DNA from: Betaproteobacteria bacterium
GTDB lineage: Bacteria; Pseudomonadota; Gammaproteobacteria; Burkholderiales; Usitatibacteraceae
DNA length: 64,000 nt
Direction: 5' to 3'
Assembly: GCA_016791265.1 (NCBI GenBank)
Contig: JAEUMY010000004.1
Coordinates: forward strand, 240,215 to 304,214
In this document: piece after piece, positions 1 to 64,000 of the stretch
Layout: each line of letters begins with the position of its first letter
Position numbering within the stretch: the first letter of the stretch is position 1
Program-made: the position numbers and the translations under genes
Notes under the pieces: model-generated
What the model saw: the letters and a program-made list of their open reading frames with translations, nothing else
Told to the model about the DNA's origin: nothing
Databases searched by the model: none

Positions 1-600
1 GACGAGCGAGATGAGCAAGAGCGCCATCGTGCCGTAGAACATGCCCCAGGTCATGGTCTGCCAGACCGGCAGGCCGTGATGGCTGTTGCGCGTGACAAGG
101 CCGGATGCGACCGCGGAGATGATGACCGCGATGGCGGTGAAGGCGCTTCCCAGCGCGACGTTGCCATCGCCGCGCAGGGTCGCGAACTCGGGCCAGAAGA
201 TGATGACGATGCCGGCGATGCCCAGCAGCGCGCCCAAGGTGACGCGCAGGCTCATAGGCGTGCCGTAGAACACGCGGACGACCAGCATGTTCAAAAGCGG
301 GCTCGCCGAGTAACCCACCGCCACGAGGCCGGACACGACATGCATCTCCGCGTGATAAACGAAGATGTAGCTGATGCTGAACATCAGCGTGCCCTGCAGC
401 GCCAGCAGCGCATGCTGCCGCGGCGTGAAGCGAAGCGGGAGTTTCTTGAACCAGCAGAACGCGAAGAGGATCGCCGAGGCCAGCAGGAATCGGTAGAAGA
501 GCGACACCTCAGGCGCGACGGTGCCGAGCTGGAACTTGATGGCGATCCAGGTCGAACCCCAGATGAGCACGCAAAGGAAGAAGAGATTCAGGGTGGCCAT
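1..600 (-). CDS. EamA/DMT-family transporter, 3' part outside window
   Basis: Inner-membrane transporter of the drug/metabolite (EamA) superfamily; the substrate cannot be predicted. Reading the minus strand from the ATG at 600 gives 200 uninterrupted codons that run off the left edge, so the C-terminal part is missing. The visible protein is a chain of hydrophobic helices. The first carries WGSTWIA (residues 14-20), typical of EamA proteins, and a basic loop KKLPLRF (52-58) follows the second helix. The upstream spacer (601-771) holds a palindrome copy and the terminator of the next gene. The family call rests on membrane topology plus the WGSTW signature. Confidence 0.85.
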   Translation of the reverse strand, partial: MATLNLFFLCVLIWGSTWIAIKFQLGTVAPEVSLFYRFLLASAILFAFCWFKKLPLRFTPRQHALLALQGTLMFSISYIFVYHAEMHVVSGLVAVGYSASPLLNMLVVRVFYGTPMSLRVTLGALLGIAGIVIIFWPEFATLRGDGNVALGSAFTAIAVIISAVASGLVTRNSHHGLPVWQTMTWGMFYGTMALLLISLV

Positions 601-679
601 GAAAGCCTGCGACGCGCGGATGCGGGAAACGTCAGTATGCGGGCCGCATGCTGACACTCGGTGTCACGATTTCAGCCTT

Positions 680-691
680 GCGAATATTCGC
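680..691. repeat. GCGAATATTCGC palindrome, perfect copy
   Basis: Lies in the spacer between the S9 peptidase gene and the EamA gene. One of 17 perfect copies in the window. Confidence 0.9.
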
Positions 692-732
692 AGTGAGGAA
701 TCGCGGGGGAAGAAAGCCATTCGTGACGGCGT

Positions 733-770
733 CGGGCGGCATGGGGCGGCCTGGGCCGCCCCGCCGCCCG
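733..770 (-). terminator. strong hairpin after the S9 peptidase gene
   Basis: Two nested arms pair perfectly (733-740 with 763-770, and 743-750 with 755-762) around a 4-base loop, starting two bases past the stop codon. There is no clear T-run, so it may act as a terminator or as an mRNA 3' stabiliser. Confidence 0.6.
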
Positions 771-771
771 C

Positions 772-2907
772 CTATTTCGCCAGCCCGTGCTGCGCCAGGA
801 TGAAGCTGTAGGTGAACGCGACTTCCTTCAGATAGTCGTAGCGGCCCGAAGCGCCGCCGTGGCCCGCGTCCATGTTGGTCTTCAGCAACAACGGGTTCTG
901 ATCGGGCTTCAGCGTGCGCAGCTTCGCCACGTACTTGGCTGGCTCCCAGTACATCACCTGGCTGTCGTTCAGCGAGGTTTCGATCAGCATCGCCGGATAG
1001 GCCTTCTTCTCCAGATTGTCGTAGGGCGAATAGGAGCGCATGTACTGGTAGGCCTTCTTCTCGTTCGGGTTGCCCCACTCGAGATACTCGCCCACGGTCA
1101 GCGGCAGGCTGGCATCCAGCATGGTGTTCATGACATCCACGAAAGGCACCTGCGACACGACGGCTTTGAAGAGATCGGGGCGCATATTGACCACGGCGCC
1201 CATCAGCAACCCCCCTGCGCTGCCACCCTGAATCGTGAGTTGGCCGGGCGTCGTGTACTTCTCGGCGATGAGGAATTCGGCTGAGTTGATGAAGTCGGTG
1301 AACGTGTTCTTCTTCTTCATCATCTTGCCGTCGTCGTGCCACTGCTTGCCCAAATCGCTGCCGCCGCGAATGTGAGCGACGGCGAACACCACACCGCGAT
1401 CGAGCAACGACAGCCGGGACGAGCTGAAGGTCACCGGATAGGAATAGCCGTAGGAGCCATAGCCCTGCAAATGCGTGGCTTGCGGACCGGTGGCGCGCTT
1501 GTCCTTGCGATACACGACTGAAACAGGAATCTTCTTGCCGTCCTTGGCTTTGGCCCACAGACGCTTGGACTCGTAGCGGGTGGGGTCGAAATCACCCAGC
1601 ACCGGCTGTTGCTTCATGAGCTTCCGCTCCTTGGTCTTCACGTTGTAGTCGAAGACGGAGGATGGGGTCGTGAAGGACTGATAGTTGAAGCGATAGGTGT
1701 CGGTCTTGTATTCGGCATTCATACCCGCGCTGGCCGTGTAAACAGCCTCGGGGAATTTCATCGCGTAGCCGCGTCCATTGATGTCCAGCATGCGCAATTG
1801 AGGCAGCGCGTCCTTCTGCTCGATGGCGACGAAAAACTCTTCAAACATGTCGATGCCGGAAAGCAGTACGTCCTTGCGATGGGGGATCATCTGCTTCCAA
1901 GTCTTCTGGGCGGGATTGACCGCGGGCGCCGTGACCAGGCGGAAATTGCGTCCCTTGTCATTGGTCACGATGTAGAAGCGATCGCCATGATGGTCGACGG
2001 AATACATGTGTCCAAATTTGCGCGGCACGACCACCTTGAACGCGCCGGCCGGCTTCGAAGCATCGAGGACGCGCACTTCGCTGGTTTCGGAACTGGCCGA
2101 AGTCGCCACCACGTAGCCCTGGCTGCGGGTGGTTTCGACGCCGAGGCGATACAACTCGTCCTTCTCTTCGAACAAGAGCTCATCATTCTTGCCACCCAAC
2201 TGGTGACGCAACAGCTTGTGCGGACGCTTCGCCTTGTCTTCGATCACATAAAAAATCGTCTTATTGTCGTTGGCCCAGGCTGCACTCTGAATCTTGTCGA
2301 TCTTGTCGGCCAGCACTTCGCCCGTTTCCATGTTCTTGAAGTACAGCGAATATTCGCGGAAACCCGTGTAGTCCAGCGAATAAGCCAGCCACTTGCCGTC
2401 GGGGGATATCTCGTAGAGACCCAACGACAGGAAGGGCTTCCCTTCGGCCAGCTTGTTGAGGTCCAGGACGATTTCTTCCTGCGCCTCCATCGTGCCCTTC
2501 TTGCGGCAGTAGATGTTGTACTGCTTGCCCTGCTCGGTACGCGAGTAGTACCAGTAACCACCCTTTTTCCAGGGCACGTTCTGGTCGGTCTCCTTGATGC
2601 GGGCCAGCATTTCCTTGTAGAGCGCCTCGCGGAAGTCTTTCAGCGGCGCCATGACGGCGTCGGTGTAGGCGTTCTCGGCCTTCAAGTAGGCAATCGTGTC
2701 GGGATTGTCCTTCTCGCGCAGCCAGAAGTAGTCGTCGACCCGCTTGTCGCCATGGTTGACCATTTCCTTCGGCACCCGCTTGGCGGCGGGCGGCACGATG
2801 TCCAGCTTGGCGAGACCGGGCGCGGCAGTGGAAGGGTTGGATTGAGCAAGAGACATGGCAGGCAAGGCGAGCATCAGTGAAAGGCAGGCACGGATCAGCG
2901 CGGACAT
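772..2907 (-). CDS. secreted S9-family prolyl oligopeptidase (oligopeptidase B-like)
   Basis: Serine peptidase that cleaves short peptides, probably after basic residues as in oligopeptidase B; here it is exported. The 711-residue protein starts at the ATG at 2907 (AGGAAG just upstream), giving a Sec signal peptide MSALIRACLSLMLALPAMSLA. The N-terminal two thirds form the beta-propeller and the last 250 residues the alpha/beta-hydrolase domain. The triad is visible: Ser563 in GGSAGG, Asp648 in LNDSQ and His683 in AGHGG. The length is close to the family norm (about 690) plus leader. A longer ORF beginning at 2964 would bury the signal peptide and is not preferred. It is divergent from the small secreted gene at 3068. 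Confidence 0.92.
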   Translation of the reverse strand: MSALIRACLSLMLALPAMSLAQSNPSTAAPGLAKLDIVPPAAKRVPKEMVNHGDKRVDDYFWLREKDNPDTIAYLKAENAYTDAVMAPLKDFREALYKEMLARIKETDQNVPWKKGGYWYYSRTEQGKQYNIYCRKKGTMEAQEEIVLDLNKLAEGKPFLSLGLYEISPDGKWLAYSLDYTGFREYSLYFKNMETGEVLADKIDKIQSAAWANDNKTIFYVIEDKAKRPHKLLRHQLGGKNDELLFEEKDELYRLGVETTRSQGYVVATSASSETSEVRVLDASKPAGAFKVVVPRKFGHMYSVDHHGDRFYIVTNDKGRNFRLVTAPAVNPAQKTWKQMIPHRKDVLLSGIDMFEEFFVAIEQKDALPQLRMLDINGRGYAMKFPEAVYTASAGMNAEYKTDTYRFNYQSFTTPSSVFDYNVKTKERKLMKQQPVLGDFDPTRYESKRLWAKAKDGKKIPVSVVYRKDKRATGPQATHLQGYGSYGYSYPVTFSSSRLSLLDRGVVFAVAHIRGGSDLGKQWHDDGKMMKKKNTFTDFINSAEFLIAEKYTTPGQLTIQGGSAGGLLMGAVVNMRPDLFKAVVSQVPFVDVMNTMLDASLPLTVGEYLEWGNPNEKKAYQYMRSYSPYDNLEKKAYPAMLIETSLNDSQVMYWEPAKYVAKLRTLKPDQNPLLLKTNMDAGHGGASGRYDYLKEVAFTYSFILAQHGLAK
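2346..2357. repeat. GCGAATATTCGC palindrome, perfect copy
   Basis: Inside the S9 peptidase gene, where it encodes the EYS of REYSL. Confidence 0.9.
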
Positions 2908-3067
2908 GGAAGGCTTCCTGGAGGGGACACAAGCCGCAAAGTATAGCGAAACGGATGGATACAATTCGTATGGCGATTTGTGTCAACAATGGCGGGGCAG
3001 CCGCCGTTTTCCGGACTGTTGTTTCGTTGTTCAGACACCACGTCCATCCATCACCTAGGGGAACCGC

Positions 3068-3379
3068 ATGAAACTCGCAATCATCGCAGCCGCCACGCTC
3101 TTCGCCGCCACCAGTCTCACGGCATTCGCCGACACCCGCGTCGACAAGCGCCAGGAGCGCCAGGAAAAGCGCATCGAGCAAGGCAAGGCCTCCGGCGAAC
3201 TGACTGACAAGGAAGCCGCCCGCCTGGAAAAGGGCCAGGCCAAAGTACAGGCCAAGGAAGACGCCGCCAAAGCCGACGGCGTGGTCACCAAGAAGGAAAA
3301 GGTGCAGCTCGAAAAGGCGCAGGACAAGCAAAGCAAGCGCATCGCCAAGCAGAAGAACGACAAGCAGGACAAGAACTGA
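3068..3379 (+). CDS. small secreted Lys/Glu-rich helical protein
   Basis: A 103-residue protein with a clean signal peptide (cut after about residue 21, AFA). The mature part is about 80 residues of almost only K, E, Q, D, A and R, with repeated RLEKGQAKVQAKEDAAK-type heptads that predict a long charged helix or coiled coil. No enzyme motif or cysteine is present. Similar small secreted proteins are common in proteobacteria without a known function; periplasmic location is inferred from the leader. It is monocistronic and followed by a strong hairpin. Confidence 0.8.
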   Translation: MKLAIIAAATLFAATSLTAFADTRVDKRQERQEKRIEQGKASGELTDKEAARLEKGQAKVQAKEDAAKADGVVTKKEKVQLEKAQDKQSKRIAKQKNDKQDKN

Positions 3380-3399
3380 CGCGACTTCGCGTCGAACTT

Positions 3400-3437
3400 C
3401 GGGCCGCCACCCCGTCGCAAAACGGGCGGGCGGCCCG
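3400..3437 (+). terminator. hairpin terminator after the small secreted gene
   Basis: A 9-bp perfect stem (3400-3408 with 3429-3437) encloses a second 5-bp stem (3411-3415 with 3422-3426). No T-run, so efficiency is uncertain. Confidence 0.55.
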
Positions 3438-3509
3438 AGTCCTTGGTGAGGCCCGAATTCAGGGCGGCACACTGCTAGACTGGAACTCCCTTACGAATAT
3501 TCAGAAGCC

Positions 3510-4028
3510 ATGTTCCAGGCCGCCGCTCCCGCCCTCTCCACCGACAAGGCCACCTTCTACCGCGACCTGGACACCCAGCTACGCGGCCTCCTCACGGACG
3601 AACGGGACTGGATCGCCAACGCGTCCAACCTGTCGTCACTCCTTTACCTGATGATGCCGGACCTGAACTGGGCCGGCTTCTACTTCACCCGCCCCACCCA
3701 GACCGGCAGCGAGCTGGTGCTGGGGCCGTTTCAGGGCAAGCCCGCCTGCGTGCGCATTCCCGTGGCGCCGGTTGCGCGTGGCGTCTGTGGCGCCGCCGCC
3801 AGCCAGAGGGTCACACAGCGCGTCCATGACGTGCATGACTTTCCCGGCCATATCGCCTGTGACAGCGCATCCAATTCCGAACTGGTCGTGCCGCTGGTGA
3901 AGGAGGGCCGCGTGCTGGGCGTGCTCGACCTCGACAGCCCCAACGTGGGTCGCTTCGATGCGGACGATCAGGCCGGCGTCGAGCGACTCGTCGCCACGTT
4001 CCTGGCGATGAGCGACACGCCGCGATGA
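3510..4028 (+). CDS. msrC: free methionine-(R)-sulfoxide reductase (GAF domain)
   Basis: Cytosolic enzyme that reduces free methionine-R-sulfoxide. The 172-residue protein is one GAF domain with the fRMsr signature: NWAGFY near residue 53, LVLGPFQGKPACVRI, GVCG and FPGHIACD. The three cysteines fall at 80, 93 and 117; the last two match the spacing of E. coli MsrC Cys94/Cys118. Length equals the family's. The start ATG at 3510 follows a degenerate copy of the local palindrome. It stands just upstream of the Y-family polymerase gene, 50 bases away, without an obvious terminator between. Confidence 0.92.
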   Translation: MFQAAAPALSTDKATFYRDLDTQLRGLLTDERDWIANASNLSSLLYLMMPDLNWAGFYFTRPTQTGSELVLGPFQGKPACVRIPVAPVARGVCGAAASQRVTQRVHDVHDFPGHIACDSASNSELVVPLVKEGRVLGVLDLDSPNVGRFDADDQAGVERLVATFLAMSDTPR

Positions 4029-4078
4029 CGCCGAATCGCGAGCCCCCAGTCCCCAGCCCCTAGCCCCGGGGTTCATTC

Positions 4079-5296
4079 ATGCTCCGCTCGCTCCTGGTCG
4101 ATTTCAATTCCTACTTCGCCTCGGTGGAGCAGCAGATGCATCCGCATCTGCGCGGCAAGCCGGTGGGCGTCGTGCCCTCGATGGCCGCAACCACCTGCTG
4201 CATCGCCGCGAGCTACGAAGCCAAGAAGTTTGGCGTGAAGACCGGCACCTTGCTGAAGGATGCGAAGGCGCTTTGCCCCGAGATCATTTTCGTCCACGCC
4301 AGTCATGAGCACTATGTGGAGTTTCATGAACGCGCCAAAGTGGCCGTGGACTCCATCATCCCCATCCGCAAAGTGCTGTCAATCGACGAAGTGGACTGCG
4401 ATCTGCCCGCCCATGCACGCACACCCGAGGCCGCGCGCGCGCTGGCCATGAAGATCAAGCAGGCCATCTACACGCGGGTCGGCGAACACCTGCACACGTC
4501 CATCGGCATCGGCCCCAACACCTTCATCGCCAAGACCGCGTCGGACATGATGAAGCCCAACGGCCTCGTCGTCATCGAGAAGCACGAATTGCCACATCGA
4601 CTCTTTGGGCTGAAGCTGCGCGATCTCTCCGGCATCGGCAAATCCATGGAAGCGCGCCTGAACAAGCACGGCATCACCACGATCGAGCAGATGGCCAGCG
4701 TCAACCAGTCCCAGTTGCACACCATCTGGGGCGGCGTGGGCGGGGACCGCATGTACCAGCGCCTGCATGGCGAATGGGTGCCGGACCTGGAGACACAGAC
4801 TCACAGCATCAGCCACTCTCATGTGCTGCCGCCGGTGGAGCGCAACGAGACGGACGCCTATGCCATCCTGCACCGCCTCACGCAGAAGGCTGCCATGCGG
4901 CTCCGCAAGATGGGCTACTACGCGACGCACATGTCGGTGTTCATGAAGTACATGAACGGCCCCACCTGGGGTCGCGACAGCCGCTTCACCGAGACGCAAG
5001 ACACGGTCATCTTCCTGCGAGCGCTGGACAGCATGTGGCAGGAGAAACCGACGAAGCGCCTGCTGAAGCCGCTGGCTGTGGGCATGGTGCTGCATGGACT
5101 GGTGCCCGAGAATGAGCACACGGGCACGCTCTTCGACAATGAGGAGGCGCGCGAGCGGCTGTACGGCGCCATCGATCAGCTGAACCTGAAGTTCGGCAAG
5201 AACACCGTCTATTTCGGCGGCGCGCATCACGCACGAGACAGCGCCCCCATGCGCATCGCGTTCAATCACATTCCCGATCTGGATACCGAACAATGA
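4079..5296 (+). CDS. Y-family DNA polymerase (DinB/UmuC-like)
   Basis: Translesion DNA polymerase. The 405-residue protein has the palm motif with Asp8 (LLVDFNSYFASVEQ) and the second catalytic pair Asp103-Glu104 in SIDEVDCD. A helix-hairpin-helix thumb follows near residue 185 (LRDLSGIG), then a little-finger region. It lacks the beta-clamp tail of classical DinB that I can recognise. It overlaps the next gene by ATGA, and that partner (DUF3052) often accompanies this polymerase subfamily, so the pair probably works together in damage tolerance. No LexA box was recognised upstream. Confidence 0.9.
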   Translation: MLRSLLVDFNSYFASVEQQMHPHLRGKPVGVVPSMAATTCCIAASYEAKKFGVKTGTLLKDAKALCPEIIFVHASHEHYVEFHERAKVAVDSIIPIRKVLSIDEVDCDLPAHARTPEAARALAMKIKQAIYTRVGEHLHTSIGIGPNTFIAKTASDMMKPNGLVVIEKHELPHRLFGLKLRDLSGIGKSMEARLNKHGITTIEQMASVNQSQLHTIWGGVGGDRMYQRLHGEWVPDLETQTHSISHSHVLPPVERNETDAYAILHRLTQKAAMRLRKMGYYATHMSVFMKYMNGPTWGRDSRFTETQDTVIFLRALDSMWQEKPTKRLLKPLAVGMVLHGLVPENEHTGTLFDNEEARERLYGAIDQLNLKFGKNTVYFGGAHHARDSAPMRIAFNHIPDLDTEQ

Positions 5297-5715
5297 CCGC
5301 AGGCTATTCCGGCACACCGCTGTGGAAGAAATTGGGGCTGAAGGAAGGTGGCACGCTGGCGACAGTTGGCGCTCCAACCAGCTTTCCCGATGATCTTGGC
5401 GAGCTGCCGCCGGGTGCAAATATTCGCGGAGGATTGAAGGCCGATGAAGCGCTCTGCATCGTCTTCGTCGGTGATCGCGCCACACTGGAAAGGCAGGTTG
5501 CAATCGCCGCCAAGAAGTTGCACCGCGACGGCTCGTTGTGGATCAGCTGGCCCAAGAAAAGCTCGAAGTTGTTCAAAGATCTTACTGAAGATGGCATCCG
5601 CCACGTTGTGCTGCCCATGGGGCTGGTGGATGTGAAGGTTTGCGCGGTCAATGATGACTGGTCGGGCTTGAAGCTGATGGTGCGAAAAGAACTGAGAGCT
5701 GGCTGGAGTAAGTGA
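5293..5715 (+). CDS. DUF3052 family protein
   Basis: A 140-residue protein with the DUF3052 pattern: N-terminal YSGTPLWKKLGLKEG, a middle strand ALCIVFVGDRATLE, DGSLWISWPKKSSK and DWSGLKLMVRKE at the end. No function is established for the family; members sit beside many different genes. Here the ATG overlaps the polymerase stop, implying translational coupling. Residues 42-46 (ANIRG) come from a one-mismatch copy of the palindrome at 5416-5427. Confidence 0.88.
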   Translation: MTAGYSGTPLWKKLGLKEGGTLATVGAPTSFPDDLGELPPGANIRGGLKADEALCIVFVGDRATLERQVAIAAKKLHRDGSLWISWPKKSSKLFKDLTEDGIRHVVLPMGLVDVKVCAVNDDWSGLKLMVRKELRAGWSK

Positions 5716-5722
5716 TGTTGTC

Positions 5723-5818
5723 GTCCCGGCGCAGGCCGGGACCCGAGTTTGCCTCGACTCTCCTTGCGAATATTCGCACCCGCTGCTGGTTGAACTTGTG
5801 CCCCGGCCTGCGCCGGGG
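5723..5818. repeat. REP-like inverted pair (REPIN) with palindrome at its centre
   Basis: Two GC-rich REP-type palindromes, 5723-5742 and 5801-5818, each of the CCCGGCGCAGGCCGGG type found in many proteobacterial REP elements, lie in opposite orientation about 58 bases apart. A perfect GCGAATATTCGC sits between them (5766-5777). The element fills the DUF3052-SDR spacer. No REP-associated transposase is in the window. Confidence 0.75.
5766..5777. repeat. GCGAATATTCGC palindrome, perfect copy
   Basis: Centre of the REP-like pair. Confidence 0.9.
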
Positions 5819-5864
5819 TGACGGGACCAAGAACGCAATTGATGCAACAACGGGAGCAACCCTC

Positions 5865-6662
5865 ATGTTCAAAGACAACGTCGTCATCATCACCGGCGCC
5901 TCCAAAGGCATCGGCGCCGAACTGGCGCGCCAGCTAGCGAGACAAGGCGCCAAGCTGGTCCTCACCGCGCGCGACGAAGCCGCGCTGCAGACCGTGGCAC
6001 GCGAATGCGAAGCTCTGGGCGCCACCACCAAGATCGTCGTCGCCGATGTCGCGAGAGACGCAGAGTGCAAAACCATCATCGACGGCGCGCTGGCCGCCTT
6101 CGGCCGCATTGACACGCTGGTCAACAACGCAGGCGCCACCATGTGGGCGAAGTTCGAGGACATCGCTGACATGTCCATCCTCGAACGCATCATGCAGATC
6201 AACTACATGGGCGCCGTCTACTGCACGCACTACGCGCTGCCACACCTCAAGAAAACGAAAGGCCGCATCGTCGGCATCGCTTCGCTCACGGGCAAGGTCG
6301 GCGTGCCCACGCGCTCAGGCTATGCCGCGAGCAAGCACGCCATGGCCGGCTTTTTCGATTCGCTCCGCATCGAGCTCTCGGACTCCGGCGTGACCGTGAC
6401 CATGGTCTATCCCGGCTTCGTCTCCACCGGCATCCGCGAAAACGCCAGCGGCCCGGATGGCAAACCCATCAAGGTGAGCCCGGTGAAGGAAGGCGAAGTG
6501 ATGAGCCCCGAGGAATGCGCCGCCATCATCGTGCGCGCCATGGAACGGCGTAGCCGCGAGGAAGTGATGACGCTCAAGGGCAAGGTCGGGCAGTGGTTGA
6601 AACTGATCGCGCCGGGGTTTGTGGATGGGCTGGCGCGGAAGGCGATTGAGCGGGGGCGGTGA
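5865..6662 (+). CDS. short-chain dehydrogenase/reductase (SDR)
   Basis: NAD(P)-dependent oxidoreductase of unknown substrate. The 265-residue protein has the classical SDR signature: TGASKGIG (residues 10-17) for cofactor, NNAG near 88, catalytic Ser in GIASLTG, and Tyr153-x3-Lys157 (YAASK). The ATG at 5865 puts the nucleotide-binding strand directly at the N-terminus; the in-frame extension upstream would translate the REP element and is rejected. The last 250 bases of this gene are repeated in decayed form at 49.8-50.1 kb, on the far side of the ECF locus. Confidence 0.93.
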   Translation: MFKDNVVIITGASKGIGAELARQLARQGAKLVLTARDEAALQTVARECEALGATTKIVVADVARDAECKTIIDGALAAFGRIDTLVNNAGATMWAKFEDIADMSILERIMQINYMGAVYCTHYALPHLKKTKGRIVGIASLTGKVGVPTRSGYAASKHAMAGFFDSLRIELSDSGVTVTMVYPGFVSTGIRENASGPDGKPIKVSPVKEGEVMSPEECAAIIVRAMERRSREEVMTLKGKVGQWLKLIAPGFVDGLARKAIERGR

Positions 6663-6685
6663 GGCTCAAACACTCGCCGGGGCAT

Positions 6686-6711
6686 TGAACCCCCGCGTGC
6701 TCGGCCACGAC
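6686..6711 (+). promoter_or_regulatory. ECF-type promoter, exact motif (sigma operon)
   Basis: TGAACC (6686-6691), 16 bases, CGAC (6708-6711), 32 bases before the sigma ATG. Suggests that the sigma operon is autoregulated. Confidence 0.75.
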
Positions 6712-6742
6712 ACAGGGCAAACCCTGTCTTGTCTTGGCCGCC

Positions 6743-7291
6743 ATGGAAGACCTTTTGCGCAGAATCGCCGGCCGGGACGAGGCGGCCTTGGAACAACTCT
6801 ATCGCCAGATGGCGCCGCGCGTATACGCCTTCGCCCAGCGGCGGCTGGAGAACAGCGCGGGGGCGGATGAGGTGGTGTCGGAAACGTTCTTCGAGGTGTG
6901 GCGGCAGGCTGACAAGTTCCGCGGTGAGGCGCAGGCCTCCACGTGGATTCTCGGCATCGCGCGTCACAAGCTCCTCGACAAACTTCGCAAGCTCTCAAGA
7001 CAGGAGTTGACGGAGTGGGATGAGGAGGCCTTGCAAATTGCCGACCCCGCCCCGGAAACCTTCGAGCGCATCGCCGCGCGACAACGTGCCGAGCACATCG
7101 CCCACTGCCTGGGCAATCTGCCGCCGGCCCAGCGCGAATGCATGCACTTGGTTTTTTTTGAAGGCCTGGCACTGGCCGATGTGGCGACGCTACAGCAGTG
7201 TCCGGAGAACACGGTGAAAACCCGGCTGTTCCATGCCCGCCGCAAGATGCGCGATTGCCTGGAGCGCCGACTTGAAAAGGAAAGCCCATGA
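6743..7291 (+). CDS. ECF RNA polymerase sigma factor (copy 1)
   Basis: Extracytoplasmic-function sigma-70 factor of 182 residues. Region 2 contains DEVVSETFFEVWRQADKFRG and the TWILGIARHKLLDKLRK segment. Region 4 holds the helix-turn-helix LALADVATLQQCPENTVKTRLFHARRKMR. Both regions are nearly the same as in the second sigma at 43.9-44.5 kb, so the two may read the same promoters. A TTG at 6734 in frame could extend it by three codons; the ATG at 6743 is preferred, though no strong ribosome site is seen. It overlaps the anti-sigma gene by ATGA. Confidence 0.93.
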   Translation: MEDLLRRIAGRDEAALEQLYRQMAPRVYAFAQRRLENSAGADEVVSETFFEVWRQADKFRGEAQASTWILGIARHKLLDKLRKLSRQELTEWDEEALQIADPAPETFERIAARQRAEHIAHCLGNLPPAQRECMHLVFFEGLALADVATLQQCPENTVKTRLFHARRKMRDCLERRLEKESP

Positions 7292-7899
7292 ATCCTGGTG
7301 AAGACCATGATGAAGCCGCCTTGTTGCTGCCGTGGCATGTCAATGGCACGCTGGACCAGGCTGCGCGTTCTCGCGTGATGCTGGCGCTCGCCGCTTCGCC
7401 CGCGCTTCGCGCGGAGGCGGGCTGGCTGTCCGCGCTGCAGGTGCAGCTGCGAGCGGCCACGCCACACGCGGACCCTGAGCCGGCCTGGGACCGCTTGCGC
7501 CAACTCATCGCGGCCGAACGCCAGGGAAAACTCGTACCACTCTCATCGCGCCGAACCTGGCACGCGCCCAAGACCTGGGTGCCGCTCGCCATGGCGGCAA
7601 CATTGGTGCTGGGCGTCTTCGTCGGCGTCATGCACCAGCGCCATGTCGATGACATCACGCCGCTTTCCGAACGGCGGGCGGGCCCCGGCCACACATTCAT
7701 TCAGGTCACGTTCAAGCCGTCGGCGACGGAGGGCGAGATTCGCCGTCTCGTGCATGCGATCAATGCCGAAATCGTTTCCGGACCGGGTGCGTTGGGCGTG
7801 TACACCTTCCGTGTGCCGTCGCCCAAGGCAGCTGCGGCACTCGATGCACTGCGCGCCAGACGAGACCTGGTGGAAACCGCCACACTGGTGAAACCGTGA
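7288..7899 (+). CDS. membrane anti-sigma factor with protease-prodomain-like periplasmic region
   Basis: Probable anti-sigma factor for the sigma gene it overlaps. The 203-residue protein has an N-terminal cytosolic part (residues 1-88) whose start LLLPWHVNGTLD resembles anti-sigma zinc-finger domains but lacks the usual HxxxCxxC. One membrane helix follows (about 92-112), then a periplasmic domain of about 85 residues. That domain (FIQVTFKPSATEGEIRRLV ... LGVYTFRVPSPKAAAALDAL) looks like the N-terminal prodomain of secreted subtilases (fervidolysin/I9 type). The next gene is such a subtilase, overlapping by GTGA. Function is inferred from position and topology. Confidence 0.8.
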   Translation: MNPGEDHDEAALLLPWHVNGTLDQAARSRVMLALAASPALRAEAGWLSALQVQLRAATPHADPEPAWDRLRQLIAAERQGKLVPLSSRRTWHAPKTWVPLAMAATLVLGVFVGVMHQRHVDDITPLSERRAGPGHTFIQVTFKPSATEGEIRRLVHAINAEIVSGPGALGVYTFRVPSPKAAAALDALRARRDLVETATLVKP

Positions 7900-10049
7900 A
7901 CATCACCGCATCATGCGGCGCCACGCTCGCCTCGGCCCTGCTCGCCGCGGCCCTCAGCGCATCGGCCATCGCCGCCGATGACAGCAAGAGCGCCGATCGG
8001 CCCGAGTGCAAAGACAGTGTGCCCAGCCGGGATCGGCCACGCGATTGCCCGCCCGCCAAATCGGCGGCTGCGTCCGCGAACCGGGATCCACCCGCAAGTC
8101 GAGCGCCGGGCGCCGGCGCAACTTCACCGCAGCCCGGCACGCCAGCCACACCGCCGGATCGTGTCGCGTCGCCACCCACCGCGAGTCCGCCGCCCGCTGC
8201 GCAGTCACCTGCTTCCAATCCACCTCCCCCGCTCACGACAGTCCCGCCCGCCGCGCCACCGCTCAGGAACACACGGTCGGCAACCCCACCCTTGAGCCCG
8301 CCCGCAACCGCGGCACCTTCCGCCCCGAACGTGTCGGCACCTGCCGCCAGGTCGGCTTCACCCTCAGCACCCGCCCCCGCTTCCCCACCACCGAGCGGGC
8401 CAGCAGGGCGCAGCGACGCGACGCCTCCTGCCGGCGAGTCGCGAGCCGGCACGCCGGAGGGTTCGAACTCAAGCGAGCGCCGCGCGGCGCCATCCCCTGC
8501 TACGCCACGCGAGACGACAACATCGCGCGAGGTGACACCGAGCGAGCGCCGGCCAGCAATGCAAGTGAACCCGCGTGAATCACTGCCAGACCCGTCGCGT
8601 CACACAGGGCGCGATGGCGGACTCGACGGCGGCCGAAACCGTACCGCCTCACCTCCCGCCGCGCGCGGACCCTCCGGCAGCGAACGACGGCCTGATGTTG
8701 ATTTCTCTCGAGTGCCATCGTCACCTGAGAACACGACCCGGACTCCGGCGATGTCCCTCCCGTCTGCGCCGCGCGCCGCGCCAACTCTGCCACCGCCGGC
8801 CATGTTCGCGCCAGCGCCCATCACCAGCGTGACTCCGCCGCCAGCCCTCATCCGGCCCGTGGAGCCGAGCAACCTACCCACAAGCGTCGCGCCGACGCCT
8901 GAGCCGCCGGGAGTCGCGACGCACCCACACGCGAGCGCCCCGCCTAAGAACGCATCCAAGAACCCGGCTGTGACCGTCGAGCCCGGTCAGGTGGTGCTGT
9001 TCTTTGCGACCGATGCCGAGGCGGAGCGCGCCCTCGCCGCATTGCCCCCAGGCAGCGCCCGCGTCGTCGACCGCGCACGCCTCGCCACACTCGGGGGCCA
9101 GGTGGTGACGCTCAAGTCGGCAAGCCATGCCGACGCCGCGCGTCTGCAAGAGCAGCTTCGCTTGCGGCTGCCGGACACGCCGAGCGACTTCCACTCACGC
9201 TATACGGCCTTTGGCGCGACCCGTCTCTATCACGCCGCGCAGATGCGGCTGCCGCCGCAAGATCCGGTTGCGAATATTCGCATCGGGATGGTGGATACCG
9301 CCGTGTCTGACCTTCCCGCATTCAAGGGCGCAAAGCTGTTCCGGCGACGATTTCTCGCGCCGGACGAGCGCGATGCGTCCGCGGGTCACGGCACCGCGAC
9401 GGCGGCGCTGCTCGTCGCCGAGTCAATGCCCAATGGATTCTCCGGCGTGGCGCGGGGCGCGACGCTGCTGGCGGCCAATGTCTTCCATCAGGTGGACGAT
9501 GCCGCAGTCACCAACACGGCGAGTCTGGCTCGCGCCCTCGACTGGCTGGCCGAGGAGAACACGCGGGTCATCAATCTGAGCCTAGGCGGCTCGGGTGATC
9601 GCATCATGGCGGAGATCGTGCGCCGGCTGCTGGATCGAGGCATCGTGCTGGTGGCCGCGGGCGGCAATGGCGGACCCGAAGGCACGCCTGTCTTCCCGGC
9701 CGCCTATCCGGGCGTGATCGCCGTCGCGGCGGTGGACGCCTCCGGTCAAGCGTATGCCAATGGCACGCGCGGCGCCTATCTCGCCATCGCGGCGCCGGGG
9801 GTGGACCTCTGGGTGCCTGACAGCGAAGTCGGACGCTATGTGACCGGCACATCGCATGCCGCCGCCCTCGTGGCAGGTGTTGCCGCCCGCCTCATTGCGC
9901 AGCACCGTGAGTTGACCGCATCGCAAGTGCGAGAGCATCTCTGCCGCTCGGCCCTTGATCTGGGCCCACCGGGCACCGACTCGGTATTCGGCTGCGGTCT
10001 GCTGCAGTGGCCGGCCTCCTCGCCCATCATGGTCGAGTCGCGCCGATAG
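7896..10049 (+). CDS. secreted S8 subtilisin-like serine protease with proline-rich linker
   Basis: Exported protease of 717 residues starting at a GTG that overlaps the anti-sigma stop. Signal peptide (about 1-27), then a low-complexity Pro/Ala/Ser stretch to about residue 370, then a small domain (VVLFFATDAEAERALAALP) of prodomain character. The S8 catalytic domain follows with Asp467 (GMVDTAV), His498 (GHGTA), oxyanion Asn591 (AGGNGG) and Ser653 (GTSHAAA). All four are intact, so it should be active. Two Cys near the C-terminus may bond. The operon sigma / anti-sigma / protease suggests that the protease is output and possibly sensor of the pathway. The linker could span the cell wall or surface layer. 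Confidence 0.92.
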   Translation: MNITASCGATLASALLAAALSASAIAADDSKSADRPECKDSVPSRDRPRDCPPAKSAAASANRDPPASRAPGAGATSPQPGTPATPPDRVASPPTASPPPAAQSPASNPPPPLTTVPPAAPPLRNTRSATPPLSPPATAAPSAPNVSAPAARSASPSAPAPASPPPSGPAGRSDATPPAGESRAGTPEGSNSSERRAAPSPATPRETTTSREVTPSERRPAMQVNPRESLPDPSRHTGRDGGLDGGRNRTASPPAARGPSGSERRPDVDFSRVPSSPENTTRTPAMSLPSAPRAAPTLPPPAMFAPAPITSVTPPPALIRPVEPSNLPTSVAPTPEPPGVATHPHASAPPKNASKNPAVTVEPGQVVLFFATDAEAERALAALPPGSARVVDRARLATLGGQVVTLKSASHADAARLQEQLRLRLPDTPSDFHSRYTAFGATRLYHAAQMRLPPQDPVANIRIGMVDTAVSDLPAFKGAKLFRRRFLAPDERDASAGHGTATAALLVAESMPNGFSGVARGATLLAANVFHQVDDAAVTNTASLARALDWLAEENTRVINLSLGGSGDRIMAEIVRRLLDRGIVLVAAGGNGGPEGTPVFPAAYPGVIAVAAVDASGQAYANGTRGAYLAIAAPGVDLWVPDSEVGRYVTGTSHAAALVAGVAARLIAQHRELTASQVREHLCRSALDLGPPGTDSVFGCGLLQWPASSPIMVESRR
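9270..9281. repeat. GCGAATATTCGC palindrome, perfect copy
   Basis: In the subtilase gene; encodes ANIR a few residues before the catalytic Asp467. Confidence 0.9.
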
Positions 10050-10092
10050 AGACGCCGAGGCGGAGATCGCCGTCAAATTGGCGTTGGCGAAT

Positions 10093-10118
10093 AGAACCAT
10101 GAGGCGCTTTCGCCCGAC
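10093..10118 (+). promoter_or_regulatory. ECF-type promoter, one mismatch
   Basis: AGAACC, 16 bases, CGAC. Lies 145 bases before the gene at 10264, farther than the other sites. Confidence 0.45.
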
Positions 10119-10263
10119 CCAACGCTGGGACCATCCCCGGTCTTGATGTGCTCACACGCACGCCAGGACAACCGTCTCGATCGGGGCGGGGATTTTTCGG
10201 CCTCACGGCGAGCGCGCCATGTTGGTGCGGCTGGGTCGGGCCGCCTAGACAAGGAGACGCGGC

Positions 10264-11001
10264 ATGACGACGGCATCGGGCTTTGGGGGGGCATTCTTGG
10301 GCAGGGTGGACCTGAAGTCGGAGGTCATGAACCGGCTTCGCGACCGGTCGCGCGGTCCGCTTCCCCCGCCACGCTTGGGAGACATGTGCGAGTCCATTGC
10401 CATCAAGACTTTCCTGCCCGGTGAAGGCGACGTGGCATTGGGCTGGCCGCAGGACGTGCTGGACCTGGTCGACACGCTCGCATCGGGACAGGACAACGCC
10501 ACCGCTTGCGCGTTCGTCGAGGACGTGGTCTCCGGGACACCCATCGGTGCGACGCTTGATCACCTTCCCGCCGCATATTTGCTGAAGCTTTTGGAAGATC
10601 CGGCAGTCGGCGCGATTCGCTTGTCGCGCGATCGCGGTGGCGCCGCAGACACCTTGCTGTGCAAGATCGCGGAAGAGTTGCGCAATTGGCGCGTTGGCAG
10701 ATCGCCATCCAGCGGTCAATGGAACGCCCTGAAGGCGGACGCATACGCGCAACTCACTCTCGCGAGCGCGCCTGCGCAGGCGCCACGCAAACACTTCACG
10801 GCGTTGCTCGCGCGAAGCATCGTCGATTTCGACGTGACCCAGGCCACTCGTTGGGCGTGCCAGCTCGCGACTGCTTGCGCCAATGAAGTTGCGCAAGACC
10901 CCAACATCGCGGCGACCCGCATGCGCAATTGGCAGATCCGCGAATTCCTCAACCTCATTCAAAACCATGACGCGGTGAAGACCGTCCCCGCATTCAGCTG
11001 A
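10264..11001 (+). CDS. uncharacterised 245-residue protein
   Basis: I do not recognise a family. No signal peptide or membrane segment is visible; the protein seems cytosolic and mainly helical, with several Trp and a C-terminal helix-rich part (WACQLATACANEVAQDP). The middle contains LDHLPAAYLLKLLEDP. The start is well supported: AAGGAG lies seven bases upstream of the ATG. It stands alone between the subtilase operon and a terminator; the preceding 214 bases hold only a weak ECF-type promoter. Confidence 0.75.
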   Translation: MTTASGFGGAFLGRVDLKSEVMNRLRDRSRGPLPPPRLGDMCESIAIKTFLPGEGDVALGWPQDVLDLVDTLASGQDNATACAFVEDVVSGTPIGATLDHLPAAYLLKLLEDPAVGAIRLSRDRGGAADTLLCKIAEELRNWRVGRSPSSGQWNALKADAYAQLTLASAPAQAPRKHFTALLARSIVDFDVTQATRWACQLATACANEVAQDPNIAATRMRNWQIREFLNLIQNHDAVKTVPAFS

Positions 11002-11021
11002 TATCGAGAGGCTGCAAAAGC

Positions 11022-11059
11022 AAAGGCCCCATGCGAATATTCGCGAGGGGCTTTTTTTT
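11022..11059 (+). terminator. rho-independent terminator with palindrome in its loop
   Basis: GCCCC (11026-11030) pairs with GGGGC (11047-11051), followed by eight T (11052-11059), with A residues on the other side that could extend it. The loop contains GCGAATATTCGC. Confidence 0.85.
11033..11044. repeat. GCGAATATTCGC palindrome, perfect copy
   Basis: Occupies the loop of the terminator after the gene at 10264. Confidence 0.9.
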
Positions 11060-11061
11060 GC

Positions 11062-11195
11062 CTAGGGCCTGTTAACACTACCTGGGCGCATCGGCGATCA
11101 GGGCGGATAGTCCTCAATCTGCTCGTACTGGGCTTGAGTCACTTCCATGCCCAAATCGTATCGCCAATCCAACCATTGGTGTTAGCGGCCCCTAG
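11062..11195. mobile_element. possible MITE-like remnant
   Basis: Left end CTAGGGCCTGTTAACACT (11062-11079) is roughly matched, inverted, by the right end at 11178-11195 (reverse complement CTAGGGGCCGCTAACACC). The left end also resembles the arms of the element at 11885-11997. No ORF inside. The match is imperfect and the call tentative. Confidence 0.4.
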
Positions 11196-11738
11196 TCAAG
11201 GTGTCGTTTTGCCGATTCTACGGAAATGCTCTCCGACATCGCGTCCCAGCACGGGAACAAATGCTGCCTGTGGCCCCTCTTCGATCATTATCTTGAGATC
11301 ACCAGTCATTTTCCCAATGCCCAGGTGAAGTTGTCCGTTTACCAACAACGGCATACCACCAAACAGGAAAATCGAATTCAAGCGAGGCGTATGAAGTGTC
11401 ATTGGTGAAGCGCCGACAGTTCCGCTGGCAATTTTCCGCGTGCCAAGCAGTACATCGAACGAAGCGCCGTCAGCGGAAATGAACGCGCCCTTCAATTGCA
11501 CATTCTCCGCATCTTTGATGAATGCGGTCCAGTTCGATACCAGCTTCTGCGAAACAGGCTTCGTCAGCGTAAACATGTTTGTTTTGACGTCGTAAGATTC
11601 GATCCCGCTTTCGTCGAAGAGTATTGTTCCATTTGAGAGTCGAACGGAAAATTGATCGGCAGCCATAGCAGAAGTCGATCCCATGCAAGAGGTGAAGACA
11701 ATAAACAACAAGCACGCAAAATAGCTTGAATTACTCAT
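11196..11738 (-). CDS. secreted protein of unknown function, low GC
   Basis: A 180-residue protein with a signal peptide (cut after about residue 26, AMA). The mature part is beta-rich (FSVRLSNGTILFDESGIESYDV...) with no cysteine and no motif I recognise. Base composition is clearly more AT-rich than any neighbour, codon choice differs, and the gene lacks the local ECF-type promoter. Its stop codon abuts one inverted-repeat element and a second one lies upstream, so recent acquisition is likely. Confidence 0.75.
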   Translation of the reverse strand: MSNSSYFACLLFIVFTSCMGSTSAMAADQFSVRLSNGTILFDESGIESYDVKTNMFTLTKPVSQKLVSNWTAFIKDAENVQLKGAFISADGASFDVLLGTRKIASGTVGASPMTLHTPRLNSIFLFGGMPLLVNGQLHLGIGKMTGDLKIMIEEGPQAAFVPVLGRDVGEHFRRIGKTTP

Positions 11739-11884
11739 GCCAATATTCCGATCTGTCCTGTTTGAGTCGCAAAGTCTAGAGTGAAGAAACTGAATCCAAA
11801 TGGAGCATGCGCAAAAACCGATGCGAGACGTTATCCCTACGGCAGCAATTGGAATCGCGAAGTAGCTCTCGTTGCTGTAGCCAC

Positions 11885-11997
11885 CAGGGCCTGATCACAC
11901 TAATTTCATACCCCACGCTGGGACGTGGTGGGCGCCTTGCGCTCATCCCGGCACGAGGACAACGAAAGGGGTACGAGACTAGTGTGAACAAGCCCTG
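11885..11997. mobile_element. MITE-like element with 30-base terminal inverted repeats
   Basis: Arms 11885-11914 and 11968-11997 match in 25 of 30 positions when inverted; the outer ends read CAGGGCCTG and CAGGGCTTG. The 53-base interior has no ORF. Together with 11062-11195 it brackets the low-GC gene. No transposase is present. Confidence 0.65.
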
Positions 11998-12024
11998 GAA
12001 GCCTCCAAAATCGAAACCTCCAAA

Positions 12025-13545
12025 TCAGAGATAGGGCACGCCCTTCGGTCCTTCGATTTCCATGACCAGCTTGTAGCGAATCCAGCCAAGGGGGCCAAGT
12101 ACACCCCAGTGCACGTCGGCGCCGATCAGGTCCGGACCACTCGCGTTGGACAACCATGGCACCGGCCCGGTCGTGGTTCCCACCAGGTTGAAGTCGGCCC
12201 CGGAATCGGCCATCGTGAGCTTCACCGATTTCGCGTACCAGCCATTCTTGAGCGGCAGCCTGAACTTGTCTGTACCGGTGATCCCGAAGGGCGGCACGGG
12301 CAACAGCTTGCGATCCAAGCACACCGTGGCGCCGCAGACGCCACTCCCATATGACGATGAGCCGGTTGAAACATGCTTCTCATAGGTGCCAACGCTGGGC
12401 GTGGACGCTTGCTGCAGCTCCGTCATCAAAAGCATCACGCTCACGCGCTTGGCGACGAGGTTGACGCTCTTGTCCACGCTCTTCACTCCACCTGGCGTCA
12501 CCACCTGCAACGCCAACATCTGGTCAGGCGCACCCGTCACATCGGCCGGCAGCGAGACCTGAATGGCGGCGTCATTCCATGAATTGACAAGTAGCTTAAC
12601 CGTCTGATTGGGTTGGTTGTTGAAGGTGCCTTTCACCAGCACGTCGCCCACCGAAGGGCCGAATCCGCAACCACTGATGCCAAGTGGTGCGCTGTTGCCC
12701 AGGTTGCCCGAAAGACTGTTGATCGTGGGCACGCCACAAGCAGGAGGTGACTTGATCGAGAAGCTGGGCGGCGGGTTGACCACGCCTGCGGGGATGCTGA
12801 GTCGATCCGGCTGGGCGACACCCGCGGGCGAATTCACGCCGCCGGCGGCTGGCGCACCCGCAGGCGCCGGCTTTGCGACCACCACGAGCTTTCCGTCGCT
12901 GCCGGCAGGCAGGCTGAAACAGCCTGCTGTGGCCGCGATGCCTTGGCCGGGCGCCAGCGCATGCGCAATGATCCAGGTACCAACCTCGGTCGGTGTGAAC
13001 GACGCCTTGCGCGGCCAAGGCGCATCCGCCGCGAGTTCCGCGCCCAGCACCTGCGCCGCGCCACCGCTTGGCGGGGTCACGCGAATATTCGCCTTTCCCG
13101 GACAAACACCCGCGCCATCGATCACGATGTCGACGCTCTTCCCAGTCTCGACAGGATTGGGTGTGGCCGACACCTTGGCGACCTTGCCCGGCCAGACGAC
13201 CTTGACGTTGCCGGAATGGCTACCGCATTGCTCGGCCTGGCTTGGCCCCAGGATGGTCTTCACAACGGGAAAGAACGTCTTGGCATCCGCATATTTGTGC
13301 GTGGCCTGCAGATTCTTGTTGCCCACGACGGGGCCGAAGTCCCACTGCGCGATGACATCTTTCTGCCCATCGCCCCAATTGACTTCGATGTTCTTGCACA
13401 GTCCCTGGCCTTTCACGGTGAGCTGCACAACTTCGTTGGTGAAGTACTGGGGCTTGTCGAAAATCAGCGGCGGGGCCAGCCCGTTGGCGCTGGCCGCGCC
13501 GGCCGCCAGCAACAGCGCGGCGACGATTCCTTGATTCAGTTTCAT
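12025..13545 (-). CDS. secreted multi-domain Ig/PKD/TIG-like protein
   Basis: A 506-residue exported protein of unknown role. The start at 13545 has AAAGGA eight bases upstream and yields a signal peptide ending AASA; a start five codons earlier is possible. Domains: an Ig/PKD-like module (residues about 25-115, with one central Cys and NWGDGQ), a second Ig-like module starting VAKVSATPNPVETGKSVDI with Cys in GVCPG, a Pro/Ala-rich hinge, a TIG/IPT-like domain (PTINSLSGNLG ... GCGFGP) and a C-terminal domain ending in an aromatic-rich strand. It follows the coiled-coil gene at 13594-14022 by 48 bases and should be transcribed with it. Confidence 0.85.
   Translation of the reverse strand: MKLNQGIVAALLLAAGAASANGLAPPLIFDKPQYFTNEVVQLTVKGQGLCKNIEVNWGDGQKDVIAQWDFGPVVGNKNLQATHKYADAKTFFPVVKTILGPSQAEQCGSHSGNVKVVWPGKVAKVSATPNPVETGKSVDIVIDGAGVCPGKANIRVTPPSGGAAQVLGAELAADAPWPRKASFTPTEVGTWIIAHALAPGQGIAATAGCFSLPAGSDGKLVVVAKPAPAGAPAAGGVNSPAGVAQPDRLSIPAGVVNPPPSFSIKSPPACGVPTINSLSGNLGNSAPLGISGCGFGPSVGDVLVKGTFNNQPNQTVKLLVNSWNDAAIQVSLPADVTGAPDQMLALQVVTPGGVKSVDKSVNLVAKRVSVMLLMTELQQASTPSVGTYEKHVSTGSSSYGSGVCGATVCLDRKLLPVPPFGITGTDKFRLPLKNGWYAKSVKLTMADSGADFNLVGTTTGPVPWLSNASGPDLIGADVHWGVLGPLGWIRYKLVMEIEGPKGVPYL
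13081..13092. repeat. GCGAATATTCGC palindrome, perfect copy
   Basis: In the preceding gene; encodes ANIR of KANIRVTPP. Confidence 0.9.
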
Positions 13546-13593
13546 TCGAAATCCTTTCATGAAAGGACGGCACGTCCGTCCGATTCGAACGCG

Positions 13594-14022
13594 TCAGAAG
13601 GGCGAGCCGGCGCCAGCCTTCGGCGCGCCAGTCGAGCCCTTGGGATTGCCAAACGAGGGGCCGGGAACCACGACGGTCTTCTCGATGTTGTAGACGTCCT
13701 TCACCTTGGTGACACCGTGATCCACCGAGTAGATGAACACTTCGTGGGTATGGTCCTTGAGCGCTTGCACCGTGGCTTTCGTCTGCGTGTTGTCGGCGGC
13801 GAGATTGCCGAGCTGCTGCTGCGCCTTCGCCAGGGCGGACTCGAGTGCCGCGAACTTCTTCTCCAGGCTGGCCAGACGACCTTCGGCAAGGTTCAACCTG
13901 CTGCTCACTTCAGTCGCTGAAATCGCGGACGACGCAGGGCTGCCGGGCAACTGAAGATGGGGGGTTTGGGCGTGAGCCTGCACACTGACCAGCAGCAGCG
14001 CACAAGCCAGATGTCTTTTCAT
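13594..14022 (-). CDS. secreted coiled-coil protein
   Basis: A 142-residue exported protein. The ATG at 14022 has AGGAGA upstream and starts a signal peptide ending AHA. Residues about 38-90 form heptads (LASLEKKFAALESALAKAQQ) typical of a trimeric or dimeric coil. These lead into KDHTHEVFIYSVDHG, whose HTH triplet recalls metal-binding HxH sites in trimeric fibres, then a Gly/Pro tail. A fibre or stalk role is inference. First gene of the minus-strand unit driven from the divergent promoter pair at 14.1 kb. Confidence 0.8.
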   Translation of the reverse strand: MKRHLACALLLVSVQAHAQTPHLQLPGSPASSAISATEVSSRLNLAEGRLASLEKKFAALESALAKAQQQLGNLAADNTQTKATVQALKDHTHEVFIYSVDHGVTKVKDVYNIEKTVVVPGPSFGNPKGSTGAPKAGAGSPF

Positions 14023-14098
14023 GACAGTCTTCTCCTTGATGTTTGCCAACGTGACCGACACATGACTTGGCGACAAGTGCATCGGTGGCTGGATCTGT

Positions 14099-14124
14099 GT
14101 CGGCGACGCCGCATCGGTGGTTCA
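14099..14124 (-). promoter_or_regulatory. ECF-type promoter, exact motif
   Basis: On the minus strand: TGAACC (14124-14119), 16 bases, CGAC (14102-14099). Its -35 is one arm of a perfect 10-bp inverted repeat (14115-14124 / 14137-14146) shared with the divergent promoter. Confidence 0.75.
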
Positions 14125-14136
14125 TCTCGAATGGGT

Positions 14137-14162
14137 TGAACCACCGCGCCGCGCCGCGCGAC
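14137..14162 (+). promoter_or_regulatory. ECF-type promoter, exact motif
   Basis: TGAACC (14137-14142), 16 bases, CGAC (14159-14162), only 8 bases before the ATG at 14171, so the transcript would be almost leaderless. Confidence 0.7.
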
Positions 14163-14170
14163 AGAGCGTC

Positions 14171-14707
14171 ATGAATCGTCTTCGCCTCCCCGTCCTGTCT
14201 GTGCTTGCCGCGCCCATCGTCATGAGCCTGGCGCCGACCGCCGCCCTGGCCCAGGCCCTGCCGAAACCACTTCCCAGCATCGTCAGCGTGGGTCAGCTAT
14301 CGGCAAAGGGGCTGGCCCCGGCCTTGCCCGCCTCCGTGCCCACGACGGAATTGAAGGCGTCGGGCGTCGCAATGGTGCTGCCGTCGGGGATCAACACGAC
14401 TCAACTTGCCGCGACAGGCGTGGCCGTCTTGCTGCCCGAGAGCATCAGCACAGCGCAGCTGGCGGCGACCGGCATGCTGCCGACGATTCCCGCGTCGCTC
14501 AGCACGCCTCAGCTCATCGCCACGGGAACCAGTACCAGTGTGCCGCCCGGTCTGCCGGCATCACTCAACGCGACGGAACTCAAGGCGACGGGTCTTGCGG
14601 TCGTGCTGCCCGACAGCGTATCCACCGCCCAACTCAGCGCATCCGGTCTTGCTCCGGTGCTGCCCAACACCGTCAACACTCAGGCGCTCAGCGCCTTCAG
14701 GCTTTGA
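14171..14707 (+). CDS. secreted protein of 18-residue tandem repeats
   Basis: A 178-residue protein: signal peptide to about residue 28, then roughly eight consecutive copies of an 18-residue unit, LPxSxxTxxLxATGxAxx. Examples are LPSGINTTQLAATGVAVL and LPDSVSTAQLSASGLAPV. The regular Leu/Pro/Gly spacing predicts a solenoid or fibrous rod. There is no cysteine and no enzyme motif. A protein of comparable simplicity but 41-residue period is encoded at 24361. It starts a four-gene unit that includes the regulator at 16042. Confidence 0.82.
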   Translation: MNRLRLPVLSVLAAPIVMSLAPTAALAQALPKPLPSIVSVGQLSAKGLAPALPASVPTTELKASGVAMVLPSGINTTQLAATGVAVLLPESISTAQLAATGMLPTIPASLSTPQLIATGTSTSVPPGLPASLNATELKATGLAVVLPDSVSTAQLSASGLAPVLPNTVNTQALSAFRL

Positions 14708-14745
14708 CGATCTTCACAAACCCCGCAACGAAGGAGACACCCACT

Positions 14746-15162
14746 ATGAAACCGATCCCCATTCGCATCGTCTTGGCAACGCTGCTGTCAATGTTCAGCC
14801 TGCTGGCCCACGCGGACAAGACGATCACATTCAATGTCCCCGTGAAACTGGAGAAGATGGATCCACTGGTCAACGGCGTGTTTGTCATGTGCAGTGTGAG
14901 CGGCGGCGCCGCGAATCCTGGCTGGCAAATCATCAAGACCTCCATGGCCACGACCACGCCAGTCGTCAATCAGGCTTACACCGGCATCATCAGCGTCCCC
15001 CTGACCATACCCACCGCGGATCTGGGCAAGCCTGCGACCTGGTCGTGCGCACTCCGCCTCACTACCGCCACCACGCCGACGGGCGTCGGTCTCAATACCG
15101 CCGGCGTCGCGTGGTCCACCGTCGCCGCCGGCTCGGTAGGACAGGTGAGCGGGAATTTCTAG
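14746..15162 (+). CDS. small secreted protein, paralogue of the one at 25016
   Basis: A 138-residue exported protein; ATG at 14746 with AAGGAG upstream, leader ending AHA. The mature domain begins KTITFNVPVKLEKMDP, has Cys in VMCSV and WSCAL, and contains YTGIISVPLTIPT. The protein at 25016 has the same layout (HTINFTVQLSISKLDP, YTGPLSVPVTIPT, WQC). In both places it follows a repeat-protein gene, so the pairing is conserved. Probably a single beta-sandwich domain with one disulfide. Function unknown. Confidence 0.82.
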   Translation: MKPIPIRIVLATLLSMFSLLAHADKTITFNVPVKLEKMDPLVNGVFVMCSVSGGAANPGWQIIKTSMATTTPVVNQAYTGIISVPLTIPTADLGKPATWSCALRLTTATTPTGVGLNTAGVAWSTVAAGSVGQVSGNF

Positions 15163-15209
15163 CAACCGCGTCCCCTCGCGATCCCTTTTCATCACCATAA
15201 GGAGCTTTC

Positions 15210-15968
15210 ATGAACACCCTCCGACTCACCCGGCTCGCCAGATTGATGCTGGCGACATTGAGTGCAGCCAGCCTGACCGTGCCGGCCTGGGCCTCGGCGA
15301 CCAATTCTGGGCCTTCAATGGCCAAGCCCAAACTCAAGTCCATCCAACTTGACAAGACGAGCTACAAGCCTGGCGATCAGCTCGGGCTCACCGTCGTCTT
15401 CGAAGGCAAGCAGTGCGTCTTCAATCTTGAATTCAGCAAGCCTGGCGGCGCACCCAAGTCAATCGGCTATTTCTTCAACAATGCGAATGAACTGGAGTTC
15501 AAGTCCTCAGGCACCACGAACTACTATGATCTCGACGAAGGTAGCTATCAGCTCAAGGCTCTGCCACACACCAATCCCGGCGTGGCCGGGGCCGGCGCAC
15601 CAGGTTGTGAGGGCGGTCCGGTGCAAACCCGCTTCACCGTTCAGGCCCCGCAGAAAACCCTGCCCGCCATCAATGTCGGCGCAGGCACGAGCAGCAGCAA
15701 TGGGGCGAGCGCCCCTCCGGGCAACAGCCCGGCCACCGACAAGGCGTTGAACTTCTTGAAACCGGGGGATAAGGGAGCAAGCGCCCCTCCCGGCAACAGC
15801 CCAGCCACCGACAAGGCGTTGAATTTCTTGAAACCGGGAGATCCCAGTGACCCGAAGTCAGGCTTGCCGACCGATCCGAAGCCACGCCCCAGCGAAGGCG
15901 CTCCGGTCCCTCTGAAACCAGGCGGAAAGGCGGCCGACCCGCCGAGCGCGAAAGCACCCGGAAAGTAA
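15210..15968 (+). CDS. secreted Ig-like protein with duplicated 24-residue segment
   Basis: A 252-residue exported protein (AAGGAG before the ATG; leader ending AWA). Residues about 40-150 form an Ig-like module that opens LKSIQLDKTSYKPGDQLGL with Cys in KQCVFNLEF, the pattern shared by many proteins of this locus. The C-terminal 95 residues are low-complexity Pro/Gly/Lys and contain two near-identical 24-residue copies beginning GASAPPGNSPATDKALNFL. The tail could bind peptidoglycan or polysaccharide, but nothing proves it. Confidence 0.82.
   Translation: MNTLRLTRLARLMLATLSAASLTVPAWASATNSGPSMAKPKLKSIQLDKTSYKPGDQLGLTVVFEGKQCVFNLEFSKPGGAPKSIGYFFNNANELEFKSSGTTNYYDLDEGSYQLKALPHTNPGVAGAGAPGCEGGPVQTRFTVQAPQKTLPAINVGAGTSSSNGASAPPGNSPATDKALNFLKPGDKGASAPPGNSPATDKALNFLKPGDPSDPKSGLPTDPKPRPSEGAPVPLKPGGKAADPPSAKAPGK
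15705..15848 (+). repeat. 72-base direct repeat, two copies
   Basis: Copies 15705-15776 and 15777-15848 lie head to tail inside the preceding gene and differ by a few bases, mostly silent; the second copy diverges toward its end. Recent in-frame duplication. Confidence 0.85.
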
Positions 15969-16041
15969 GCCGACGCCGAGCAGTCCAGGCACAACGCCCA
16001 AGGACGCCCCAATCGGAGTCGACTCTTTCCATGGCCGCATC

Positions 16042-19000
16042 ATGCTCATCGCCAAAGTCGCCGTGCCACGCCGACTCCATGGTGTGGCACGGGAGCGGCT
16101 AAGTCTTCAACTCCACACCACCCGCGCACGGGTGGTGTGGATGGGTGCGCCGCCCGGCGCGGGCAAGACCACGCTCGCGGCCATGCATATCGGCAGCTTG
16201 GGTGCGACGCGCCGAACCGCCTGGCTTCAGGTGGACGGCGAGGACGCCGATCCGACAGCACTGTTCCAGAATCTGCGCCTGGCCGCCTTGGCGGCGTGCG
16301 GCCGCCGCAAGGTGGCGCTGCCTGTGGCGGACCCCGCGCAACACATCGATGATCGAACATTCGCGCGCCGCTTCGCGCGCCAACTATTCATCGCACTGGG
16401 GGACGGCGGGTCATTGGTACTCGACAATCTGCAGGAAATTTCGGGCGTCGGCGCGGAGAACCTGATTGCGGCATTGGCCGAGGAAGTGCCGGAAGGATCC
16501 AGGTTGTTGCTGCTGAGCCATCTTCCGCCACCAGCAGTGCTGGCGCCGTTCGCCGCCAGACGGCATGTACTCGTGCTGGATGCGGAGGATCTGCGATTGG
16601 ACAGCGGCGAGACGCGCTCGCTGCATGCAAGCCTGGGGGCACGCGGTGGTTGGACGCCAGAGCAATTGCACGCCCTGTCGCAAGGCTGGGCCGCGGGCGT
16701 GGTCCTGCTGGCCAACGCGCCGGCCCCCCGCGCAAGCACCGATGAGAGAGTGGTCGATGCCAGCGTGCGCGGCGCCGCCATGCTGTTCGACTATTTCGCC
16801 GGCGTCGTGGTGGGCGCGCTCTCACCGCGCTGCGTGGAAATCCTCCGAGTCGCGGCATTGCTGCAGGCGCCGCGGCCGGACGCGATCAACGCGGTCACTG
16901 GCGGCACTGACGCCGAACGCTGGCTTGAGCATGTGCGGGCACGCGGCTTGTTCCTGGATCGCCGAGACGCGCCGGGCGAGCACGCCACCTGGTCCATGCA
17001 TCGCTTGCTCAAGGTCTTTCTGCGTGAAGAGGCGGAGCGTGATCTGCCCGCGGCCGCTTGGCTGAACCTCAAACAAGCCGTCGCCCGTCAGGAAGCGGCC
17101 GACGGCCAGATCGAGAATGCCATCAGTCTCTGGTGCGACGTTGGCCTGCACGCCGAGGCCGAGAAAGCGCTGCTGCATGCGGCGCCTGCGCTGGCGCGCG
17201 GCGGGCGCCTCAAGCTCATCATTGACCTTTCCGATCTTCTGGGTGCGGAGCGCGTGGGCCGTTCCGCATGGCTCAGCTACTGGCGCGGTCTCGCGCTGGT
17301 TCACGGCGACGAGCGCCTCGCGTTGACCGCACTGGAGTGCGCTCATCGGCTGCACGAAGCCGCGGGCGACCCGCTGGGGCAGCTTCTGGCATCAGCCGCA
17401 ATCTGCGAATTCACGGTGCAGCACTTCAGCCAATTCCACGGCTTCGAAGCATGGCGTGACCGCATGGAATCCCTCTATCACCCGGCCCTGCCTTTCGCCG
17501 ATGCCGAGCAAGAGCTGCGCGCGCTGACGGGGCTCCTCGCCGCCGGCCTCATGCTGGAACCCGATTCGCGACGCCTCGAGTCTGTTGTCGCGCGCTGCGA
17601 ACAATTGCTACGCATCGAGGGGATCGACCCCAACCAGCGCGTGGCGGCAGCGACCCTGATGATCACGGCATTCGATCAGTTTCCCGGCCAGGAGGCACGC
17701 GCCCGCGCATTCATTCAGCTGGTCACAGCCGCCGCGCAATCGCCCGGCGTGTCCGAGCTGCGGCGCGCATCGTGGCTGTGCTGGCTGTCTGCGTTTCACC
17801 TTCAAGCGTACAAGTTCCATTTGCGCGGACCTGACGCCCTCAAGGCTTGCCGGCGAAGTCTGGAGGAGCTCAAGATCATCGCCGAGGTCAACGGATTCAC
17901 CGAAGCTCGCTTCATTCACGAATGGCTGTCCGCCGATCTCGACATGTTCGCGGGCGACCTCGCCAGTGCGGAGCAGCGTCTGCGTTTGGCTGAGATGCAT
18001 CTGCGACCCGGTCGGCCAGTACTGGCTGTCCACTATCACATGACCCGCGCCATGCTGACGATGCGTCTCGGAAAGATTCGCCAGGCACGCGATCTGGCGC
18101 TGCAGGGTGTGGCCATCGCCATGCACGCTGGCGTTCCCGAAACCGTGGTCTCCGAAGTCCGCTATACCGTCGCACAGCTTCGTCTGCCCATGGGCGAATA
18201 TTCGGAAAGCATGGCTGAAGTAAGGCAAGTGATCGCAGTCGCTCGCCCCGCCTACGTCAAGGTGTACGAAGCCGGGCTCCAGGGGATCGCCGCGCTGGAG
18301 AAACTCTCACTTGGAAAGGACCCGTCCGCCGAACTGACAGCCTACTTCGGCTGGATGCGGGAGAACGATCGGCCCCATGTCCTGCAACTGGTGCCAGGCG
18401 AGGTTGCGAAACTCTGTGTCGCCGCGCTGAGGCGAGGCATCGAAGTCGCGCAAGTGTGCGCGGTGGCTCGCGCCCGCAGCCTTTCCGCGCCCGCCGACGC
18501 GCCGGCGAACTGGCCGTGGCGCGTCGCATTGCGCACATTGGGAGGCTTCGAGCTTCATCTCGATGGTGAACCCTGGCGGCCTGCCGGCAAGCCACAGCGC
18601 AAGCCACTTGATCTCATCAAGGCATTGGCCGCCCGAGACAGAGAGGCCTTCGTCGGCGTGAATGCCCAGCAGCTCGCCGAGGAGCTTTGGCCCGACCTGG
18701 AACTCGAGGACATCCGCGCCAATCTTCACACTACTCTGCACCGGGCGCGCAAACTTCTGGGTAGCGATGCGGCGCTCCTCCACGCGGATGGCCAGCTCTC
18801 CTTTGACCGCGGTCTGGTTTGGTGCGACACCGCCGCGCTGCGCGCCTGCACGGATCGGATGCTCGCATCTCCCGCCAGCGGCGATGATGACGAGTCTGCG
18901 CCGCATACCGGCGCGCACATGGATCCGTCGACGATTCGGCAGCTGGCTTCGGAAATCAACGCGCTGGCGCGCGGCCCGTTCCTGCCTGGCGAGGAGCCAG

Positions 19001-19308
19001 CGTGGGCAGCGTTCGCACGCGAGCGCTGCAACGCCATGCTGGTGACCGCCGTGAAGCGCTGTGCGGCCAGCCTGTCGAGAATTGGCGCGCAAGATGAAGC
19101 GCTCGCCCTGTATGAACGCGGCCTGGCCGACAATCCGCTGATCGAAGCCTTCTATCGCGCCCAGATGCGCATACACCTTGCGCGCGGGGAGCCGTCGGCA
19201 GCGCTTGTCACCTATCGCCGCTGCCGCGAAGCGTTGTCGGTGGTGCTGGGCGTCGCGCCGTCCGCCGAAACCGAGCGCCTGTACCGTCAGGCGCTCCGGC
19301 CCTCATGA
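16042..19308 (+). CDS. giant STAND ATPase / SARP-type transcriptional regulator (copy 1)
   Basis: Cytosolic regulator of 1,088 residues. Walker A GAPPGAGKTT (35-44), a Walker B-like LVLDNL near 130, and the MalT/AfsR style NTPase and helical-repeat region (about 350-800). A winged-helix DNA-binding domain starts near residue 824 (LGGFELHLDGEPW, LAEELWPD), then a bacterial transcriptional activator domain (BTAD) to the end. It lacks the C-terminal LuxR helix-turn-helix of MalT. A paralogue of the same design is at 40595-43804. It lies 73 bases after the Ig-like gene with no terminator, so it is probably co-transcribed with surface-protein genes. Ligand unknown. Confidence 0.9.
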   Translation: MLIAKVAVPRRLHGVARERLSLQLHTTRARVVWMGAPPGAGKTTLAAMHIGSLGATRRTAWLQVDGEDADPTALFQNLRLAALAACGRRKVALPVADPAQHIDDRTFARRFARQLFIALGDGGSLVLDNLQEISGVGAENLIAALAEEVPEGSRLLLLSHLPPPAVLAPFAARRHVLVLDAEDLRLDSGETRSLHASLGARGGWTPEQLHALSQGWAAGVVLLANAPAPRASTDERVVDASVRGAAMLFDYFAGVVVGALSPRCVEILRVAALLQAPRPDAINAVTGGTDAERWLEHVRARGLFLDRRDAPGEHATWSMHRLLKVFLREEAERDLPAAAWLNLKQAVARQEAADGQIENAISLWCDVGLHAEAEKALLHAAPALARGGRLKLIIDLSDLLGAERVGRSAWLSYWRGLALVHGDERLALTALECAHRLHEAAGDPLGQLLASAAICEFTVQHFSQFHGFEAWRDRMESLYHPALPFADAEQELRALTGLLAAGLMLEPDSRRLESVVARCEQLLRIEGIDPNQRVAAATLMITAFDQFPGQEARARAFIQLVTAAAQSPGVSELRRASWLCWLSAFHLQAYKFHLRGPDALKACRRSLEELKIIAEVNGFTEARFIHEWLSADLDMFAGDLASAEQRLRLAEMHLRPGRPVLAVHYHMTRAMLTMRLGKIRQARDLALQGVAIAMHAGVPETVVSEVRYTVAQLRLPMGEYSESMAEVRQVIAVARPAYVKVYEAGLQGIAALEKLSLGKDPSAELTAYFGWMRENDRPHVLQLVPGEVAKLCVAALRRGIEVAQVCAVARARSLSAPADAPANWPWRVALRTLGGFELHLDGEPWRPAGKPQRKPLDLIKALAARDREAFVGVNAQQLAEELWPDLELEDIRANLHTTLHRARKLLGSDAALLHADGQLSFDRGLVWCDTAALRACTDRMLASPASGDDDESAPHTGAHMDPSTIRQLASEINALARGPFLPGEEPAWAAFARERCNAMLVTAVKRCAASLSRIGAQDEALALYERGLADNPLIEAFYRAQMRIHLARGEPSAALVTYRRCREALSVVLGVAPSAETERLYRQALRPS

Positions 19309-20232
19309 AGGTGTCGATGTAGTCGCCTGCCTGGCCAGGGTGTCCGAATAAAACGCGCCGCGCACCAGCCGCTCACCCGCTGGCGTCAGTGTGTCAGCGG
19401 CTCGACCCGCCATCCGATCATGGATTTCAAGTGGCACCAAGCGAAACTCCAGGCCCACCGATGTCGCCTCCTCGAGGTTCTCCGCAGTGCCGTACAGCTG
19501 GCGCACGTCGAACACGCGCGCGAATCCTGGTTGCGTATGCGAGGGGCGGCAGTCCATGTGGACCTGCGCCAGCCGAACCTCGCTGCTGGTGAGATAGTTG
19601 GCAAAGAGGGCGCGAGGATCGTGAGCGACCGCCAACTCCGGGTGGCTCGCCAGGAAGTCCTGCAGGAGTTCGACACTGAAAGCCAGCGACCCCAAGTGCA
19701 GCGCGGCGGTGCCCTGCGAGTCTGTCAACGGCAGCCAGACATTGAGCTGCCCGGCCGGATGCCCCCACAGGAGATCGGCGTGAATGGCACGCAGCTTTCC
19801 ACGTTCGGCCTCAGGTCGCGCACTGGCGGACGGGCCAGGCAGCATGCAGCGTAGACGCGGGAGCGCCTGAAACACATGCTCGCCCGGAACAGCTCGCACT
19901 GCCAACTCCGCGACAAGCGCATGGTATTGCCGCTGAAAATCCCACTGCCGCGTCAGCGCACGCAGCACCGCGTTCAGATAGGACTCGCTGCTTCCGGCGT
20001 GTGACCGGTCGCCGGCCTCGACAAATGAGTGCAGCCGCGACAGGTCTCCCCCCCAATCGGACCTGACGGCGCCGGCATTCAACAGCGCATCGCGAATCAG
20101 CCGCGTCAACGGTTCGACATGGCTGACCATGTCCACGATCGGCGGCCAGGGTACGCGCGCGGCCAGACGGGTGTCGATCGGCACTCCTTGGCGCGACGAA
20201 ACCTGCTGGCCGCTTGGCGTGGGCACTGGCAT
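19303..20232 (-). CDS. probable 2-oxoglutarate/Fe(II) dioxygenase-like protein
   Basis: A 309-residue cytosolic protein. HADLLWGHPAGQLNVWLPLT (residues 151-170) has the H-x-D iron pair and the strand typical of phytanoyl-CoA/StrG-like dioxygenases, and His232 with Arg239 could complete the site. Substrate unknown. Its end overlaps the end of the convergent regulator gene by six bases. It carries no ECF-type promoter and no signal peptide, unlike its neighbours. The assignment is by motif only; a non-catalytic member cannot be excluded. Confidence 0.6.
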   Translation of the reverse strand: MPVPTPSGQQVSSRQGVPIDTRLAARVPWPPIVDMVSHVEPLTRLIRDALLNAGAVRSDWGGDLSRLHSFVEAGDRSHAGSSESYLNAVLRALTRQWDFQRQYHALVAELAVRAVPGEHVFQALPRLRCMLPGPSASARPEAERGKLRAIHADLLWGHPAGQLNVWLPLTDSQGTAALHLGSLAFSVELLQDFLASHPELAVAHDPRALFANYLTSSEVRLAQVHMDCRPSHTQPGFARVFDVRQLYGTAENLEEATSVGLEFRLVPLEIHDRMAGRAADTLTPAGERLVRGAFYSDTLARQATTSTPS

Positions 20233-20289
20233 GGCGCGGGTTATCCTCTCAAAGGCCTCGCCTCGCGCCGATCTGAAGCGCGGGGTCGC

Positions 20290-21054
20290 TCACTTCGGTG
20301 GCTCGACATTGGCCGAGCAGCCCATGAAGCGCCAGCCCTCCTTGTAGTACGACGATCCCCACTTCCACTGCGCGGTCTGCGCCGGACAGGGCAGCACGGG
20401 CTGGGGTGCGGAGGTGCAATTCAGGATGCCGCCTTGCATGCCGCCGGTCCACCCCTCGGGACAGGTGACGGGTTTGGGCGTGCACACCAGCTTGCCAGTC
20501 GCCGAGTCCACCGAACCGTCGAAATGCGCCGGGCAGGGCACGGGCAGCTTGCGGCACTTGATCTCGCCCTTCTCGAAAATGTCGAAGACCTTTTCATAGC
20601 CGCCAGGACAGACGAGGGTTGTCGCGATGATAGTTGGATTGATTTGCAGCGACGCTGGCTTGGCGTTGACCACCAGCGCGGTCGTGGCCTTGCCCTGGCA
20701 GGACGTTGCGGTGCCGCTCGGTGTGCCGATATGCGCTTCGACCGTGTAGTTGCCCGCCTTGTCGACCTTGAACGAACGGGTCGCGGTGGCGAGATTGGTG
20801 TCGGACTGCATCTTGATGCTGGGATTGCTGGCAACAACAGCGCCAGCGGCATCCTTGACCGAGAAACCCGCGTTGCAAAGAACATTCACACTGCCGTCCC
20901 CGACAGTGATGGTGACATTGACGTTATCGCCCGCCTGGACCGACTGGGGCGCGACCGAAACCGACTTGACATTGCCGCCGGCGGCGGTTGCAAGCGATGG
21001 AATGCAAATAGCGGCGATGGCAATCGCGAGACGCCGCGCGTTGGGACTGAACAT
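20290..21054 (-). CDS. secreted Ig-like protein with C-terminal WKWGS domain
   Basis: A 254-residue exported protein; the ATG at 21054 follows GGAGGAAG, leader ending ATA. N-terminal Ig-like module (VKSVSVAPQSVQAGDNVNV with central Cys) to about residue 125. A Cys-rich region then follows (CPGGYEK, KGEIKC, CPEGW). The C-terminus is QWKWGSSYYKEGWRFMGC and then ANVEPPK. The protein at 21801-22631 shares all three parts, so the two are paralogues. The cysteine spacing suggests several disulfides. Role unknown. Confidence 0.85.
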   Translation of the reverse strand: MFSPNARRLAIAIAAICIPSLATAAGGNVKSVSVAPQSVQAGDNVNVTITVGDGSVNVLCNAGFSVKDAAGAVVASNPSIKMQSDTNLATATRSFKVDKAGNYTVEAHIGTPSGTATSCQGKATTALVVNAKPASLQINPTIIATTLVCPGGYEKVFDIFEKGEIKCRKLPVPCPAHFDGSVDSATGKLVCTPKPVTCPEGWTGGMQGGILNCTSAPQPVLPCPAQTAQWKWGSSYYKEGWRFMGCSANVEPPK

Positions 21055-21098
21055 GACTTCCTCCTTGAATTCGATGATTTGCACCACTCACACCGATA

Positions 21099-21125
21099 TG
21101 TCGCGGACAGTGCGCACGAGGTTCA
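21099..21125 (-). promoter_or_regulatory. ECF-type promoter, 17-base spacer
   Basis: Minus strand TGAACC, 17 bases, CGAC, 45 bases before the start at 21054. The only strong site with 17 instead of 16. Confidence 0.6.
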
Positions 21126-21154
21126 CTGGACTGACGCTTCCGTTTGTCCCCGGT

Positions 21155-21166
21155 GCGAATATTCGC
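21155..21166. repeat. GCGAATATTCGC palindrome, perfect copy
   Basis: In the spacer between the gene at 21181-21459 and the promoter of the gene at 20290-21054. Confidence 0.9.
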
Positions 21167-21180
21167 AATGCCTCGGCGGT

Positions 21181-21459
21181 CTACTTTCGCTCCTGAACAT
21201 GCCCCGTCACGGCATCGATGCGGTCGAGACGAATGACAATGGTGCCAAGCGCCTGGCTCTTGGCGGTGACGTACTTGTCGCCGACACTCACAACAAGCCC
21301 GGCCAGCTGCGAGCCGTTGACATGGAAGGTGAGGCCCTTCTGCTGGGCCCGGCTCTCCTCGAGGAGCGCACGGAGCGCATCCACGTCCGGCGCCGCGGCG
21401 GAGGACGCGGTGACACCGAGGGTTAACAAACCGATACCGAGCAATTTGGCGATGCGCAT
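21181..21459 (-). CDS. small secreted protein
   Basis: A 92-residue protein starting at the ATG at 21459 (GAGGT upstream), with a signal peptide ending SAAA. The mature part (VDALRALLEESRAQQKGLTFHVNGSQLAGLVVSVGDKYVT) looks like a short helix followed by a small beta-barrel with an Sm/SH3-like alternation. No cysteine. Not recognised. The promoter candidate is about 145 bases upstream. Confidence 0.75.
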   Translation of the reverse strand: MRIAKLLGIGLLTLGVTASSAAAPDVDALRALLEESRAQQKGLTFHVNGSQLAGLVVSVGDKYVTAKSQALGTIVIRLDRIDAVTGHVQERK

Positions 21460-21504
21460 GACGTACCTCACAGTTGAAAGTTGGCAATTGAATTCCGGCG
21501 CCTT

Positions 21505-21516
21505 GCGAATATTCGC
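21505..21516. repeat. GCGAATATTCGC palindrome, perfect copy
   Basis: In the untranslated leader of the small gene ending at 21459. The 341-base spacer 21460-21800 otherwise holds a promoter candidate and a hairpin. Confidence 0.9.
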
Positions 21517-21599
21517 CAGTCTGCGAGGCGGATTGGCGGGCTTCCGCAATCCAGCAGTGCAGACCTCGCCCATTTGCCGGCGGCCCGACCTTTCGATCA

Positions 21600-21625
21600 G
21601 TCTCCGGAACGATTCACCCGGTTCA
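21600..21625 (-). promoter_or_regulatory. ECF-type promoter, one mismatch
   Basis: Minus strand TGAACC, 16 bases, AGAC. Upstream of the gene at 21181-21459. Confidence 0.5.
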
Positions 21626-21658
21626 ATCCGGGCGCGGAATCGCCGGGCCCCGTCCGGA

Positions 21659-21692
21659 GTGCGCAGGCCGGCAAAGTCGGCGGCCTGCGCAC
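21659..21692 (-). terminator. hairpin after the WKWGS gene at 21801
   Basis: Perfect 11-bp stem (21659-21669 with 21682-21692), 12-base loop, no T-run. Separates the upstream unit from the promoter at 21600. Confidence 0.55.
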
Positions 21693-21800
21693 TTCTTCAG
21701 CGGATGGACTCGGGTCGCTTCAGCCATCGCGAGTATTGTTGGGGTCTCGCTTGTTGCGATCTCCCAAACGCTGGGACGACCGCCGGCGTCCATGCCGACA

Positions 21801-22631
21801 TTACTTTGCCGGCTCCACATTGGCGGTGCAGCCCATGACCTGCCAGCCTTGTTTGAAATACATCGATCCCCACTTCCACTGCGGGGTTGCGGTCGGACAA
21901 GGCAGCGTGGGTTGTGGATCCGGGGCGCAATAGACAAGGTTCTCTTCCTTGGAGTCCTTGCCACCCTGATAGCCTGGAGGGCACTCTGGATTTCCTGGCT
22001 TGCGCACGCACACCATCGTGCCCGGCGAGAACAGCGACGGCAGCGCACTAGCGCCTCCGTCACCCACGACATACCAGAGTTTGTAGTCCTCCGGGCACTG
22101 CCCCTGCACCTTCACGCACTTGATTTCGCCCTTTTCTGAATTCCCGCCCTTCTTTTCATAGCCTGTCGGGCAGATCAGCACGGCGTTCACGACTGGCGCG
22201 GTGAGTGTCACCGGGGGCGGCGGAAGATTCACCTTCAGACGCATCTCCTTGTTGCCCAGACATGGGCCCGCGCCGCCATCGCTCATGCCGGGGCCCACTT
22301 GCACCACGAAGTCACCGGGCACATCGATCTTGATACCCAGCGTGCCGGTGCCCGTGTCACCCGCACCGCCGACCTTGACCAGCGTGTTTTCAAAGACGCC
22401 TTTGCCGCCAGCGCCGATCACCTTGATGGCGACATTGCACTGGGTCGGCTTCGCCACACCCTTGACCATGACCGTCGCGGTGACGACATCACCCTGCTTC
22501 GCCTCCTGCGGCGAGACGCTGAAGTTCGTGATGGTCGCGGCGCTGTTGGCCAAGCTGGGTGGGGAGTGCAGAATCGCCAGCGTCGCCAGCGCCGATGCGG
22601 CACGGGCGATCTGTATGAATGTGAATGACAT
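21801..22631 (-). CDS. secreted Ig-like protein with C-terminal WKWGS domain (paralogue)
   Basis: A 276-residue exported protein. After the signal peptide comes the Ig-like module (ITNFSVSPQEAKQGDVVTA, Cys in TQCNVAIKV), then CPTGYEKKGGNSEKGEIKC, additional Cys pairs, and the closing block QWKWGSMYFKQGWQVMGC plus ANVEPAK. These parts match the protein at 20290-21054 in order. The middle is longer by a Gly-rich strand pair. It is transcribed behind the gene at 22716-23144, with 84 bases between. Confidence 0.85.
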   Translation of the reverse strand: MSFTFIQIARAASALATLAILHSPPSLANSAATITNFSVSPQEAKQGDVVTATVMVKGVAKPTQCNVAIKVIGAGGKGVFENTLVKVGGAGDTGTGTLGIKIDVPGDFVVQVGPGMSDGGAGPCLGNKEMRLKVNLPPPPVTLTAPVVNAVLICPTGYEKKGGNSEKGEIKCVKVQGQCPEDYKLWYVVGDGGASALPSLFSPGTMVCVRKPGNPECPPGYQGGKDSKEENLVYCAPDPQPTLPCPTATPQWKWGSMYFKQGWQVMGCTANVEPAK

Positions 22632-22715
22632 GGGTGGCCTCCAAGGGTTGTTCGCCCGCGTCGCGCAGACCCGGCAAGTCTTCGCGAGCGCGGAACGATG
22701 GGCGGATGATGTTGG

Positions 22716-23144
22716 TTACTTCTTCTTTTGCGGAGTCGCGGAGCTGGCCTGCGACACGAACACCACTTCCGCGCGGCCCTCGCAGGCGGGGCGTGTCGCG
22801 GACGGCACGCCGATGGCGAAATAACCCAACATGCCTTGGGCTGCCGCGTGCTTGGTCAGGGTTCCCAGCGAAATGTCGTCATGCTTCCAGGACACCGGAA
22901 AGGGCGAGCCCGCATGCACGCTGAACTGCTGGGAGCGGCCGTCTGCGCGTCGGATCTCGAAATTGCAATAGCTGCCCGTGATTCCCTTGACCTCCACCGC
23001 CAGAGAGGTCGCGGACTCGCTGGTCGCGCCGAGCAGCGACATGGATTGCAAGGTGCCGGGAGACTGCGCAGCGGCGGGAAGCGCCGTGAAAGCGCCGATC
23101 ACTGTGGTGAGGAGCAATGCGTGTTGAAGAAAGTGCGCTTTCAT
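22716..23144 (-). CDS. small secreted Ig-like protein
   Basis: A 142-residue exported protein; ATG at 23144 after AGGAGTT, leader ending AAA-Q. The single domain follows the local Ig-like pattern: GTLQSMSLLGATSES, then Cys in GSYCNFEIRRADG, then a second Cys in RPACEGRAEVVFV. The tail is Lys-rich. First gene of a two-gene minus unit with a well-placed ECF-type promoter; divergent from the gene at 23339. Confidence 0.82.
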   Translation of the reverse strand: MKAHFLQHALLLTTVIGAFTALPAAAQSPGTLQSMSLLGATSESATSLAVEVKGITGSYCNFEIRRADGRSQQFSVHAGSPFPVSWKHDDISLGTLTKHAAAQGMLGYFAIGVPSATRPACEGRAEVVFVSQASSATPQKKK

Positions 23145-23217
23145 TTTGAACTCCTGTCGAGGATTGAGGCGTGCTTGGCGTTGCCGCGTACGCGTGAAAG
23201 TCAAGGTTGCGCTCTGG

Positions 23218-23243
23218 GTCGCTGCGGGTGGTCAGGAGGTTCA
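23218..23243 (-). promoter_or_regulatory. ECF-type promoter, exact motif
   Basis: Minus strand TGAACC (23243-23238), 16 bases, CGAC (23221-23218), 74 bases before the start at 23144. Confidence 0.72.
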
Positions 23244-23269
23244 AGCACAACAGCGATCACCTCATGCAA

Positions 23270-23295
23270 TGAACGCGCTTGCATCTTTGAACGAC
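23270..23295 (+). promoter_or_regulatory. ECF-type promoter, one mismatch
   Basis: TGAACG, 16 bases, CGAC, 43 bases before the ATG at 23339. Forms a divergent pair with the site at 23218. Confidence 0.65.
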
Positions 23296-23338
23296 ACAGG
23301 CGGGCGGCAACTTCATCATTCCCCAGGAGGCTGTTTCC

Positions 23339-24148
23339 ATGTCGTCGACCTCAGCAACACGATCCTCGCTGCAACTTTGCACGTGGACGCTTTTCGCCAG
23401 TCTGTTTTGCACGCCCTTCGCCATTGCCAGTTCAGGTCCACCCGCCACGGCGCCAGTCAAACCTGGCGCGATACAGGTAAAGCCTCCAATCGGTTCCAGC
23501 CAGACACCATCGCCATCACCGCCGCCTGCGCCGGGCAAGCTGAAGTCCGTCACGGTCAATCCAGCGGCGTTGTCAGCGGGCAACACTGCCGACATCGTGC
23601 TGAAGGCGGAGGGCAATGTCAGCGGCTGCGGCGCGCAGCTGGAGGTCGTCCGCTGCAATTCGAGCGTCCTGGCGCCCTTCGCTGTGAGCTTCGGCGGCCT
23701 GCTCGAGAAGCTGCACCCGTTTCACTTCAAGGGCTACGGCTACTACAAGATCAAGGCCACTGCGACGGGAAGCTGCACTGGCAGCGCGAGCCTCGACTTG
23801 GACGTGACGATGAATCCCGGCGGCGCGCCGGAACCGAGACCGCCTGGATGCACCGGCAATGCCCTGCCCAACAACCCTTCAGTCACCAAAGCCACATTCG
23901 AGCAATCGCCGGTGATGAAGCTCGCGCAAGCGAAGTTGAAAATCGAAGGTACGGGACTCAACGCCGACTGCCTGGGCAGCATCGAGTGGGGTGATGGAAC
24001 GATGTTCAACAACTACCTTGGCATCAATACCGAGTGGAAGACGATTCATAAGCAGTACGCCAATCCCGGCACCTATACGGCCAAAGTGACGCCGAAAGGC
24101 GGATGCTCCGCCTCGGGTCCGATCTCCGCCGTAATCGTGGTGCAGTAA
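23339..24148 (+). CDS. secreted Ig-like plus PKD-like protein
   Basis: A 269-residue exported protein; AGGAGG lies 9 bases before the ATG, leader ending AIA. A Pro-rich spacer (about 35-65) is followed by an Ig-like module (LKSVTVNPAALSAGNTADI, Cys in SGCGAQLEV), then a PKD-like domain with EWGDG and YANPGTYTAKVTPKGGC. The WGDG element links it to the first domain of the protein at 12025. Six or more cysteines suggest oxidative folding. Strong terminator downstream. Confidence 0.82.
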   Translation: MSSTSATRSSLQLCTWTLFASLFCTPFAIASSGPPATAPVKPGAIQVKPPIGSSQTPSPSPPPAPGKLKSVTVNPAALSAGNTADIVLKAEGNVSGCGAQLEVVRCNSSVLAPFAVSFGGLLEKLHPFHFKGYGYYKIKATATGSCTGSASLDLDVTMNPGGAPEPRPPGCTGNALPNNPSVTKATFEQSPVMKLAQAKLKIEGTGLNADCLGSIEWGDGTMFNNYLGINTEWKTIHKQYANPGTYTAKVTPKGGCSASGPISAVIVVQ

Positions 24149-24166
24149 TCGCGGATCGCCGAGTGG

Positions 24167-24204
24167 AGCGACGGGAGGCGAATGGCTGTCCGCCTCCCGT
24201 CGCT
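24167..24204 (+). terminator. hairpin terminator
   Basis: 14-bp perfect stem (24167-24180 with 24191-24204), 10-base loop, just after the gene ending at 24148. Confidence 0.75.
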
Positions 24205-24226
24205 TGATCGAATCGGCATTGCGCAT

Positions 24227-24252
24227 TGAACTTGGCAGCCTGTGCCTCCGAC
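24227..24252 (+). promoter_or_regulatory. ECF-type promoter, one mismatch
   Basis: TGAACT, 16 bases, CGAC, 108 bases before the ATG at 24361. Confidence 0.6.
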
Positions 24253-24360
24253 GCACTCCGCATGAGCTTGGCAGAAAAGCAGGCCCGCCTTCCTCGCGGA
24301 CGCATTGCGAATTCCCCGACAGACCCCTCACGCCCGACCCGTTCGCGGCGGCTCAATCCC

Positions 24361-24981
24361 ATGCGCATCCAGCGCTACGCGGCCTGCGCAGTGAATCTTC
24401 TGGCGATCTTGGCGATTGGCTCGGCCCAAGCGGCGCTGACGCTGCCCACGCAGGTCAACGCGGCGTTGTCGCTGACGGGAACGGGTTTGGATGCTTCGGA
24501 GGTCGTAACGGGAACGAAAGGCTCGGCCTCCGGTGGTCCGGAAATGATCAGCGGCAAAAAGCCGCTGCCACCTGCGATTTCGGCGGCTCTTGCGCTCACC
24601 GGCCTCGGCACCGACCTGTCCGAGACGACGCCGGGCAAGACCGGGGTCAACCCCGCCGATCCCGAGGCGGTGAGCGGCAAGAAGCCTTTGCCGCCCGTCA
24701 TTACCGCCGCTCTCACGCTCGCGGGGACCGGCAATGACTTGTCCGAGTTGGCGCCCGGCAAGACTGGCGCCAAGCCCGCCCAACCCGAAATGGTCAGCGG
24801 CAAGAAGCCGCTGCCACCCACGATTCTCGCGGCGCTCACGCTCACAGGCACGAGCAGCGATCTTTCCGAGATAGCGCCTGGCAAAACCGGCGCCCCCGCT
24901 TCCGTTCCCGACATCATCAAAGGGGTCAGCTTGCCGAATGCCGTGAACGCGGCCTTGTCGTTGCAAGGCACGGCCAAATGA
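24361..24981 (+). CDS. secreted protein of 41-residue tandem repeats
   Basis: A 206-residue protein starting MRIQRYAACAVNLLAIL, signal peptide ending AQA. The rest is about four copies of a 41-residue unit built on KPLPPAISAALALTGLGTDL, SEx(A/T)PGKTG and a Pro-rich joint ending in SGK. Period and composition differ from the 18-residue repeats at 14171, but both use LP and TG turns, and both are followed by the same type of small protein. A structural or fibrous role is inferred. Longer in-frame starts upstream lack a leader. Confidence 0.8.
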   Translation: MRIQRYAACAVNLLAILAIGSAQAALTLPTQVNAALSLTGTGLDASEVVTGTKGSASGGPEMISGKKPLPPAISAALALTGLGTDLSETTPGKTGVNPADPEAVSGKKPLPPVITAALTLAGTGNDLSELAPGKTGAKPAQPEMVSGKKPLPPTILAALTLTGTSSDLSEIAPGKTGAPASVPDIIKGVSLPNAVNAALSLQGTAK

Positions 24982-25015
24982 AACGCCTTCAATCACCATG
25001 CAAAGAGGACATCGC

Positions 25016-25450
25016 ATGAGAATAGTTCCAATCACGGCACTGGTGTGCGCGCTCTTGGCGTCATCCACGCCAGCACTCGCCAATCACACCATCAACTTCA
25101 CGGTCCAACTCTCCATCAGCAAGTTGGATCCCAAGGTGACGGAATTGGGCCTACACTGCATCGTTGGCAGCAAGGACCCCATCGCCACGCCTGCTGACAT
25201 ACTGGCGTCATCGGGCCAGAACCCGCCTGCGGCCAAAGTCTCCATTGGCCCGACGGCCGGATACACCGGACCGCTAAGCGTGCCGGTCACCATTCCCACG
25301 GACAAGATGTCGCAAGCGGTGAAGTGGCAGTGCGGCGTGCAGGTGAAGGGCCCCGGTGGTGTCTGGGAAAATTTTGGCGCCATCGGTGTCCCCGACTGGG
25401 CCAAGAAGTCCCCGTCGTCGAGTGCGAACAGCGTGGGCGGAAAACTCTGA
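25016..25450 (+). CDS. small secreted protein, paralogue of the one at 14746
   Basis: A 144-residue exported protein, ATG at 25016 preceded by AGAGGA, leader ending ALA. HTINFTVQLSISKLDP, Cys in LHCIV, YTGPLSVPVTIPT and KWQCGVQVK correspond one to one with the protein at 14746-15162. It stands 34 bases after the 41-residue-repeat gene and is surely in its transcript. Function unknown. Confidence 0.82.
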   Translation: MRIVPITALVCALLASSTPALANHTINFTVQLSISKLDPKVTELGLHCIVGSKDPIATPADILASSGQNPPAAKVSIGPTAGYTGPLSVPVTIPTDKMSQAVKWQCGVQVKGPGGVWENFGAIGVPDWAKKSPSSSANSVGGKL

Positions 25451-25474
25451 AGAGTTGAACTACGCCAGTGGCCG

Positions 25475-26779
25475 CTACTGAGGTGTTGAGTGGTGCGCTT
25501 GCGGGGAATCCATCAATTCTGTCATGCAGTTCGACGCCGCCGTGATCGTGCTTGCCAAATGGAGGACCGTGCCCGCCAAGGCACCCCAATCGCGCTGCAT
25601 CTGGCTTTCCACATGGCCGCGAAGATTGGGGTTCTCAATGCGTCGCAGCCAACAGGCCGCCGCCAGCGGACCGCGATGATCGCCAGAGCGCACCATCGCG
25701 GCTAGAAGCGCGTATTGATGTTCTGTCTCCAGCCCCGGATTAAATGCGTAACGCCATAGCTGCCACGCCGCTGCGTTGGCATCGATAGCGAGCAGGGCCA
25801 GCATGACCTTTCCGATTTGGCGGCTCTCATAGGATCGGGCCTCCGCATGCTTGGCGTCAGCGAAGCCATTCAGTCGCGCACGCGCATAGGCTGCCACCTC
25901 GCTCCATCCCTTTTGTGGATCGGAGGCCAAAATCAGGAGTCGCAATTCCACACCGACAAGCGACTCGATCCACGGATCGCCGCTGGCGATCCAGATCCGT
26001 GCCGCCTTTGCCACCTGGGCCGACGGCCCTGCGTAGTGGTTCAGGAGGCGCACGACAGACAATTCATCTTGCGGGAAAAAGCGCAGAACATCCGCGCGCG
26101 CACGATTGCGATCCAGATTGAACAAGAGGTCCCACACCTGTTCACCGTCCCCACTTTCCGGGCCTCGCCGCCACTGGGCGCGCAAGTGTCTGTAGACGGC
26201 TGTGCGCAGTGGCTTCGGCAAGTCCGCTGCGAAGCGGCTGGCAAGCCGCATGGTGAGTCCATGCACGACAAGGTGTTCATTCGCAGCGACACGCCGCCTC
26301 AGTTCCTGGGCGGCCCAGTCCGGATCGGCGGCTTCCGTGAGTAGCCGAGCCCACAACCGCTCGTCATCCCGCCGTCTGGCGTTGGCTGCGGCGTGCAACG
26401 CCAACAGCGTTGAAAGTTTGCGCGAGTCGGGGTTGGCTGCCATGGCGCCCAACAACGCCGGCTTGCCGGCAGTTGGAGATTCGGACACTTGATATTGATC
26501 GACCAGAAACGCCAGGCTCAGTTCCAGCCCGTTCAGATCAAGACTCGGCGGCGCGCCCCGCATTTTCCAATCGCCGGTGATGTCGCGATGCTTGGCGACC
26601 GCCTCCCGCAGACGCTCGACCTGACCCTGCCAGGCGGCGGGCTCGGATTCGCGCTGGCGCGCGGCCTCCGCCTGAAGTTGCGCAAGAATGGCGGTATCCT
26701 GACCCGCACCGAGCAACGGCATCAAGGCCAGCGCAAGACCGGCAACGACCCGGCGCAAGCGAGAAAGTGATGGAAACAA
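25475..26779 (-). CDS. exported helical-repeat protein, TTG start
   Basis: No ATG gives a sensible N-terminus. The TTG at 26779 has GAGGA four bases upstream and starts a signal peptide LFPSLSRLRRVVAGLALALM, giving 434 residues. The mature protein is almost wholly alpha-helical, Ala/Leu/Arg-rich with recurring pairs of helices (SRKLSTLLALHAAANARRR, GKVMLALLAIDANAAAWQLW), resembling HEAT/TPR-type superhelices. No catalytic motif. The longer ORF to 27187 would overlap the divergent promoters and is rejected. Its own ECF-type promoter is at 26851. Confidence 0.72.
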   Translation of the reverse strand: MFPSLSRLRRVVAGLALALMPLLGAGQDTAILAQLQAEAARQRESEPAAWQGQVERLREAVAKHRDITGDWKMRGAPPSLDLNGLELSLAFLVDQYQVSESPTAGKPALLGAMAANPDSRKLSTLLALHAAANARRRDDERLWARLLTEAADPDWAAQELRRRVAANEHLVVHGLTMRLASRFAADLPKPLRTAVYRHLRAQWRRGPESGDGEQVWDLLFNLDRNRARADVLRFFPQDELSVVRLLNHYAGPSAQVAKAARIWIASGDPWIESLVGVELRLLILASDPQKGWSEVAAYARARLNGFADAKHAEARSYESRQIGKVMLALLAIDANAAAWQLWRYAFNPGLETEHQYALLAAMVRSGDHRGPLAAACWLRRIENPNLRGHVESQMQRDWGALAGTVLHLASTITAASNCMTELMDSPQAHHSTPQ

Positions 26780-26850
26780 GTCATCCTCATTGCGAAACAG
26801 ACTCGGAGTGGCGTACGCATGCCCGGCGGGCGCTATCTCGATCCAAGGCA

Positions 26851-26876
26851 GTCGCGAACTGATTGCGCGCGGTTCA
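26851..26876 (-). promoter_or_regulatory. ECF-type promoter, exact motif
   Basis: Minus strand TGAACC (26876-26871), 16 bases, CGAC (26854-26851), 71 bases before the TTG start, which supports that start. Confidence 0.75.
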
Positions 26877-26911
26877 ACCGCCGATGAGATTTCTTTCGAC
26901 GCGGTCTGGAT

Positions 26912-26937
26912 TGAACCCCAATTCCGCCTCATCCGAC
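26912..26937 (+). promoter_or_regulatory. ECF-type promoter, exact motif
   Basis: TGAACC (26912-26917), 16 bases, CGAC (26934-26937), 31 bases before the ATG at 26969. Confidence 0.75.
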
Positions 26938-26968
26938 CCATACTCAGGCGGCGCGACTGCGGGCAGAC

Positions 26969-27622
26969 ATGATGAATCCCGCGGCTGTCAGCATCGTCAA
27001 TCACTCTTCCACAACGACCGTGTCTTTGCTTGCCATCATGCTGTCCACCGCACTCATGACGCCGACCGAACTTGATCTTCTGGAGGGCGCTCCCCCCAGC
27101 CCGGCGGTGATCGCGCATGCAGTCAACGGTCTCGTCGCCCGCGGTGAGCGCGATGCACTTCAGCACCTCCGGGCGACCGGGGATCAAGCACGTCCCCGTG
27201 CGCGCATCCGGACGTTTGAAGAGAGACGATTCTGGCTCCTGCGGTTGCTATACCAACCGCCCGCCGGAACGCCTTTGCGACCGCCGCGAATCGGCGAACT
27301 GCTGCTGCCAAACGCCTGGAAGTCCTTGCGCGCATGGCCCATGTTTCCCCTCGCCGAATCGGGAAAGAGTTGGTTCGTTCTGGCTGAAGGCCATGTACTC
27401 ATCGGAAAGGCGGAGTCGTACGAGGAATACCTCGCGTACTGCCGCGCGGCCGGGCGATTCCGTTCACAACTACTGCCCGTTCCCACCCCGGCCGAAGCGC
27501 TTGCGGATGCGGAGGCGCTGGAGCAGGCGGCGTCATGGCTTGCGTCTGACCAAGGTAAGATCGCGCTGGGCAACGATCCGTTCTGGCGCGCCGTGCGCGC
27601 GCAAGCCGAGCGGGTCCAGTGA
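26969..27622 (+). CDS. unknown protein with N-terminal hydrophobic leader
   Basis: A 217-residue protein; residues 18-30 (VSLLAIMLSTALM) may be an uncleaved anchor or signal. The rest is mixed helix/strand with PPRIGELLLPNAWKSLRAWPMFPL and a helical C-terminus. I recognise no family. First of three overlapping genes (ATGA to the next), so part of one secreted/WG-repeat operon. Confidence 0.72.
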   Translation: MMNPAAVSIVNHSSTTTVSLLAIMLSTALMTPTELDLLEGAPPSPAVIAHAVNGLVARGERDALQHLRATGDQARPRARIRTFEERRFWLLRLLYQPPAGTPLRPPRIGELLLPNAWKSLRAWPMFPLAESGKSWFVLAEGHVLIGKAESYEEYLAYCRAAGRFRSQLLPVPTPAEALADAEALEQAASWLASDQGKIALGNDPFWRAVRAQAERVQ

Positions 27623-28086
27623 TGCGGGGCGCCAACCGCCATGTCCGGCTCGCGCACCTCTTCTTTGCGTTCATGCTGGTGGTTGGCAGCGGGAGCGCAT
27701 CGGCCATGAGCAGTTGCAAACCGTTCCCACCGTTTGTCACCGCATCGGCACGCTATCCGGTGGTGGTGCATGGCAAGGTCACCGCCCGCCGCTCCGCGGA
27801 AGCTGGCGGCTACGTCTCGACATTCAGCGTGGTCAAAAGATTGAAAGGCGAACTGCCGATCAATGAGTTCCGGCTCCACGAAATAGTCTGGAACTACATC
27901 CCTGCGACCGTGGGATCGGAGTGGATATTGGTGCTCGAGCCAACCGGGTCCGGCGCGGACATCCGGCGCGGAATGTGCAGCCCCTATTTGCCTGTCGACG
28001 CTGGTCGTGTGACCGGACTCATCACCACCGAGAAAGAGCAATCCATGACGATCCAGGATGTCTATGCGCAGTTCAATGTGCGCTGA
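27622..28086 (+). CDS. small secreted NTR/TIMP-like protein (tentative)
   Basis: A 154-residue exported protein overlapping the previous stop by ATGA. Leader ends near SASA, then SSCKPFPP. VVVHGKVTARRS and FSVVKRLKGELP resemble the OB-fold of netrin/TIMP-like domains, in which an N-terminal Cys pairs with a later one (here Cys in RGMCSPY). The resemblance is by pattern only. An in-frame GTG at 27619 would add one residue. Confidence 0.65.
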   Translation: MRGANRHVRLAHLFFAFMLVVGSGSASAMSSCKPFPPFVTASARYPVVVHGKVTARRSAEAGGYVSTFSVVKRLKGELPINEFRLHEIVWNYIPATVGSEWILVLEPTGSGADIRRGMCSPYLPVDAGRVTGLITTEKEQSMTIQDVYAQFNVR

Positions 28087-29215
28087 ACTGGTTCGGCTCG
28101 TGACACTGGCCTCCGCCATCAACTTGTGTTGCGCCGCTCCCGTAAACGCCGGCAAAGCCCTGACCGCTCGACCGACACAAGCGGTGTTTCCCGTTGAGCA
28201 GGGCGGCAAGCACGGCGCCATCGATGTCACCGGCAAAGTCATCGTGCCCATCGAGTTCGATGAGCCAGTCGTCGCGAAGGAGGGCCTGGTGCGCGTGCGC
28301 AAGGGCCAGCGCACCGCCTATCTCTCGCTTGCGGGCGAGCGCGTGATCGGGCCGCAAGCGATCACCCATGCGCTGCCGAGCGAGGGCCGCATCGTCGCTT
28401 ACGGCCCCGACGATCAAGGGCGCAACCGCTACGGTTACTGGGACCTGAACGGCGGTTGGGCCATCACGCCGCGCTTTGAACACGCTGGTGACTTCCTGAA
28501 CGGGTTAGCCGTTGTGGGCAACAACGATGAATGGGGCCGAACCAAGTACGGTTACTGCGACCCGGCCGGCGAGCTGGTCATCGCGGCCGTGTATGACAAG
28601 GCCCAGCCGTTCGGCACCCAGCTGGCGCTGGTTGAGACTGCGGGTCGGCGCATGCTGATCGACCGTGAAGGCCGCGATCGCAGTCCAGCAGGTTTCGACT
28701 GGTTCGGCGCGGAGCGCGAGGGCTTTGTCCAAGTACGACTCGGAAAGCTCTTTGGCGTGGTGGATGCGACGGGCAAAACTGTGGCGGCTCCGCGCTTCAC
28801 CGCGCTGGACGACTACAAGGATGGCCGGGCCAGGTTCTGGGAGAGCGGCGCCTTCGGCTTCATCAACACCAAGGGGGAGATCGTGATTCCCGCGACACTG
28901 GCCCACGCCGATGCGTTCTCGGAAGGTCTTGCGGCGGTGCGGATTGGAGAGAAAGTGGGCTTCATGGATGGAAGCGGCCGCGTGGTCGTGGAAGCGAAAC
29001 TGGACCAAGTTCGCGCATTCTCCGACGGGGTCGCGATGGCGCGCTTGGGCAAACTCTGGGGATTCATCGACCGCGAAGGGCGCTGGCGTATCGAGCCGCG
29101 CTTTTCCTGGGCGCGACCGTTTCAGAATGGCCTCGCCTGGGTGGGGCTGCCGGGTGCGCCGCGCGGGCAGTACATCGATGTTGCCGGGCGCACGGTCTGG
29201 CGCGAGGGGCCTTAG
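28058..29215 (+). CDS. WG-repeat protein
   Basis: A 385-residue exported protein. At least six 35-45-residue WG repeats are visible: KYGYCDPAGELVIAAVYDKA, LFGVVDATGKTVAAPRF, AFGFINTKGEIVIPATLAHA, KVGFMDGSGRVVVEAKLDQV and LWGFIDREGRWRIEPRFSWA. Such repeats form beta-rich solenoids or propellers that bind other proteins; no enzymatic function is known. ATG at 28058 overlaps the previous gene by 29 bases; 28064 and 28076 are alternative starts. The leader is rich in Cys/Ala and ends near VNA. Confidence 0.88.
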   Translation: MSMRSSMCAELVRLVTLASAINLCCAAPVNAGKALTARPTQAVFPVEQGGKHGAIDVTGKVIVPIEFDEPVVAKEGLVRVRKGQRTAYLSLAGERVIGPQAITHALPSEGRIVAYGPDDQGRNRYGYWDLNGGWAITPRFEHAGDFLNGLAVVGNNDEWGRTKYGYCDPAGELVIAAVYDKAQPFGTQLALVETAGRRMLIDREGRDRSPAGFDWFGAEREGFVQVRLGKLFGVVDATGKTVAAPRFTALDDYKDGRARFWESGAFGFINTKGEIVIPATLAHADAFSEGLAAVRIGEKVGFMDGSGRVVVEAKLDQVRAFSDGVAMARLGKLWGFIDREGRWRIEPRFSWARPFQNGLAWVGLPGAPRGQYIDVAGRTVWREGP

Positions 29216-29300
29216 CAGGTTGCTGAAAAGCTCGCGGTGCGCAAGCGCGCCCGCGCCGGTCGTCGGCCGCCCTCTCCCGCATGCTAAGACGGCCGGAACA

Positions 29301-31112
29301 TCACTCGATATTCATTCGCACGACCGCCGGCAGCAGATCTCCAAACTGACTGAAGTCGACCATGATGATGTTCAGCGGGCGGCCTTTCCAGTCCTTCTCG
29401 GCCCAGCTGACAATGGTTTCGTTATTGATTCTGGCCAGGTACTCAAGTGACGACAGCGTCGCGTAGGACTGCCAGTGAGGTGTCAGAACGCCCTGATAGA
29501 CGAACAGCCTGTCGGCGGGCGGGCTTCTGGTTTCCAGATCGAGAAAGCTGCGCAGGTCCGCCATGCGCTCGGTGTTGGCCCAAGGCGATCTGACATATTG
29601 ATTCCGATTCCAGATGTTGCGATGGCGATCAAGAATCCTCTGCCCGCCGCCGGCCGGCGTATAGATGACGGCGACCTGCTTTCCCTGCGCCCACAAATCG
29701 TCAATCCGCATATTGCTGGGGTTGCCGGGCGGAATCATCTTGCCGGCAAGCGTGTGCTGCAGATGCCCCAAGAGCCGGTCATGCTCCGCATCGCCCATCG
29801 CAAAAAAGTGCTGGAAATCCAGAATGACGATTTCCAGCGGGTGGCTGTCGAGAAATGCGCTTACCGCATCGATTGCCGGCAACACCAGGTCGCCAAAGAG
29901 CGAGTGCGCGAAGCGAAGCTCAACACCATCCGGCGCAGGACGCAGATCGAAGTAGCGAACGCCAGCCTGCAATTGCTCCGCGATGGTGAGTCCTTGCGCT
30001 CTGGCGAACAGCTCGACCAACATGCGTGGCATTTTGGTAACTTCCCATGGCGCATCAGGGGAGAAATTCGAGTTCGAGGTGACGCTTGATGTGCCGCTGT
30101 CATGGGTTCCCGGCAATATCACTGAACGCAGGCTCTTGGCGGCCAACAGGGGTGAGATTCCCTTCATCCAGTTGGAACGATCGGTAAGATAGAACCCCTT
30201 GCGCGTGCTGATGGAGTCGCTTCCAATAGAGAAGCGTCCGGTCAAAAGTGACTCGCCCAGGTTGTCGAGCGCGACCGTCATGTCATTGCTGTTGTCCCCG
30301 ACGGTCTCAGGATAACTCCAGAGCGCCGTGCCGGCGGAATCCAACGAACCCACACGCACCTGGGTCGTGTTTGATCTGAGAATGTCGGCCGTCACGTTCA
30401 CCATGAGGGCATCGCCCCGGTCATTCATGGAGACTCGCGGCCCGAAACCATCGCCGATACTTGGATTTTCCGGGTTGAAAACCAGGACGCCGGCCGCAAG
30501 ATTGGCTTTGCCCGTCCTGTACCAGAGCGCCCAACCGTCGCCGCGCGTTTTCTGCACGACGAGTAGCTGATTGTTGTTGTTCAGGGACACGTTGGGCACC
30601 GACCCGGTGCTGAATTGGGCATTGCCAGACCATCGAACGGTCAAGGTATTCTGATCGACATTGCCGAACCAGCAATGAAGATTGTAGGGAAAGAGAACGT
30701 TCGCAGACTGGTGAACTTCGGCGATGCAGCCGCTGTTGTTGATGGAAACGCTCGGCCTGAAGCCAGTGTCGTAGTGGGGCTGCTCAGGGCCCCATTTGAT
30801 CAAGGGACCACTCAGCCGGCCCACGCGGTAGAACATGCGGCGACTGATCCCGTTGTTCGTTTCCTGAACTGAAATCACGACACCATCATCATTGAGCGAG
30901 ACAGATGGAAAGTAGCCCAGGTCGTAAGTCTGCTCGTCCCGCCAAAGCATGCTGACGCCGTCAGGCGAGAATTGGCCGACGCGATAGCAAAGAATGTCAG
31001 TGCCCGGCCTGACGTAGACCACGACCGCATCGCCTTGATTGTTCATGGCCGCGCTGACTTGGCGTCCGGTGCCAAGATGTTGCAAGCCAAACCACAACGG
31101 CCTGTTGCTCAT
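29301..31112 (-). CDS. phosphatidylinositol phospholipase C X-domain protein with N-terminal repeats
   Basis: A 603-residue protein. The N-terminal 330 residues are about six repeats of 45-55 residues, each with a P(S/N)VS(L/I)N(D/N)(D/N)G core, probably a beta-propeller or lectin-like wheel. The C-terminal 270 residues are a PI-PLC X domain: LPGTHDSGT with the catalytic His, GVRYFDLRP with the partner Arg/Asp, a second His in FAHSLFGD, and IVILDFQHF. No leader peptide is visible, so the location is uncertain. The start at 31112 has a G-rich ribosome site; 31136 is an alternative. Last gene of the M48 unit. Confidence 0.85.
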   Translation of the reverse strand: MSNRPLWFGLQHLGTGRQVSAAMNNQGDAVVVYVRPGTDILCYRVGQFSPDGVSMLWRDEQTYDLGYFPSVSLNDDGVVISVQETNNGISRRMFYRVGRLSGPLIKWGPEQPHYDTGFRPSVSINNSGCIAEVHQSANVLFPYNLHCWFGNVDQNTLTVRWSGNAQFSTGSVPNVSLNNNNQLLVVQKTRGDGWALWYRTGKANLAAGVLVFNPENPSIGDGFGPRVSMNDRGDALMVNVTADILRSNTTQVRVGSLDSAGTALWSYPETVGDNSNDMTVALDNLGESLLTGRFSIGSDSISTRKGFYLTDRSNWMKGISPLLAAKSLRSVILPGTHDSGTSSVTSNSNFSPDAPWEVTKMPRMLVELFARAQGLTIAEQLQAGVRYFDLRPAPDGVELRFAHSLFGDLVLPAIDAVSAFLDSHPLEIVILDFQHFFAMGDAEHDRLLGHLQHTLAGKMIPPGNPSNMRIDDLWAQGKQVAVIYTPAGGGQRILDRHRNIWNRNQYVRSPWANTERMADLRSFLDLETRSPPADRLFVYQGVLTPHWQSYATLSSLEYLARINNETIVSWAEKDWKGRPLNIIMVDFSQFGDLLPAVVRMNIE

Positions 31113-31135
31113 ATCGCCCCCCCCTGAATCGGCCA

Positions 31136-31462
31136 TCAGTGGGTTCGCCGAAACTCGAGCACGGCTTCCCAAATAGCGCGCGCTATCACTTCGTCAGTGT
31201 GCCGCCCAGTGATCTCCCGGCCAAACCAGCGCCGGAATTCTTCATCAACAATTCGCCGGACTTCAAAAAAGTTCCCCGCCTTCGCCACGCGCGGAACAAT
31301 CGTGCCCACTTCAGAATCATATTCATCCGCGGGCGCGCCGCCTTCAAGCAATCCCAACGGATCGGCCGCGTTGATCGCGGCAGCCACATTCACCACCAGG
31401 TTGACGTATCTCCGCCGGTGGATTCGATGATCCGGCGATTCGTCAGGCGCTCCGCGTCTCAT
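31136..31462 (-). CDS. small uncharacterised protein
   Basis: A 108-residue, cytosolic-looking protein with LGLLEGGAPADEYDSEVGTI and a C-terminal HTDEVIARAIWEAVLEFRR helix. Pattern and size recall short immunity or adaptor-type proteins, but I cannot name a family. It ends 23 bases before the PI-PLC start. Confidence 0.65.
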   Translation of the reverse strand: MRRGAPDESPDHRIHRRRYVNLVVNVAAAINAADPLGLLEGGAPADEYDSEVGTIVPRVAKAGNFFEVRRIVDEEFRRWFGREITGRHTDEVIARAIWEAVLEFRRTH

Positions 31463-31710
31463 TGCCAGTCCTGCCGGTCTCGTCCAGTGGCTGAGTCACC
31501 CCGGCTCAACAGGCTAGGCGCGCTCAGCGCGGCATCGGTGCGCGGGTCATGCCGCAAGTCGGCGCCGATGGCAAACGCCGCGCACGGAGAGGCGCGCTCG
31601 ATGCTCAATGCGCCGATGTCAACACCCCCTTCCCAGGACCATTGATCCACGATGACGCTGGGGATGGGAACGATAGCGAAGACGGCCCCGAAATAAATAC
31701 GCCTGGACAA
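31459..31710 (-). CDS. doubtful ORF bridging two small genes
   Basis: A TTG-start ORF that overlaps the next gene by ATGA and the previous one by 106 bases in another frame. Either an alternative frame of the gene at 31605-32009 (a frameshift between them would fuse them) or not translated. The ATGA junction is its only support. Confidence 0.25.
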   Translation of the reverse strand: MSRRIYFGAVFAIVPIPSVIVDQWSWEGGVDIGALSIERASPCAAFAIGADLRHDPRTDAALSAPSLLSRGDSATGRDRQDWQ

Positions 31711-32009
31711 GTTCGCTGCACATCAGCGGCCACGACGAAGGGTAGGCCCTCGGCCGACGGTGCCGGGATTCGCGCCATCGCGGCGGGCCGCAACCGAGTG
31801 ATGCGCCTCGCGAAATCGTAGCTGATGATGTCTTCCGCGAAAATCAGCGGCCACTCCGACAGCGTGGCGCGCGTCCAGTCGATCGCGCCTTTCGCAGCGG
31901 CGCTTTGATCTGAAGACGTATCGACAAGGTGAATGCTGAACGAATGCATGGAAGCGCTCTGCGCGGCCGGCGCCAGGATGGAGCCAAGCGGAACTGCCCG
32001 GAGGCTCAT
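31605..32009 (-). CDS. small uncharacterised protein
   Basis: A 134-residue ORF starting 23 bases after the M48 stop. It includes AEGLPFVVAADVQRTCPGVF and a SSLSFPSP segment. No leader peptide is certain. The end is questionable because an overlapping frame (31459-31710) continues in a protein-like way; a sequencing indel near 31.68 kb would join them. Not recognised. Confidence 0.5.
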   Translation of the reverse strand: MSLRAVPLGSILAPAAQSASMHSFSIHLVDTSSDQSAAAKGAIDWTRATLSEWPLIFAEDIISYDFARRITRLRPAAMARIPAPSAEGLPFVVAADVQRTCPGVFISGPSSLSFPSPASSWINGPGKGVLTSAH

Positions 32010-32032
32010 CCCAGTCCGCCTTGCGGGACAAC

Positions 32033-32788
32033 TCAGGCGATTTGCTTTTTCATGCGCTCAGCGCGTTCCTTGGGCGAAGGATGTGTGGACAACCAATTGC
32101 TGTCGCCGCCGCCGGAAAGCTTGACCAGTTTTTCGAGCGCGCTCACAGCCGCCTTGCGGTCGTACTTGCGGCGGGACATGAATTGCAATGCGTAGTCGTC
32201 CGCCTCGCGTTCGTTGCCCTGGGAATGCTGGGCGCGCACGACTTTCACGAACAGGTCTCCGAGTTGACCGTCGGCCAGGTGCGCGTGCTTGCTGCCCGAG
32301 GATGCCACCGCCTTCTGCGTGGCACTGGACGCGAGCGCCGTCTGCATGCGCTTCTTGCTATGGCCGTGCTTGACGTGGCCGATCTCGTGACCGATTACAT
32401 AACGGATTTCATCATCGGTCATCATGTCCATGAGCCCGCTGTAAAGGCGAATGGTGCCATCGGCCATGGCGAAAGCATTGACGTCCTTGGTGAGATAGAC
32501 CTTGTAGTTGAGCCGCAGGCCCTGATCCTCGCCAAGTCCTTGGGTCAGCACAACAAGGCGCTTGGCATAGGCATTTCCCGAAGGTGCAATCTGCGCCTTG
32601 CGATCCATGAGCCCCGCCATCTGTGAAGCATAGGCGCGAACTTCCTCATCGCTGAGCGTCGCCGCCTTGGCCGCGTCCTTGGCGGCCCCGAGCATGCCTC
32701 CCACGTCTACCCTGGCCAGCGCGGCCTCCGGATGTGCGGCCAACCAAATGCCTGCGGGCGCTGCCAGCAGGATGTCCCGTCGATTCAT
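32033..32788 (-). CDS. M48-family zinc metallopeptidase
   Basis: A 251-residue exported protease. The leader is MNRRDILLAAPAGIWLAAHP with a twin-Arg that could also be read by Tat (no consensus S/T-RRxFLK). HEIGH at 134-138 and the downstream Glu in GNEREADDYAL give the full zinc site; STHPSPKERAERM closes the domain as in BepA/LoiP-like proteins. Likely periplasmic quality control or lipid-side proteolysis. AAAGGAGA upstream. Second gene of the unit from the promoter at 33214. Confidence 0.9.
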   Translation of the reverse strand: MNRRDILLAAPAGIWLAAHPEAALARVDVGGMLGAAKDAAKAATLSDEEVRAYASQMAGLMDRKAQIAPSGNAYAKRLVVLTQGLGEDQGLRLNYKVYLTKDVNAFAMADGTIRLYSGLMDMMTDDEIRYVIGHEIGHVKHGHSKKRMQTALASSATQKAVASSGSKHAHLADGQLGDLFVKVVRAQHSQGNEREADDYALQFMSRRKYDRKAAVSALEKLVKLSGGGDSNWLSTHPSPKERAERMKKQIA

Positions 32789-32823
32789 GTCATGTCTCCT
32801 TTCGCGTCATTGTCGTCGTCACG

Positions 32824-33161
32824 TCAGCACTTGAGCGCTGGAGCCGCCGTCGCCTTGAAGTTGTCCTCCATCCGCTTGCAGCTCGCGGCGAGTGCGCTTT
32901 TGTCAGCGACCTTGGCCCATTCAGTCCGATTCAAATCCATCTGTTGCTTGAATTGCGCAATCGCGGGGTTGCCAGCGCCAGCCTTTTCCACGCAAGCTGT
33001 CACTGTCCGCAAGTAGGACTCACACTCTACCGGAACCCCCCCCCGGATTTCGCGGTCGCAACCGGTGCGGGCGCCTTGGAGCGAGCGGCCAGGAGCAGAC
33101 CGGCGAGAAGGATGAACGCGCAGCGCGGCAGTTCGAGCTTGGGTTGGCGCGGGTGGCACAT
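32824..33161 (-). pseudogene. small secreted Cys protein split by a G9 tract
   Basis: The ATG at 33161 opens a signal peptide in one frame (PRCAFILLAGLLLAARS), which runs into nine G and then stops at TAG. The other frame continues with ECESYLRTVTACVEKAG and ends in TAAPALKC, a typical small secreted four-Cys domain. One extra G, or two fewer, in the tract (33036-33044) would join them. So it is a frameshifted gene, a phase-variable one, or a homopolymer sequencing error. It leads the operon with M48 and PI-PLC. Confidence 0.7.
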
Positions 33162-33213
33162 TGATTCATGGCATCTCCGTGAGCATCAGTCCGATTTCCG
33201 CCCCAAATTGTGG

Positions 33214-33239
33214 GTCGGCGATGGGGCATTGAAGGTTCA
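33214..33239 (-). promoter_or_regulatory. ECF-type promoter, exact motif
   Basis: Minus strand TGAACC (33239-33234), 16 bases, CGAC (33217-33214), 52 bases before the ATG at 33161. Confidence 0.75.
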
Positions 33240-33347
33240 ATGCGGTACACGCTCGCGGCGAAGTCGGCCACCCTCCCCGCGATCAAGCGTGGCCATTGTG
33301 CAGGCCCAGGAGACACGTCGACCGCGCGCTGGGAATGTGCCAGGGCT

Positions 33348-33373
33348 TGAACCACCACCTCACAACGTACGAC
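33348..33373 (+). promoter_or_regulatory. ECF-type promoter, exact motif
   Basis: TGAACC (33348-33353), 16 bases, CGAC (33370-33373), 48 bases before the diguanylate cyclase ATG. The 260-base divergent spacer holds this site and the one at 33214 and nothing else noted. Confidence 0.75.
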
Positions 33374-33421
33374 CGAAATGGACCACCCATTCGATAACGG
33401 GATCCGGGCTCAACAGAAGCC

Positions 33422-34612
33422 ATGGCTGTTCCAATCCGCCTTCAACGCGTATGGTCCCTGCGGCCCAGCAGGGACGGGAAAGATCTGATTTTTTTGCCTG
33501 ACCGCGCTTTTCCGCCAGACTTGGAGGCGGTGTTTCGCGCACAGCGATGCGAGGCGCTGGCACGCGTCAACGCGGTGTCGGCCTGGCGGGTTGCCATCGG
33601 GCTGCTGCTGTTCGCCACCTGGGACGCCTACCTTGATCCAGACCGGTGGAAGGCTGCATTCGAGTGGCGAGCGCTGGGAGCGCTGGCCCTGCTGGGCCTG
33701 GCATGGCTGCATGAACGCCATGGCACCCCGGCGCGGGCGCCCCTCATGGCCAAGATCGGATTTGCCATCGCCGTGGCCTCGGTGGCGCTGGCGCTCACCG
33801 AGTTGAGCGGCGGTTTTCTATTCGGCCTCGCTGGGCTCGGCGCCGTGCTGTGCGCCGGCGCCTGCGCGGCGCTCGACCGCCGCGACTATCTCTGGCTCAA
33901 CCTTTTACCGGTGACGATCGTGCTGGGCATGCTTTTGCAAAAGGATGGGGAGAGTTTCGTGGTCGTGAACGCACTGTGCGCGCTGACGATATGCCTGTTC
34001 GTTGGCTTCTTGCTCGCGCGCGTGTCCGAGACATCCAACCGCCGCGCCTTCCTGCTGGAGCAGGCGCTGTCGCACGAAGCGCGCACCGACCCGCTGACTG
34101 GCGTCGCCAATCGCCGTGCTTTGGAGGAACACGCGGAGCGTGTATTCAAGGCGGCGGCGCGATCAGGTGAGCCGCTCTCGGTGCTGCTGCTGGATGTCGA
34201 CCACTTCAAGCTCATCAATGACACCCACGGCCATCCCGTGGGCGACACCCTGATCCGCGCAATGGCGGCGGCGCTGCGAGACAGCCTGCGTGGATCCGAT
34301 CTGCTCGGACGTTGGGGTGGTGAGGAGTTCCTCATCCTGCTGCCCGCGACCTCGGGCACGGAAGCCGTGGCCCTGGCCGAGCGCCTGCGTGCGCGACTGG
34401 CGGCGTCCCGCCTGGCGGACACCCCGGAGGTCCACGCCACCGTCAGCCTGGGCGTCGCCTGTACGCAAGGTGGCGCCACGCAGACGACATGGCCGGATCT
34501 CGTGCAGCGCGCGGACGCCGCGCTCTACCGTGCCAAGGCGGCCGGGCGCAACCGCGTCGCCACGGATTTTCCGATCCATGAGAGCAGCCACCTGATACGG
34601 GACGCGCTGTAG
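33422..34612 (+). CDS. membrane diguanylate cyclase (GGDEF)
   Basis: Makes the second messenger cyclic di-GMP from GTP. The 396-residue protein has about five to six membrane helices (residues 55-215), then a linker and a GGDEF domain starting near DPLTGVANRRALE. The active site is GGEEF (299-303), and the product-inhibition RxxD site is intact (Arg290-Asp293). No extra sensor domain; the membrane part would sense. An ECF-type promoter ties cyclic di-GMP production to the surface-protein locus. The small gene at 34646 follows by 33 bases. Confidence 0.93.
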   Translation: MAVPIRLQRVWSLRPSRDGKDLIFLPDRAFPPDLEAVFRAQRCEALARVNAVSAWRVAIGLLLFATWDAYLDPDRWKAAFEWRALGALALLGLAWLHERHGTPARAPLMAKIGFAIAVASVALALTELSGGFLFGLAGLGAVLCAGACAALDRRDYLWLNLLPVTIVLGMLLQKDGESFVVVNALCALTICLFVGFLLARVSETSNRRAFLLEQALSHEARTDPLTGVANRRALEEHAERVFKAAARSGEPLSVLLLDVDHFKLINDTHGHPVGDTLIRAMAAALRDSLRGSDLLGRWGGEEFLILLPATSGTEAVALAERLRARLAASRLADTPEVHATVSLGVACTQGGATQTTWPDLVQRADAALYRAKAAGRNRVATDFPIHESSHLIRDAL

Positions 34613-34645
34613 TGCGAGAAAGCGCGGGAGCGGGGATCAAGGCTG

Positions 34646-34927
34646 ATGCATGAACCGATGATTCCGAAAACCGAATACCTCTGCGTGTACGACTACGGAA
34701 TGGGCGGTGTCTGGTTCATCGTCAACGCGCGCTCCACCCTGGAAGTGGAGAGCAAACTGCCAGGCATCGTCGCGTTTGAGGACAAACCTGAATGGATGGC
34801 GCCGGAAGACAAGGCGGCGCTTTTCTCAAGCTGCAAGCGCAAAGGCTTCAGGTGGGACATCGATGAAGAACCCTCCGGCTGGCTAAAGAAGCACCTCAAC
34901 AGCCGGAACGACGCGCGTAACCTCTAG
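34646..34927 (+). CDS. small uncharacterised protein
   Basis: A 93-residue cytosolic protein (YLCVYDYGMGGVWFIVNARS..., FRWDIDEEPSGWLKKHLN). No family recognised; compact alpha/beta of immunity or adaptor size. It is likely co-transcribed with the diguanylate cyclase. Confidence 0.65.
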   Translation: MHEPMIPKTEYLCVYDYGMGGVWFIVNARSTLEVESKLPGIVAFEDKPEWMAPEDKAALFSSCKRKGFRWDIDEEPSGWLKKHLNSRNDARNL

Positions 34928-34975
34928 CACCTCGGGACGACCATGGTTCGACAAGCGCCCGCATGATGATTCGTA

Positions 34976-35683
34976 TCACGCCTCGTCCTCATCCTCGTCT
35001 TCCCACATGTCGCAACGAGCGGAAAGAATGATGTCGGACAGGGTCCGATGGGCGGGCGACCGAGTCAGCATGGGCAGCAACTCTTCGTCATGGAACATTT
35101 CAAAATCGTCCTGGTGATAGAACACCGTCCCGAAGCGCCCCTCCGTGTCGAAGTAGATGAACTCATGCGCTTCCAGGCCCGGCTCCACCCACACCCAGCC
35201 GATGCCACGGTAGTTGGCATTGATGTGGTTGAGCGCATCCAGCTCGATGCAGCCATTGGCCGGATCGAGTTCAAATCGACCATTGCCCCAGACCCGGTTC
35301 ACCAGATCAAGCAGCCCCATCGACTTCAAGCGGCTTGAGGGCGACTCTTCGACGGACATTTCCAGTTGCGCCAGCAGTTTGTGAACGGAGAAGACATCCA
35401 CCGGGCCATGGGGCCCGCCGCTCTCCAGTTTGCCGATGCGCAAATAGAACTCGATGAGTTCATCAGGCAGCTTGAGGGCCGCATAGACGCCGAGCCGCAT
35501 CAGCCCGGTCTGGTCGCTGCGCTCTCCCATGCGCGTGATGTGTCCATAGCGATCCAAAAATGCTTCAAAAGAACCCTCCCGCTCCTCGATCGGCAAGGAC
35601 TGCCATTGCTCGCGGCGCCTGGCGATCTCCGGTGCGTTGCGGGCGTCAAACAGTGTGCAAATCTCGATTTCGCGCAAGAGCAT
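34976..35683 (-). CDS. SMI1/KNR4-like (SUKH-type) protein, tentative
   Basis: A 235-residue cytosolic protein, very acidic at its C-terminus (DEDEDEA). LPDELIEFYLRIGKLESGG and HKLLAQLEMSVEE match the helical start of SUKH superfamily domains, and a WVWVEPG...EFIYFDTEGRFGTVFYH strand set follows, as in these proteins. SUKH members are often toxin-immunity proteins; no toxin gene is seen next to it. No ECF-type promoter. Confidence 0.55.
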   Translation of the reverse strand: MLLREIEICTLFDARNAPEIARRREQWQSLPIEEREGSFEAFLDRYGHITRMGERSDQTGLMRLGVYAALKLPDELIEFYLRIGKLESGGPHGPVDVFSVHKLLAQLEMSVEESPSSRLKSMGLLDLVNRVWGNGRFELDPANGCIELDALNHINANYRGIGWVWVEPGLEAHEFIYFDTEGRFGTVFYHQDDFEMFHDEELLPMLTRSPAHRTLSDIILSARCDMWEDEDEDEA

Positions 35684-35751
35684 GTGGGTGGAATCGTCCG
35701 GCTAACGAACGAGATCCAGGCGCCACACCAGCAAGCCGCCGCAGCCTGACG

Positions 35752-36333
35752 TCACGGACGCAGCTTGCGGACTTCAGCGAAATCGACATTGTCATTGGCA
35801 GCGGTCTTCTGTCTCACCGGCGCACCGTTGTAGTCAACGCGGGCTAACAGCTTCACCTCATAGGTCGCCACCCACTGACTTGGCGACTCGTCCACATACA
35901 TGAAGTCGAACACGACCGGGGCCGCGCGGCCAGGCGGCAGCGCCGGGACCGGAGTGGTCAGCATGGTCGCGTCCGGCTGCAGGGATTGTGGGCAGGTGTT
36001 GAACGGGACCTTGCTCGCGGTGACAGTACAGGAGAACTTGATACCGAACGGGACAGTGTCCATGTCGCCAACGTTGCGCGCTTCCCCTTCGAATCGGTAG
36101 ATTCGCTTGGCACCCTGCTGCACCGCGAAAAACCTTCCTGTGAGCGCGGGATCCGGCGCCAGACCACGAGCCGTCCCGGCCGGCTTGTCCGGGACAGCCA
36201 ACTTCGGGTCCACCGCATTCTGCTGCGATCGCCCGGTAGTGCCGTCAGCCTTCGACTTGGGCGCTTCTTGCGCCCCCACCTGCATACTCGCGGCAACGCA
36301 GAGCGCGAGCGCACACAATGTCTTGAATGTCAT
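35752..36333 (-). CDS. secreted protein of the ECF locus
   Basis: A 193-residue exported protein; the ATG at 36333 follows GAAGGAA, leader ending VGA. The mature part has one beta-sandwich-like domain (RFFAVQQGAKRIYRFEGEARNVGDMD) with Cys in KFSCTV and NTCPQS. Last gene of the unit that starts with the 810-residue protein. A palindrome copy lies immediately upstream of the ribosome site. Confidence 0.8.
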   Translation of the reverse strand: MTFKTLCALALCVAASMQVGAQEAPKSKADGTTGRSQQNAVDPKLAVPDKPAGTARGLAPDPALTGRFFAVQQGAKRIYRFEGEARNVGDMDTVPFGIKFSCTVTASKVPFNTCPQSLQPDATMLTTPVPALPPGRAAPVVFDFMYVDESPSQWVATYEVKLLARVDYNGAPVRQKTAANDNVDFAEVRKLRP

Positions 36334-36347
36334 GTTCAGTTTCCTTC

Positions 36348-36359
36348 GCGAATATTCGC
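36348..36359. repeat. GCGAATATTCGC palindrome, perfect copy
   Basis: Intercistronic, just before the ribosome site of the gene ending at 35752. Confidence 0.9.
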
Positions 36360-36380
36360 AATGATGGTTTCGCAGCCCAT

Positions 36381-37199
36381 TCAGGAAAGCGTGGTCCAAA
36401 TGTTGAAGTAAGCCTTCATCTGGCCTTGCGCTGCGTCGACGGCGTTGTACAGCGTGCAGCCCGAAAGCGGCTTGGCGGTGACTTGCGCGATGACGTACGA
36501 GCCGGGGTACGAGCCAGGTTTGTTGGCGGGCGGAAAGTTCGCCGTGATGGGCTCATTGACGGTGAGCTTGCCGCTCATGGCCACGATGCGTTTGCCTGGA
36601 TTGATCACCGGCCCATCTATGTTCAACTCGACCATGCAGTTGGCGAGGTCGCCCTTGCCGGTGATGGTGATGTGCCGGGTTTGTCCATGAATGAAGATCG
36701 GCGAAACCGGGCCACCCAGGCTGATCAACTTGGGGTCGAGCTCGTCAGGCGAGAACTTGACCTTGGCGTTGAACCCAAAAGGTCCGCCCGTGCAGTTCTT
36801 GACCGTGGATAGCTGAAATGTCCAATCTCCGCCTTCGACTGGGCTGTCGGTCTGCAAGTGCGTTTCCGGTTCCGGCAATGTGTATTCCTTCGCGTAGGAC
36901 TTGGCCTTTGGATAGATGACGCTCGGTGCGCGATCAAAGCGAACCTGCACCACGCACTTGTCGGGATTCGCCGGCGAGCCTGTGCCCTTGATGAAAAAAC
37001 CAATGTCGTTTCCGCCATAAATTTCCCCAACAACCGGCTGTTGTGCTGAGGTCAGCTTTACGTGCCGCAGGGTGTTGGGCGCGAACGGTGCGGAGACCTT
37101 TGGCGGGGCCGGCACGAAGGGCTTCACCGAGGGCGTCTCGCCGTTGGCCGCCATCGCGAACATTGCGGCGACAAACATGGCGACTGGATTGCGAACCAT
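36381..37199 (-). CDS. secreted Ig-like protein
   Basis: A 272-residue exported protein. ATG at 37199; a TTG four codons earlier (37211) has a better-placed GAGGAA and may be the true start. Leader ends near NGE. The Ig-like module (LRHVKLTSAQQPVVGE, Cys in DKCVVQVRF) is followed by strand-rich parts with Cys in KNCTGG, ANCMVEL and SGCTLY, and GQTRHITITGKGDL, a second Ig-like copy. Middle gene of its unit. Confidence 0.8.
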   Translation of the reverse strand: MVRNPVAMFVAAMFAMAANGETPSVKPFVPAPPKVSAPFAPNTLRHVKLTSAQQPVVGEIYGGNDIGFFIKGTGSPANPDKCVVQVRFDRAPSVIYPKAKSYAKEYTLPEPETHLQTDSPVEGGDWTFQLSTVKNCTGGPFGFNAKVKFSPDELDPKLISLGGPVSPIFIHGQTRHITITGKGDLANCMVELNIDGPVINPGKRIVAMSGKLTVNEPITANFPPANKPGSYPGSYVIAQVTAKPLSGCTLYNAVDAAQGQMKAYFNIWTTLS

Positions 37200-37248
37200 G
37201 TTGCAGTTCAATTTGGTTCCTCTTCCGTGTTCCGCCTCCCGACGCCTC

Positions 37249-37260
37249 GCGAATATTCGC
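37249..37260. repeat. GCGAATATTCGC palindrome, perfect copy
   Basis: Intercistronic, between the 810-residue-protein gene and the preceding one. Confidence 0.9.
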
Positions 37261-37291
37261 AAGACGGGGAAGCGGGTACTTGGCATCACGC

Positions 37292-39724
37292 TTACTGTTG
37301 GGTGGTCTTGAATTCCAGCCAGTCGCTCCAGTCAAAGTCGACCTGGAATTTGCTGGCGCGCACCTTCATGCGCCACTGCGTGCCCTGGGTGAAGCCGGAG
37401 ACACTCTTCCCCACGACGGCGCTGGACTGCTTCATCGCCAGACCGAACGACGAGTCGCTGATCGGCGCAGGCTGCAAGACTTCCCACGCGCCATACTGAT
37501 TCTTGAAGTTGTATTCAATGTCGCAGCAGGATGCGTTAGGCTCCTCCCTGACCAGCTTGGGCAGCGCGACCTTGAAGTTGATGACGCCATCCTTGGACTT
37601 GCTGTACGTGCCGCCACTCTTGGGCGGCGCGTCCACGGACAGCGTGGGCTTGCCCGGCACTTTCTTGATGAGCTTGGGCGCGGTCACCTTGAAGTCGATC
37701 TGCGCGACCTCGGCGCAGCCCACCTTGCCGGTAGCAGAAGCGCTGTAGCTGCCCTCCGCGAGCGTGGCGAAATGGGTGCCGTTGTACAGCAGCGCGCCAT
37801 TGGCGAGATTCATGGGCGCGATGGCGACGGTCTTGTCGTGGGTGCCGCCATAGTTGGTGTTCCAGATGCGCAGATCGAAACCGCAGGCACCGGACCCGTT
37901 GACCTGGATCTTCTGCGGATCATCGACCGCGAAGCTGCCGCCCGGCACGATCATATTGGTGATGGCGCCCGATGCCTTCGGCGCGCTGACACCCTTCAAA
38001 CTGCCGCCCGCGATGATGGGACCCTTGGGCGGATCGGCCGGCTTCGATGGGGCTGACTTGCTCTCTGGCTGCGACGCTTCCGGCGGCTGCTCGCCAAAAG
38101 GCTTGCACTCCTTCAGCTTCGCGTAACCCGCTTCGCCGCAGTACATGAGCATGGAACTCTTCCATGCCGATCCCGTGCAGTCGGCCTTTGCTGCGGCACC
38201 CGCCACCGGTTCGACACTTACATCGAGCACGATCTTGGGCACCTCATGACTCTTGCCGTAGGGCGGCAAATTGAAGTCGCTCTTCCACTGTTGCGGCAGA
38301 CTGCCTGTGACTTCGCGCTCATACCACTTCTTGCCTGTACCTTGTTCGGTCAGCACCACTTTGACGTGGCAGTTGCCTTGACCGGACAGCGTGAGGTTGA
38401 GCGGAATGCCGGCGTAGTACTCGATGGTCGAGTACTTGCCGTTCTCCACCTTGGCGCCGCTAAACTTGCCTGACGGCTTGGGCTTGACCTTGGCGGTGGT
38501 GCTGATCCCGCCCTCGCACTCCGGCAGCACGCCTTGCGCCAGCACCTTCAGCTCCCCGCCACTCTTGGGATAAAGCGGTGAGTCGAAGGGCAACGTGACC
38601 TTGCCCGGCAAAGCCACATTGGGACGATTGACCATCTTGCCTTCGGAAACCAGATTCAAGCTACACGTGCCGGGCTTTTCGCGAACGACATCAAGCACGA
38701 TCGCCTCCCCGTATTCAAACGCGGGCTTCTCCGGACGGAAGTCGGTGAGCTTGGCACCTGATGTGGCCTTGAGTTTCATGGTGAACGTCGCGACACCTTG
38801 GCCGGCACAGTCGATGCCCTGGCTGCCCACTCTCATCTTGTATTCGCCGGGCGCCGTTGGATAGCCTGGCTTGCCTGCGGTGATCTCGAACTCAAGAGGC
38901 AGCGACTTGGGTTCGCTGAAGGCGTATTCCGTCCCACCGACTTCCGTGAAAGCGTAGTACAGCTTGCCGCAGGTGCCGGGCTTGTCCGCCCATGCGCTGA
39001 ACTTCAAGGTATCGCCGATTTCGTAAACGAGCTTGGTCGACACGATCTTGTTGATGAGTGTGGGCTTCGGCACATTGGCTTGCGCCAAGGCAGCGGGCGG
39101 CGTGGCAGGCTTGGACGGTTGCAGTGAACCTGGCGGCGGGGTGAGGCTGGACGGCGGCGGCGCTTGCACGACCGGGGGTGGTGTGAACACGGGCGGCTTG
39201 GGCGACGGAGGAGACTGCAATGCGCCTGACGGCGGAGCCTGGCTGCTGGTTGGCGGCGATGCAATGTTGGATGGGGCCGTGGGTGGCGCAATCGGGGCCA
39301 GCACATCGAAGGCGGCTTGAGCGGTTCCCTGACACTTGTCCTTCGGTCCGTTCGCCGCCGCAACCGTGATCCGGTGCTTGCCGGCCTTCTCGAACTTGAT
39401 GCTGAAGGGGCCTAACGAACCGGGCATCGAGGCGGCCACACCGGCCTGCGTGAGTAGCGGCGCTCCAGAGCCCTCGGGCGCCACCGTGACCTGAAAGGTA
39501 CACACTGAAGGAGACTGGGCCGTGCTCTGCAGTTTCATCGACAACGACACTTGACCGACAGGCGCGCTGGCGGCGGACAAGTCGATGGACTGCAGCCCGG
39601 CCGGCGGTGCCGGCGGTAGCACCAACATCGGCGAGGCAGGCTTCGGCGGCGTGAGCTGGGCATATGCCAAGTTGGAGATGCAGAAAATCGCGGACAAGGT
39701 GACAGCGAATAGGCGAAAGAGCAT
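37292..39724 (-). CDS. large secreted protein with at least five Ig-like modules
   Basis: An 810-residue exported protein (AAGGAA before the ATG; leader ending AYA). Modules with one central Cys begin near LQSIDLSAASAPVGQ, INKIVSTKLVYEIGDTL, LTDFRPEKPAFEYGEA, FSGAKVENGKYSTIE and ITNMIVPGGSFAVDD. Several share PGTC(S/G)xL. A Pro-rich hinge sits at about 145-215. The C-terminal 120 residues resemble a fibronectin type III domain (CCDIEYNFKNQYGAWEV). Probably an extended surface or periplasmic rod built of the same domain as the small proteins of the locus. First gene of a three-gene unit. Confidence 0.85.
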   Translation of the reverse strand: MLFRLFAVTLSAIFCISNLAYAQLTPPKPASPMLVLPPAPPAGLQSIDLSAASAPVGQVSLSMKLQSTAQSPSVCTFQVTVAPEGSGAPLLTQAGVAASMPGSLGPFSIKFEKAGKHRITVAAANGPKDKCQGTAQAAFDVLAPIAPPTAPSNIASPPTSSQAPPSGALQSPPSPKPPVFTPPPVVQAPPPSSLTPPPGSLQPSKPATPPAALAQANVPKPTLINKIVSTKLVYEIGDTLKFSAWADKPGTCGKLYYAFTEVGGTEYAFSEPKSLPLEFEITAGKPGYPTAPGEYKMRVGSQGIDCAGQGVATFTMKLKATSGAKLTDFRPEKPAFEYGEAIVLDVVREKPGTCSLNLVSEGKMVNRPNVALPGKVTLPFDSPLYPKSGGELKVLAQGVLPECEGGISTTAKVKPKPSGKFSGAKVENGKYSTIEYYAGIPLNLTLSGQGNCHVKVVLTEQGTGKKWYEREVTGSLPQQWKSDFNLPPYGKSHEVPKIVLDVSVEPVAGAAAKADCTGSAWKSSMLMYCGEAGYAKLKECKPFGEQPPEASQPESKSAPSKPADPPKGPIIAGGSLKGVSAPKASGAITNMIVPGGSFAVDDPQKIQVNGSGACGFDLRIWNTNYGGTHDKTVAIAPMNLANGALLYNGTHFATLAEGSYSASATGKVGCAEVAQIDFKVTAPKLIKKVPGKPTLSVDAPPKSGGTYSKSKDGVINFKVALPKLVREEPNASCCDIEYNFKNQYGAWEVLQPAPISDSSFGLAMKQSSAVVGKSVSGFTQGTQWRMKVRASKFQVDFDWSDWLEFKTTQQ

Positions 39725-39793
39725 GGAAGTTCCTTGAGAAGAAGGAGCGGGCCTCGAAGCGGAAAGCGACTCACGCTGCACGCTTGTCCCTGA

Positions 39794-39819
39794 GTCGCGG
39801 CCAGACCAAAACGAGTTCA
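39794..39819 (-). promoter_or_regulatory. ECF-type promoter, one mismatch
   Basis: Minus strand TGAACT, 16 bases, CGAC, 69 bases before the start at 39724. Confidence 0.65.
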
Positions 39820-39937
39820 AGTGCGAACTGGACGGGCATCGACAAACAATGGCCCTGCGGGAACGTCGAAGTGACGCCGCTGCGACACCTTCAATGCCAT
39901 CCGATGCGCGTGTGCGAACGCGTCCGTCGCTTGCGCA

Positions 39938-40477
39938 CTAGTTGCCCGTTTTCGGCGGCTTCCCAATCTTGTCCTCAGGTGCCTGAACGAAGGTGTAGGC
40001 AACGCTGTCTGTGCCAACACACGGCCACTGCGCCGTGACAGTCAGGGTCATGACGCCAACCGTCTTTGGATACAGCGTGTGTCCCGGACCAATCGAGATC
40101 GTCTCGATCGGCCAGGGAGGTCCCATGTAACTGTCCCACTTCCCGGTATAAGTCATCTGGCTGCTCGTTCCGGCGCCTTCGGCCTTCAATTGCAGTGTGC
40201 AGGTTCCCTCCTGTTCCATGGCCAGAAGCAGCCTGATGGTGTCTCCAAGCGGACGATGGCGGTCTGGAATCTGAATGCCCTTGAATTTCATCTGCGAAGC
40301 GGGCTTTACGATGCCGGGCGGCGCCAACACAGGCGCCTTGGGCTGCGCGGTGCCTGCGGCCGCAGCGGGCGGCAGCGGCTTGGCTGGCACGGAGGGAGGC
40401 GGAGTCGTCTGTGCTTCCGCCGCCACTGCGCCAAAGAGGAGAAGCGCGGCCGCGACCGCTTGATGTTGGATGTTCAT
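39938..40477 (-). CDS. small secreted Ig-like protein
   Basis: A 179-residue exported protein; GAGGAA before the ATG, leader ending AEA. Pro/Ala-rich spacer to about residue 60, then one Ig-like module: FKGIQIPDRHRPLGDTIRL, Cys in GTCTLQLKAEG, and a last Cys in WPCVGTD. Own ECF-type promoter. Confidence 0.82.
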   Translation of the reverse strand: MNIQHQAVAAALLLFGAVAAEAQTTPPPSVPAKPLPPAAAAGTAQPKAPVLAPPGIVKPASQMKFKGIQIPDRHRPLGDTIRLLLAMEQEGTCTLQLKAEGAGTSSQMTYTGKWDSYMGPPWPIETISIGPGHTLYPKTVGVMTLTVTAQWPCVGTDSVAYTFVQAPEDKIGKPPKTGN

Positions 40478-40551
40478 GGAAGTTCCTCGTGAAAGTGGCT
40501 CAATCCGCGCGCTCCGCTCATGCTTGAGCTGGGCAAGCGCATCGCCACTAG

Positions 40552-40577
40552 GTCGACATCGCCCGATGCCGGGTTCA
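40552..40577 (-). promoter_or_regulatory. ECF-type promoter, exact motif
   Basis: Minus strand TGAACC (40577-40572), 16 bases, CGAC (40555-40552), 74 bases before the start at 40477. Confidence 0.72.
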
Positions 40578-40594
40578 ATCGGGCTTGAGGGACT

Positions 40595-43500
40595 TCAACG
40601 CTCGGAGATCGGGCCCGCCTGTGCCTTGAGCGCATCGCGCAAGGCTTCGGTCTCGGCGGTGGGCGCCACCGAAAGCACCACGGACAGCATGTCGCGGCAG
40701 CGCCGATAGGCGCGCAAGCCCTCCGCGATCTCGCCGCGCGCGAGACAGCAGCGCATGACGCCCCGGTAGATGGGCTCGGCGAGGTTCTCCAAATCGATGC
40801 CGTGCGAGTAAAGCGCCAGCGCACCGGCGGTGTCGCCGCCGTTTTCAAGTCCGCGCCCGGCGTCGATGACGGTTTCGATGAACCGTGCGCGCAATCGCTC
40901 GCGGCTGGCCATCGCCCAAGCCGCCACTTCACCCGAAAGCGGTGCGCCCCGATACAGGTCAATGGCCCGGCGAAAATCGGATGCCGGCAACTGGCCCTCG
41001 CGCAGGCGCCGCACCGTCCGTTCCCACTGAGCCGCGTCCGTCCAGACCAAATCCGCCGACAGTGACACCTTGCCGTCCGTCACGAACAGCGCGTTGTCCA
41101 CTGCCAGCAACTTGCGCAAACGATGCAAGGCGATGTCGAAACTCGCGCGCGGGTCTTCCGCGTTCGGGTCCGGCCACAAGTCCTCGACAATCTGTTCGAT
41201 GGGGATGCCCTCATAGCACGCCCTGCCTGACACGGCCAGGTACTTGAGAATGTCGAGCGGCTTTTTCGGCGTCTTGTGCGCGGGCGTCCAGACCTGGCCG
41301 TGGACCTCCACCGACCAGTTGCCGAGAACGCGCAGTCGGATCGGCCAGGGCCATTGCTCCGGCGCATCGGTCGCAGGCGGGCGAAAGCCGCGAATGCGGA
41401 TCATTTCGGTGACGAAAGGCACCTCGATGCCCGCGTCCAGCGCGGCCACGCACGCATCGGCGATTTCGGGCGCCATGAGCATGCCCGTCCTCAGACCGCG
41501 GATCCGTTTCAGTTCGGCGAAAAACGCGCCAAGCTGATCCAGCTTGTCAGGGTGGTCACCCAGCAGCGCCTGGCGCAGCTTGAAGAGAGGACGCGCGGAA
41601 AGATAGGCTTTGGCATGCCCCGGAGGCGCATGGGCAATGGCGCGCTCGGCGCTGGCTTCCGCGCCGGCGTAGTCGCTCAGCCGGAATCGTGCCGTCGCCG
41701 CAAGCCAGTGATGAAACGCCATGCCGGCCGGGGGAAGGCCGGCGCGCTCGCCAAAGTCCAACCCGGCCTGGACATCCGCCATGGCATCCTCGACCCGATT
41801 CATGGCGAGGAGAATCATGCAGCGCTTCTGGTGAAAGCTCGCGGCGACATAGGGATGGCGCGCGGACAGGTACGATCGCGCCTCTTCCACTGCCGCGAGC
41901 GCTTCGTCGTAGCGAGTCTGGCGCCAGCGCAAGTCCGCCTGACGCAACTTGATTTGCGCGAGGATGTCCTGGAATTCGCAGGTCTCGGCGATCCGAAGCG
42001 CCTCGGTCACGTGACGCTCGCTCTGTCTCAGCAGGCTGTCACCAAGGTCCTCAACCGATGCGTACCAGAGGAAGATCGCCACGGCGAGAAAGGTGCGGGC
42101 ACGCCTGTACTCGGTGACGCGCGGATCGGCGGCCAACTCGATCATGAGCTGGCACACCGGCATGCCCCGGTGGTAAGAACCCATGTCATGATGATGCTCA
42201 AGCAGCATCGCCCCCGATACGAGCTGCATCCGCGGGTCCACCACGGGATTGCTCAGCAGCACTTCAAGCCGGGTTGCGGCATGCGCCGCCGGGATCGGCT
42301 CGATGTCGCAATGGATGTTCGCGGCAAGCGCCGCGGACATCGCGGCGATTTCGAAATTCGGGTCCGGGAATACGAAGTTGCCCGCGTGGAATTCGCGCAT
42401 CTTCTCGGCCCAGGGTTGCAATTCGTGCAGCGCACGCTCGTACAATGCCGCCGCCAAGGCGGTCGAAGCGGCGCTCATGAAGGCGACGAACCGATCACCG
42501 GCTTCGAGTGCCAGCGCGTGGCTGTGCTTGAAAGCGGCGAAGGCGGCGGCGGCATCACTGTGCGCGTGGGCCACGCCCAGCCAGTAATAGAGCCAGCGGC
42601 TGTGCTCCGCGCCTTCGCCGGCTGAAAGAAGGGTGCCGATGATCTCGGCCAACTCGGCATCCCGTCCCGCCGGCAACATCACGACCACGGCCTCGAGAAT
42701 GACTGTCTCGGCGCGACGGAGGTCATCACAGGCGATGAAGAGTTTCACCGCGGCGGCAGGGTTTCCCATCCTGGCTTCGATTTCGGCGGCGCGCTGTTGC
42801 AACGCCCGGAAATCCTCTTCGCTGCACTCGGACGCCAGGCGCGCCGAGAGGAAGCGCGAGAACAGCGGGTGCAGTTGGTACCACTCGCCGCCCTTCGCGA
42901 TCCTCCGATCGACGAACAGGTTGCGTGCCATGAGGGTCTGCAAAAGCGCTGCCGCCGAATGATCGGCCGCCATCTCGACAGCGGCAAGACTGGTGAAGCG
43001 ACTCAACAACGAGATTCTCTCCAGCGCCTTCCTGCCATCGGCGTCCAGATTCTCGAATACCTGCCGGGCGAAGTAGGCGAACAGGTCCTCTTCGGCCGCG
43101 GCCCGCCACGCATCGACGGAGGTTCCGGCGGCCTGCGCCAGCAACGTGATGCCGGCGGCCCAGCCATCCGCCTCGCGGCAGAGCTGGTCGGCAGGGCCAG
43201 AAACCCCCATCATCGCCAGAAGCGAGGCAGTCTCGTCGGCGGAAAACTGCAGTGAGCCCGCATCCATCAAGTGCAGCGCCCCGCGCATCCTCATTGCCGT
43301 GAAGGCCGGTGGCGCCGGTTCGCGACTGGTGATCAGAATGGTCACGTGCGCGCCAGCCTCCGCGCAAAGCACGGGCAGCAATTCCGCGAGCGGTGAAGCG
43401 CCGATCTCGTGAAAGTCCTCCAGCACCAGCAGAGAGTCTTCGCGCAAGGCGGCGAACATCAGCCGGCTGAAACGCCGAACGAACGCCGGCAGGTCCGGCG

Positions 43501-43804
43501 CCGCCAAGTCTGGCATCGGCAGCGTGCGCACCAGCCGCGGCAGGGCCATGCGCAGATACTCGAGAAACACGGCGGGATTGCGGTCGTCGGCGTCGAGTTG
43601 CACCCACAGGCGATCACCGCGCCGGGTCTCGGACAATCTGGCGGCGAACAGGGTCTTCCCTGAGCCGGGGCGTCCGTGTATCCATATGACACGCGCGTCG
43701 GACCCTGCCACGGCGGCCAGAAGCCGCTGACGCGGGACGATCCACTTGCGTGTCGGAGGAGTGAGTTTTGCCGGCAGCGCCTTGCGCTTGCGAATATTCG
43801 CCAT
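40595..43804 (-). CDS. giant STAND ATPase / SARP-type transcriptional regulator (copy 2)
   Basis: A 1,069-residue paralogue of the regulator at 16042. Walker A HGRPGSGKTL (43-52), Walker B-like LLVLEDF, arginine/helical segments through a TPR-like region (about 330-790), a winged helix starting near residue 815 (LRVLGNWSVEVHGQVW, IVEDLWPD) and a C-terminal BTAD (CCLARGEIAEGLRAYRRCRD). No LuxR helix-turn-helix. Codons 2-5 are a palindrome copy, so the N-terminus reads MANIR. No ECF-type promoter upstream. It probably activates specific genes of the locus upon ligand binding. Confidence 0.9.
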   Translation of the reverse strand: MANIRKRKALPAKLTPPTRKWIVPRQRLLAAVAGSDARVIWIHGRPGSGKTLFAARLSETRRGDRLWVQLDADDRNPAVFLEYLRMALPRLVRTLPMPDLAAPDLPAFVRRFSRLMFAALREDSLLVLEDFHEIGASPLAELLPVLCAEAGAHVTILITSREPAPPAFTAMRMRGALHLMDAGSLQFSADETASLLAMMGVSGPADQLCREADGWAAGITLLAQAAGTSVDAWRAAAEEDLFAYFARQVFENLDADGRKALERISLLSRFTSLAAVEMAADHSAAALLQTLMARNLFVDRRIAKGGEWYQLHPLFSRFLSARLASECSEEDFRALQQRAAEIEARMGNPAAAVKLFIACDDLRRAETVILEAVVVMLPAGRDAELAEIIGTLLSAGEGAEHSRWLYYWLGVAHAHSDAAAAFAAFKHSHALALEAGDRFVAFMSAASTALAAALYERALHELQPWAEKMREFHAGNFVFPDPNFEIAAMSAALAANIHCDIEPIPAAHAATRLEVLLSNPVVDPRMQLVSGAMLLEHHHDMGSYHRGMPVCQLMIELAADPRVTEYRRARTFLAVAIFLWYASVEDLGDSLLRQSERHVTEALRIAETCEFQDILAQIKLRQADLRWRQTRYDEALAAVEEARSYLSARHPYVAASFHQKRCMILLAMNRVEDAMADVQAGLDFGERAGLPPAGMAFHHWLAATARFRLSDYAGAEASAERAIAHAPPGHAKAYLSARPLFKLRQALLGDHPDKLDQLGAFFAELKRIRGLRTGMLMAPEIADACVAALDAGIEVPFVTEMIRIRGFRPPATDAPEQWPWPIRLRVLGNWSVEVHGQVWTPAHKTPKKPLDILKYLAVSGRACYEGIPIEQIVEDLWPDPNAEDPRASFDIALHRLRKLLAVDNALFVTDGKVSLSADLVWTDAAQWERTVRRLREGQLPASDFRRAIDLYRGAPLSGEVAAWAMASRERLRARFIETVIDAGRGLENGGDTAGALALYSHGIDLENLAEPIYRGVMRCCLARGEIAEGLRAYRRCRDMLSVVLSVAPTAETEALRDALKAQAGPISER
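43790..43801. repeat. GCGAATATTCGC palindrome, perfect copy
   Basis: Directly after the start codon of the second large regulator; codons 2-5. Confidence 0.9.
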
Positions 43805-43900
43805 GGGTCCGCTATTGAATCAGCGGCCCATCATGCCAACAAGCGCAGGGCGCGCGCAAGTCTTGACGCCCCAAAAACATCAACACCATGCGTTGGCCCA

Positions 43901-44509
43901 CTACACGATTTGAAGCGCGCCCATCCGCACCGGGCCGCCCTCGGCACTCTCGATCCACTCCCTCAGTTTGCGCCGCGCGTGAAACAAGCGAGTCTTCACC
44001 GTGTTCTCAGGCACGCCCTGAATGGCGGCGACCTCGGAGAGAGCCAGTTCATTGAAGAAGACGAGCTGGATGCATTCACGCTGTTCCACCGGCAGGCGAG
44101 CGAGATGGCGGCGCAGTTCCGCCGCGTCACTTTCGCGAGCCATGGCGTCGGCGGCGGATTCGCCAGGGCCGGGCACTGTTTCGGCCACCATGTTCCAGTA
44201 GTCGCTGTCCATGAGGACATGATTGCGCGCACGCACCTTGTCAAGCGCCTTGTGCCGCGCGATACCCAGGATCCAGGTGGTGGCCTTGGATTCGCCGGCG
44301 AAGCGTCCGGCGTGACGCCAGACTTCGTGAAAGGTCTCAACCACAACGTCCTCGGCGTCGCTTTCGTTGGAGAGGAACTGCAACGCGAACGCGAACACGC
44401 TGCGCTGCTGGCGACGATACAGCTCCTCCAGCGCGGAGTCCTCGCCGGCGGCGACGCGCGTCAGCAAGCCCTCGGCGGTTATTTCCGACAGTGCTTGGCG
44501 GCTTTGCAT
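43901..44509 (-). CDS. ECF RNA polymerase sigma factor (copy 2)
   Basis: A 202-residue sigma factor. Region 2 has DAEDVVVETFHEVWRHAGRF and TWILGIARHKALDKVR; region 4 has LSEVAAIQGVPENTVKTRLF followed by HARRKLR. The region 4 recognition helix is almost identical to copy 1, predicting the same -35. No anti-sigma is adjacent; the 62-residue gene ten bases upstream is its only co-transcribed partner. The ATG at 44509 is the first that gives a normal length; the ORF itself stays open far upstream. Confidence 0.92.
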   Translation of the reverse strand: MQSRQALSEITAEGLLTRVAAGEDSALEELYRRQQRSVFAFALQFLSNESDAEDVVVETFHEVWRHAGRFAGESKATTWILGIARHKALDKVRARNHVLMDSDYWNMVAETVPGPGESAADAMARESDAAELRRHLARLPVEQRECIQLVFFNELALSEVAAIQGVPENTVKTRLFHARRKLREWIESAEGGPVRMGALQIV

Positions 44510-44519
44510 GGCGGCGGGC

Positions 44520-44708
44520 CTAGCGTTTGGCGCGCGGTTGCCGTGCGCGACCGCGACGCCGCGATGCCGGGTTTTCCAGCGCGGCCAGCAGCTCTTCGGG
44601 ATTGTGGAAGGCAACCCGCTGACCTGTGGCGGCAACCTCGACCGTGCCCACCGGCCCGGGCCCCTCCGGCTCGGGCCGACGATAGATGCGAACAATGAAA
44701 CTTTCCAT
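44520..44708 (-). CDS. small conserved-looking protein before sigma copy 2
   Basis: A 62-residue protein MESFIVRIYRR... with a basic, RNA/DNA-binding-like tail (RRRGRARQPRAKR) and AFHNPEELLAAL. Short proteins of this type occur beside regulatory genes in betaproteobacteria. It could modulate the sigma factor, but that is a guess. AGGGA upstream of the ATG. Confidence 0.65.
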   Translation of the reverse strand: MESFIVRIYRRPEPEGPGPVGTVEVAATGQRVAFHNPEELLAALENPASRRRGRARQPRAKR

Positions 44709-44783
44709 GCTGGTTTCCCTGAAAGGATCGTTGCGCCAGCATAGAAAGCGCCGAGCGACCACCGGCTTACCGATGTCTTACGG

Positions 44784-44810
44784 ATCGCAAATTTTCCGCC
44801 CGTTGATTCA
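44784..44810 (-). promoter_or_regulatory. weak ECF-like site before the sigma copy 2 operon
   Basis: Minus strand TGAATC, 17 bases, CGAT: two mismatches and a longer spacer. Listed because it is the only similar sequence before this sigma operon. Confidence 0.25.
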
Positions 44811-44816
44811 CCGGAT

Positions 44817-44842
44817 TGAACCGCACCCGCCCGCCCGACGAC
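44817..44842 (+). promoter_or_regulatory. ECF-type promoter, exact motif
   Basis: TGAACC (44817-44822), 16 bases, CGAC (44839-44842), 41 bases before the ATG at 44884. Confidence 0.75.
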
Positions 44843-44883
44843 TGACCCTCGGTTCAAAGACAAGCAGCCAGCACGGGGGCGCA

Positions 44884-46752
44884 ATGGGGAAACATCGGGG
44901 AACATTTCGGAATCACGCCGGGTCGACCGGCGGCGGGACAGCCGGATGCGATTCAAGGTCAGCGCTCTCGCGCACCTTGATCGGTATCGCGTGCAGTGCG
45001 GCCATGCTGTCACTGGCCCAGACTCCGACAACGCCTGCACCGACGAATCCGTCGGGGAACCCTCCCCAAGACGGCAACGCCGAGGCGCTCCGCGCCTTCC
45101 AGCGCCAAGCCGGCGATCAAGCGCCCACATTGGCGAAAGATGAAGCCGGGAACATCAAGCTCGAGTGGCGCGGCTCGCTCAGTCTGGATGCCTACCGCAA
45201 CGACGTCACTCCACCGCCGGGTCAGGCCGCATTCGCCTCCCCGTTCGCAACGGGCACGCGTGAACGCACCGTCTTCACCACGGAAATCCGCTTGGTCGAG
45301 CCGAACGGCGCGGCCATGTTCTTGCAAGCGGGCAGCATGTTCAGCAATGACCGCGCGGTGCTTTCACGCTATCCCAGCCAGCTGAGTCAGCTACAGGCCG
45401 GGCGCACCACAGCACGCCAAAACCTGACCGTCGGCGATGTGGTTGCCAATTATTCAGGGTTGGGTACCAGCCTCGGCATGCGCGGCTTGGCGCTCACGCA
45501 GCGCCTGGGAGACTTCAGCCTGTCGGCCCACGCTGGCAAAGTCGCGGAAAGCTGGGATGCACTCCTCAATCGCAAGCCCATCGATGGCGGCAACAGCCGC
45601 AATCAATATCTGCGCAACGTGTTTGGATTGAAGGGCGAATATTCGCACTCGCCGCAATTGCGCAGCTACGTAACCTGGCAGTCCTTTGACGACAGCAAAG
45701 GTTCGCTCCCGGAGGCGCTGGCGACCGCAGCGACGGCGCACACGGTCGCAGCGAGCGGCGGTTTCGCCTGGCAGGGCGAAACCACGACACTCGCCGGCGA
45801 GCTGGCCCGGTCCAGCTTTCACCGCGAACAGCTGGCGGAACGACGCGCGGACGCCTTCGTGCTCGACGGCACCTGGCGGGTCAACACGCTGTCGCTACGC
45901 GCGGGCTATCACGAAGTCGACGCCGACTTCGTGTCCTTGGCCCAGTCCGTACCGCCCGGCGTGCGCGAAGGGTACGTCGGCTTCGATTGGCCGGCCACGA
46001 CTTGGCTCAGCGTCGGGGCGGACTGGCGCGATGCGCTCACGCGCTATGCCATGCCGACACTGCCACCCGTCGACGACAGCGCGTTCGCGTTGTTGCCGCC
46101 GCCGCTGGCGCCGGAGCCCACCTTGGCGCGCGGCTTCAATACGCGAGCGACCATCAATTTCGGCCCTTCGTGGCCCGGCTGGAATCTCTCCATCCAGAAC
46201 GCGGAGACCGCCAACGGCACCGTATCGGGCATCACCGGCCGGGGGCGCAACACCAACATCACCCTGTCGTTCGCGGCCAAGGGCTGGAACGGCAGCCTGA
46301 CCTTGGGCGACGGCTTCAACCGACAAACCGGCAACCCGGCCGGTGATTCGACGATGGAGAGCATCCAGTTCCAGGCGGGCCGCAGCTTCGTGCATGCGGA
46401 CCGCGGCGGCACACCCCTGTTGACGCTTACCGTGTCAGGCATGGCCGGGCGCCAGACGCAGCGTCTGCCAACGATGGGCAATCGCACCGACAGCACCCAG
46501 TACGGCCTCGTCCTGGCCGGCCAGCATCGCCGATTCGGTCAACTCAATCTGCAGTGGAACGACGCCGTGCTGACCCAACCCTTGGGCGGACCTGATCTCG
46601 TCACACGCACCCTGCAGTTCGACTTCACTCACCCGTTCGGCGCCCAACGGGCACTGAAAGCCTACCTGCGCCATGTTCGCCGCAACATGGGTGCGCCGCA
46701 ATTGGAAACCACGGAAAAACTGGGTGGCGTGCAACTGAGCCTGACCTGGTGA
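44884..46752 (+). CDS. outer-membrane beta-barrel protein
   Basis: A 622-residue exported protein. Starting at the ATG at 44884 the leader is long (hydrophobic core LIGIACSAAMLSLAQ, about residues 38-52). Then a short Pro-rich stretch, and from about residue 90 a succession of amphipathic strands with aromatic girdles (YVTWQSFDD, LRAGYHEVDADF, YVGFDWPATTWLSVGADW, AYLRHVRRNM). The last residue is Trp in LSLTW, the signature recognised by the BAM machinery. No POTRA or plug domain, so neither a two-partner translocator nor a TonB receptor. It probably serves as export pore or anchor for the FecR protein encoded next. Confidence 0.8.
   Translation: MGKHRGTFRNHAGSTGGGTAGCDSRSALSRTLIGIACSAAMLSLAQTPTTPAPTNPSGNPPQDGNAEALRAFQRQAGDQAPTLAKDEAGNIKLEWRGSLSLDAYRNDVTPPPGQAAFASPFATGTRERTVFTTEIRLVEPNGAAMFLQAGSMFSNDRAVLSRYPSQLSQLQAGRTTARQNLTVGDVVANYSGLGTSLGMRGLALTQRLGDFSLSAHAGKVAESWDALLNRKPIDGGNSRNQYLRNVFGLKGEYSHSPQLRSYVTWQSFDDSKGSLPEALATAATAHTVAASGGFAWQGETTTLAGELARSSFHREQLAERRADAFVLDGTWRVNTLSLRAGYHEVDADFVSLAQSVPPGVREGYVGFDWPATTWLSVGADWRDALTRYAMPTLPPVDDSAFALLPPPLAPEPTLARGFNTRATINFGPSWPGWNLSIQNAETANGTVSGITGRGRNTNITLSFAAKGWNGSLTLGDGFNRQTGNPAGDSTMESIQFQAGRSFVHADRGGTPLLTLTVSGMAGRQTQRLPTMGNRTDSTQYGLVLAGQHRRFGQLNLQWNDAVLTQPLGGPDLVTRTLQFDFTHPFGAQRALKAYLRHVRRNMGAPQLETTEKLGGVQLSLTW
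45635..45646. repeat. GCGAATATTCGC palindrome, perfect copy
   Basis: In the barrel gene; encodes EYS of GEYSHS. Confidence 0.9.
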
Positions 46753-46775
46753 ACCGCCCCGCAATGGCAGGGCAA

Positions 46776-46801
46776 TGAACCCTCTCACGCGGGACTTCGA
46801 C
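46776..46801 (+). promoter_or_regulatory. ECF-type promoter, exact motif
   Basis: TGAACC (46776-46781), 16 bases, CGAC (46798-46801), 32 bases before the ATG at 46834. Confidence 0.75.
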
Positions 46802-46833
46802 CCACGTACACCTCGCCGCACATCGGAACCCAC

Positions 46834-49785
46834 ATGATCCCGCTGATCGTTTCTCGAGCCCGTCTCTTCATCGCCTTGCTTTGCCTCTCCCTTCCCGCAT
46901 TCGCCGGCGGGCGCGCCGAATTCGTGGCGGGCGAGGCCTCGGTCATCAACTCCAAGGGCGAGAGCCGTGTGCTGGAACGCGGCGGCCGGGTGGAGGCGGG
47001 AGAAACCGTGCTCACCGCGACCGGCGGCGAGCTGCATCTTGTGATGGACGACAGGGCTCTCATCGCCATGCGCGCCAATTCACGACTGATCGTCGAGCGT
47101 TATGTCGCCGATGGATCAGCCGACGATCAGGTCGCGCTACGCCTCGTGCGCGGCGCTGTGCGTTCCATCACGGGTTGGATTGGCCGCACCGCGCCGAAGA
47201 ACTATGTCATCAAAACCCCCAACGCGACCATTGGCGTCCGCGGCACCGATCACGAGGTGGCCTTGGTGGATGAAGGTCCGAACGGCGGCACCTATGACAA
47301 GGTCAACGAAGGCGGCACGCGGCTCACCAACCCGGCCGGCAGCGTGGACATCGCACCCGGCCGCGCCGGCTTCGTCGCCCAAGGCCGCCCGGCGGCGCCA
47401 CGCGCGCTCGATCGCGTGCCCGCCGTGTTCAAGCCAAGCGCGAACGAGGAACGGATCGAGGACAGCAAGCGTGAACTCGCCCGCGACCGCGACGACCGTA
47501 TGCGCGCGCGCCAGGCGCAGAAGCGAGCCGAGAAGAGCGGCCCCGCCGAGTGCGGCCCCGACTCGCCCGCCGTGAAGGCCATGCTGGATTTCATCAGCGC
47601 ATATGAAAACGGCGACCTCGCCAAGCTGCAAGGCATGATGAATCCATCCATGCCGGGCTATCAGCAATTCGTCGATCAGTTGCAGCGAGAATTCGCGACG
47701 CAGAAGCAGATCCGACTTCACATCAAGGACATGCAGACCCAGTGCGGCCCGGACGTCGCCAATCTGGTGTTCACATGGGAGAAACGGTTTCTCGATCTCG
47801 CGACGTTTCAGCCAGCCTTCTTCAGCGGGCAAGCCTCGGTGCTGATGCAGCGCGGCCCCGGTGGCTGGCGAGCGGGCGCGTTCGCGGGCGACACCCCGTT
47901 CGCCAAAGCCAGCGGAAGTCCGGCGCGCATGAGCTTCGGCCCGCCCTTCCCGCTGTCTGGTGTGCAGACCCAGCCCTCCGCGCAGCCGATTACGCTGGAA
48001 GTGAGCGACGCCGATCTCGCAGGACAGGGAAGCCTCAACCTGCAGATCGCAACCTCGAACGGTGACGTGGAAACCGTGACCCTGTCGGAGACCTCGCCGG
48101 GGCGCTTCATGCGCTCCTCGCTCATGGTGGCGGCGCGGCCCGTGGCGGTCGGCAATGGCGTCATCGAAGTGATCAACGGTGTGCAAATCTCGGCACGCTA
48201 TGTCGATCAGAAGCCGGGAAACAATCAACCGCCCGCGGTTGTGGTCCGCTCCATCGTGCCGGTGGGACTGTTGCCCGTTGAAACGGATACGACCCCCAAC
48301 CCATTCAGCTTCACGCCAATGACGCAGGTCGCGGCGGGCTCGCAGGTCACCTCGCTGCCGCAGGTCATCACCGGCATCAACGCCCCCGCGCCTGTCAGCG
48401 TCAGCGGCGGCACGGTCTCGATTCAAGGTGGGCCGTTCACAACCAGCGGCAACATCACCAACAACCAGACGCTCGCGGTGCGCGTCGTCGCGTCCTCAAT
48501 CGCCGGTGGCAGCGCGACCGCCACCGTCATCGTGGGCGGCGTCTCCGCCACCTTCACCGCCATCACCGCCACTGCTGTGCCCGATATCGTGCCGGACCCG
48601 TTCGCTTTCCTCAGCGCGAGCGGCGTGGCCGCATCCAGCATGGTCAGTTCAAACGTGATCACGATCTCGGGGATCAACAGCCCGTCGCCAGTCAGCGTTT
48701 CCGGCGGCGAGGTCTCCATCGGCGGCGGCGCCTTTGGCGTGGGCGGCACGATCATGAACGGTCAAACGTTGCAGCTACGCGGCGTTTCCGCCTCGACGCC
48801 CAGCACCACGACCGCCGTCACCGTGAACGTGGGCGGCGTGGTCGCGCAGTTCCAGATCACCACGGTCGGTGCGGGACCAGACACCACGCCCGACCCCTTC
48901 AGTTTCACCCCCGTCTCCAACGCGCCACTGTCCACGTTCCAGACATCCAACACCGTCACCATCACCGGCATCGACGCGCCGACACCAGTCTCCATTGCGA
49001 CGGGCTTCGTCTCCATCAACGGCGGCACCTTCGTGACCAGCGGCACCATCCTCAACGGCCAGACCGTTTCCATCCGGGCGCTGTCTGCCGCCACCAATGG
49101 CACCACCGTGAACCACACGCTGAATGTCGGGGGCGGCAGCGGCATCTTCGCCATCACCACCCTCGCAGCCGACACCACGCCCGACCCGTTCAGCTTCACA
49201 CCACGCGCAATGGCGCTGCCTTCGACCATGTTCACTTCGAACACCGTCACCATCACCGGCATCAACGCACCGGCGCCGGTTTCGGTCAGTGGGGGCACGT
49301 ACTCGATCAATGGTGGGGCGTTCACTTCGGCGCCGGGCAGCATCCTCAATGGTCAGACCTTGACGCTGCAAGGCACGTCATCGGCCATCACCGATGGCAG
49401 CGGCGTGCTCAACGTCATCGCAAACGTGGGTGGCGTCATGGGCACCTACACCATCACCACACGCGACACCACGCCTGACCCATTCACTTTCCCACCCACC
49501 AATGTGCTCAACAGCGTCTGCCTCACTGGCGGGCCGGCGAGCTCTGCCACCGTCACCATCACCGGCCTCGAAACGCTGTCACCGGTCACGATCTCCGCGC
49601 CTGGCTCCTACTCCATCGCGGGCGGCGGCTTCGTCACCTCAGGCGGCAGCATCGGCAATGGCCAGACGCTGCAGCTACGCCGCGCCCTGCCCGGCCCGAG
49701 CAACAGCACCACTGTGACGGTGAACATTGGGCAGAATGGCCCGAACCCAGGTACGAATGCGTCGTGGACCATCACTTGCATGTAG
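46834..49785 (+). CDS. secreted FecR-domain protein with five 98-residue repeats
   Basis: A 983-residue exported protein. Leader to about residue 24; FecR domain (about 28-185: EFVAGEASVINSKGE, IGVRGTDHEVALV). A charged helical linker with QAQKRAEK follows, then a Cys-bearing domain (about 245-400). Then five repeats of about 98 residues, starting near 484, 583, 683, 780 and 879, each DTTPDPFSF ... TVTITGI(N/D)AP.PVSVS ... ING(G)xFxxSG ... NGQT. The C-terminus ends in Cys-Met. FecR modules outside TonB regulation often occur in large surface proteins, so a structural or adhesin role is likelier than sigma control. The barrel gene is 81 bases upstream. Confidence 0.87.
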   Translation: MIPLIVSRARLFIALLCLSLPAFAGGRAEFVAGEASVINSKGESRVLERGGRVEAGETVLTATGGELHLVMDDRALIAMRANSRLIVERYVADGSADDQVALRLVRGAVRSITGWIGRTAPKNYVIKTPNATIGVRGTDHEVALVDEGPNGGTYDKVNEGGTRLTNPAGSVDIAPGRAGFVAQGRPAAPRALDRVPAVFKPSANEERIEDSKRELARDRDDRMRARQAQKRAEKSGPAECGPDSPAVKAMLDFISAYENGDLAKLQGMMNPSMPGYQQFVDQLQREFATQKQIRLHIKDMQTQCGPDVANLVFTWEKRFLDLATFQPAFFSGQASVLMQRGPGGWRAGAFAGDTPFAKASGSPARMSFGPPFPLSGVQTQPSAQPITLEVSDADLAGQGSLNLQIATSNGDVETVTLSETSPGRFMRSSLMVAARPVAVGNGVIEVINGVQISARYVDQKPGNNQPPAVVVRSIVPVGLLPVETDTTPNPFSFTPMTQVAAGSQVTSLPQVITGINAPAPVSVSGGTVSIQGGPFTTSGNITNNQTLAVRVVASSIAGGSATATVIVGGVSATFTAITATAVPDIVPDPFAFLSASGVAASSMVSSNVITISGINSPSPVSVSGGEVSIGGGAFGVGGTIMNGQTLQLRGVSASTPSTTTAVTVNVGGVVAQFQITTVGAGPDTTPDPFSFTPVSNAPLSTFQTSNTVTITGIDAPTPVSIATGFVSINGGTFVTSGTILNGQTVSIRALSAATNGTTVNHTLNVGGGSGIFAITTLAADTTPDPFSFTPRAMALPSTMFTSNTVTITGINAPAPVSVSGGTYSINGGAFTSAPGSILNGQTLTLQGTSSAITDGSGVLNVIANVGGVMGTYTITTRDTTPDPFTFPPTNVLNSVCLTGGPASSATVTITGLETLSPVTISAPGSYSIAGGGFVTSGGSIGNGQTLQLRRALPGPSNSTTVTVNIGQNGPNPGTNASWTITCM
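48286..49780 (+). repeat. five tandem protein-coding repeats
   Basis: Period about 295 bases; units start near 48286, 48583, 48880, 49171 and 49467. Copies are diverged at the DNA level but keep the TGACCC(A/G)TTC core (encoding PDPF), so this is an old duplication. Confidence 0.8.
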
Positions 49786-49816
49786 GACGAGCAGGATGAT
49801 CAATGCGCGGTTGCAG

Positions 49817-50072
49817 CGGTAGTCCACTCTGGCCTCGTCTCCACCCTCATTCGCGAAAAGGCGAGCGGCATGGACGGCAAACCCATCAAGGTGAGCCCGG
49901 TGAAGGAAGGCGAAGTGATGAGCCCCTAGCGCCACCATCATCTTGCGCGCCGTGGAGCGGCGTCAGCGCGAGGACGTGATGATGCCCAAAGGGCAGGGGG
50001 CAGTGGCTGAAACAGATTGCGCCAGGGTTTGTGGATGGGCTGGCGCGGAAGGCAATTGAGCGGGGGTAGTGA
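49817..50072 (+). pseudogene. decayed 3' fragment of the SDR gene
   Basis: Matches the last 250 bases of the SDR gene (about 6410-6662), in the same orientation. A 50-base block (about 49877-49927) is identical to the functional gene, and the last 40 bases differ only at a few positions. An in-frame TAG after SPS/MSP and small deletions destroy the frame, and the N-terminal 180 codons with the active site are absent. It follows the FecR gene directly and marks the right edge of the locus. Confidence 0.88.
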
Positions 50073-50090
50073 TTTAACTGCTGCGACGCC

Positions 50091-50804
50091 TCATACCGGC
50101 ACCAACGCCAGCATTGATCTGCGTACAGGAGCTTTGAGGCCGTACTTTTTGCAAAGGCTCTTTACAGCATCAACAAAACTCTCGTCCGCCTCTGGAGCAA
50201 CAACTACGCTTCTAATGAGGGCATCTGCAGTCTGGAGTTTCAACCGAAGGCTCACGGGGTTCATCTCCCAGCTCTTACCTTGCTGCGGGACAATTACTCG
50301 TAGCTCCCGCTCGTAACGATAGGCATCGCTTTTGTACTGAAGTACGTCCGTATACGCGCCAATTACATAGTTTCTAACTTTGCGATGATCAACATACTTG
50401 ACCCTGTGAAGATGCGTATCTCGTGCCCAAGCAACGGCGCAATGAAGAAGTCGATCTACCGTTGTTGTCACAACAATTGATGACCTAACCCCGCCATATA
50501 GCTGCCACAAAGCCATATTGTCTCTTGCCCCAATGGTCCAGCAACTCACATAGTTCCCGATTCTTGATCGTCTGTAGAATTGGTCAGCGTTGTTCAGGAT
50601 GCGCCTCTTCGCAAACTCCTCATCCAACGACTGCCGGAAGCTTGGAAAGAGAGCGCCTTCAAGCCGATCAGCGAAACCGTCACCTCGCCGGAAGTAAAGC
50701 GACTGCGTATGTAGAAGGTCGAGCAGTTTGGGCAAATCCATGTATCTACGCAGAACTGCGTCCCTTGGAATTCCCGTGTCCATGGAAATTTTTGGCTCAG
50801 GCAT
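50091..50804 (-). CDS. DUF2971 family protein
   Basis: A 237-residue cytosolic protein. YMDLPKLLDLLHTQSLYFRRGDGFADRLEG and VSCWTIGARDNMALWQLYGG are the DUF2971 hallmarks, and ERELRVIVP follows. Function is not established; members are often strain-variable and found near defence or mobile genes. GC is lower than the flanks. The start at the ATG at 50804 is preferred over a TTG at 50819. Confidence 0.85.
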   Translation of the reverse strand: MPEPKISMDTGIPRDAVLRRYMDLPKLLDLLHTQSLYFRRGDGFADRLEGALFPSFRQSLDEEFAKRRILNNADQFYRRSRIGNYVSCWTIGARDNMALWQLYGGVRSSIVVTTTVDRLLHCAVAWARDTHLHRVKYVDHRKVRNYVIGAYTDVLQYKSDAYRYERELRVIVPQQGKSWEMNPVSLRLKLQTADALIRSVVVAPEADESFVDAVKSLCKKYGLKAPVRRSMLALVPV

Positions 50805-50864
50805 TTGAGGCTGGAACAATCAAAGGAATCAATTGATGCTTCATCTTGCTTTCACCAGTCAGAC

Positions 50865-50876
50865 GCGAATATTCGC
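50865..50876. repeat. GCGAATATTCGC palindrome, perfect copy
   Basis: Between the DUF2971 gene and the end of the zinc-ribbon gene. Confidence 0.9.
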
Positions 50877-50884
50877 ACCACTCA

Positions 50885-51982
50885 TCATCCCTCCCCCAAC
50901 ATCGCCAACACCCCAATCACCACCAGCACCGCCAACACCAGGAAAAAAATCTTCCACGCCGACTTCGGGCTCTCGCCCTGCACCGCGCCGTTCTGGCCGT
51001 TGATCATGAAGCGGTACACCTTGTCGCGGTAGCGATAGGCGGAAATCCACACAGGCACGAGCACGTGCTTGAAGGTGATGTTGCTGTATTGCGTGCGCAC
51101 GCCATGCACCTGCTGGCGGTCACCACCAATGTCGCGGCGCACGCTGACGAGGATGCGACCATCAATGATGCTCTTGGCGGCCTTGTAGCCTTCAGCGAGA
51201 CCCACCTGATACGCCTCCGCGGTGAAGCCGGAAATGAATTCGTCGGCGTACGGCACGAGCGCCTGGGTGTCGAAATGCTCGAAGCGCCCGTTGCCGAAGA
51301 ACGAGAGCCGCTTCATGGTCGGGCTGGCCGGAACCATCACGTCGTCGAAACGGTTCGTGACCTCGCCTGACACCGGCGTCCACTCGGTGCGGGTTTCCTG
51401 CCGCGTGGTGTTGTTCGAGCCTTGCACGGTCACGGTGTAGTCGCGCCCACGCTGACCCGAATATTCGCTATAGGTGTCGCAGTCGTAGGTCCAGTACGGC
51501 AGATACACGCCGTGAATGCCGCCGTCGCCACGCGCGTAGTCCTTCAGTTCGTTGGGGGCCAGCCAAAGGCCGTTGATCCACTTGCGGAACGCCTCCTGCG
51601 CGGCGGGCTTGGCGATCTGGAACGCGATGAGCGACTTGGGCTTGATGTGCCGCTGGGCATAGCCCTTGGCAACGATGGGCGTGGCGCAGAACGCGCACTT
51701 GCCGGCGAATGTATTGGCGGCCATGTCTTGCTCCGCACCACAGCTTCCGCATTTGACGGCCACGCTTTCGAAGGTCTCCTGGCGGTCGACCAGCTCCTTC
51801 AGGAAGCTTTCGAAATCCTGCTCCTCGATGACGCTCTCGTCTTTCGGAATGTCATTGCCGGCGCCGCAGAACTCGCACTTGAGCCGCTGGGTGCCCGGCG
51901 CGAACGAGAGCTTGGCGCCGCAAGACGTGCAGGGAAAGGTCTTGACGGTGGACTGCTGATTCTGCGGAGCGGCGGTATCCAT
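50885..51982 (-). CDS. zinc-ribbon membrane protein
   Basis: A 365-residue protein, often annotated as TFIIB-type zinc ribbon. Two ribbons: CTSCGAKL with CEFCGAG (residues 18-40), and CGSCGAEQ with CAFCATP (about 78-98). A beta-rich domain (HGVYLPYWTYDCDTYSEYSG, RFMINGQNG) is followed by a single C-terminal membrane helix (IFFLVLAVLVVIGVLAML). Usually occurs beside an SPFH-domain gene, as here (52982), suggesting a common membrane-associated complex. The role is unknown. Confidence 0.85.
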   Translation of the reverse strand: MDTAAPQNQQSTVKTFPCTSCGAKLSFAPGTQRLKCEFCGAGNDIPKDESVIEEQDFESFLKELVDRQETFESVAVKCGSCGAEQDMAANTFAGKCAFCATPIVAKGYAQRHIKPKSLIAFQIAKPAAQEAFRKWINGLWLAPNELKDYARGDGGIHGVYLPYWTYDCDTYSEYSGQRGRDYTVTVQGSNNTTRQETRTEWTPVSGEVTNRFDDVMVPASPTMKRLSFFGNGRFEHFDTQALVPYADEFISGFTAEAYQVGLAEGYKAAKSIIDGRILVSVRRDIGGDRQQVHGVRTQYSNITFKHVLVPVWISAYRYRDKVYRFMINGQNGAVQGESPKSAWKIFFLVLAVLVVIGVLAMLGEG

Positions 51983-51991
51983 GCGTACCTT

Positions 51992-52489
51992 CTACAGAGG
52001 ACGAATGCGGGCCATCGTGTGCGAGTCGGTGAACGCACCGCTTCGGAATGCATAGCGCTGATGCGTGCCCTCGATCTCGAAGCCGAACTTGCGGTAGAGC
52101 GCGATAGCTGGCGCGTTGTCGACATAGACCGTGAGTTCCAGGCGCTGAATCTGCATCCAGTTGTCGGCGAGGTCGATGGCCGCCGCCATGAGGGCCGTGC
52201 CCACGCCCCGCCTTGCGAAATCGTCATGCACGGCCATGCCGACCCCATACGCGTGACGGCGGCGGTGCTGCCAGGCCGCGAGATGGAGGCCGAGATTGCC
52301 GACGATGCGGCCATCCATGACCGCGACCAGCCGCTTGTCAGTGTCCTTGGTCTCGGCGATGCGCTGCTTCCACATTTCCAGCGAGGGAAACGGCAATTGC
52401 AGCGTGCCAGCCATGGCCAGCGGTTGGTTCATGACATCGCGCATGCCCTCGTAGTCGTCGGGTTCGGCGTGGCGGATCAGGACGGTCAT
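51992..52489 (-). CDS. GNAT N-acetyltransferase
   Basis: Acetyl-CoA-dependent acyltransferase of 165 residues (YhhY-like). IRHAEPDDYEGMRDVM at the N-terminus, VAVMDGRIVGNLGLH, VHDDFARRGVGTALMAAAID containing the acetyl-CoA loop RRGVGT, and ALYRKFGFEIEGTH. Substrate unknown, perhaps amino acids or peptides. It starts 5 bases after the preceding gene's stop, a two-gene unit. Confidence 0.9.
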   Translation of the reverse strand: MTVLIRHAEPDDYEGMRDVMNQPLAMAGTLQLPFPSLEMWKQRIAETKDTDKRLVAVMDGRIVGNLGLHLAAWQHRRRHAYGVGMAVHDDFARRGVGTALMAAAIDLADNWMQIQRLELTVYVDNAPAIALYRKFGFEIEGTHQRYAFRSGAFTDSHTMARIRPL

Positions 52490-52494
52490 GTGTC

Positions 52495-52902
52495 TCAACT
52501 GCCTTTCACGCCGCGCTCGCGCTCGGTCGGAAACGCGCACTCCAGCGCGTTGCGCGGCATGGCCTGCACGACCTGTCCGCCCTGGAAAATGTCATAAAGG
52601 CTGTTCTGGAACTGCGCGACCACCTTTTCCGGCGTCAGTTTGCAGACCTTGACGACAACCGACTTCGGCCTGGTGGCCTGGACGAGTTCAAGCACGTGGC
52701 GCGACTCGGAGATGTACACCCCTTCCACTCTGAACCCGCTGGGCAGAAGTACGACATGGAGGTCGCGCGCGACAGGTGGCGGCTCTGGCGCGGGCATGGG
52801 TGATGAGGCGAGCACAGCCGCACTCATCAGGCAGGTGGCGATCGCCAGTGTTTCGCGCGCAACAGCCGCGTAAATTGAAGTCGCTCTTTGATATCTGCTC
52901 AT
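52495..52902 (-). CDS. small secreted protein
   Basis: A 135-residue protein with signal peptide (MSRYQRATSIYAAVARETLA, hydrophobic core to about residue 33). The mature domain has RDLHVVLLPSGFRVEGVYIS and Cys residues in VKVCKLTP and LECAFP. Not recognised. AGAGAAGAG precedes the ATG at 52902. Confidence 0.7.
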   Translation of the reverse strand: MSRYQRATSIYAAVARETLAIATCLMSAAVLASSPMPAPEPPPVARDLHVVLLPSGFRVEGVYISESRHVLELVQATRPKSVVVKVCKLTPEKVVAQFQNSLYDIFQGGQVVQAMPRNALECAFPTERERGVKGS

Positions 52903-52918
52903 CGCTCTTCTCTCTGCT

Positions 52919-52930
52919 GCGAATATTCGC
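52919..52930. repeat. GCGAATATTCGC palindrome, perfect copy
   Basis: Between the SPFH terminator and the small secreted gene. Confidence 0.9.
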
Positions 52931-52934
52931 AATG

Positions 52935-52960
52935 AAAAAGGGCGGCCGCCAGGGCCGCCC
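52935..52960 (-). terminator. rho-independent terminator of the SPFH gene
   Basis: 8-bp stem (52940-52947 with 52953-52960), 5-base loop, then five T on the minus strand. Confidence 0.85.
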
Positions 52961-52981
52961 CGATTGCCCTTCAATGCGTAG

Positions 52982-54100
52982 TCAAGCCCCGGGGATCGGC
53001 GGCGGCATGTTGGCAAACAGACCCGCCAGTTCAGGCAGGCTGCCCGCTGCGGCCCATTGCGCCATGCCAGCCTTCCACACCAGCGTGTCACGCTTCAACT
53101 GACCGCCAGCGGCTTGTGATTGCAGCGCGGCCATGTCGAACGGGCCCGCTTGCTGGCCGTTGATCGCAACGTGGAAGCTGACCGCACCGGGCAACGGCGG
53201 CGGCATGGCGGCACCGCCTGCTGCGCCACCCACACCCATGGCGCCACCCATGACGTTCGCCATCTGCGCGCCCATGGCCATGCCGGCGCCAAGCCCCATG
53301 CCTGCGCCTGCGGCACCGCCGGGATTCTGGGCAGCGTCCTTGATGGCGCCCGCCGTTTCGTAGGCTGCATAAGCTTGCAGGTTGCCGATGGCAGCGATGG
53401 CACCGCGCTTGTCGATGGCCGTTTCGACTTCCTCGGGCAGACCGATGTCCTGCACCTGCACTTCGACGAGTTCAATACCCATGCCGCCGAACTCGGGGTT
53501 GAGGCGCTCACGCAATCGGTTGCCAAGTTCGGTGACCTTGGACTCGAGGTCGATGACGGACATGCCAAGCTCGGGCATGACTTCCTTGATGCGCGTGCCC
53601 AGCTTGCCGCGCAGGTTTTCCTGGATGCCGTCCGTGGTGAAATGACCGTCCGTGCCGACGATGTCCTTGATGAAGGTGGCGGGATCGCTCACGCGAATCG
53701 CGTAGATGCCAAACGCAGTCGCGCGCACGACGCCGAAGTCCTTGTCGCGCATTGTGGCCGGGCCGGGCGTGCCCCACTTCAAGTCGGTGAACTTGCGCGT
53801 GGAAACGAAATAGACCTCGGCCTTGAAGGGCGACTCGAAGCCGTACTTCCAGCCTTTCAGCGTGGCGAGAATGGGCAGGTTTTGCGTGGTCAGCGTGTGC
53901 GTGCCGGGTTTGAACACGTCGGCAAGCTGGCCTTCATTGATGAAGACCGCCATCTGGCCTTCGCGCACGACCAGCTTGGCGCCGTACTTGATTTCGTTCT
54001 GATGACGCTCGAAACGGTAGGCGAGCGTGTTGTTCGAATCGTCCAGCCATTGGACGATATCAATCAGTTCGGCTTGAAGTTTCTTGACCCAATCGATCAT
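52982..54100 (-). CDS. SPFH/band-7 domain protein with C-terminal GYF-like domain
   Basis: A 372-residue protein. Residues 1-230 are the SPFH fold of the bacterial YdjL/virion-core-like group (TLAYRFERHQNEIKYGAKLVVREGQ, VKDIVGTDGHFTTDGIQENLRGKLG, GIELVEVQVQDIGLPEEV). Then a Gly/Ala/Met-rich linker (about 255-300) and a GYF_2-like domain (WHVAINGQQAGPFD type; LVWKAGMAQW). AAGGAG before the ATG. Pairs by function with the zinc-ribbon protein at 50885. Confidence 0.88.
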   Translation of the reverse strand: MIDWVKKLQAELIDIVQWLDDSNNTLAYRFERHQNEIKYGAKLVVREGQMAVFINEGQLADVFKPGTHTLTTQNLPILATLKGWKYGFESPFKAEVYFVSTRKFTDLKWGTPGPATMRDKDFGVVRATAFGIYAIRVSDPATFIKDIVGTDGHFTTDGIQENLRGKLGTRIKEVMPELGMSVIDLESKVTELGNRLRERLNPEFGGMGIELVEVQVQDIGLPEEVETAIDKRGAIAAIGNLQAYAAYETAGAIKDAAQNPGGAAGAGMGLGAGMAMGAQMANVMGGAMGVGGAAGGAAMPPPLPGAVSFHVAINGQQAGPFDMAALQSQAAGGQLKRDTLVWKAGMAQWAAAGSLPELAGLFANMPPPIPGA

Positions 54101-54253
54101 GTGTAGCGCTCCTTTCAGAGTCTTAACTACTGATTCAGCCCATTTGGCGCACGCCAGAGCCGAATCGAGTGTTAGGGGGATGCACGGCTATACTGCCCGG
54201 CTGAGCTAAGTTAGCACGTTTGCCATCGCCCAACACGCCATTCATCGCACCCT

Positions 54254-55066
54254 ATGACGATTCATCTCACCGCCCTCCACATCTATCCGGTCAAGTCGCT
54301 GGGCGGCATTTCACTCAAGCACGCCGCCCTGACCGCGCGCGGCCTGGCCCGCGACCGCCGCTTCCTCGTTGTGGATCCGGACGGCGAGTTTCTGACCCAG
54401 CGCGAATATTCGCAGATGGCCACCGTGTGGGTGGATGTCGAGGATGACATCCTGACGCTCGCCGCGCCGGACCTGGATGCGGTGGAAGTGCCGCTCTCGC
54501 CGGGCAAACAGCCAACCCGCAAGGTGCGCGTCTGGAACAGCGTGGTTGATGCGCACACCGTGTCAGCCGACGCTGACCGCTTTCTCGGCGACTACCTCGG
54601 CAAACCCTGTCATCTGGTCTACATGCCGGAGGACAGCGTGCGCGCCATCAACCCCGACCATGCCCGTCCCGGTGACATGGTGAGTTTTGCCGACGGCTAT
54701 CCCCTGCTGCTGACGTCCGAAGCGTCTCTTGCCGATCTCAACCAGCGCATCGTCGCCAACGGCAGCCAGCCCGTGCCCATGAATCGGTTCCGACCGAACC
54801 TGGTCATCGGCGGCGTGGAGTCCGGCGCGGAAGACGGCTGGCAAGCGATCCGCATCGGCGACGCCGAGTTCCGTTTCGCCAAGCCCTGCGTGCGCTGTCA
54901 GGTCACGACGACCGACCAGGCGTCGGGCGAGGTGCGCGGGCCTGAACCGCTGGCCACGCTCGCGACATATCGCGACTCACCCAAGGGCGTGTATTTCGGA
55001 CAGAACCTGATCCCCACGAAGCTCGCGAATATTCGCGTGGGAGATGAAGTCACCGTTCTCGCTTAG
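54254..55066 (+). CDS. MOSC-domain protein (YcbX-like)
   Basis: A 270-residue molybdenum-cofactor sulfurase-C-terminal-type protein with its N-terminal beta-barrel (IYPVKSLGGISLKHAALTARGLARDRRF) and the MOSC domain (MNRFRPNLVIGG, KPCVRCQVTTTD with the key Cys). In E. coli YcbX reduces N-hydroxylated base analogues with molybdenum cofactor. Two palindrome copies lie inside. Its end overlaps the convergent DUF423 gene by four bases. Confidence 0.9.
   Translation: MTIHLTALHIYPVKSLGGISLKHAALTARGLARDRRFLVVDPDGEFLTQREYSQMATVWVDVEDDILTLAAPDLDAVEVPLSPGKQPTRKVRVWNSVVDAHTVSADADRFLGDYLGKPCHLVYMPEDSVRAINPDHARPGDMVSFADGYPLLLTSEASLADLNQRIVANGSQPVPMNRFRPNLVIGGVESGAEDGWQAIRIGDAEFRFAKPCVRCQVTTTDQASGEVRGPEPLATLATYRDSPKGVYFGQNLIPTKLANIRVGDEVTVLA
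54402..54413. repeat. GCGAATATTCGC palindrome, perfect copy
   Basis: In the MOSC gene; encodes EYS of REYSQ. Confidence 0.9.
55025..55036. repeat. GCGAATATTCGC palindrome, perfect copy
   Basis: In the MOSC gene; encodes ANIR near the C-terminus. Confidence 0.9.
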
Positions 55067-55434
55067 GACCGCCAGCTCACCCAGGCCAGCACTGCCCAAG
55101 CGGCGATGAAGGCCGCGCCGCCCGCCGGCGTGATGGCACCCAGTCCGCGCACGCCGGTCAGGCAAAGCGCATAGAGGCTGCCACTGAACAGCAGCACACC
55201 TGTCAGCATGAGCCAGCCAGCCCAGTGCAGGCCGCGCGCATCGGGCATCTGGCGCGCCAACATGCCGACGACCAGCAAACCCAGTGCGTGCAAGAAGTGG
55301 TACTGCACCGCCGTCTGCCAGGTCGCGAGCAGTTCGGGGCCGAGACGCGCCTTCAACGCATGCGCACCGAACGCCCCCAGCATCACGCAGAGCGTGGCGT
55401 TGAGGGCACCCAGAGTGAGGAAGATCTTGCTCAC
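55063..55434 (-). CDS. DUF423 family membrane protein
   Basis: A 123-residue inner-membrane protein with four predicted helices. GALNATLCVMLGAFGAHALK and TAVQYHFLHALGLL are the DUF423 (YgdD) signature. Function unknown. It follows the MMPL terminator. Confidence 0.92.
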   Translation of the reverse strand: MSKIFLTLGALNATLCVMLGAFGAHALKARLGPELLATWQTAVQYHFLHALGLLVVGMLARQMPDARGLHWAGWLMLTGVLLFSGSLYALCLTGVRGLGAITPAGGAAFIAAWAVLAWVSWRS

Positions 55435-55460
55435 GTCTGATCTTCGATCAGCGCAAACAG

Positions 55461-55492
55461 AACGGGGCGCCGTGTCGCCACCGCGCCCCGTT
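55461..55492 (-). terminator. terminator of the MMPL block
   Basis: Perfect 10-bp stem (55461-55470 with 55483-55492), 12-base loop; the T-tract is weak. Confidence 0.6.
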
Positions 55493-55510
55493 CGTTGAAT
55501 GCTGCGGCGA

Positions 55511-57841
55511 TCAAGCCTTCTTGTGTGGCTTCAGCAGGAAGGCGGCCAGCGCCGGCAAGAGGAAGATGGCCCCAACCATGTTCAGGAAGAACATGAAGGC
55601 CAGCAGCATGCCCATGTCCGCCTGGAACTTGAGTGCGGACATGGCCCAGGTGCCGACACCGATGGTCATCGTGACGGCGGTGAACACCATCGCCGTGCCA
55701 CGCTCCTTCAGCGCATCGAAGAACGCGCCCGCGAGGTCCTTGCCTTCTTCCAGGTGAATCTCTATGCGGTCGTAGAGATAGATGCCGTAGTCGACACCCA
55801 CGCCAACCCCCAGCGCGATCACCGGCAGCGTGGACACCTTGAGGCCGATGCCGAGCGCCGGCATCAGCGCCTCGCAAAGAATCGACACAATGGCGAGCGG
55901 GATCAGGATGCAGAGCGTCGCGCGAAGGCTGCGGAAGGTGATCATGCACATCACCAACAGCGCGCCAAAGATCGCGGCATGCATCTCGTAGCGCGCCTTG
56001 TTCACCGCCTCGTTGGTCGCCGCGGCGACGCCCATGTTGCCGGTGGCGAGCTTGAACTCGATCTTGTCGCTGTTGTTTGTCGCAGCGAAGTTCTTCACTT
56101 CGGACACCAGACGAGCAATGGTCTCGCCCTGCTGGTCGGTGGTGTTGATGAGCACCTGCATGGCCGAACAATCCGGATTCAACAGGCCGGTCGCCGTGTC
56201 GATGGGCGTCACGCTCTGGGCCATCACCTGCGGGTCGCGCGGCAGCTGGCGCCACTTGAGGTTGCCCTCGTTGTAGCCCGAGTTGATGGTCTTGGCGAGA
56301 CCCGGCAGCGAGATGACCGACTGCGTGCCAGGCACGTTCTGCATGGTCCAATCGAAGTTCTCGATGGTGGTCATGATGTCGTACTGGGTGCAGGCGCCCT
56401 GCACGTTTTTCGTCTGCGCGACCACACCCAGCGTATTCACGCCGATGGCGAACTTCTCGATGATCTTGGCGTTGTCCAGGTTGTAGCGCGAGTCGGGACG
56501 CAGCTCAGGCACGCCGATGCCGTAGTCGCCGACCTTGAGATAGCTCGCACCCCAGACGCCGATGCCCAGAATGACGGCTGACACGACCACGATCACCGCC
56601 GCGCGCCCTTTGTCGACGCACCGTGAGGCCGCCTGCCAGATCTTGTCGGCGCGACTCGCCTGGAAGGCCTGGTCCGCCGCCGCGCTCTTGGACAACTGCA
56701 GGTGCGACAGCAGGATCGGCAGCAGCATCTTGTTGGTCATGATCATCCACGCGACACCCAGCGACGCGGTGATGCCGAGCTCACGCACGATGTCGATGGG
56801 AATGAGCATGATGACCGCGAAACCGAGAACGTTGGTGAGCAGGGCCAGCGTCCCGGGAATGAACAGTTTGGCAAAGCTCCGCTTGGCCGCAGTCAGACTG
56901 TCGGCGCCGGCCACCACCTCATGTTCCCAGGTCTTGGTCATCTGCACCGCGTGCGACACGCCGATGGAGAAAATGAGAAACGGCACCAGGATGGACAGCG
57001 GATCGATGCCGAAGCCGATGATGGGCAGCGTGCCCAGCAACCACAGCACCGGCATCATCGCGACGACCAGCGCAACCAGGGTGAGCTTGAGGTCCTTCAC
57101 GAACCAGAACATCAGGACGGCGGTGATGACGAAGGCCACGCCGAAAAAGGTGATCACGCCGCGGGCGCCGTCGCGGATGTCGCTGGTCGCCTTGGCGAAG
57201 CCGATGATGTGTACGGTGTGCTTGTCGCTCTGGTACTTCTTGCGCAACTCTTCCAGCTTGGCGCCGACTTCAAAATAGTCCAGGCGTTTGCCGGTCTGCG
57301 GATCGATTTCCATCAGCCCCGCGCTGACCAGAGCGCCGGTGAAGTCACTGGCCACCGTGCGGCCGATCTCGTTGGACTTCTGGATGTTGCCGCGCACCGT
57401 CTTCAGATCTTCATCGCTGCCCTGAAACGTCGCTGGAATGACGTTGCCGCCCGCGAAACCCTCCTCCACCACCTCGATGAACCGGGTGTTGGGCGTGAAG
57501 AGCGAGCGCACCGAGGGCCGATCCACACCGTTCAGCAGGAACACGTCATCAGTCAGGGCCTTCAGCTTGCCCATGTACTCCTTGTTGAAGATGTCGCCGT
57601 CCTTCTGCACCAGCGCGACAGCGACGCGGTTGGCGCCGCCAAAGACCTTTTCATACTCGCGATAGGTCTTCATGTAGGGATGGGTCAGCGGAATCATCTT
57701 GCTGAATCCGGCATCGACGAAGAGGCGCGACGCGGCGGTGGCGAAGCCCAGCGTCATCACCGCGAAGACGATGAGCCAAGTCTTGCGATGATTGAAGACC
57801 AGGCCGGAAATGCGTTCAAGGAGTTTTTCGAAGTTCACCAT
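55511..57841 (-). CDS. RND/MMPL-family transporter
   Basis: A 776-residue inner-membrane exporter of the RND superfamily, MMPL (hydrophobe/lipid) branch. Twelve membrane helices in two halves, each preceded by a large periplasmic domain; the first begins after residue 40. SLTAAKRSFAKLFIPGTLAL and GIGLKVSTLPVIALGVGVGV mark equivalent positions in the halves. Together with DUF1329, DUF1302 and YCF48-like genes it forms a block found in many proteobacteria, probably for handling a hydrophobic compound across the envelope. Substrate unknown. Confidence 0.9.
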   Translation of the reverse strand: MVNFEKLLERISGLVFNHRKTWLIVFAVMTLGFATAASRLFVDAGFSKMIPLTHPYMKTYREYEKVFGGANRVAVALVQKDGDIFNKEYMGKLKALTDDVFLLNGVDRPSVRSLFTPNTRFIEVVEEGFAGGNVIPATFQGSDEDLKTVRGNIQKSNEIGRTVASDFTGALVSAGLMEIDPQTGKRLDYFEVGAKLEELRKKYQSDKHTVHIIGFAKATSDIRDGARGVITFFGVAFVITAVLMFWFVKDLKLTLVALVVAMMPVLWLLGTLPIIGFGIDPLSILVPFLIFSIGVSHAVQMTKTWEHEVVAGADSLTAAKRSFAKLFIPGTLALLTNVLGFAVIMLIPIDIVRELGITASLGVAWMIMTNKMLLPILLSHLQLSKSAAADQAFQASRADKIWQAASRCVDKGRAAVIVVVSAVILGIGVWGASYLKVGDYGIGVPELRPDSRYNLDNAKIIEKFAIGVNTLGVVAQTKNVQGACTQYDIMTTIENFDWTMQNVPGTQSVISLPGLAKTINSGYNEGNLKWRQLPRDPQVMAQSVTPIDTATGLLNPDCSAMQVLINTTDQQGETIARLVSEVKNFAATNNSDKIEFKLATGNMGVAAATNEAVNKARYEMHAAIFGALLVMCMITFRSLRATLCILIPLAIVSILCEALMPALGIGLKVSTLPVIALGVGVGVDYGIYLYDRIEIHLEEGKDLAGAFFDALKERGTAMVFTAVTMTIGVGTWAMSALKFQADMGMLLAFMFFLNMVGAIFLLPALAAFLLKPHKKA

Positions 57842-57906
57842 GTCAGGTCCCCGGTCGGCGATGTGTTTGATTTGTGCGGGAAATGTGCAAAGCGCTCGGC
57901 GCGGGA

Positions 57907-58977
57907 TCAGCGGCGCGTGGCGGGAATGAGGAGATCGCGCGCGCCCGCCTCACCCAGCACCAGCACCGAGTTCGGCCCGCCGAGGAGCGCTTTCGAAAAC
58001 GCGCGGGTGGTGCCGGCATCGAAGCGCGAGAAGGACTGGCCGTTGTCGCGGCTCACCAGCACGGTGCCAGCGGCGCCTGCCAGCACGATGCTCCCGTCCG
58101 GCAGCAGGCTGCCGCCCATGAGCGAGGCGACGGTGCTGTTCTCGATCTGCTTCCAAGACTTGAGACTGGCGTCGGCGCGATAGATGCGGCCGCGCAAGCC
58201 AAACACGACGACCGACCCGTCTTGCGACTGCACAGCGCCGAAGAACGATCCCTTGTACGGCGCATCAACCCGTGACCAGGTCTTGCCGCCATCATCGGAG
58301 CGCGCCATCTTGCCGGCCTCGCCCACAACCAGCAGCTTGCCATCGCCGAGCTTCACGATCCCGTTGAGATGTCGGTCTTCGTCGGACTGGTCCTCGGCCG
58401 CGGCGCCGCGACCGCCACTCGACGGTGCCGCTGGCGCCTTGCCGCGGGCCGGGGCCGGCGGTGGCGGCAGCATTTGCCGCCCGTTCCAGGTCTTGCCGCC
58501 ATCAGCGGTCTCGTAGAACGCCCCATAGGCACCCACCGCGAATCCATTCAAGGTGTCGAGGAACAGCACATCCAAAAGCGGCCGTTGCTCGCTCTCCGCG
58601 GAAAACTGCTTGGTCCATGTCTCGCCGCCATCCGCGGTGGCGAGAATCACGGAATCGTGGCCCACCGCCCAGCCATGTTTCGCGTCGACGAACGTGACCG
58701 CCGCCAGGAGCGGCGCGGCGGGCGCCTTGGCGCGACGCCACGACTCGCCGTTGTCGTCCGACACCAGAATGTAGCCGCGGTCACCGACGGCGACCACACG
58801 ATTGCCGTGCCGCTCGGCATCGACCAGCAAGAGGCGCGACACCGACTGCTTGCTGAGCGGCCCGGACTCAGGCAGCACCTGGGCCTGCGCAACCAAGGCA
58901 GCCAGCGAAAGCAATGCGCCCATCGCGCACCCCAACCAAGCACCTCGCGGTGCGATCCATCCCGGCAATCGACTCAT
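57907..58977 (-). CDS. YCF48-like beta-propeller protein
   Basis: A 356-residue exported protein (AGGGAGGAG before the ATG; leader ending AQA). Repeated BNR/Asp-box-like motifs: SDDNGESWRR, TADGGETWTK, TADGGKTWNG, SDDGGKTWSR and SRDNGQSFSR. A Pro/Gly-rich insertion at about 175-205. YCF48-like propellers assist photosystem assembly in plants; in heterotrophs they accompany MMPL/DUF1329 genes with unknown role. It is 65 bases upstream of the MMPL gene. Confidence 0.88.
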   Translation of the reverse strand: MSRLPGWIAPRGAWLGCAMGALLSLAALVAQAQVLPESGPLSKQSVSRLLLVDAERHGNRVVAVGDRGYILVSDDNGESWRRAKAPAAPLLAAVTFVDAKHGWAVGHDSVILATADGGETWTKQFSAESEQRPLLDVLFLDTLNGFAVGAYGAFYETADGGKTWNGRQMLPPPPAPARGKAPAAPSSGGRGAAAEDQSDEDRHLNGIVKLGDGKLLVVGEAGKMARSDDGGKTWSRVDAPYKGSFFGAVQSQDGSVVVFGLRGRIYRADASLKSWKQIENSTVASLMGGSLLPDGSIVLAGAAGTVLVSRDNGQSFSRFDAGTTRAFSKALLGGPNSVLVLGEAGARDLLIPATRR

Positions 58978-59104
58978 GCTCTCCTCCCTGCGTCAGGTCT
59001 CAAGCACCCGACTCTCAAAAACGAATCGGGGACAATGCGGCCGCGAAGTGACCGCAACCGATTGTCCCCGCATGCCGCCGCGCAAGCCGGCGGCCGATCA
59101 GACT

Positions 59105-60484
59105 CTACCGCGTTCCGATGCCACGCAGGCTGTTCGGATTGTAGTCTGCCGAAGAACGCTTGATCGGTTCGAAGATCTTTTGCTCTTCTGACCGCAGGCC
59201 CATCGCGATGTAACGGCCGGACTGGAGGTCGTTATGCACCTCCAGCGTACCGAAGAACATGGGCACGTTGTACCAGTTCTCGTTGTGCTGCTCGGACACG
59301 CGCCACAGTTCGCCGCGACCATCGTACTTGTCGGTCACAACCACGCCCCAGCTATCCTCGTCCAGGAAGAACGTGCGCTTGGAATAGATGTGGCTCGTGC
59401 CGGGCTTCAGCGTCGCCTCGACAACCCAGACGCGATGCAGCTCATAGCGCATGAGGTCCTGGTTGAGGTGGCCGGGCTTCAGGATATCGTTGTACTTCAG
59501 CGCCGGGTCGCTCGCCCTGTACGAGTTGTAGGGAATGAACATTTCCCGTTTGCCGACCAGCTTCCACTCATAGCGGTCGGTGGCGCCGTTGAACATGCCG
59601 AAGTCGTCGTTGGTGCGCAGACCGTCCGCGGCGGTGCCGGGATTGTCATACGCCACGTTGGGCGCCAGACGCACACGCCGTTGACCGGGGTTGTACGTCC
59701 AGGCCGACCGCGGTTCGCGTGTCTGATCCACCGTCTCATGCACCAGCAATATCTGGCCCGCCAGGCGCGCCGGCGCGGTCGTCACCTGCAAGTAGTTCAG
59801 CACCTTGTTCGGCTCGCGCTGGGCGACCGGCTTTGACAGGTTCCCATAGTGGAAGTCATATTCATACTCGAACTTCACCAGGGCGAATTCGCCGGTGCGC
59901 GTCACGGCCGCCTGCGACCAATGCATGGCGAAGGTGTCGCCGCGATAGCGCAGCGTGGAATTCCAGATGGCCTCGTTGCCGTTCTTCGGAATGGGGAACG
60001 GGATGCCGCCCACGCAGCCGGTGACGCCGTTACCGCCGGGCACCAGCTTGGCCTTTTGCGAACACTCCTTGGTCTCGCGATAGTGACCTTCGGGGAAGGC
60101 TGCGCTGCGCCGGGTCGGGTACACGATCATCTTGTACGTGGGGTACTTCTTCAGCATCGCCATCTGGCCGGGGGACAGATTGTCCTTGTAGCGATCCGCG
60201 TTGGCGCCGGTGATGGTGAACAACGGCTTGTCCGCGGCGAACGGGTCGGGATAGGTGCCACCCACTCGGTAGTTGAGACCGGCGGGTACCTTGGTGATGC
60301 CGCCGTCCCAGGCGGGAATAGTGCCGGCGGCGTTGCCGGCCTTCTCCGCGCCCATCGGCGTCAGTGTGGTGCCGAGCTTGGCCGCATCCGCGGCCGAAAG
60401 CTGGGCCAGGGCGGCCACCGGCAGGATGGCGCAGAGGGTCGCCGCGGTCAGGCGTGCAACCTTCAAGGTGCTGTGAGCATTCAT
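59105..60484 (-). CDS. DUF1329 family outer-membrane/periplasmic protein
   Basis: A 459-residue exported protein; GGAGGAAG before the ATG at 60484, leader ending ALA. The DUF1329 landmarks are SAADAAKLGTTLTPMGAEKAGN, AIWNSTLRYRGD, RRVRLAPNVAYDNPGTAADG and YDGRGELWRV. The fold recalls LolA/LolB lipid carriers; a lipid or hydrocarbon-binding role is inferred. Usual neighbour of DUF1302, as here. Confidence 0.9.
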   Translation of the reverse strand: MNAHSTLKVARLTAATLCAILPVAALAQLSAADAAKLGTTLTPMGAEKAGNAAGTIPAWDGGITKVPAGLNYRVGGTYPDPFAADKPLFTITGANADRYKDNLSPGQMAMLKKYPTYKMIVYPTRRSAAFPEGHYRETKECSQKAKLVPGGNGVTGCVGGIPFPIPKNGNEAIWNSTLRYRGDTFAMHWSQAAVTRTGEFALVKFEYEYDFHYGNLSKPVAQREPNKVLNYLQVTTAPARLAGQILLVHETVDQTREPRSAWTYNPGQRRVRLAPNVAYDNPGTAADGLRTNDDFGMFNGATDRYEWKLVGKREMFIPYNSYRASDPALKYNDILKPGHLNQDLMRYELHRVWVVEATLKPGTSHIYSKRTFFLDEDSWGVVVTDKYDGRGELWRVSEQHNENWYNVPMFFGTLEVHNDLQSGRYIAMGLRSEEQKIFEPIKRSSADYNPNSLRGIGTR

Positions 60485-60592
60485 GCTTCCTCCAGATAGT
60501 GATGAGGTGTTTACCGCTGCGCCGCCTGTTGCCGGCGGTCGCGACGCACCGCCCCGGATCAGCCCGGGGCGGGGAACCGCTTCCAATGAATC

Positions 60593-62557
60593 TTAGAACG
60601 AATAGGTGAAGACCACCGAGTAGAAGTCACGATCCTTGATCGGATTGGCGCTGGAGCAGAAGCTGGCGCCTTGGGCCGCGATTTGCGGCGCGAGGCTCGT
60701 CTGGGCCGCAGCCGCCGTGTCGGTGCCGCAGTAGGTCCGACCACCGCCAAACGTGGTGTAGGACAGATCCAGCGTCGCCTTCTTCTGGTACTCGAAGTTG
60801 ACGCCCATGGACACCGACTTGACACCTTCGTTGAAGGTGGCCGAGGTACCCTTCACGTCATGCGCCCATGCGAGACGCGGCGACCAGTTGGTGCCCAACG
60901 GTCCACCGGTGTAGTCGAGGCGACCGACCAGACGATAACCCCAGGAGTTGGTGGTGGCGAAACCGGTCTGTTGAACCGAATCCATGGTGGAGCCGGCCTG
61001 GCTCGCGATGGCGCCCAGCAGGGTCGCCGGCAGATAGACGCCCGGGCCGTTGAATTTCAGTTCCGAGGGCATGTCGTGGTACTTGGTGTAGCCGAACTCG
61101 CCCACGATGACACCCTGATCCGCCTTCAGCACGTTCGGGAACGCCTTGGTGCCGGTGATCTGGAACTGGCTGGTCTTGATGTCGCGATAACCCCGCAGGT
61201 AAGTCCCGTTGGGCACCAGCGCGGAAGCCGTTGCACCGACGGGCTGGCCCGGGATCTGGGTGAAGCCGGTGATCAGATTGGGCGCACCCAAGGCGGCGAG
61301 CAACAGTTCCGGCGTGGCCACTTGCAATGGGTTGTTGGGACGATACGAATATTCGCCCTGCAGCGCGACACCCCAGGGGCCTTGCGTGTTGAAGGACAGG
61401 CCGATCAGGCGGATGTTCTCCGGGTACTCCGCGAAGTAAGTGGCTGTACCGGTTTGACACAGCGCAGCCAGCGCCGGCGTTGCGCAAATCGTGCCGATGA
61501 ACGGGCTGCTGGTGAGCGCCGAGGTCGGCGTTCCCTTGATGCCGGAGAACAACGGAATTCGGCTGTGGTAGTTCATGTAATAAAGGCCGAATTCAGTGTT
61601 GTTCCAGTCAGAGAGGTAGCGGAAGGCGACCCCGTACTGGCCCTTGTCGGACACGTTGCGATCCGAGGAGCGCGGCGCCCAGACGGAAGCCGCCGGATCA
61701 AATGCGCCCAGCACAGGAACAGACGCCGTATACAGCGGGCCCGCGGTCGGCGGAATCAGGTTGCCTGGCGCCCGACCATTGAAGTCATGGCGACGGCCAA
61801 AGCCGACGATGACACTCCAGCCGTCATCCGACGCGAAGTCGTTGTTGCTCCAGTAGGAGCCGCGCGGGTCCAGCTTGATCTTGTCGTGGTTGGCGAGCAC
61901 CCAGCCTTCAAGGCTCGCCTTGTCGGTGATTTCCTGCGACAACCACAGCATGCGCGACGGGATGAAGGCCTCTTTCAATTCCGAGCCGGGAATGCGCAGC
62001 TTGGAGATGTCGACCGGGTTGATCACGTTGATGCCGTTGGGGATGAAGGTGCTCTCGCCCCAGCTCACCACCTGGCTGCCGACACGCATGTTGAGCTTCT
62101 TGTCGAACGGCTGGAACGAGCCACTCACGAAGGTGTCCAGCATGCGGGCATCGCGACCGACCCGGCTGCGGCCTTCCGGGCCGAGCCCGTTGAATTTGCG
62201 GTTCTCGAAATCGACGAAATACGTGCCGCGCGCGAAGAAGCCCCAGTTGTTGTACCTCAGGTCGAGGTCGTGGGTGGCCTTCAGCACATGGGCGAAAATG
62301 TCGTTCTTCTTGTAGTTGCGATTGCCGTCGTCCTCGTTCACGGAACGGGCGGTCCCCCCCTGGGAAATGCCGATCAGGCTGGCGTCGGCGTTCTGCGCGC
62401 GCACCGACACCCCGTAGGAGAGAGTGGTGTCGAAGCTGCCCGTGATGCCGTTGTCCGTCTTGAACGTGAAGGCCTGGGCGCCGCCTGAGCAGGCCAGAAG
62501 GGTTGCCAGGGCCAGCGGTTTCAGAGCGGGGCGTGAGCGATGGAACAGGCTTTTCAT
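60593..62557 (-). CDS. DUF1302 family outer-membrane barrel
   Basis: A 654-residue protein; the leader starting MKSLFHRSRPALKPLALATL ends near AQA. Long series of alternating aromatic strands and a C-terminal Phe in FTYSF, the BAM signature. FDTTLSYGVSVRAQN, VGSQVVSWGESTFIPNGINV and GWSVIVGFGRRHDFNG fit DUF1302. GGAGAA upstream. Likely the outer-membrane component of the hydrophobic-compound pathway; it could be a channel. Confidence 0.9.
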   Translation of the reverse strand: MKSLFHRSRPALKPLALATLLACSGGAQAFTFKTDNGITGSFDTTLSYGVSVRAQNADASLIGISQGGTARSVNEDDGNRNYKKNDIFAHVLKATHDLDLRYNNWGFFARGTYFVDFENRKFNGLGPEGRSRVGRDARMLDTFVSGSFQPFDKKLNMRVGSQVVSWGESTFIPNGINVINPVDISKLRIPGSELKEAFIPSRMLWLSQEITDKASLEGWVLANHDKIKLDPRGSYWSNNDFASDDGWSVIVGFGRRHDFNGRAPGNLIPPTAGPLYTASVPVLGAFDPAASVWAPRSSDRNVSDKGQYGVAFRYLSDWNNTEFGLYYMNYHSRIPLFSGIKGTPTSALTSSPFIGTICATPALAALCQTGTATYFAEYPENIRLIGLSFNTQGPWGVALQGEYSYRPNNPLQVATPELLLAALGAPNLITGFTQIPGQPVGATASALVPNGTYLRGYRDIKTSQFQITGTKAFPNVLKADQGVIVGEFGYTKYHDMPSELKFNGPGVYLPATLLGAIASQAGSTMDSVQQTGFATTNSWGYRLVGRLDYTGGPLGTNWSPRLAWAHDVKGTSATFNEGVKSVSMGVNFEYQKKATLDLSYTTFGGGRTYCGTDTAAAAQTSLAPQIAAQGASFCSSANPIKDRDFYSVVFTYSF

Positions 62558-62791
62558 GAACCTTTTCTCCTCAGAGTTTGATGGTATGTGTATGGGATGA
62601 GGCGCTTTCGGATCGGCTTGGCAGGTTGGATGGGAACCTCTCCCGTCCACACTTTGAATCCGAAAATCAACGCGCCCATCTTTTCTGGTGGCTATTTTGC
62701 ACCCATTGTCAGCGAGTTAAAGCAAAAAGGCAACGCGATGTAGCGGGGCCGCAACACCCCTGCAGCCGGGACGGCCCGCGACTGCAAGAGT

Positions 62792-62803
62792 GCGAATATT
62801 CGC
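62792..62803. repeat. GCGAATATTCGC palindrome, perfect copy
   Basis: In the thiolase-DUF1302 spacer (62558-62841), which otherwise shows an AT-rich stretch but no ECF-type promoter. Confidence 0.9.
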
Positions 62804-62841
62804 TGCGGACGCCAAAGCACCGCCGTGCAGCTCAGAGCGCC

Positions 62842-64000
62842 TCAAAGTGCCTCGAAGAGCCCGGCCGCCCCCATGCCGGTGCCGATGCACATGGTGACCA
62901 GGCCCCACTTCTGCTTGGTGCGGCGCATGCCGTGAACCAAGGTCGCGGCGCGGATGGCACCGGTGGCACCGAGCGGATGGCCCAATGCGATGGCGCCGCC
63001 GTAAGGATTCACCTTCTCCGGATTGAGACCGACATCGCGGATGACAGCGAGAGCCTGCGCCGCAAAGGCTTCATTCAGCTCGATCCAGCCCAAATCGTCC
63101 TTGTTGACGCCGGCCTGGGCCAGCACCTTTGGGATGGCCTTGATGGGGCCAATGCCCATGATCTCCGGCGGCACGCCGGCCACCGCGAAGGACACGAAAC
63201 GGGCCAGCGGCTGAATGTTGTACTTCTTCAGCGCCTTCTCGCTCATCAGGATCACGGCACCGGCACCGTCAGACATCTGCGAGCTGTTGCCGGCCGTGAC
63301 GGAACCCTTGGCGGCGAACACGGTGCGCAGCTTGCCGAGCGACTCCAGCGAAGAATCCGGACGCGGGCCTTCATCGGTATCGGCGACCTTCTTCTTGTGC
63401 TTGATCTGGCCGCTGGCGAGATCGGGAATCGAAGCATCGATTTCATAGGGCAGGATTTCGTCCTTGAACCCGCCGTTGGCAATCGCCGCCGCCGCCTTTT
63501 GGTGCGATGCAACAGCGAATGCATCCTGATCCTCGCGCGACACCTTCCACTGCTTGGCGACGTTTTCAGCCGTGATGCCCATGCCGTAGGCGATGGCCAC
63601 GTGCTCGTTGTTGGCGAACACGGCATCGTTCAGCGCGATCTTGTTGCCCATCATCGGCACCATGCTCATCGATTCCGTGCCGGCGGCGATGACCACATCA
63701 TCATCACCGGTGCGGATGCGATCAGCCGCCATCGAGATGGCCTGCACACCCGAAGAGCAGAAGCGGTTGATGGTCACGGCGGGCACCGAATCCGGCAGCC
63801 CGGCCAGCAGCACGCCGATGCGCGCCACGTTCATGCCCTGCTCGCCTTCCGGCATGGCACAGCCCACCACCACGTCGCCGATGTCGTGCGGATCGAGCCC
63901 CGGCACTTGGGCGATGGCACCCTTGAGAACGTGCGCGAGCATGTCGTCGGGACGGACGTTTCTGAACATGCCGCGCGGCGCCTTGCCAACGGGCGTGCGG
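62842..64000 (-). CDS. acetyl-CoA acyltransferase (thiolase), 5' end outside window
   Basis: Thiolase that cleaves or forms 3-ketoacyl-CoA. At least 385 residues; the frame runs open past 64000 through [11 protein letters not shown], so the ATG at 63969 is internal and the true start lies outside. [15 protein letters not shown] contains the acyl-carrying Cys; [18 protein letters not shown] gives the His; [10 protein letters not shown] the second Cys. Full catalytic set. It probably begins the co-directional block that follows, linking acyl-CoA metabolism to export. Confidence 0.93.

What the first reader, a model, noticed from the sequence alone, without database searches (positions are those of the whole stretch)
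6686..46801. A contiguous 40-kb ECF-sigma regulon: TGAACC-N16-CGAC before nearly every unit
Read by eye on both strands, 11 places have exactly TGAACC, 16 bases, CGAC: 6686(+), 14099(-), 14137(+), 23218(-), 26851(-), 26912(+), 33214(-), 33348(+), 40552(-), 44817(+), 46776(+). Four more have one changed base (10093, 21600(-), 23270, 24227), one has TGAACT (39794(-)) and one has spacer 17 (21099(-)). All lie 8-145 bases before a start codon, in the right direction, at divergent and single promoters. Ten fixed bases over both strands of 64 kb give about 0.1 chance hits. A GAAC-type -35 with a short -10 at 16-17 bases is the shape of ECF promoters, and two ECF genes lie in the stretch; one is itself preceded by the motif. 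None was found in the flanks. This defines a regulon of surface proteins, proteases, a diguanylate cyclase, PI-PLC and a FecR protein that, to my knowledge, is not described as one system.
Basis: partly seen in the sequence, partly recalled or inferred. Interest (0 to 1): 0.95.

Follow-up and report, generated by a model that had tools for sequence, protein, structure and literature searches.

The report
One-sigma regulon of secreted proteins
Seventeen copies of one two-part DNA signal, all lying between genes and all pointing into the next gene, fill a 40-kb stretch of a bacterial chromosome; they are likely promoters of one kind of sigma factor encoded there, which would switch on a whole set of mostly secreted proteins together, probably under the control of a partner protease and a second regulator.

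Summary
TGAACC-N16-CGAC occurs 12 times exactly in the window (0.21 expected), all in 6686-46801; the whole genome has 31. All 17 lie in gaps between my called genes and point into the next gene.

The motif belongs to a wide clade of ECF sigma factors. In 80 related loci it is strongly enriched at spacing 16, and it (variants allowed) precedes the sigma gene in 40 of 70 loci with the clade's anti-sigma, 0 of 10 without.

Two layers emerge. (1) ECF1, an anti-sigma with a propeptide-like outer domain, and a protease gene that is a subtilase (28 of 55) or a caspase (16 of 55), never both. (2) A second ECF operon without such a site, preceded by a heptamer repeat like a SARP-LAL operator, with SARP-LAL-like genes nearby.

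Transcription, binding and cleavage are untested. The published ECF classification was not readable here, so the group may already be catalogued.

The parts
6686..6711 (+). exact site before the ECF1-anti-sigma-subtilase operon (autoregulatory position)
6743..7291 (+). ECF1 sigma factor (182 aa)
   Evidence: Pfam Sigma70_r2 6e-17, Sigma70_r4_2 2.7e-12
7288..7899 (+). anti-sigma factor: N-terminal LLPWxVNGTL part, one hydrophobic helix, C-terminal domain 134-203 like a subtilase propeptide
7896..10049 (+). subtilase (S8): signal peptide by eye, Pro-rich linker, S8 domain 487-701
   Evidence: Pfam 7.7e-33
10093..10118 (+). site, one mismatch (AGAACC)
14099..14124 (-). exact site, divergent pair
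14137..14162 (+). exact site, divergent pair; start codon only 8 bases on
16042..19308 (+). SARP-LAL-like regulator (MalT-like ATPase, C-terminal BTAD)
21100..21125 (-). exact site (reader: 21099, spacer 17)
21600..21625 (-). site, one mismatch
23218..23243 (-). exact site, divergent pair
23270..23295 (+). site, one mismatch (TGAACG), divergent pair
24227..24252 (+). site, one mismatch (TGAACT)
26851..26876 (-). exact site, divergent pair; the one exact site without the A after CGAC
26912..26937 (+). exact site, divergent pair
33214..33239 (-). exact site upstream of the M48 peptidase region (32033-32788, -); first start codon unclear
33348..33373 (+). exact site before MASE8-GGDEF protein (33422-34612, +)
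39794..39819 (-). site, one mismatch (TGAACT), before an 810-aa protein with a signal-peptide-like start
40552..40577 (-). exact site before a 179-aa protein with a signal peptide by eye
40595..43804 (-). SARP-LAL-like regulator downstream of ECF2
   Evidence: BTAD 1.7e-14; MalT-like
43901..44509 (-). ECF2 sigma factor (202 aa)
   Evidence: Pfam Sigma70_r2 1.4e-14
44520..44708 (-). conserved 62-aa ORF just upstream of ECF2
44766..44783 (-). heptamer direct repeat CCGTAAG-N4-CGGTAAG, predicted SARP-LAL operator of the ECF2 operon
44817..44842 (+). exact site before the outer-membrane barrel gene
44884..46752 (+). predicted 26-stranded outer-membrane beta-barrel (622 aa)
46776..46801 (+). exact site before the FecR-domain protein
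46834..49785 (+). FecR-domain protein with a signal-peptide-like start (983 aa)
   Evidence: Pfam 1.8e-10; homologues directly behind the same motif in two relatives

Best explanation
The 17 TGAACC-N16-CGAC sites in 6686-46801 are likely promoters read by the ECF sigma factor encoded at 6743-7291, and probably also by its paralogue at 43901-44509, so that the cluster would act as one regulon of mostly secreted and surface proteins. Shown by sequence: the sites, their placement and direction, the motif before the sigma gene itself in many relatives and before homologues of several of these proteins, and the ECF1-anti-sigma-protease order. Inferred (about 0.9): ECF1 binds -35 TGAACC and -10 CGAC and starts at or near the conserved A. 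Inferred (about 0.6): ECF2, whose DNA-binding segments are nearly the same, shares the sites. Inferred (about 0.5): the membrane anti-sigma holds ECF1 until its propeptide-like outer domain meets the secreted protease encoded beside it, which makes or permits the first cut, and the freed sigma raises more sigma, anti-sigma and protease. Inferred (about 0.55): the ECF2 operon is switched on separately, by a SARP-LAL-like ATPase binding the heptamer repeat upstream of it; one such gene sits downstream of ECF2, which would close a second loop.
For: Enrichment: 12 against 0.21; 12 of 31 genome matches in 1% of the genome. Held-out A: 11 of 12 against 2 of 18 (18 of the 19 outside matches had a locus). 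Matrix from relatives (core positions set by the pattern that collected the sites): top 17 window hits are the 17 sites. Spacing: in the 26 best loci, 43 matches at spacing 16 against 0-4 at each of 14 other spacings; in the other 54, 49 against 0-8. Before the sigma gene within 200 bases, variants allowed: 40 of 70 loci with this anti-sigma, 0 of 10 without (three loci hold less than 200 bases upstream); exact motif in 28 of 80. Family of 28 genomes: 5 with the ECF have 8, 9, 13, 5 and 2 TTGAACC-N16-CGAYNNA matches; of 23 without, 18 have 0, four have 1, one has 6; reversed pattern 10 in all 28. Same motif directly before homologues of four window target genes in G004, G013 or G026. Protease slot: of 55 loci with the anti-sigma and over 3.5 kb downstream, 28 S8, 16 C14, 0 both, 11 neither; C14 confirmed by Pfam in 4 of 4 tested. 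Anti-sigma outer domain: PF22148 in 7 of 37 members at E up to 1; 6 of the top 10 structural rows are subtilisin propeptides or POIA1. Heptamer operator: 21-base pattern twice in the own genome, both before an ECF2-type operon (1 for the reversed pattern), and in 3 of 13 others, those with that operon.
Against: No expression or binding data. G020 has 6 motif matches but neither this ECF nor this anti-sigma. The reversed window has two hits scoring 17.8 and 16.1. In G026 (86% complete) only an ECF2-type gene and a fragment of the anti-sigma with a stop were found, yet motifs persist, which favours ECF2 or a gap in the assembly. The propeptide-like domain is kept where the neighbour is a caspase, so it may not be a subtilase partner; its window copy is below the Pfam cut-off (E 0.075), Foldseek gives no match at 0.001, and its fold ties with other ferredoxin-like folds. 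The 18-base heptamer pattern with one mismatch is at control level, and the longer patterns were drawn from the sites themselves. The own genome's second cluster at C17 has an ECF2-type gene but no TGAACC-CGAC sites beyond variants. Signal-peptide-like starts are common in flank genes too, 6 of 17.
Confidence: 0.85

Rival explanations
1. ECF2, not ECF1, is the working sigma for the surface genes; ECF1 mainly drives its own operon and the two regulons only overlap.
For: ECF2 is divergent from the barrel gene with the motif between them, also in G026 and, by position, G013; in G004 a SARP-LAL-like gene lies between. G026 keeps motifs although only an ECF2-type gene was found there.
Against: The motif stands before sigma genes that have the anti-sigma and not before those without: 40 of 70 against 0 of 10. 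G027 and G043, with one close ECF each, show variant motifs. The own genome's C17 cluster has an ECF2-type gene with almost no motifs.
Confidence: 0.3
2. The sites are operators of a DNA-binding regulator rather than sigma-factor promoters.
For: Direction and spacing alone would fit an asymmetric operator; no start sites are mapped.
Against: Two blocks at one fixed spacing, a conserved A where an ECF start would lie, placement before the ECF gene in several phyla, and tracking of the ECF gene in the family with one exception.
Confidence: 0.07
3. The heptamer repeat before ECF2 is bound by an OmpR/PhoB-type response regulator, not by a SARP-LAL-like protein.
For: Such regulators also use direct repeats of about one helical turn (recalled); the repeat itself is.
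Against: SARP-LAL operators are heptamers with 4-base spacers, consensus CGGCAAG (PMC5930380, passages); SARP-LAL-like genes are found in 5 of 28 family genomes, including all four that hold the 21-base operator.
Confidence: 0.35
4. The propeptide-like outer domain of the anti-sigma is an ordinary ferredoxin-like sensor, and the protease genes are plain regulon members that do not act on it.
For: The anti-sigma is found with either S8 or C14 neighbours and in loci with neither; structural matches tie with unrelated folds.
Against: A protease follows the anti-sigma within 3.5 kb in 44 of 55 loci, one family or the other and never both; propeptide profile hits in 7 of 37.
Confidence: 0.4

Closest known systems
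ECF sigma / membrane anti-sigma pairs (RpoE-RseA, SigW-RsiW, SigK-RskA)
   Same: Two-domain ECF, adjacent one-helix anti-sigma, autoregulatory -35/-10 motif; best solved relative of ECF1 is M. tuberculosis SigK, 4nqw, E 2.4e-23
   Different: Anti-sigma ends in a propeptide-like domain; an S8 or C14 protease gene often follows; the strict motif matches of the genome are nearly all (11 of 13) inside one gene cluster
SARP-LAL regulators such as PimR (PMC5930380, passages read)
   Same: BTAD plus large ATPase; paired heptamers with 4-base spacers before a further regulator gene (pimM for PimR, the ECF2 operon here)
   Different: Order is ATPase first and SARP part last; target is an ECF operon in a proteobacterium; binding not tested
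Subtilase propeptides and POIA1-type inhibitors
   Same: Fold of anti-sigma residues 134-203, weak profile match
   Different: Carried by an anti-sigma, not by the protease; found also beside caspases
ECF54, proposed to be controlled by proteolysis (PMC8999054, passages read)
   Same: Subtilase and CHAT-domain genes in the neighbourhood
   Different: ECF54 is described there as lacking an anti-sigma; here there is one
FecI-FecR cell-surface signalling
   Same: A FecR-domain protein lies in the cluster
   Different: The FecR-domain protein is a 983-aa target with a signal-peptide-like start, not the anti-sigma next to the ECF
26-stranded barrel of the Mtr complex (6r2q chain B; MtrB, name recalled) and FimD ushers
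   Different: No Pfam match (688-aa open frame) and no CXXCH in the called window proteins

Membership tests
ECF sigma factor (ECF1, ECF2) | Sigma region 2 and region 4, no region 3 match | tested here: met
ECF regulon | Shared two-block promoter motif, also before the sigma gene | tested here: met
   sequence only:
ECF regulon | Transcription of the units depends on the sigma | not testable with these tools
   needs RNA or run-off data
A numbered ECF group of the 2021 classification | Match to the group's model and catalogued motif | not testable with these tools
   paper not held
Membrane anti-sigma factor | Gene directly after the ECF gene | tested here: met
   window; 70 of 80 loci by a profile built from 36 of them and the window
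Membrane anti-sigma factor | Anti-sigma domain profile in the window's own copy | tested here: inconclusive
   NCBIfam antisigma 1.4e-10 but below cut-off; zf-HC2 in 26 of 37 members at E up to 1, not the window's
Subtilase propeptide | Profile and fold match of anti-sigma residues 134-203 | tested here: inconclusive
SARP-LAL regulator (16042-19308, 40595-43804) | BTAD plus MalT-like ATPase | tested here: met
   BTAD above cut-off; MalT profile 2.1e-27 and 3.8e-40, below its cut-off
SARP-LAL regulator (16042-19308, 40595-43804) | SARP part at the N terminus | tested here: not met
   BTAD at 961-1083 and 940-1059, ATPase part first
SARP-LAL regulator (16042-19308, 40595-43804) | Winged-helix DNA-binding part before BTAD | tested here: inconclusive
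   16042 protein against EmbR E 0.0036; 40595 protein nothing at 0.1
SARP-LAL operator | Two or more heptamers with 4-base spacers | tested here: met
   sequence only; binding untested
ECF54 | No anti-sigma | tested here: not met
FecI-FecR signalling | FecR-type anti-sigma next to the ECF | tested here: not met
   gene after ECF1 has no FecR match at 0.01; the FecR domain is in 46834-49785
MtrB porin | Family profile and a multihaem cytochrome partner | tested here: not met
   no Pfam family at 0.01, no CXXCH in called window proteins

The most novel reading that the evidence does not exclude
A self-contained two-layer switch for an extracellular proteome: a protease (subtilase in some lineages, caspase in others) frees ECF1 by acting on an anti-sigma that wears a protease propeptide as its outer domain, while a SARP-LAL ATPase, through a nearly unique heptamer operator, turns on a second ECF that reads the same promoters; the output includes a new 26-stranded barrel that could export the co-regulated proteins.
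Probability: 0.25. Interest if true: 0.82.

Novelty: new variant of a known kind. Interest (0 to 1): 0.66.

Why it matters
It gives a clean, testable promoter code for a widespread ECF clade on which my searches found no paper, treats a set of mostly unannotated secreted proteins as one programme, and makes two questions testable: whether an anti-sigma uses a protease propeptide as its trigger, with the protease class swapped between lineages, and whether SARP-LAL regulation, known from Streptomyces antibiotic clusters, controls a sigma factor in proteobacteria.

Tried and rejected
Operator instead of promoter: rejected as less likely (spacing, conserved A, tracking of the ECF). Chance or G+C bias: rejected (shuffles, reversed-pattern controls, relatives' matrix). 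Reading-frame cover as a test of sites in and out of the cluster did not discriminate, because long open frames are common at 63% G+C. MtrB function for the barrel gene: not supported (no profile match, no cytochrome). The heptamer pattern shortened to 18 bases with one mismatch gave control-level counts; exact matches were 6 in 28 genomes, 5 of them before ECF2-type operons and one in G007. The 40595 SARP part found no solved relative. A tree did not make the ECF2-type genes one clade: the window's pairs with C17 (98/90), those of G004, G013 and G026 form another group (100/99), both in an unresolved set of 10 rows with ECF1. Literature: the ECF reclassification paper is not held; searches for the motif with ECF, for anti-sigma with subtilase, propeptide or S8, and for caspase listed nothing that I recognised as this system. 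These cover open-licence full text, some lists were capped (20 of 82 shown, 15 of 34), and most listed papers were not opened. I read found passages of PMC8103513, PMC6180224, PMC3420878, PMC7406223, PMC8999054 and PMC5930380; all others only as listings.
Full report
Observation. TGAACC-N16-CGAC occurs 12 times exactly in the window, against 0.21 in shuffles. The five weaker sites listed are present; nine further one-mismatch hits, three inside the stretch and six in the flanks, are not distinguished from chance. The own genome (3.94 Mb, 24 contigs, about 90% complete) has 31 exact matches, 10 for the reversed pattern. The density outside predicts 0.2 for this interval, though the interval was drawn around the hits. 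Requiring A three bases after CGAC leaves 13 in the genome, 11 of them here, 6 for the reversed pattern; with one mismatch allowed there are 82, against 92 for the control, and 17 of the 82 are here.

Further tests. A matrix from 126 sites in relatives, none from this genome, ranks exactly the 17 listed sites at the top of the window (11.2 bits or more); the next is 9.4 in the flank. Its sites were collected with TGAACC-N16-YGAY, so only the flanking positions are independent, and the reversed window gave two hits above the line, 17.8 and 16.1. With eight starts adjusted by hand, 17 of 17 are outside called genes and point into the next gene, in a stretch that is 87% coding. Of the 17 first genes, a crude rule finds signal-peptide-like starts at the likely start of 11, and 40552 adds one by eye; 6 of 17 flank genes also pass, so the contrast is modest.

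Who reads the motif. Relatives of ECF1 at 49% identity or more occur in 5 of 60 relatives searched. In 80 named loci found with an ECF alignment (some overlap or are near-identical assemblies), TGAACC-N(n)-YGAYNNA peaks at n=16: 43 in the 26 best loci (other spacings 0-4) and 49 in the other 54 (other spacings 0-8, the 8 at n=15); the reversed pattern gives 0 at 16 in both sets. The motif, variants allowed, stands within 200 bases before the sigma gene in 40 of 70 loci that have this anti-sigma next to it and in 0 of 10 that do not; the exact motif does so in 28 of 80, in Burkholderiales, Rhodocyclaceae, Mesorhizobium, Pseudolabrys, Nitrospira, Bipolaricaulota and others. In the family of 28 genomes, the five with the ECF have 8, 9, 13, 5 and 2 strict matches; of 23 without, 18 have none, four have one and G020 has six; the reversed pattern gives 10 in all. 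G020 is unexplained. G027 and G043 show CGAT and TGAC at -10.

Conserved regulon. Of 11 window genes other than the sigma, anti-sigma, protease, SARP and small-ORF genes that have a hit in the relatives' stretches, four have a homologue directly behind the motif in G004, G013 or G026 (14171, 23339, 36381 and the FecR gene 46834) and a fifth (37292, weak, E 2.4e-5) behind a one-mismatch site; homologues of 14746 and 21181 lie further along a same-strand stretch, the one of 20290 and 21801 has its nearest same-strand sites over 500 bases upstream, and the hits of 19303 and 33422 were not placed.

The second layer. The ECF2 operon carries no TGAACC site. It starts with a conserved 62-aa ORF, and 57 bases upstream of it lies CCGTAAG-N4-CGGTAAG. 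The same arrangement stands before the small ORF in five of five loci compared. The 21-base pattern with up to two mismatches occurs twice in the own genome, both at such operons, once for the reversed pattern; a close variant with one mismatch occurs once in G004, once in G013, twice in G026, and in none of 10 other genomes. Both patterns were drawn from these sites. A shorter 18-base form with one mismatch is at control level. Paired heptamers with 4-base spacers, consensus CGGCAAG, are the operators of SARP-LAL regulators such as PimR (PMC5930380, passages). SARP-LAL-like genes lie at 16042-19308 and 40595-43804, and such genes occur in 5 of 28 family genomes, including all four with the operator. 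Domain order is reversed against the Streptomyces proteins, and binding is untested. ECF2-type genes do not form one clade in the tree.

Output. The gene behind 44817 is predicted to be a 26-stranded outer-membrane barrel (model mean pLDDT 76.7 from 12 sequences, residues 1-87 of low confidence), closest by fold to a chain of the Mtr complex and to FimD but without profile match or cytochrome partner. It may be an export pore; that is a guess. The protein search listed ten relatives, the window's own among them, from a capped set of candidates.

Limits. Everything is sequence and model. The published ECF group catalogue could not be read, so the clade and its motif may already be listed there; what I did not find in print, is this regulon, the propeptide-like anti-sigma or the protease swap.

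Noticed in passing
G000:C17:289001-329000 (L070, L161): A second cluster in the own genome: ECF2-type gene with small ORF and heptamer repeat, SARP-LAL-like gene, FecR protein, secreted proteins, and an anti-sigma-S8 pair preceded by CGAACC-N16-CGAC; otherwise no exact TGAACC-CGAC sites.
   Followed up: partly
44520-44708 (-): Conserved 62-aa ORF (MESF...IYRR) before ECF2-type genes in window, C17, G004, G013, G026; function unknown.
   Followed up: partly
44884-46752 (+): Rare barrel family, 26 predicted strands; ten relatives listed in the large protein search, the window's own among them.
   Followed up: yes
   Followed up: no
G020, contigs C51, C65, C139, C304, C317: Six strict motif matches without this ECF or anti-sigma.
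   Followed up: partly
L146:3433 (+): A heptamer pair CCGTAAG-N4-CCGTAAG in a Mesorhizobium locus.
   Followed up: no
L075:12310-15354, L077:11995-14793, L084:11988-15020: In Rhodanobacteraceae relatives a gene close downstream of the anti-sigma is an Ig-domain autotransporter instead of a protease.
   Followed up: partly
L173 / G026:C475:3751-3963 (-): Fragment of the anti-sigma gene with an in-frame stop, on the opposite strand beside an open ECF2-type gene.
   Followed up: no
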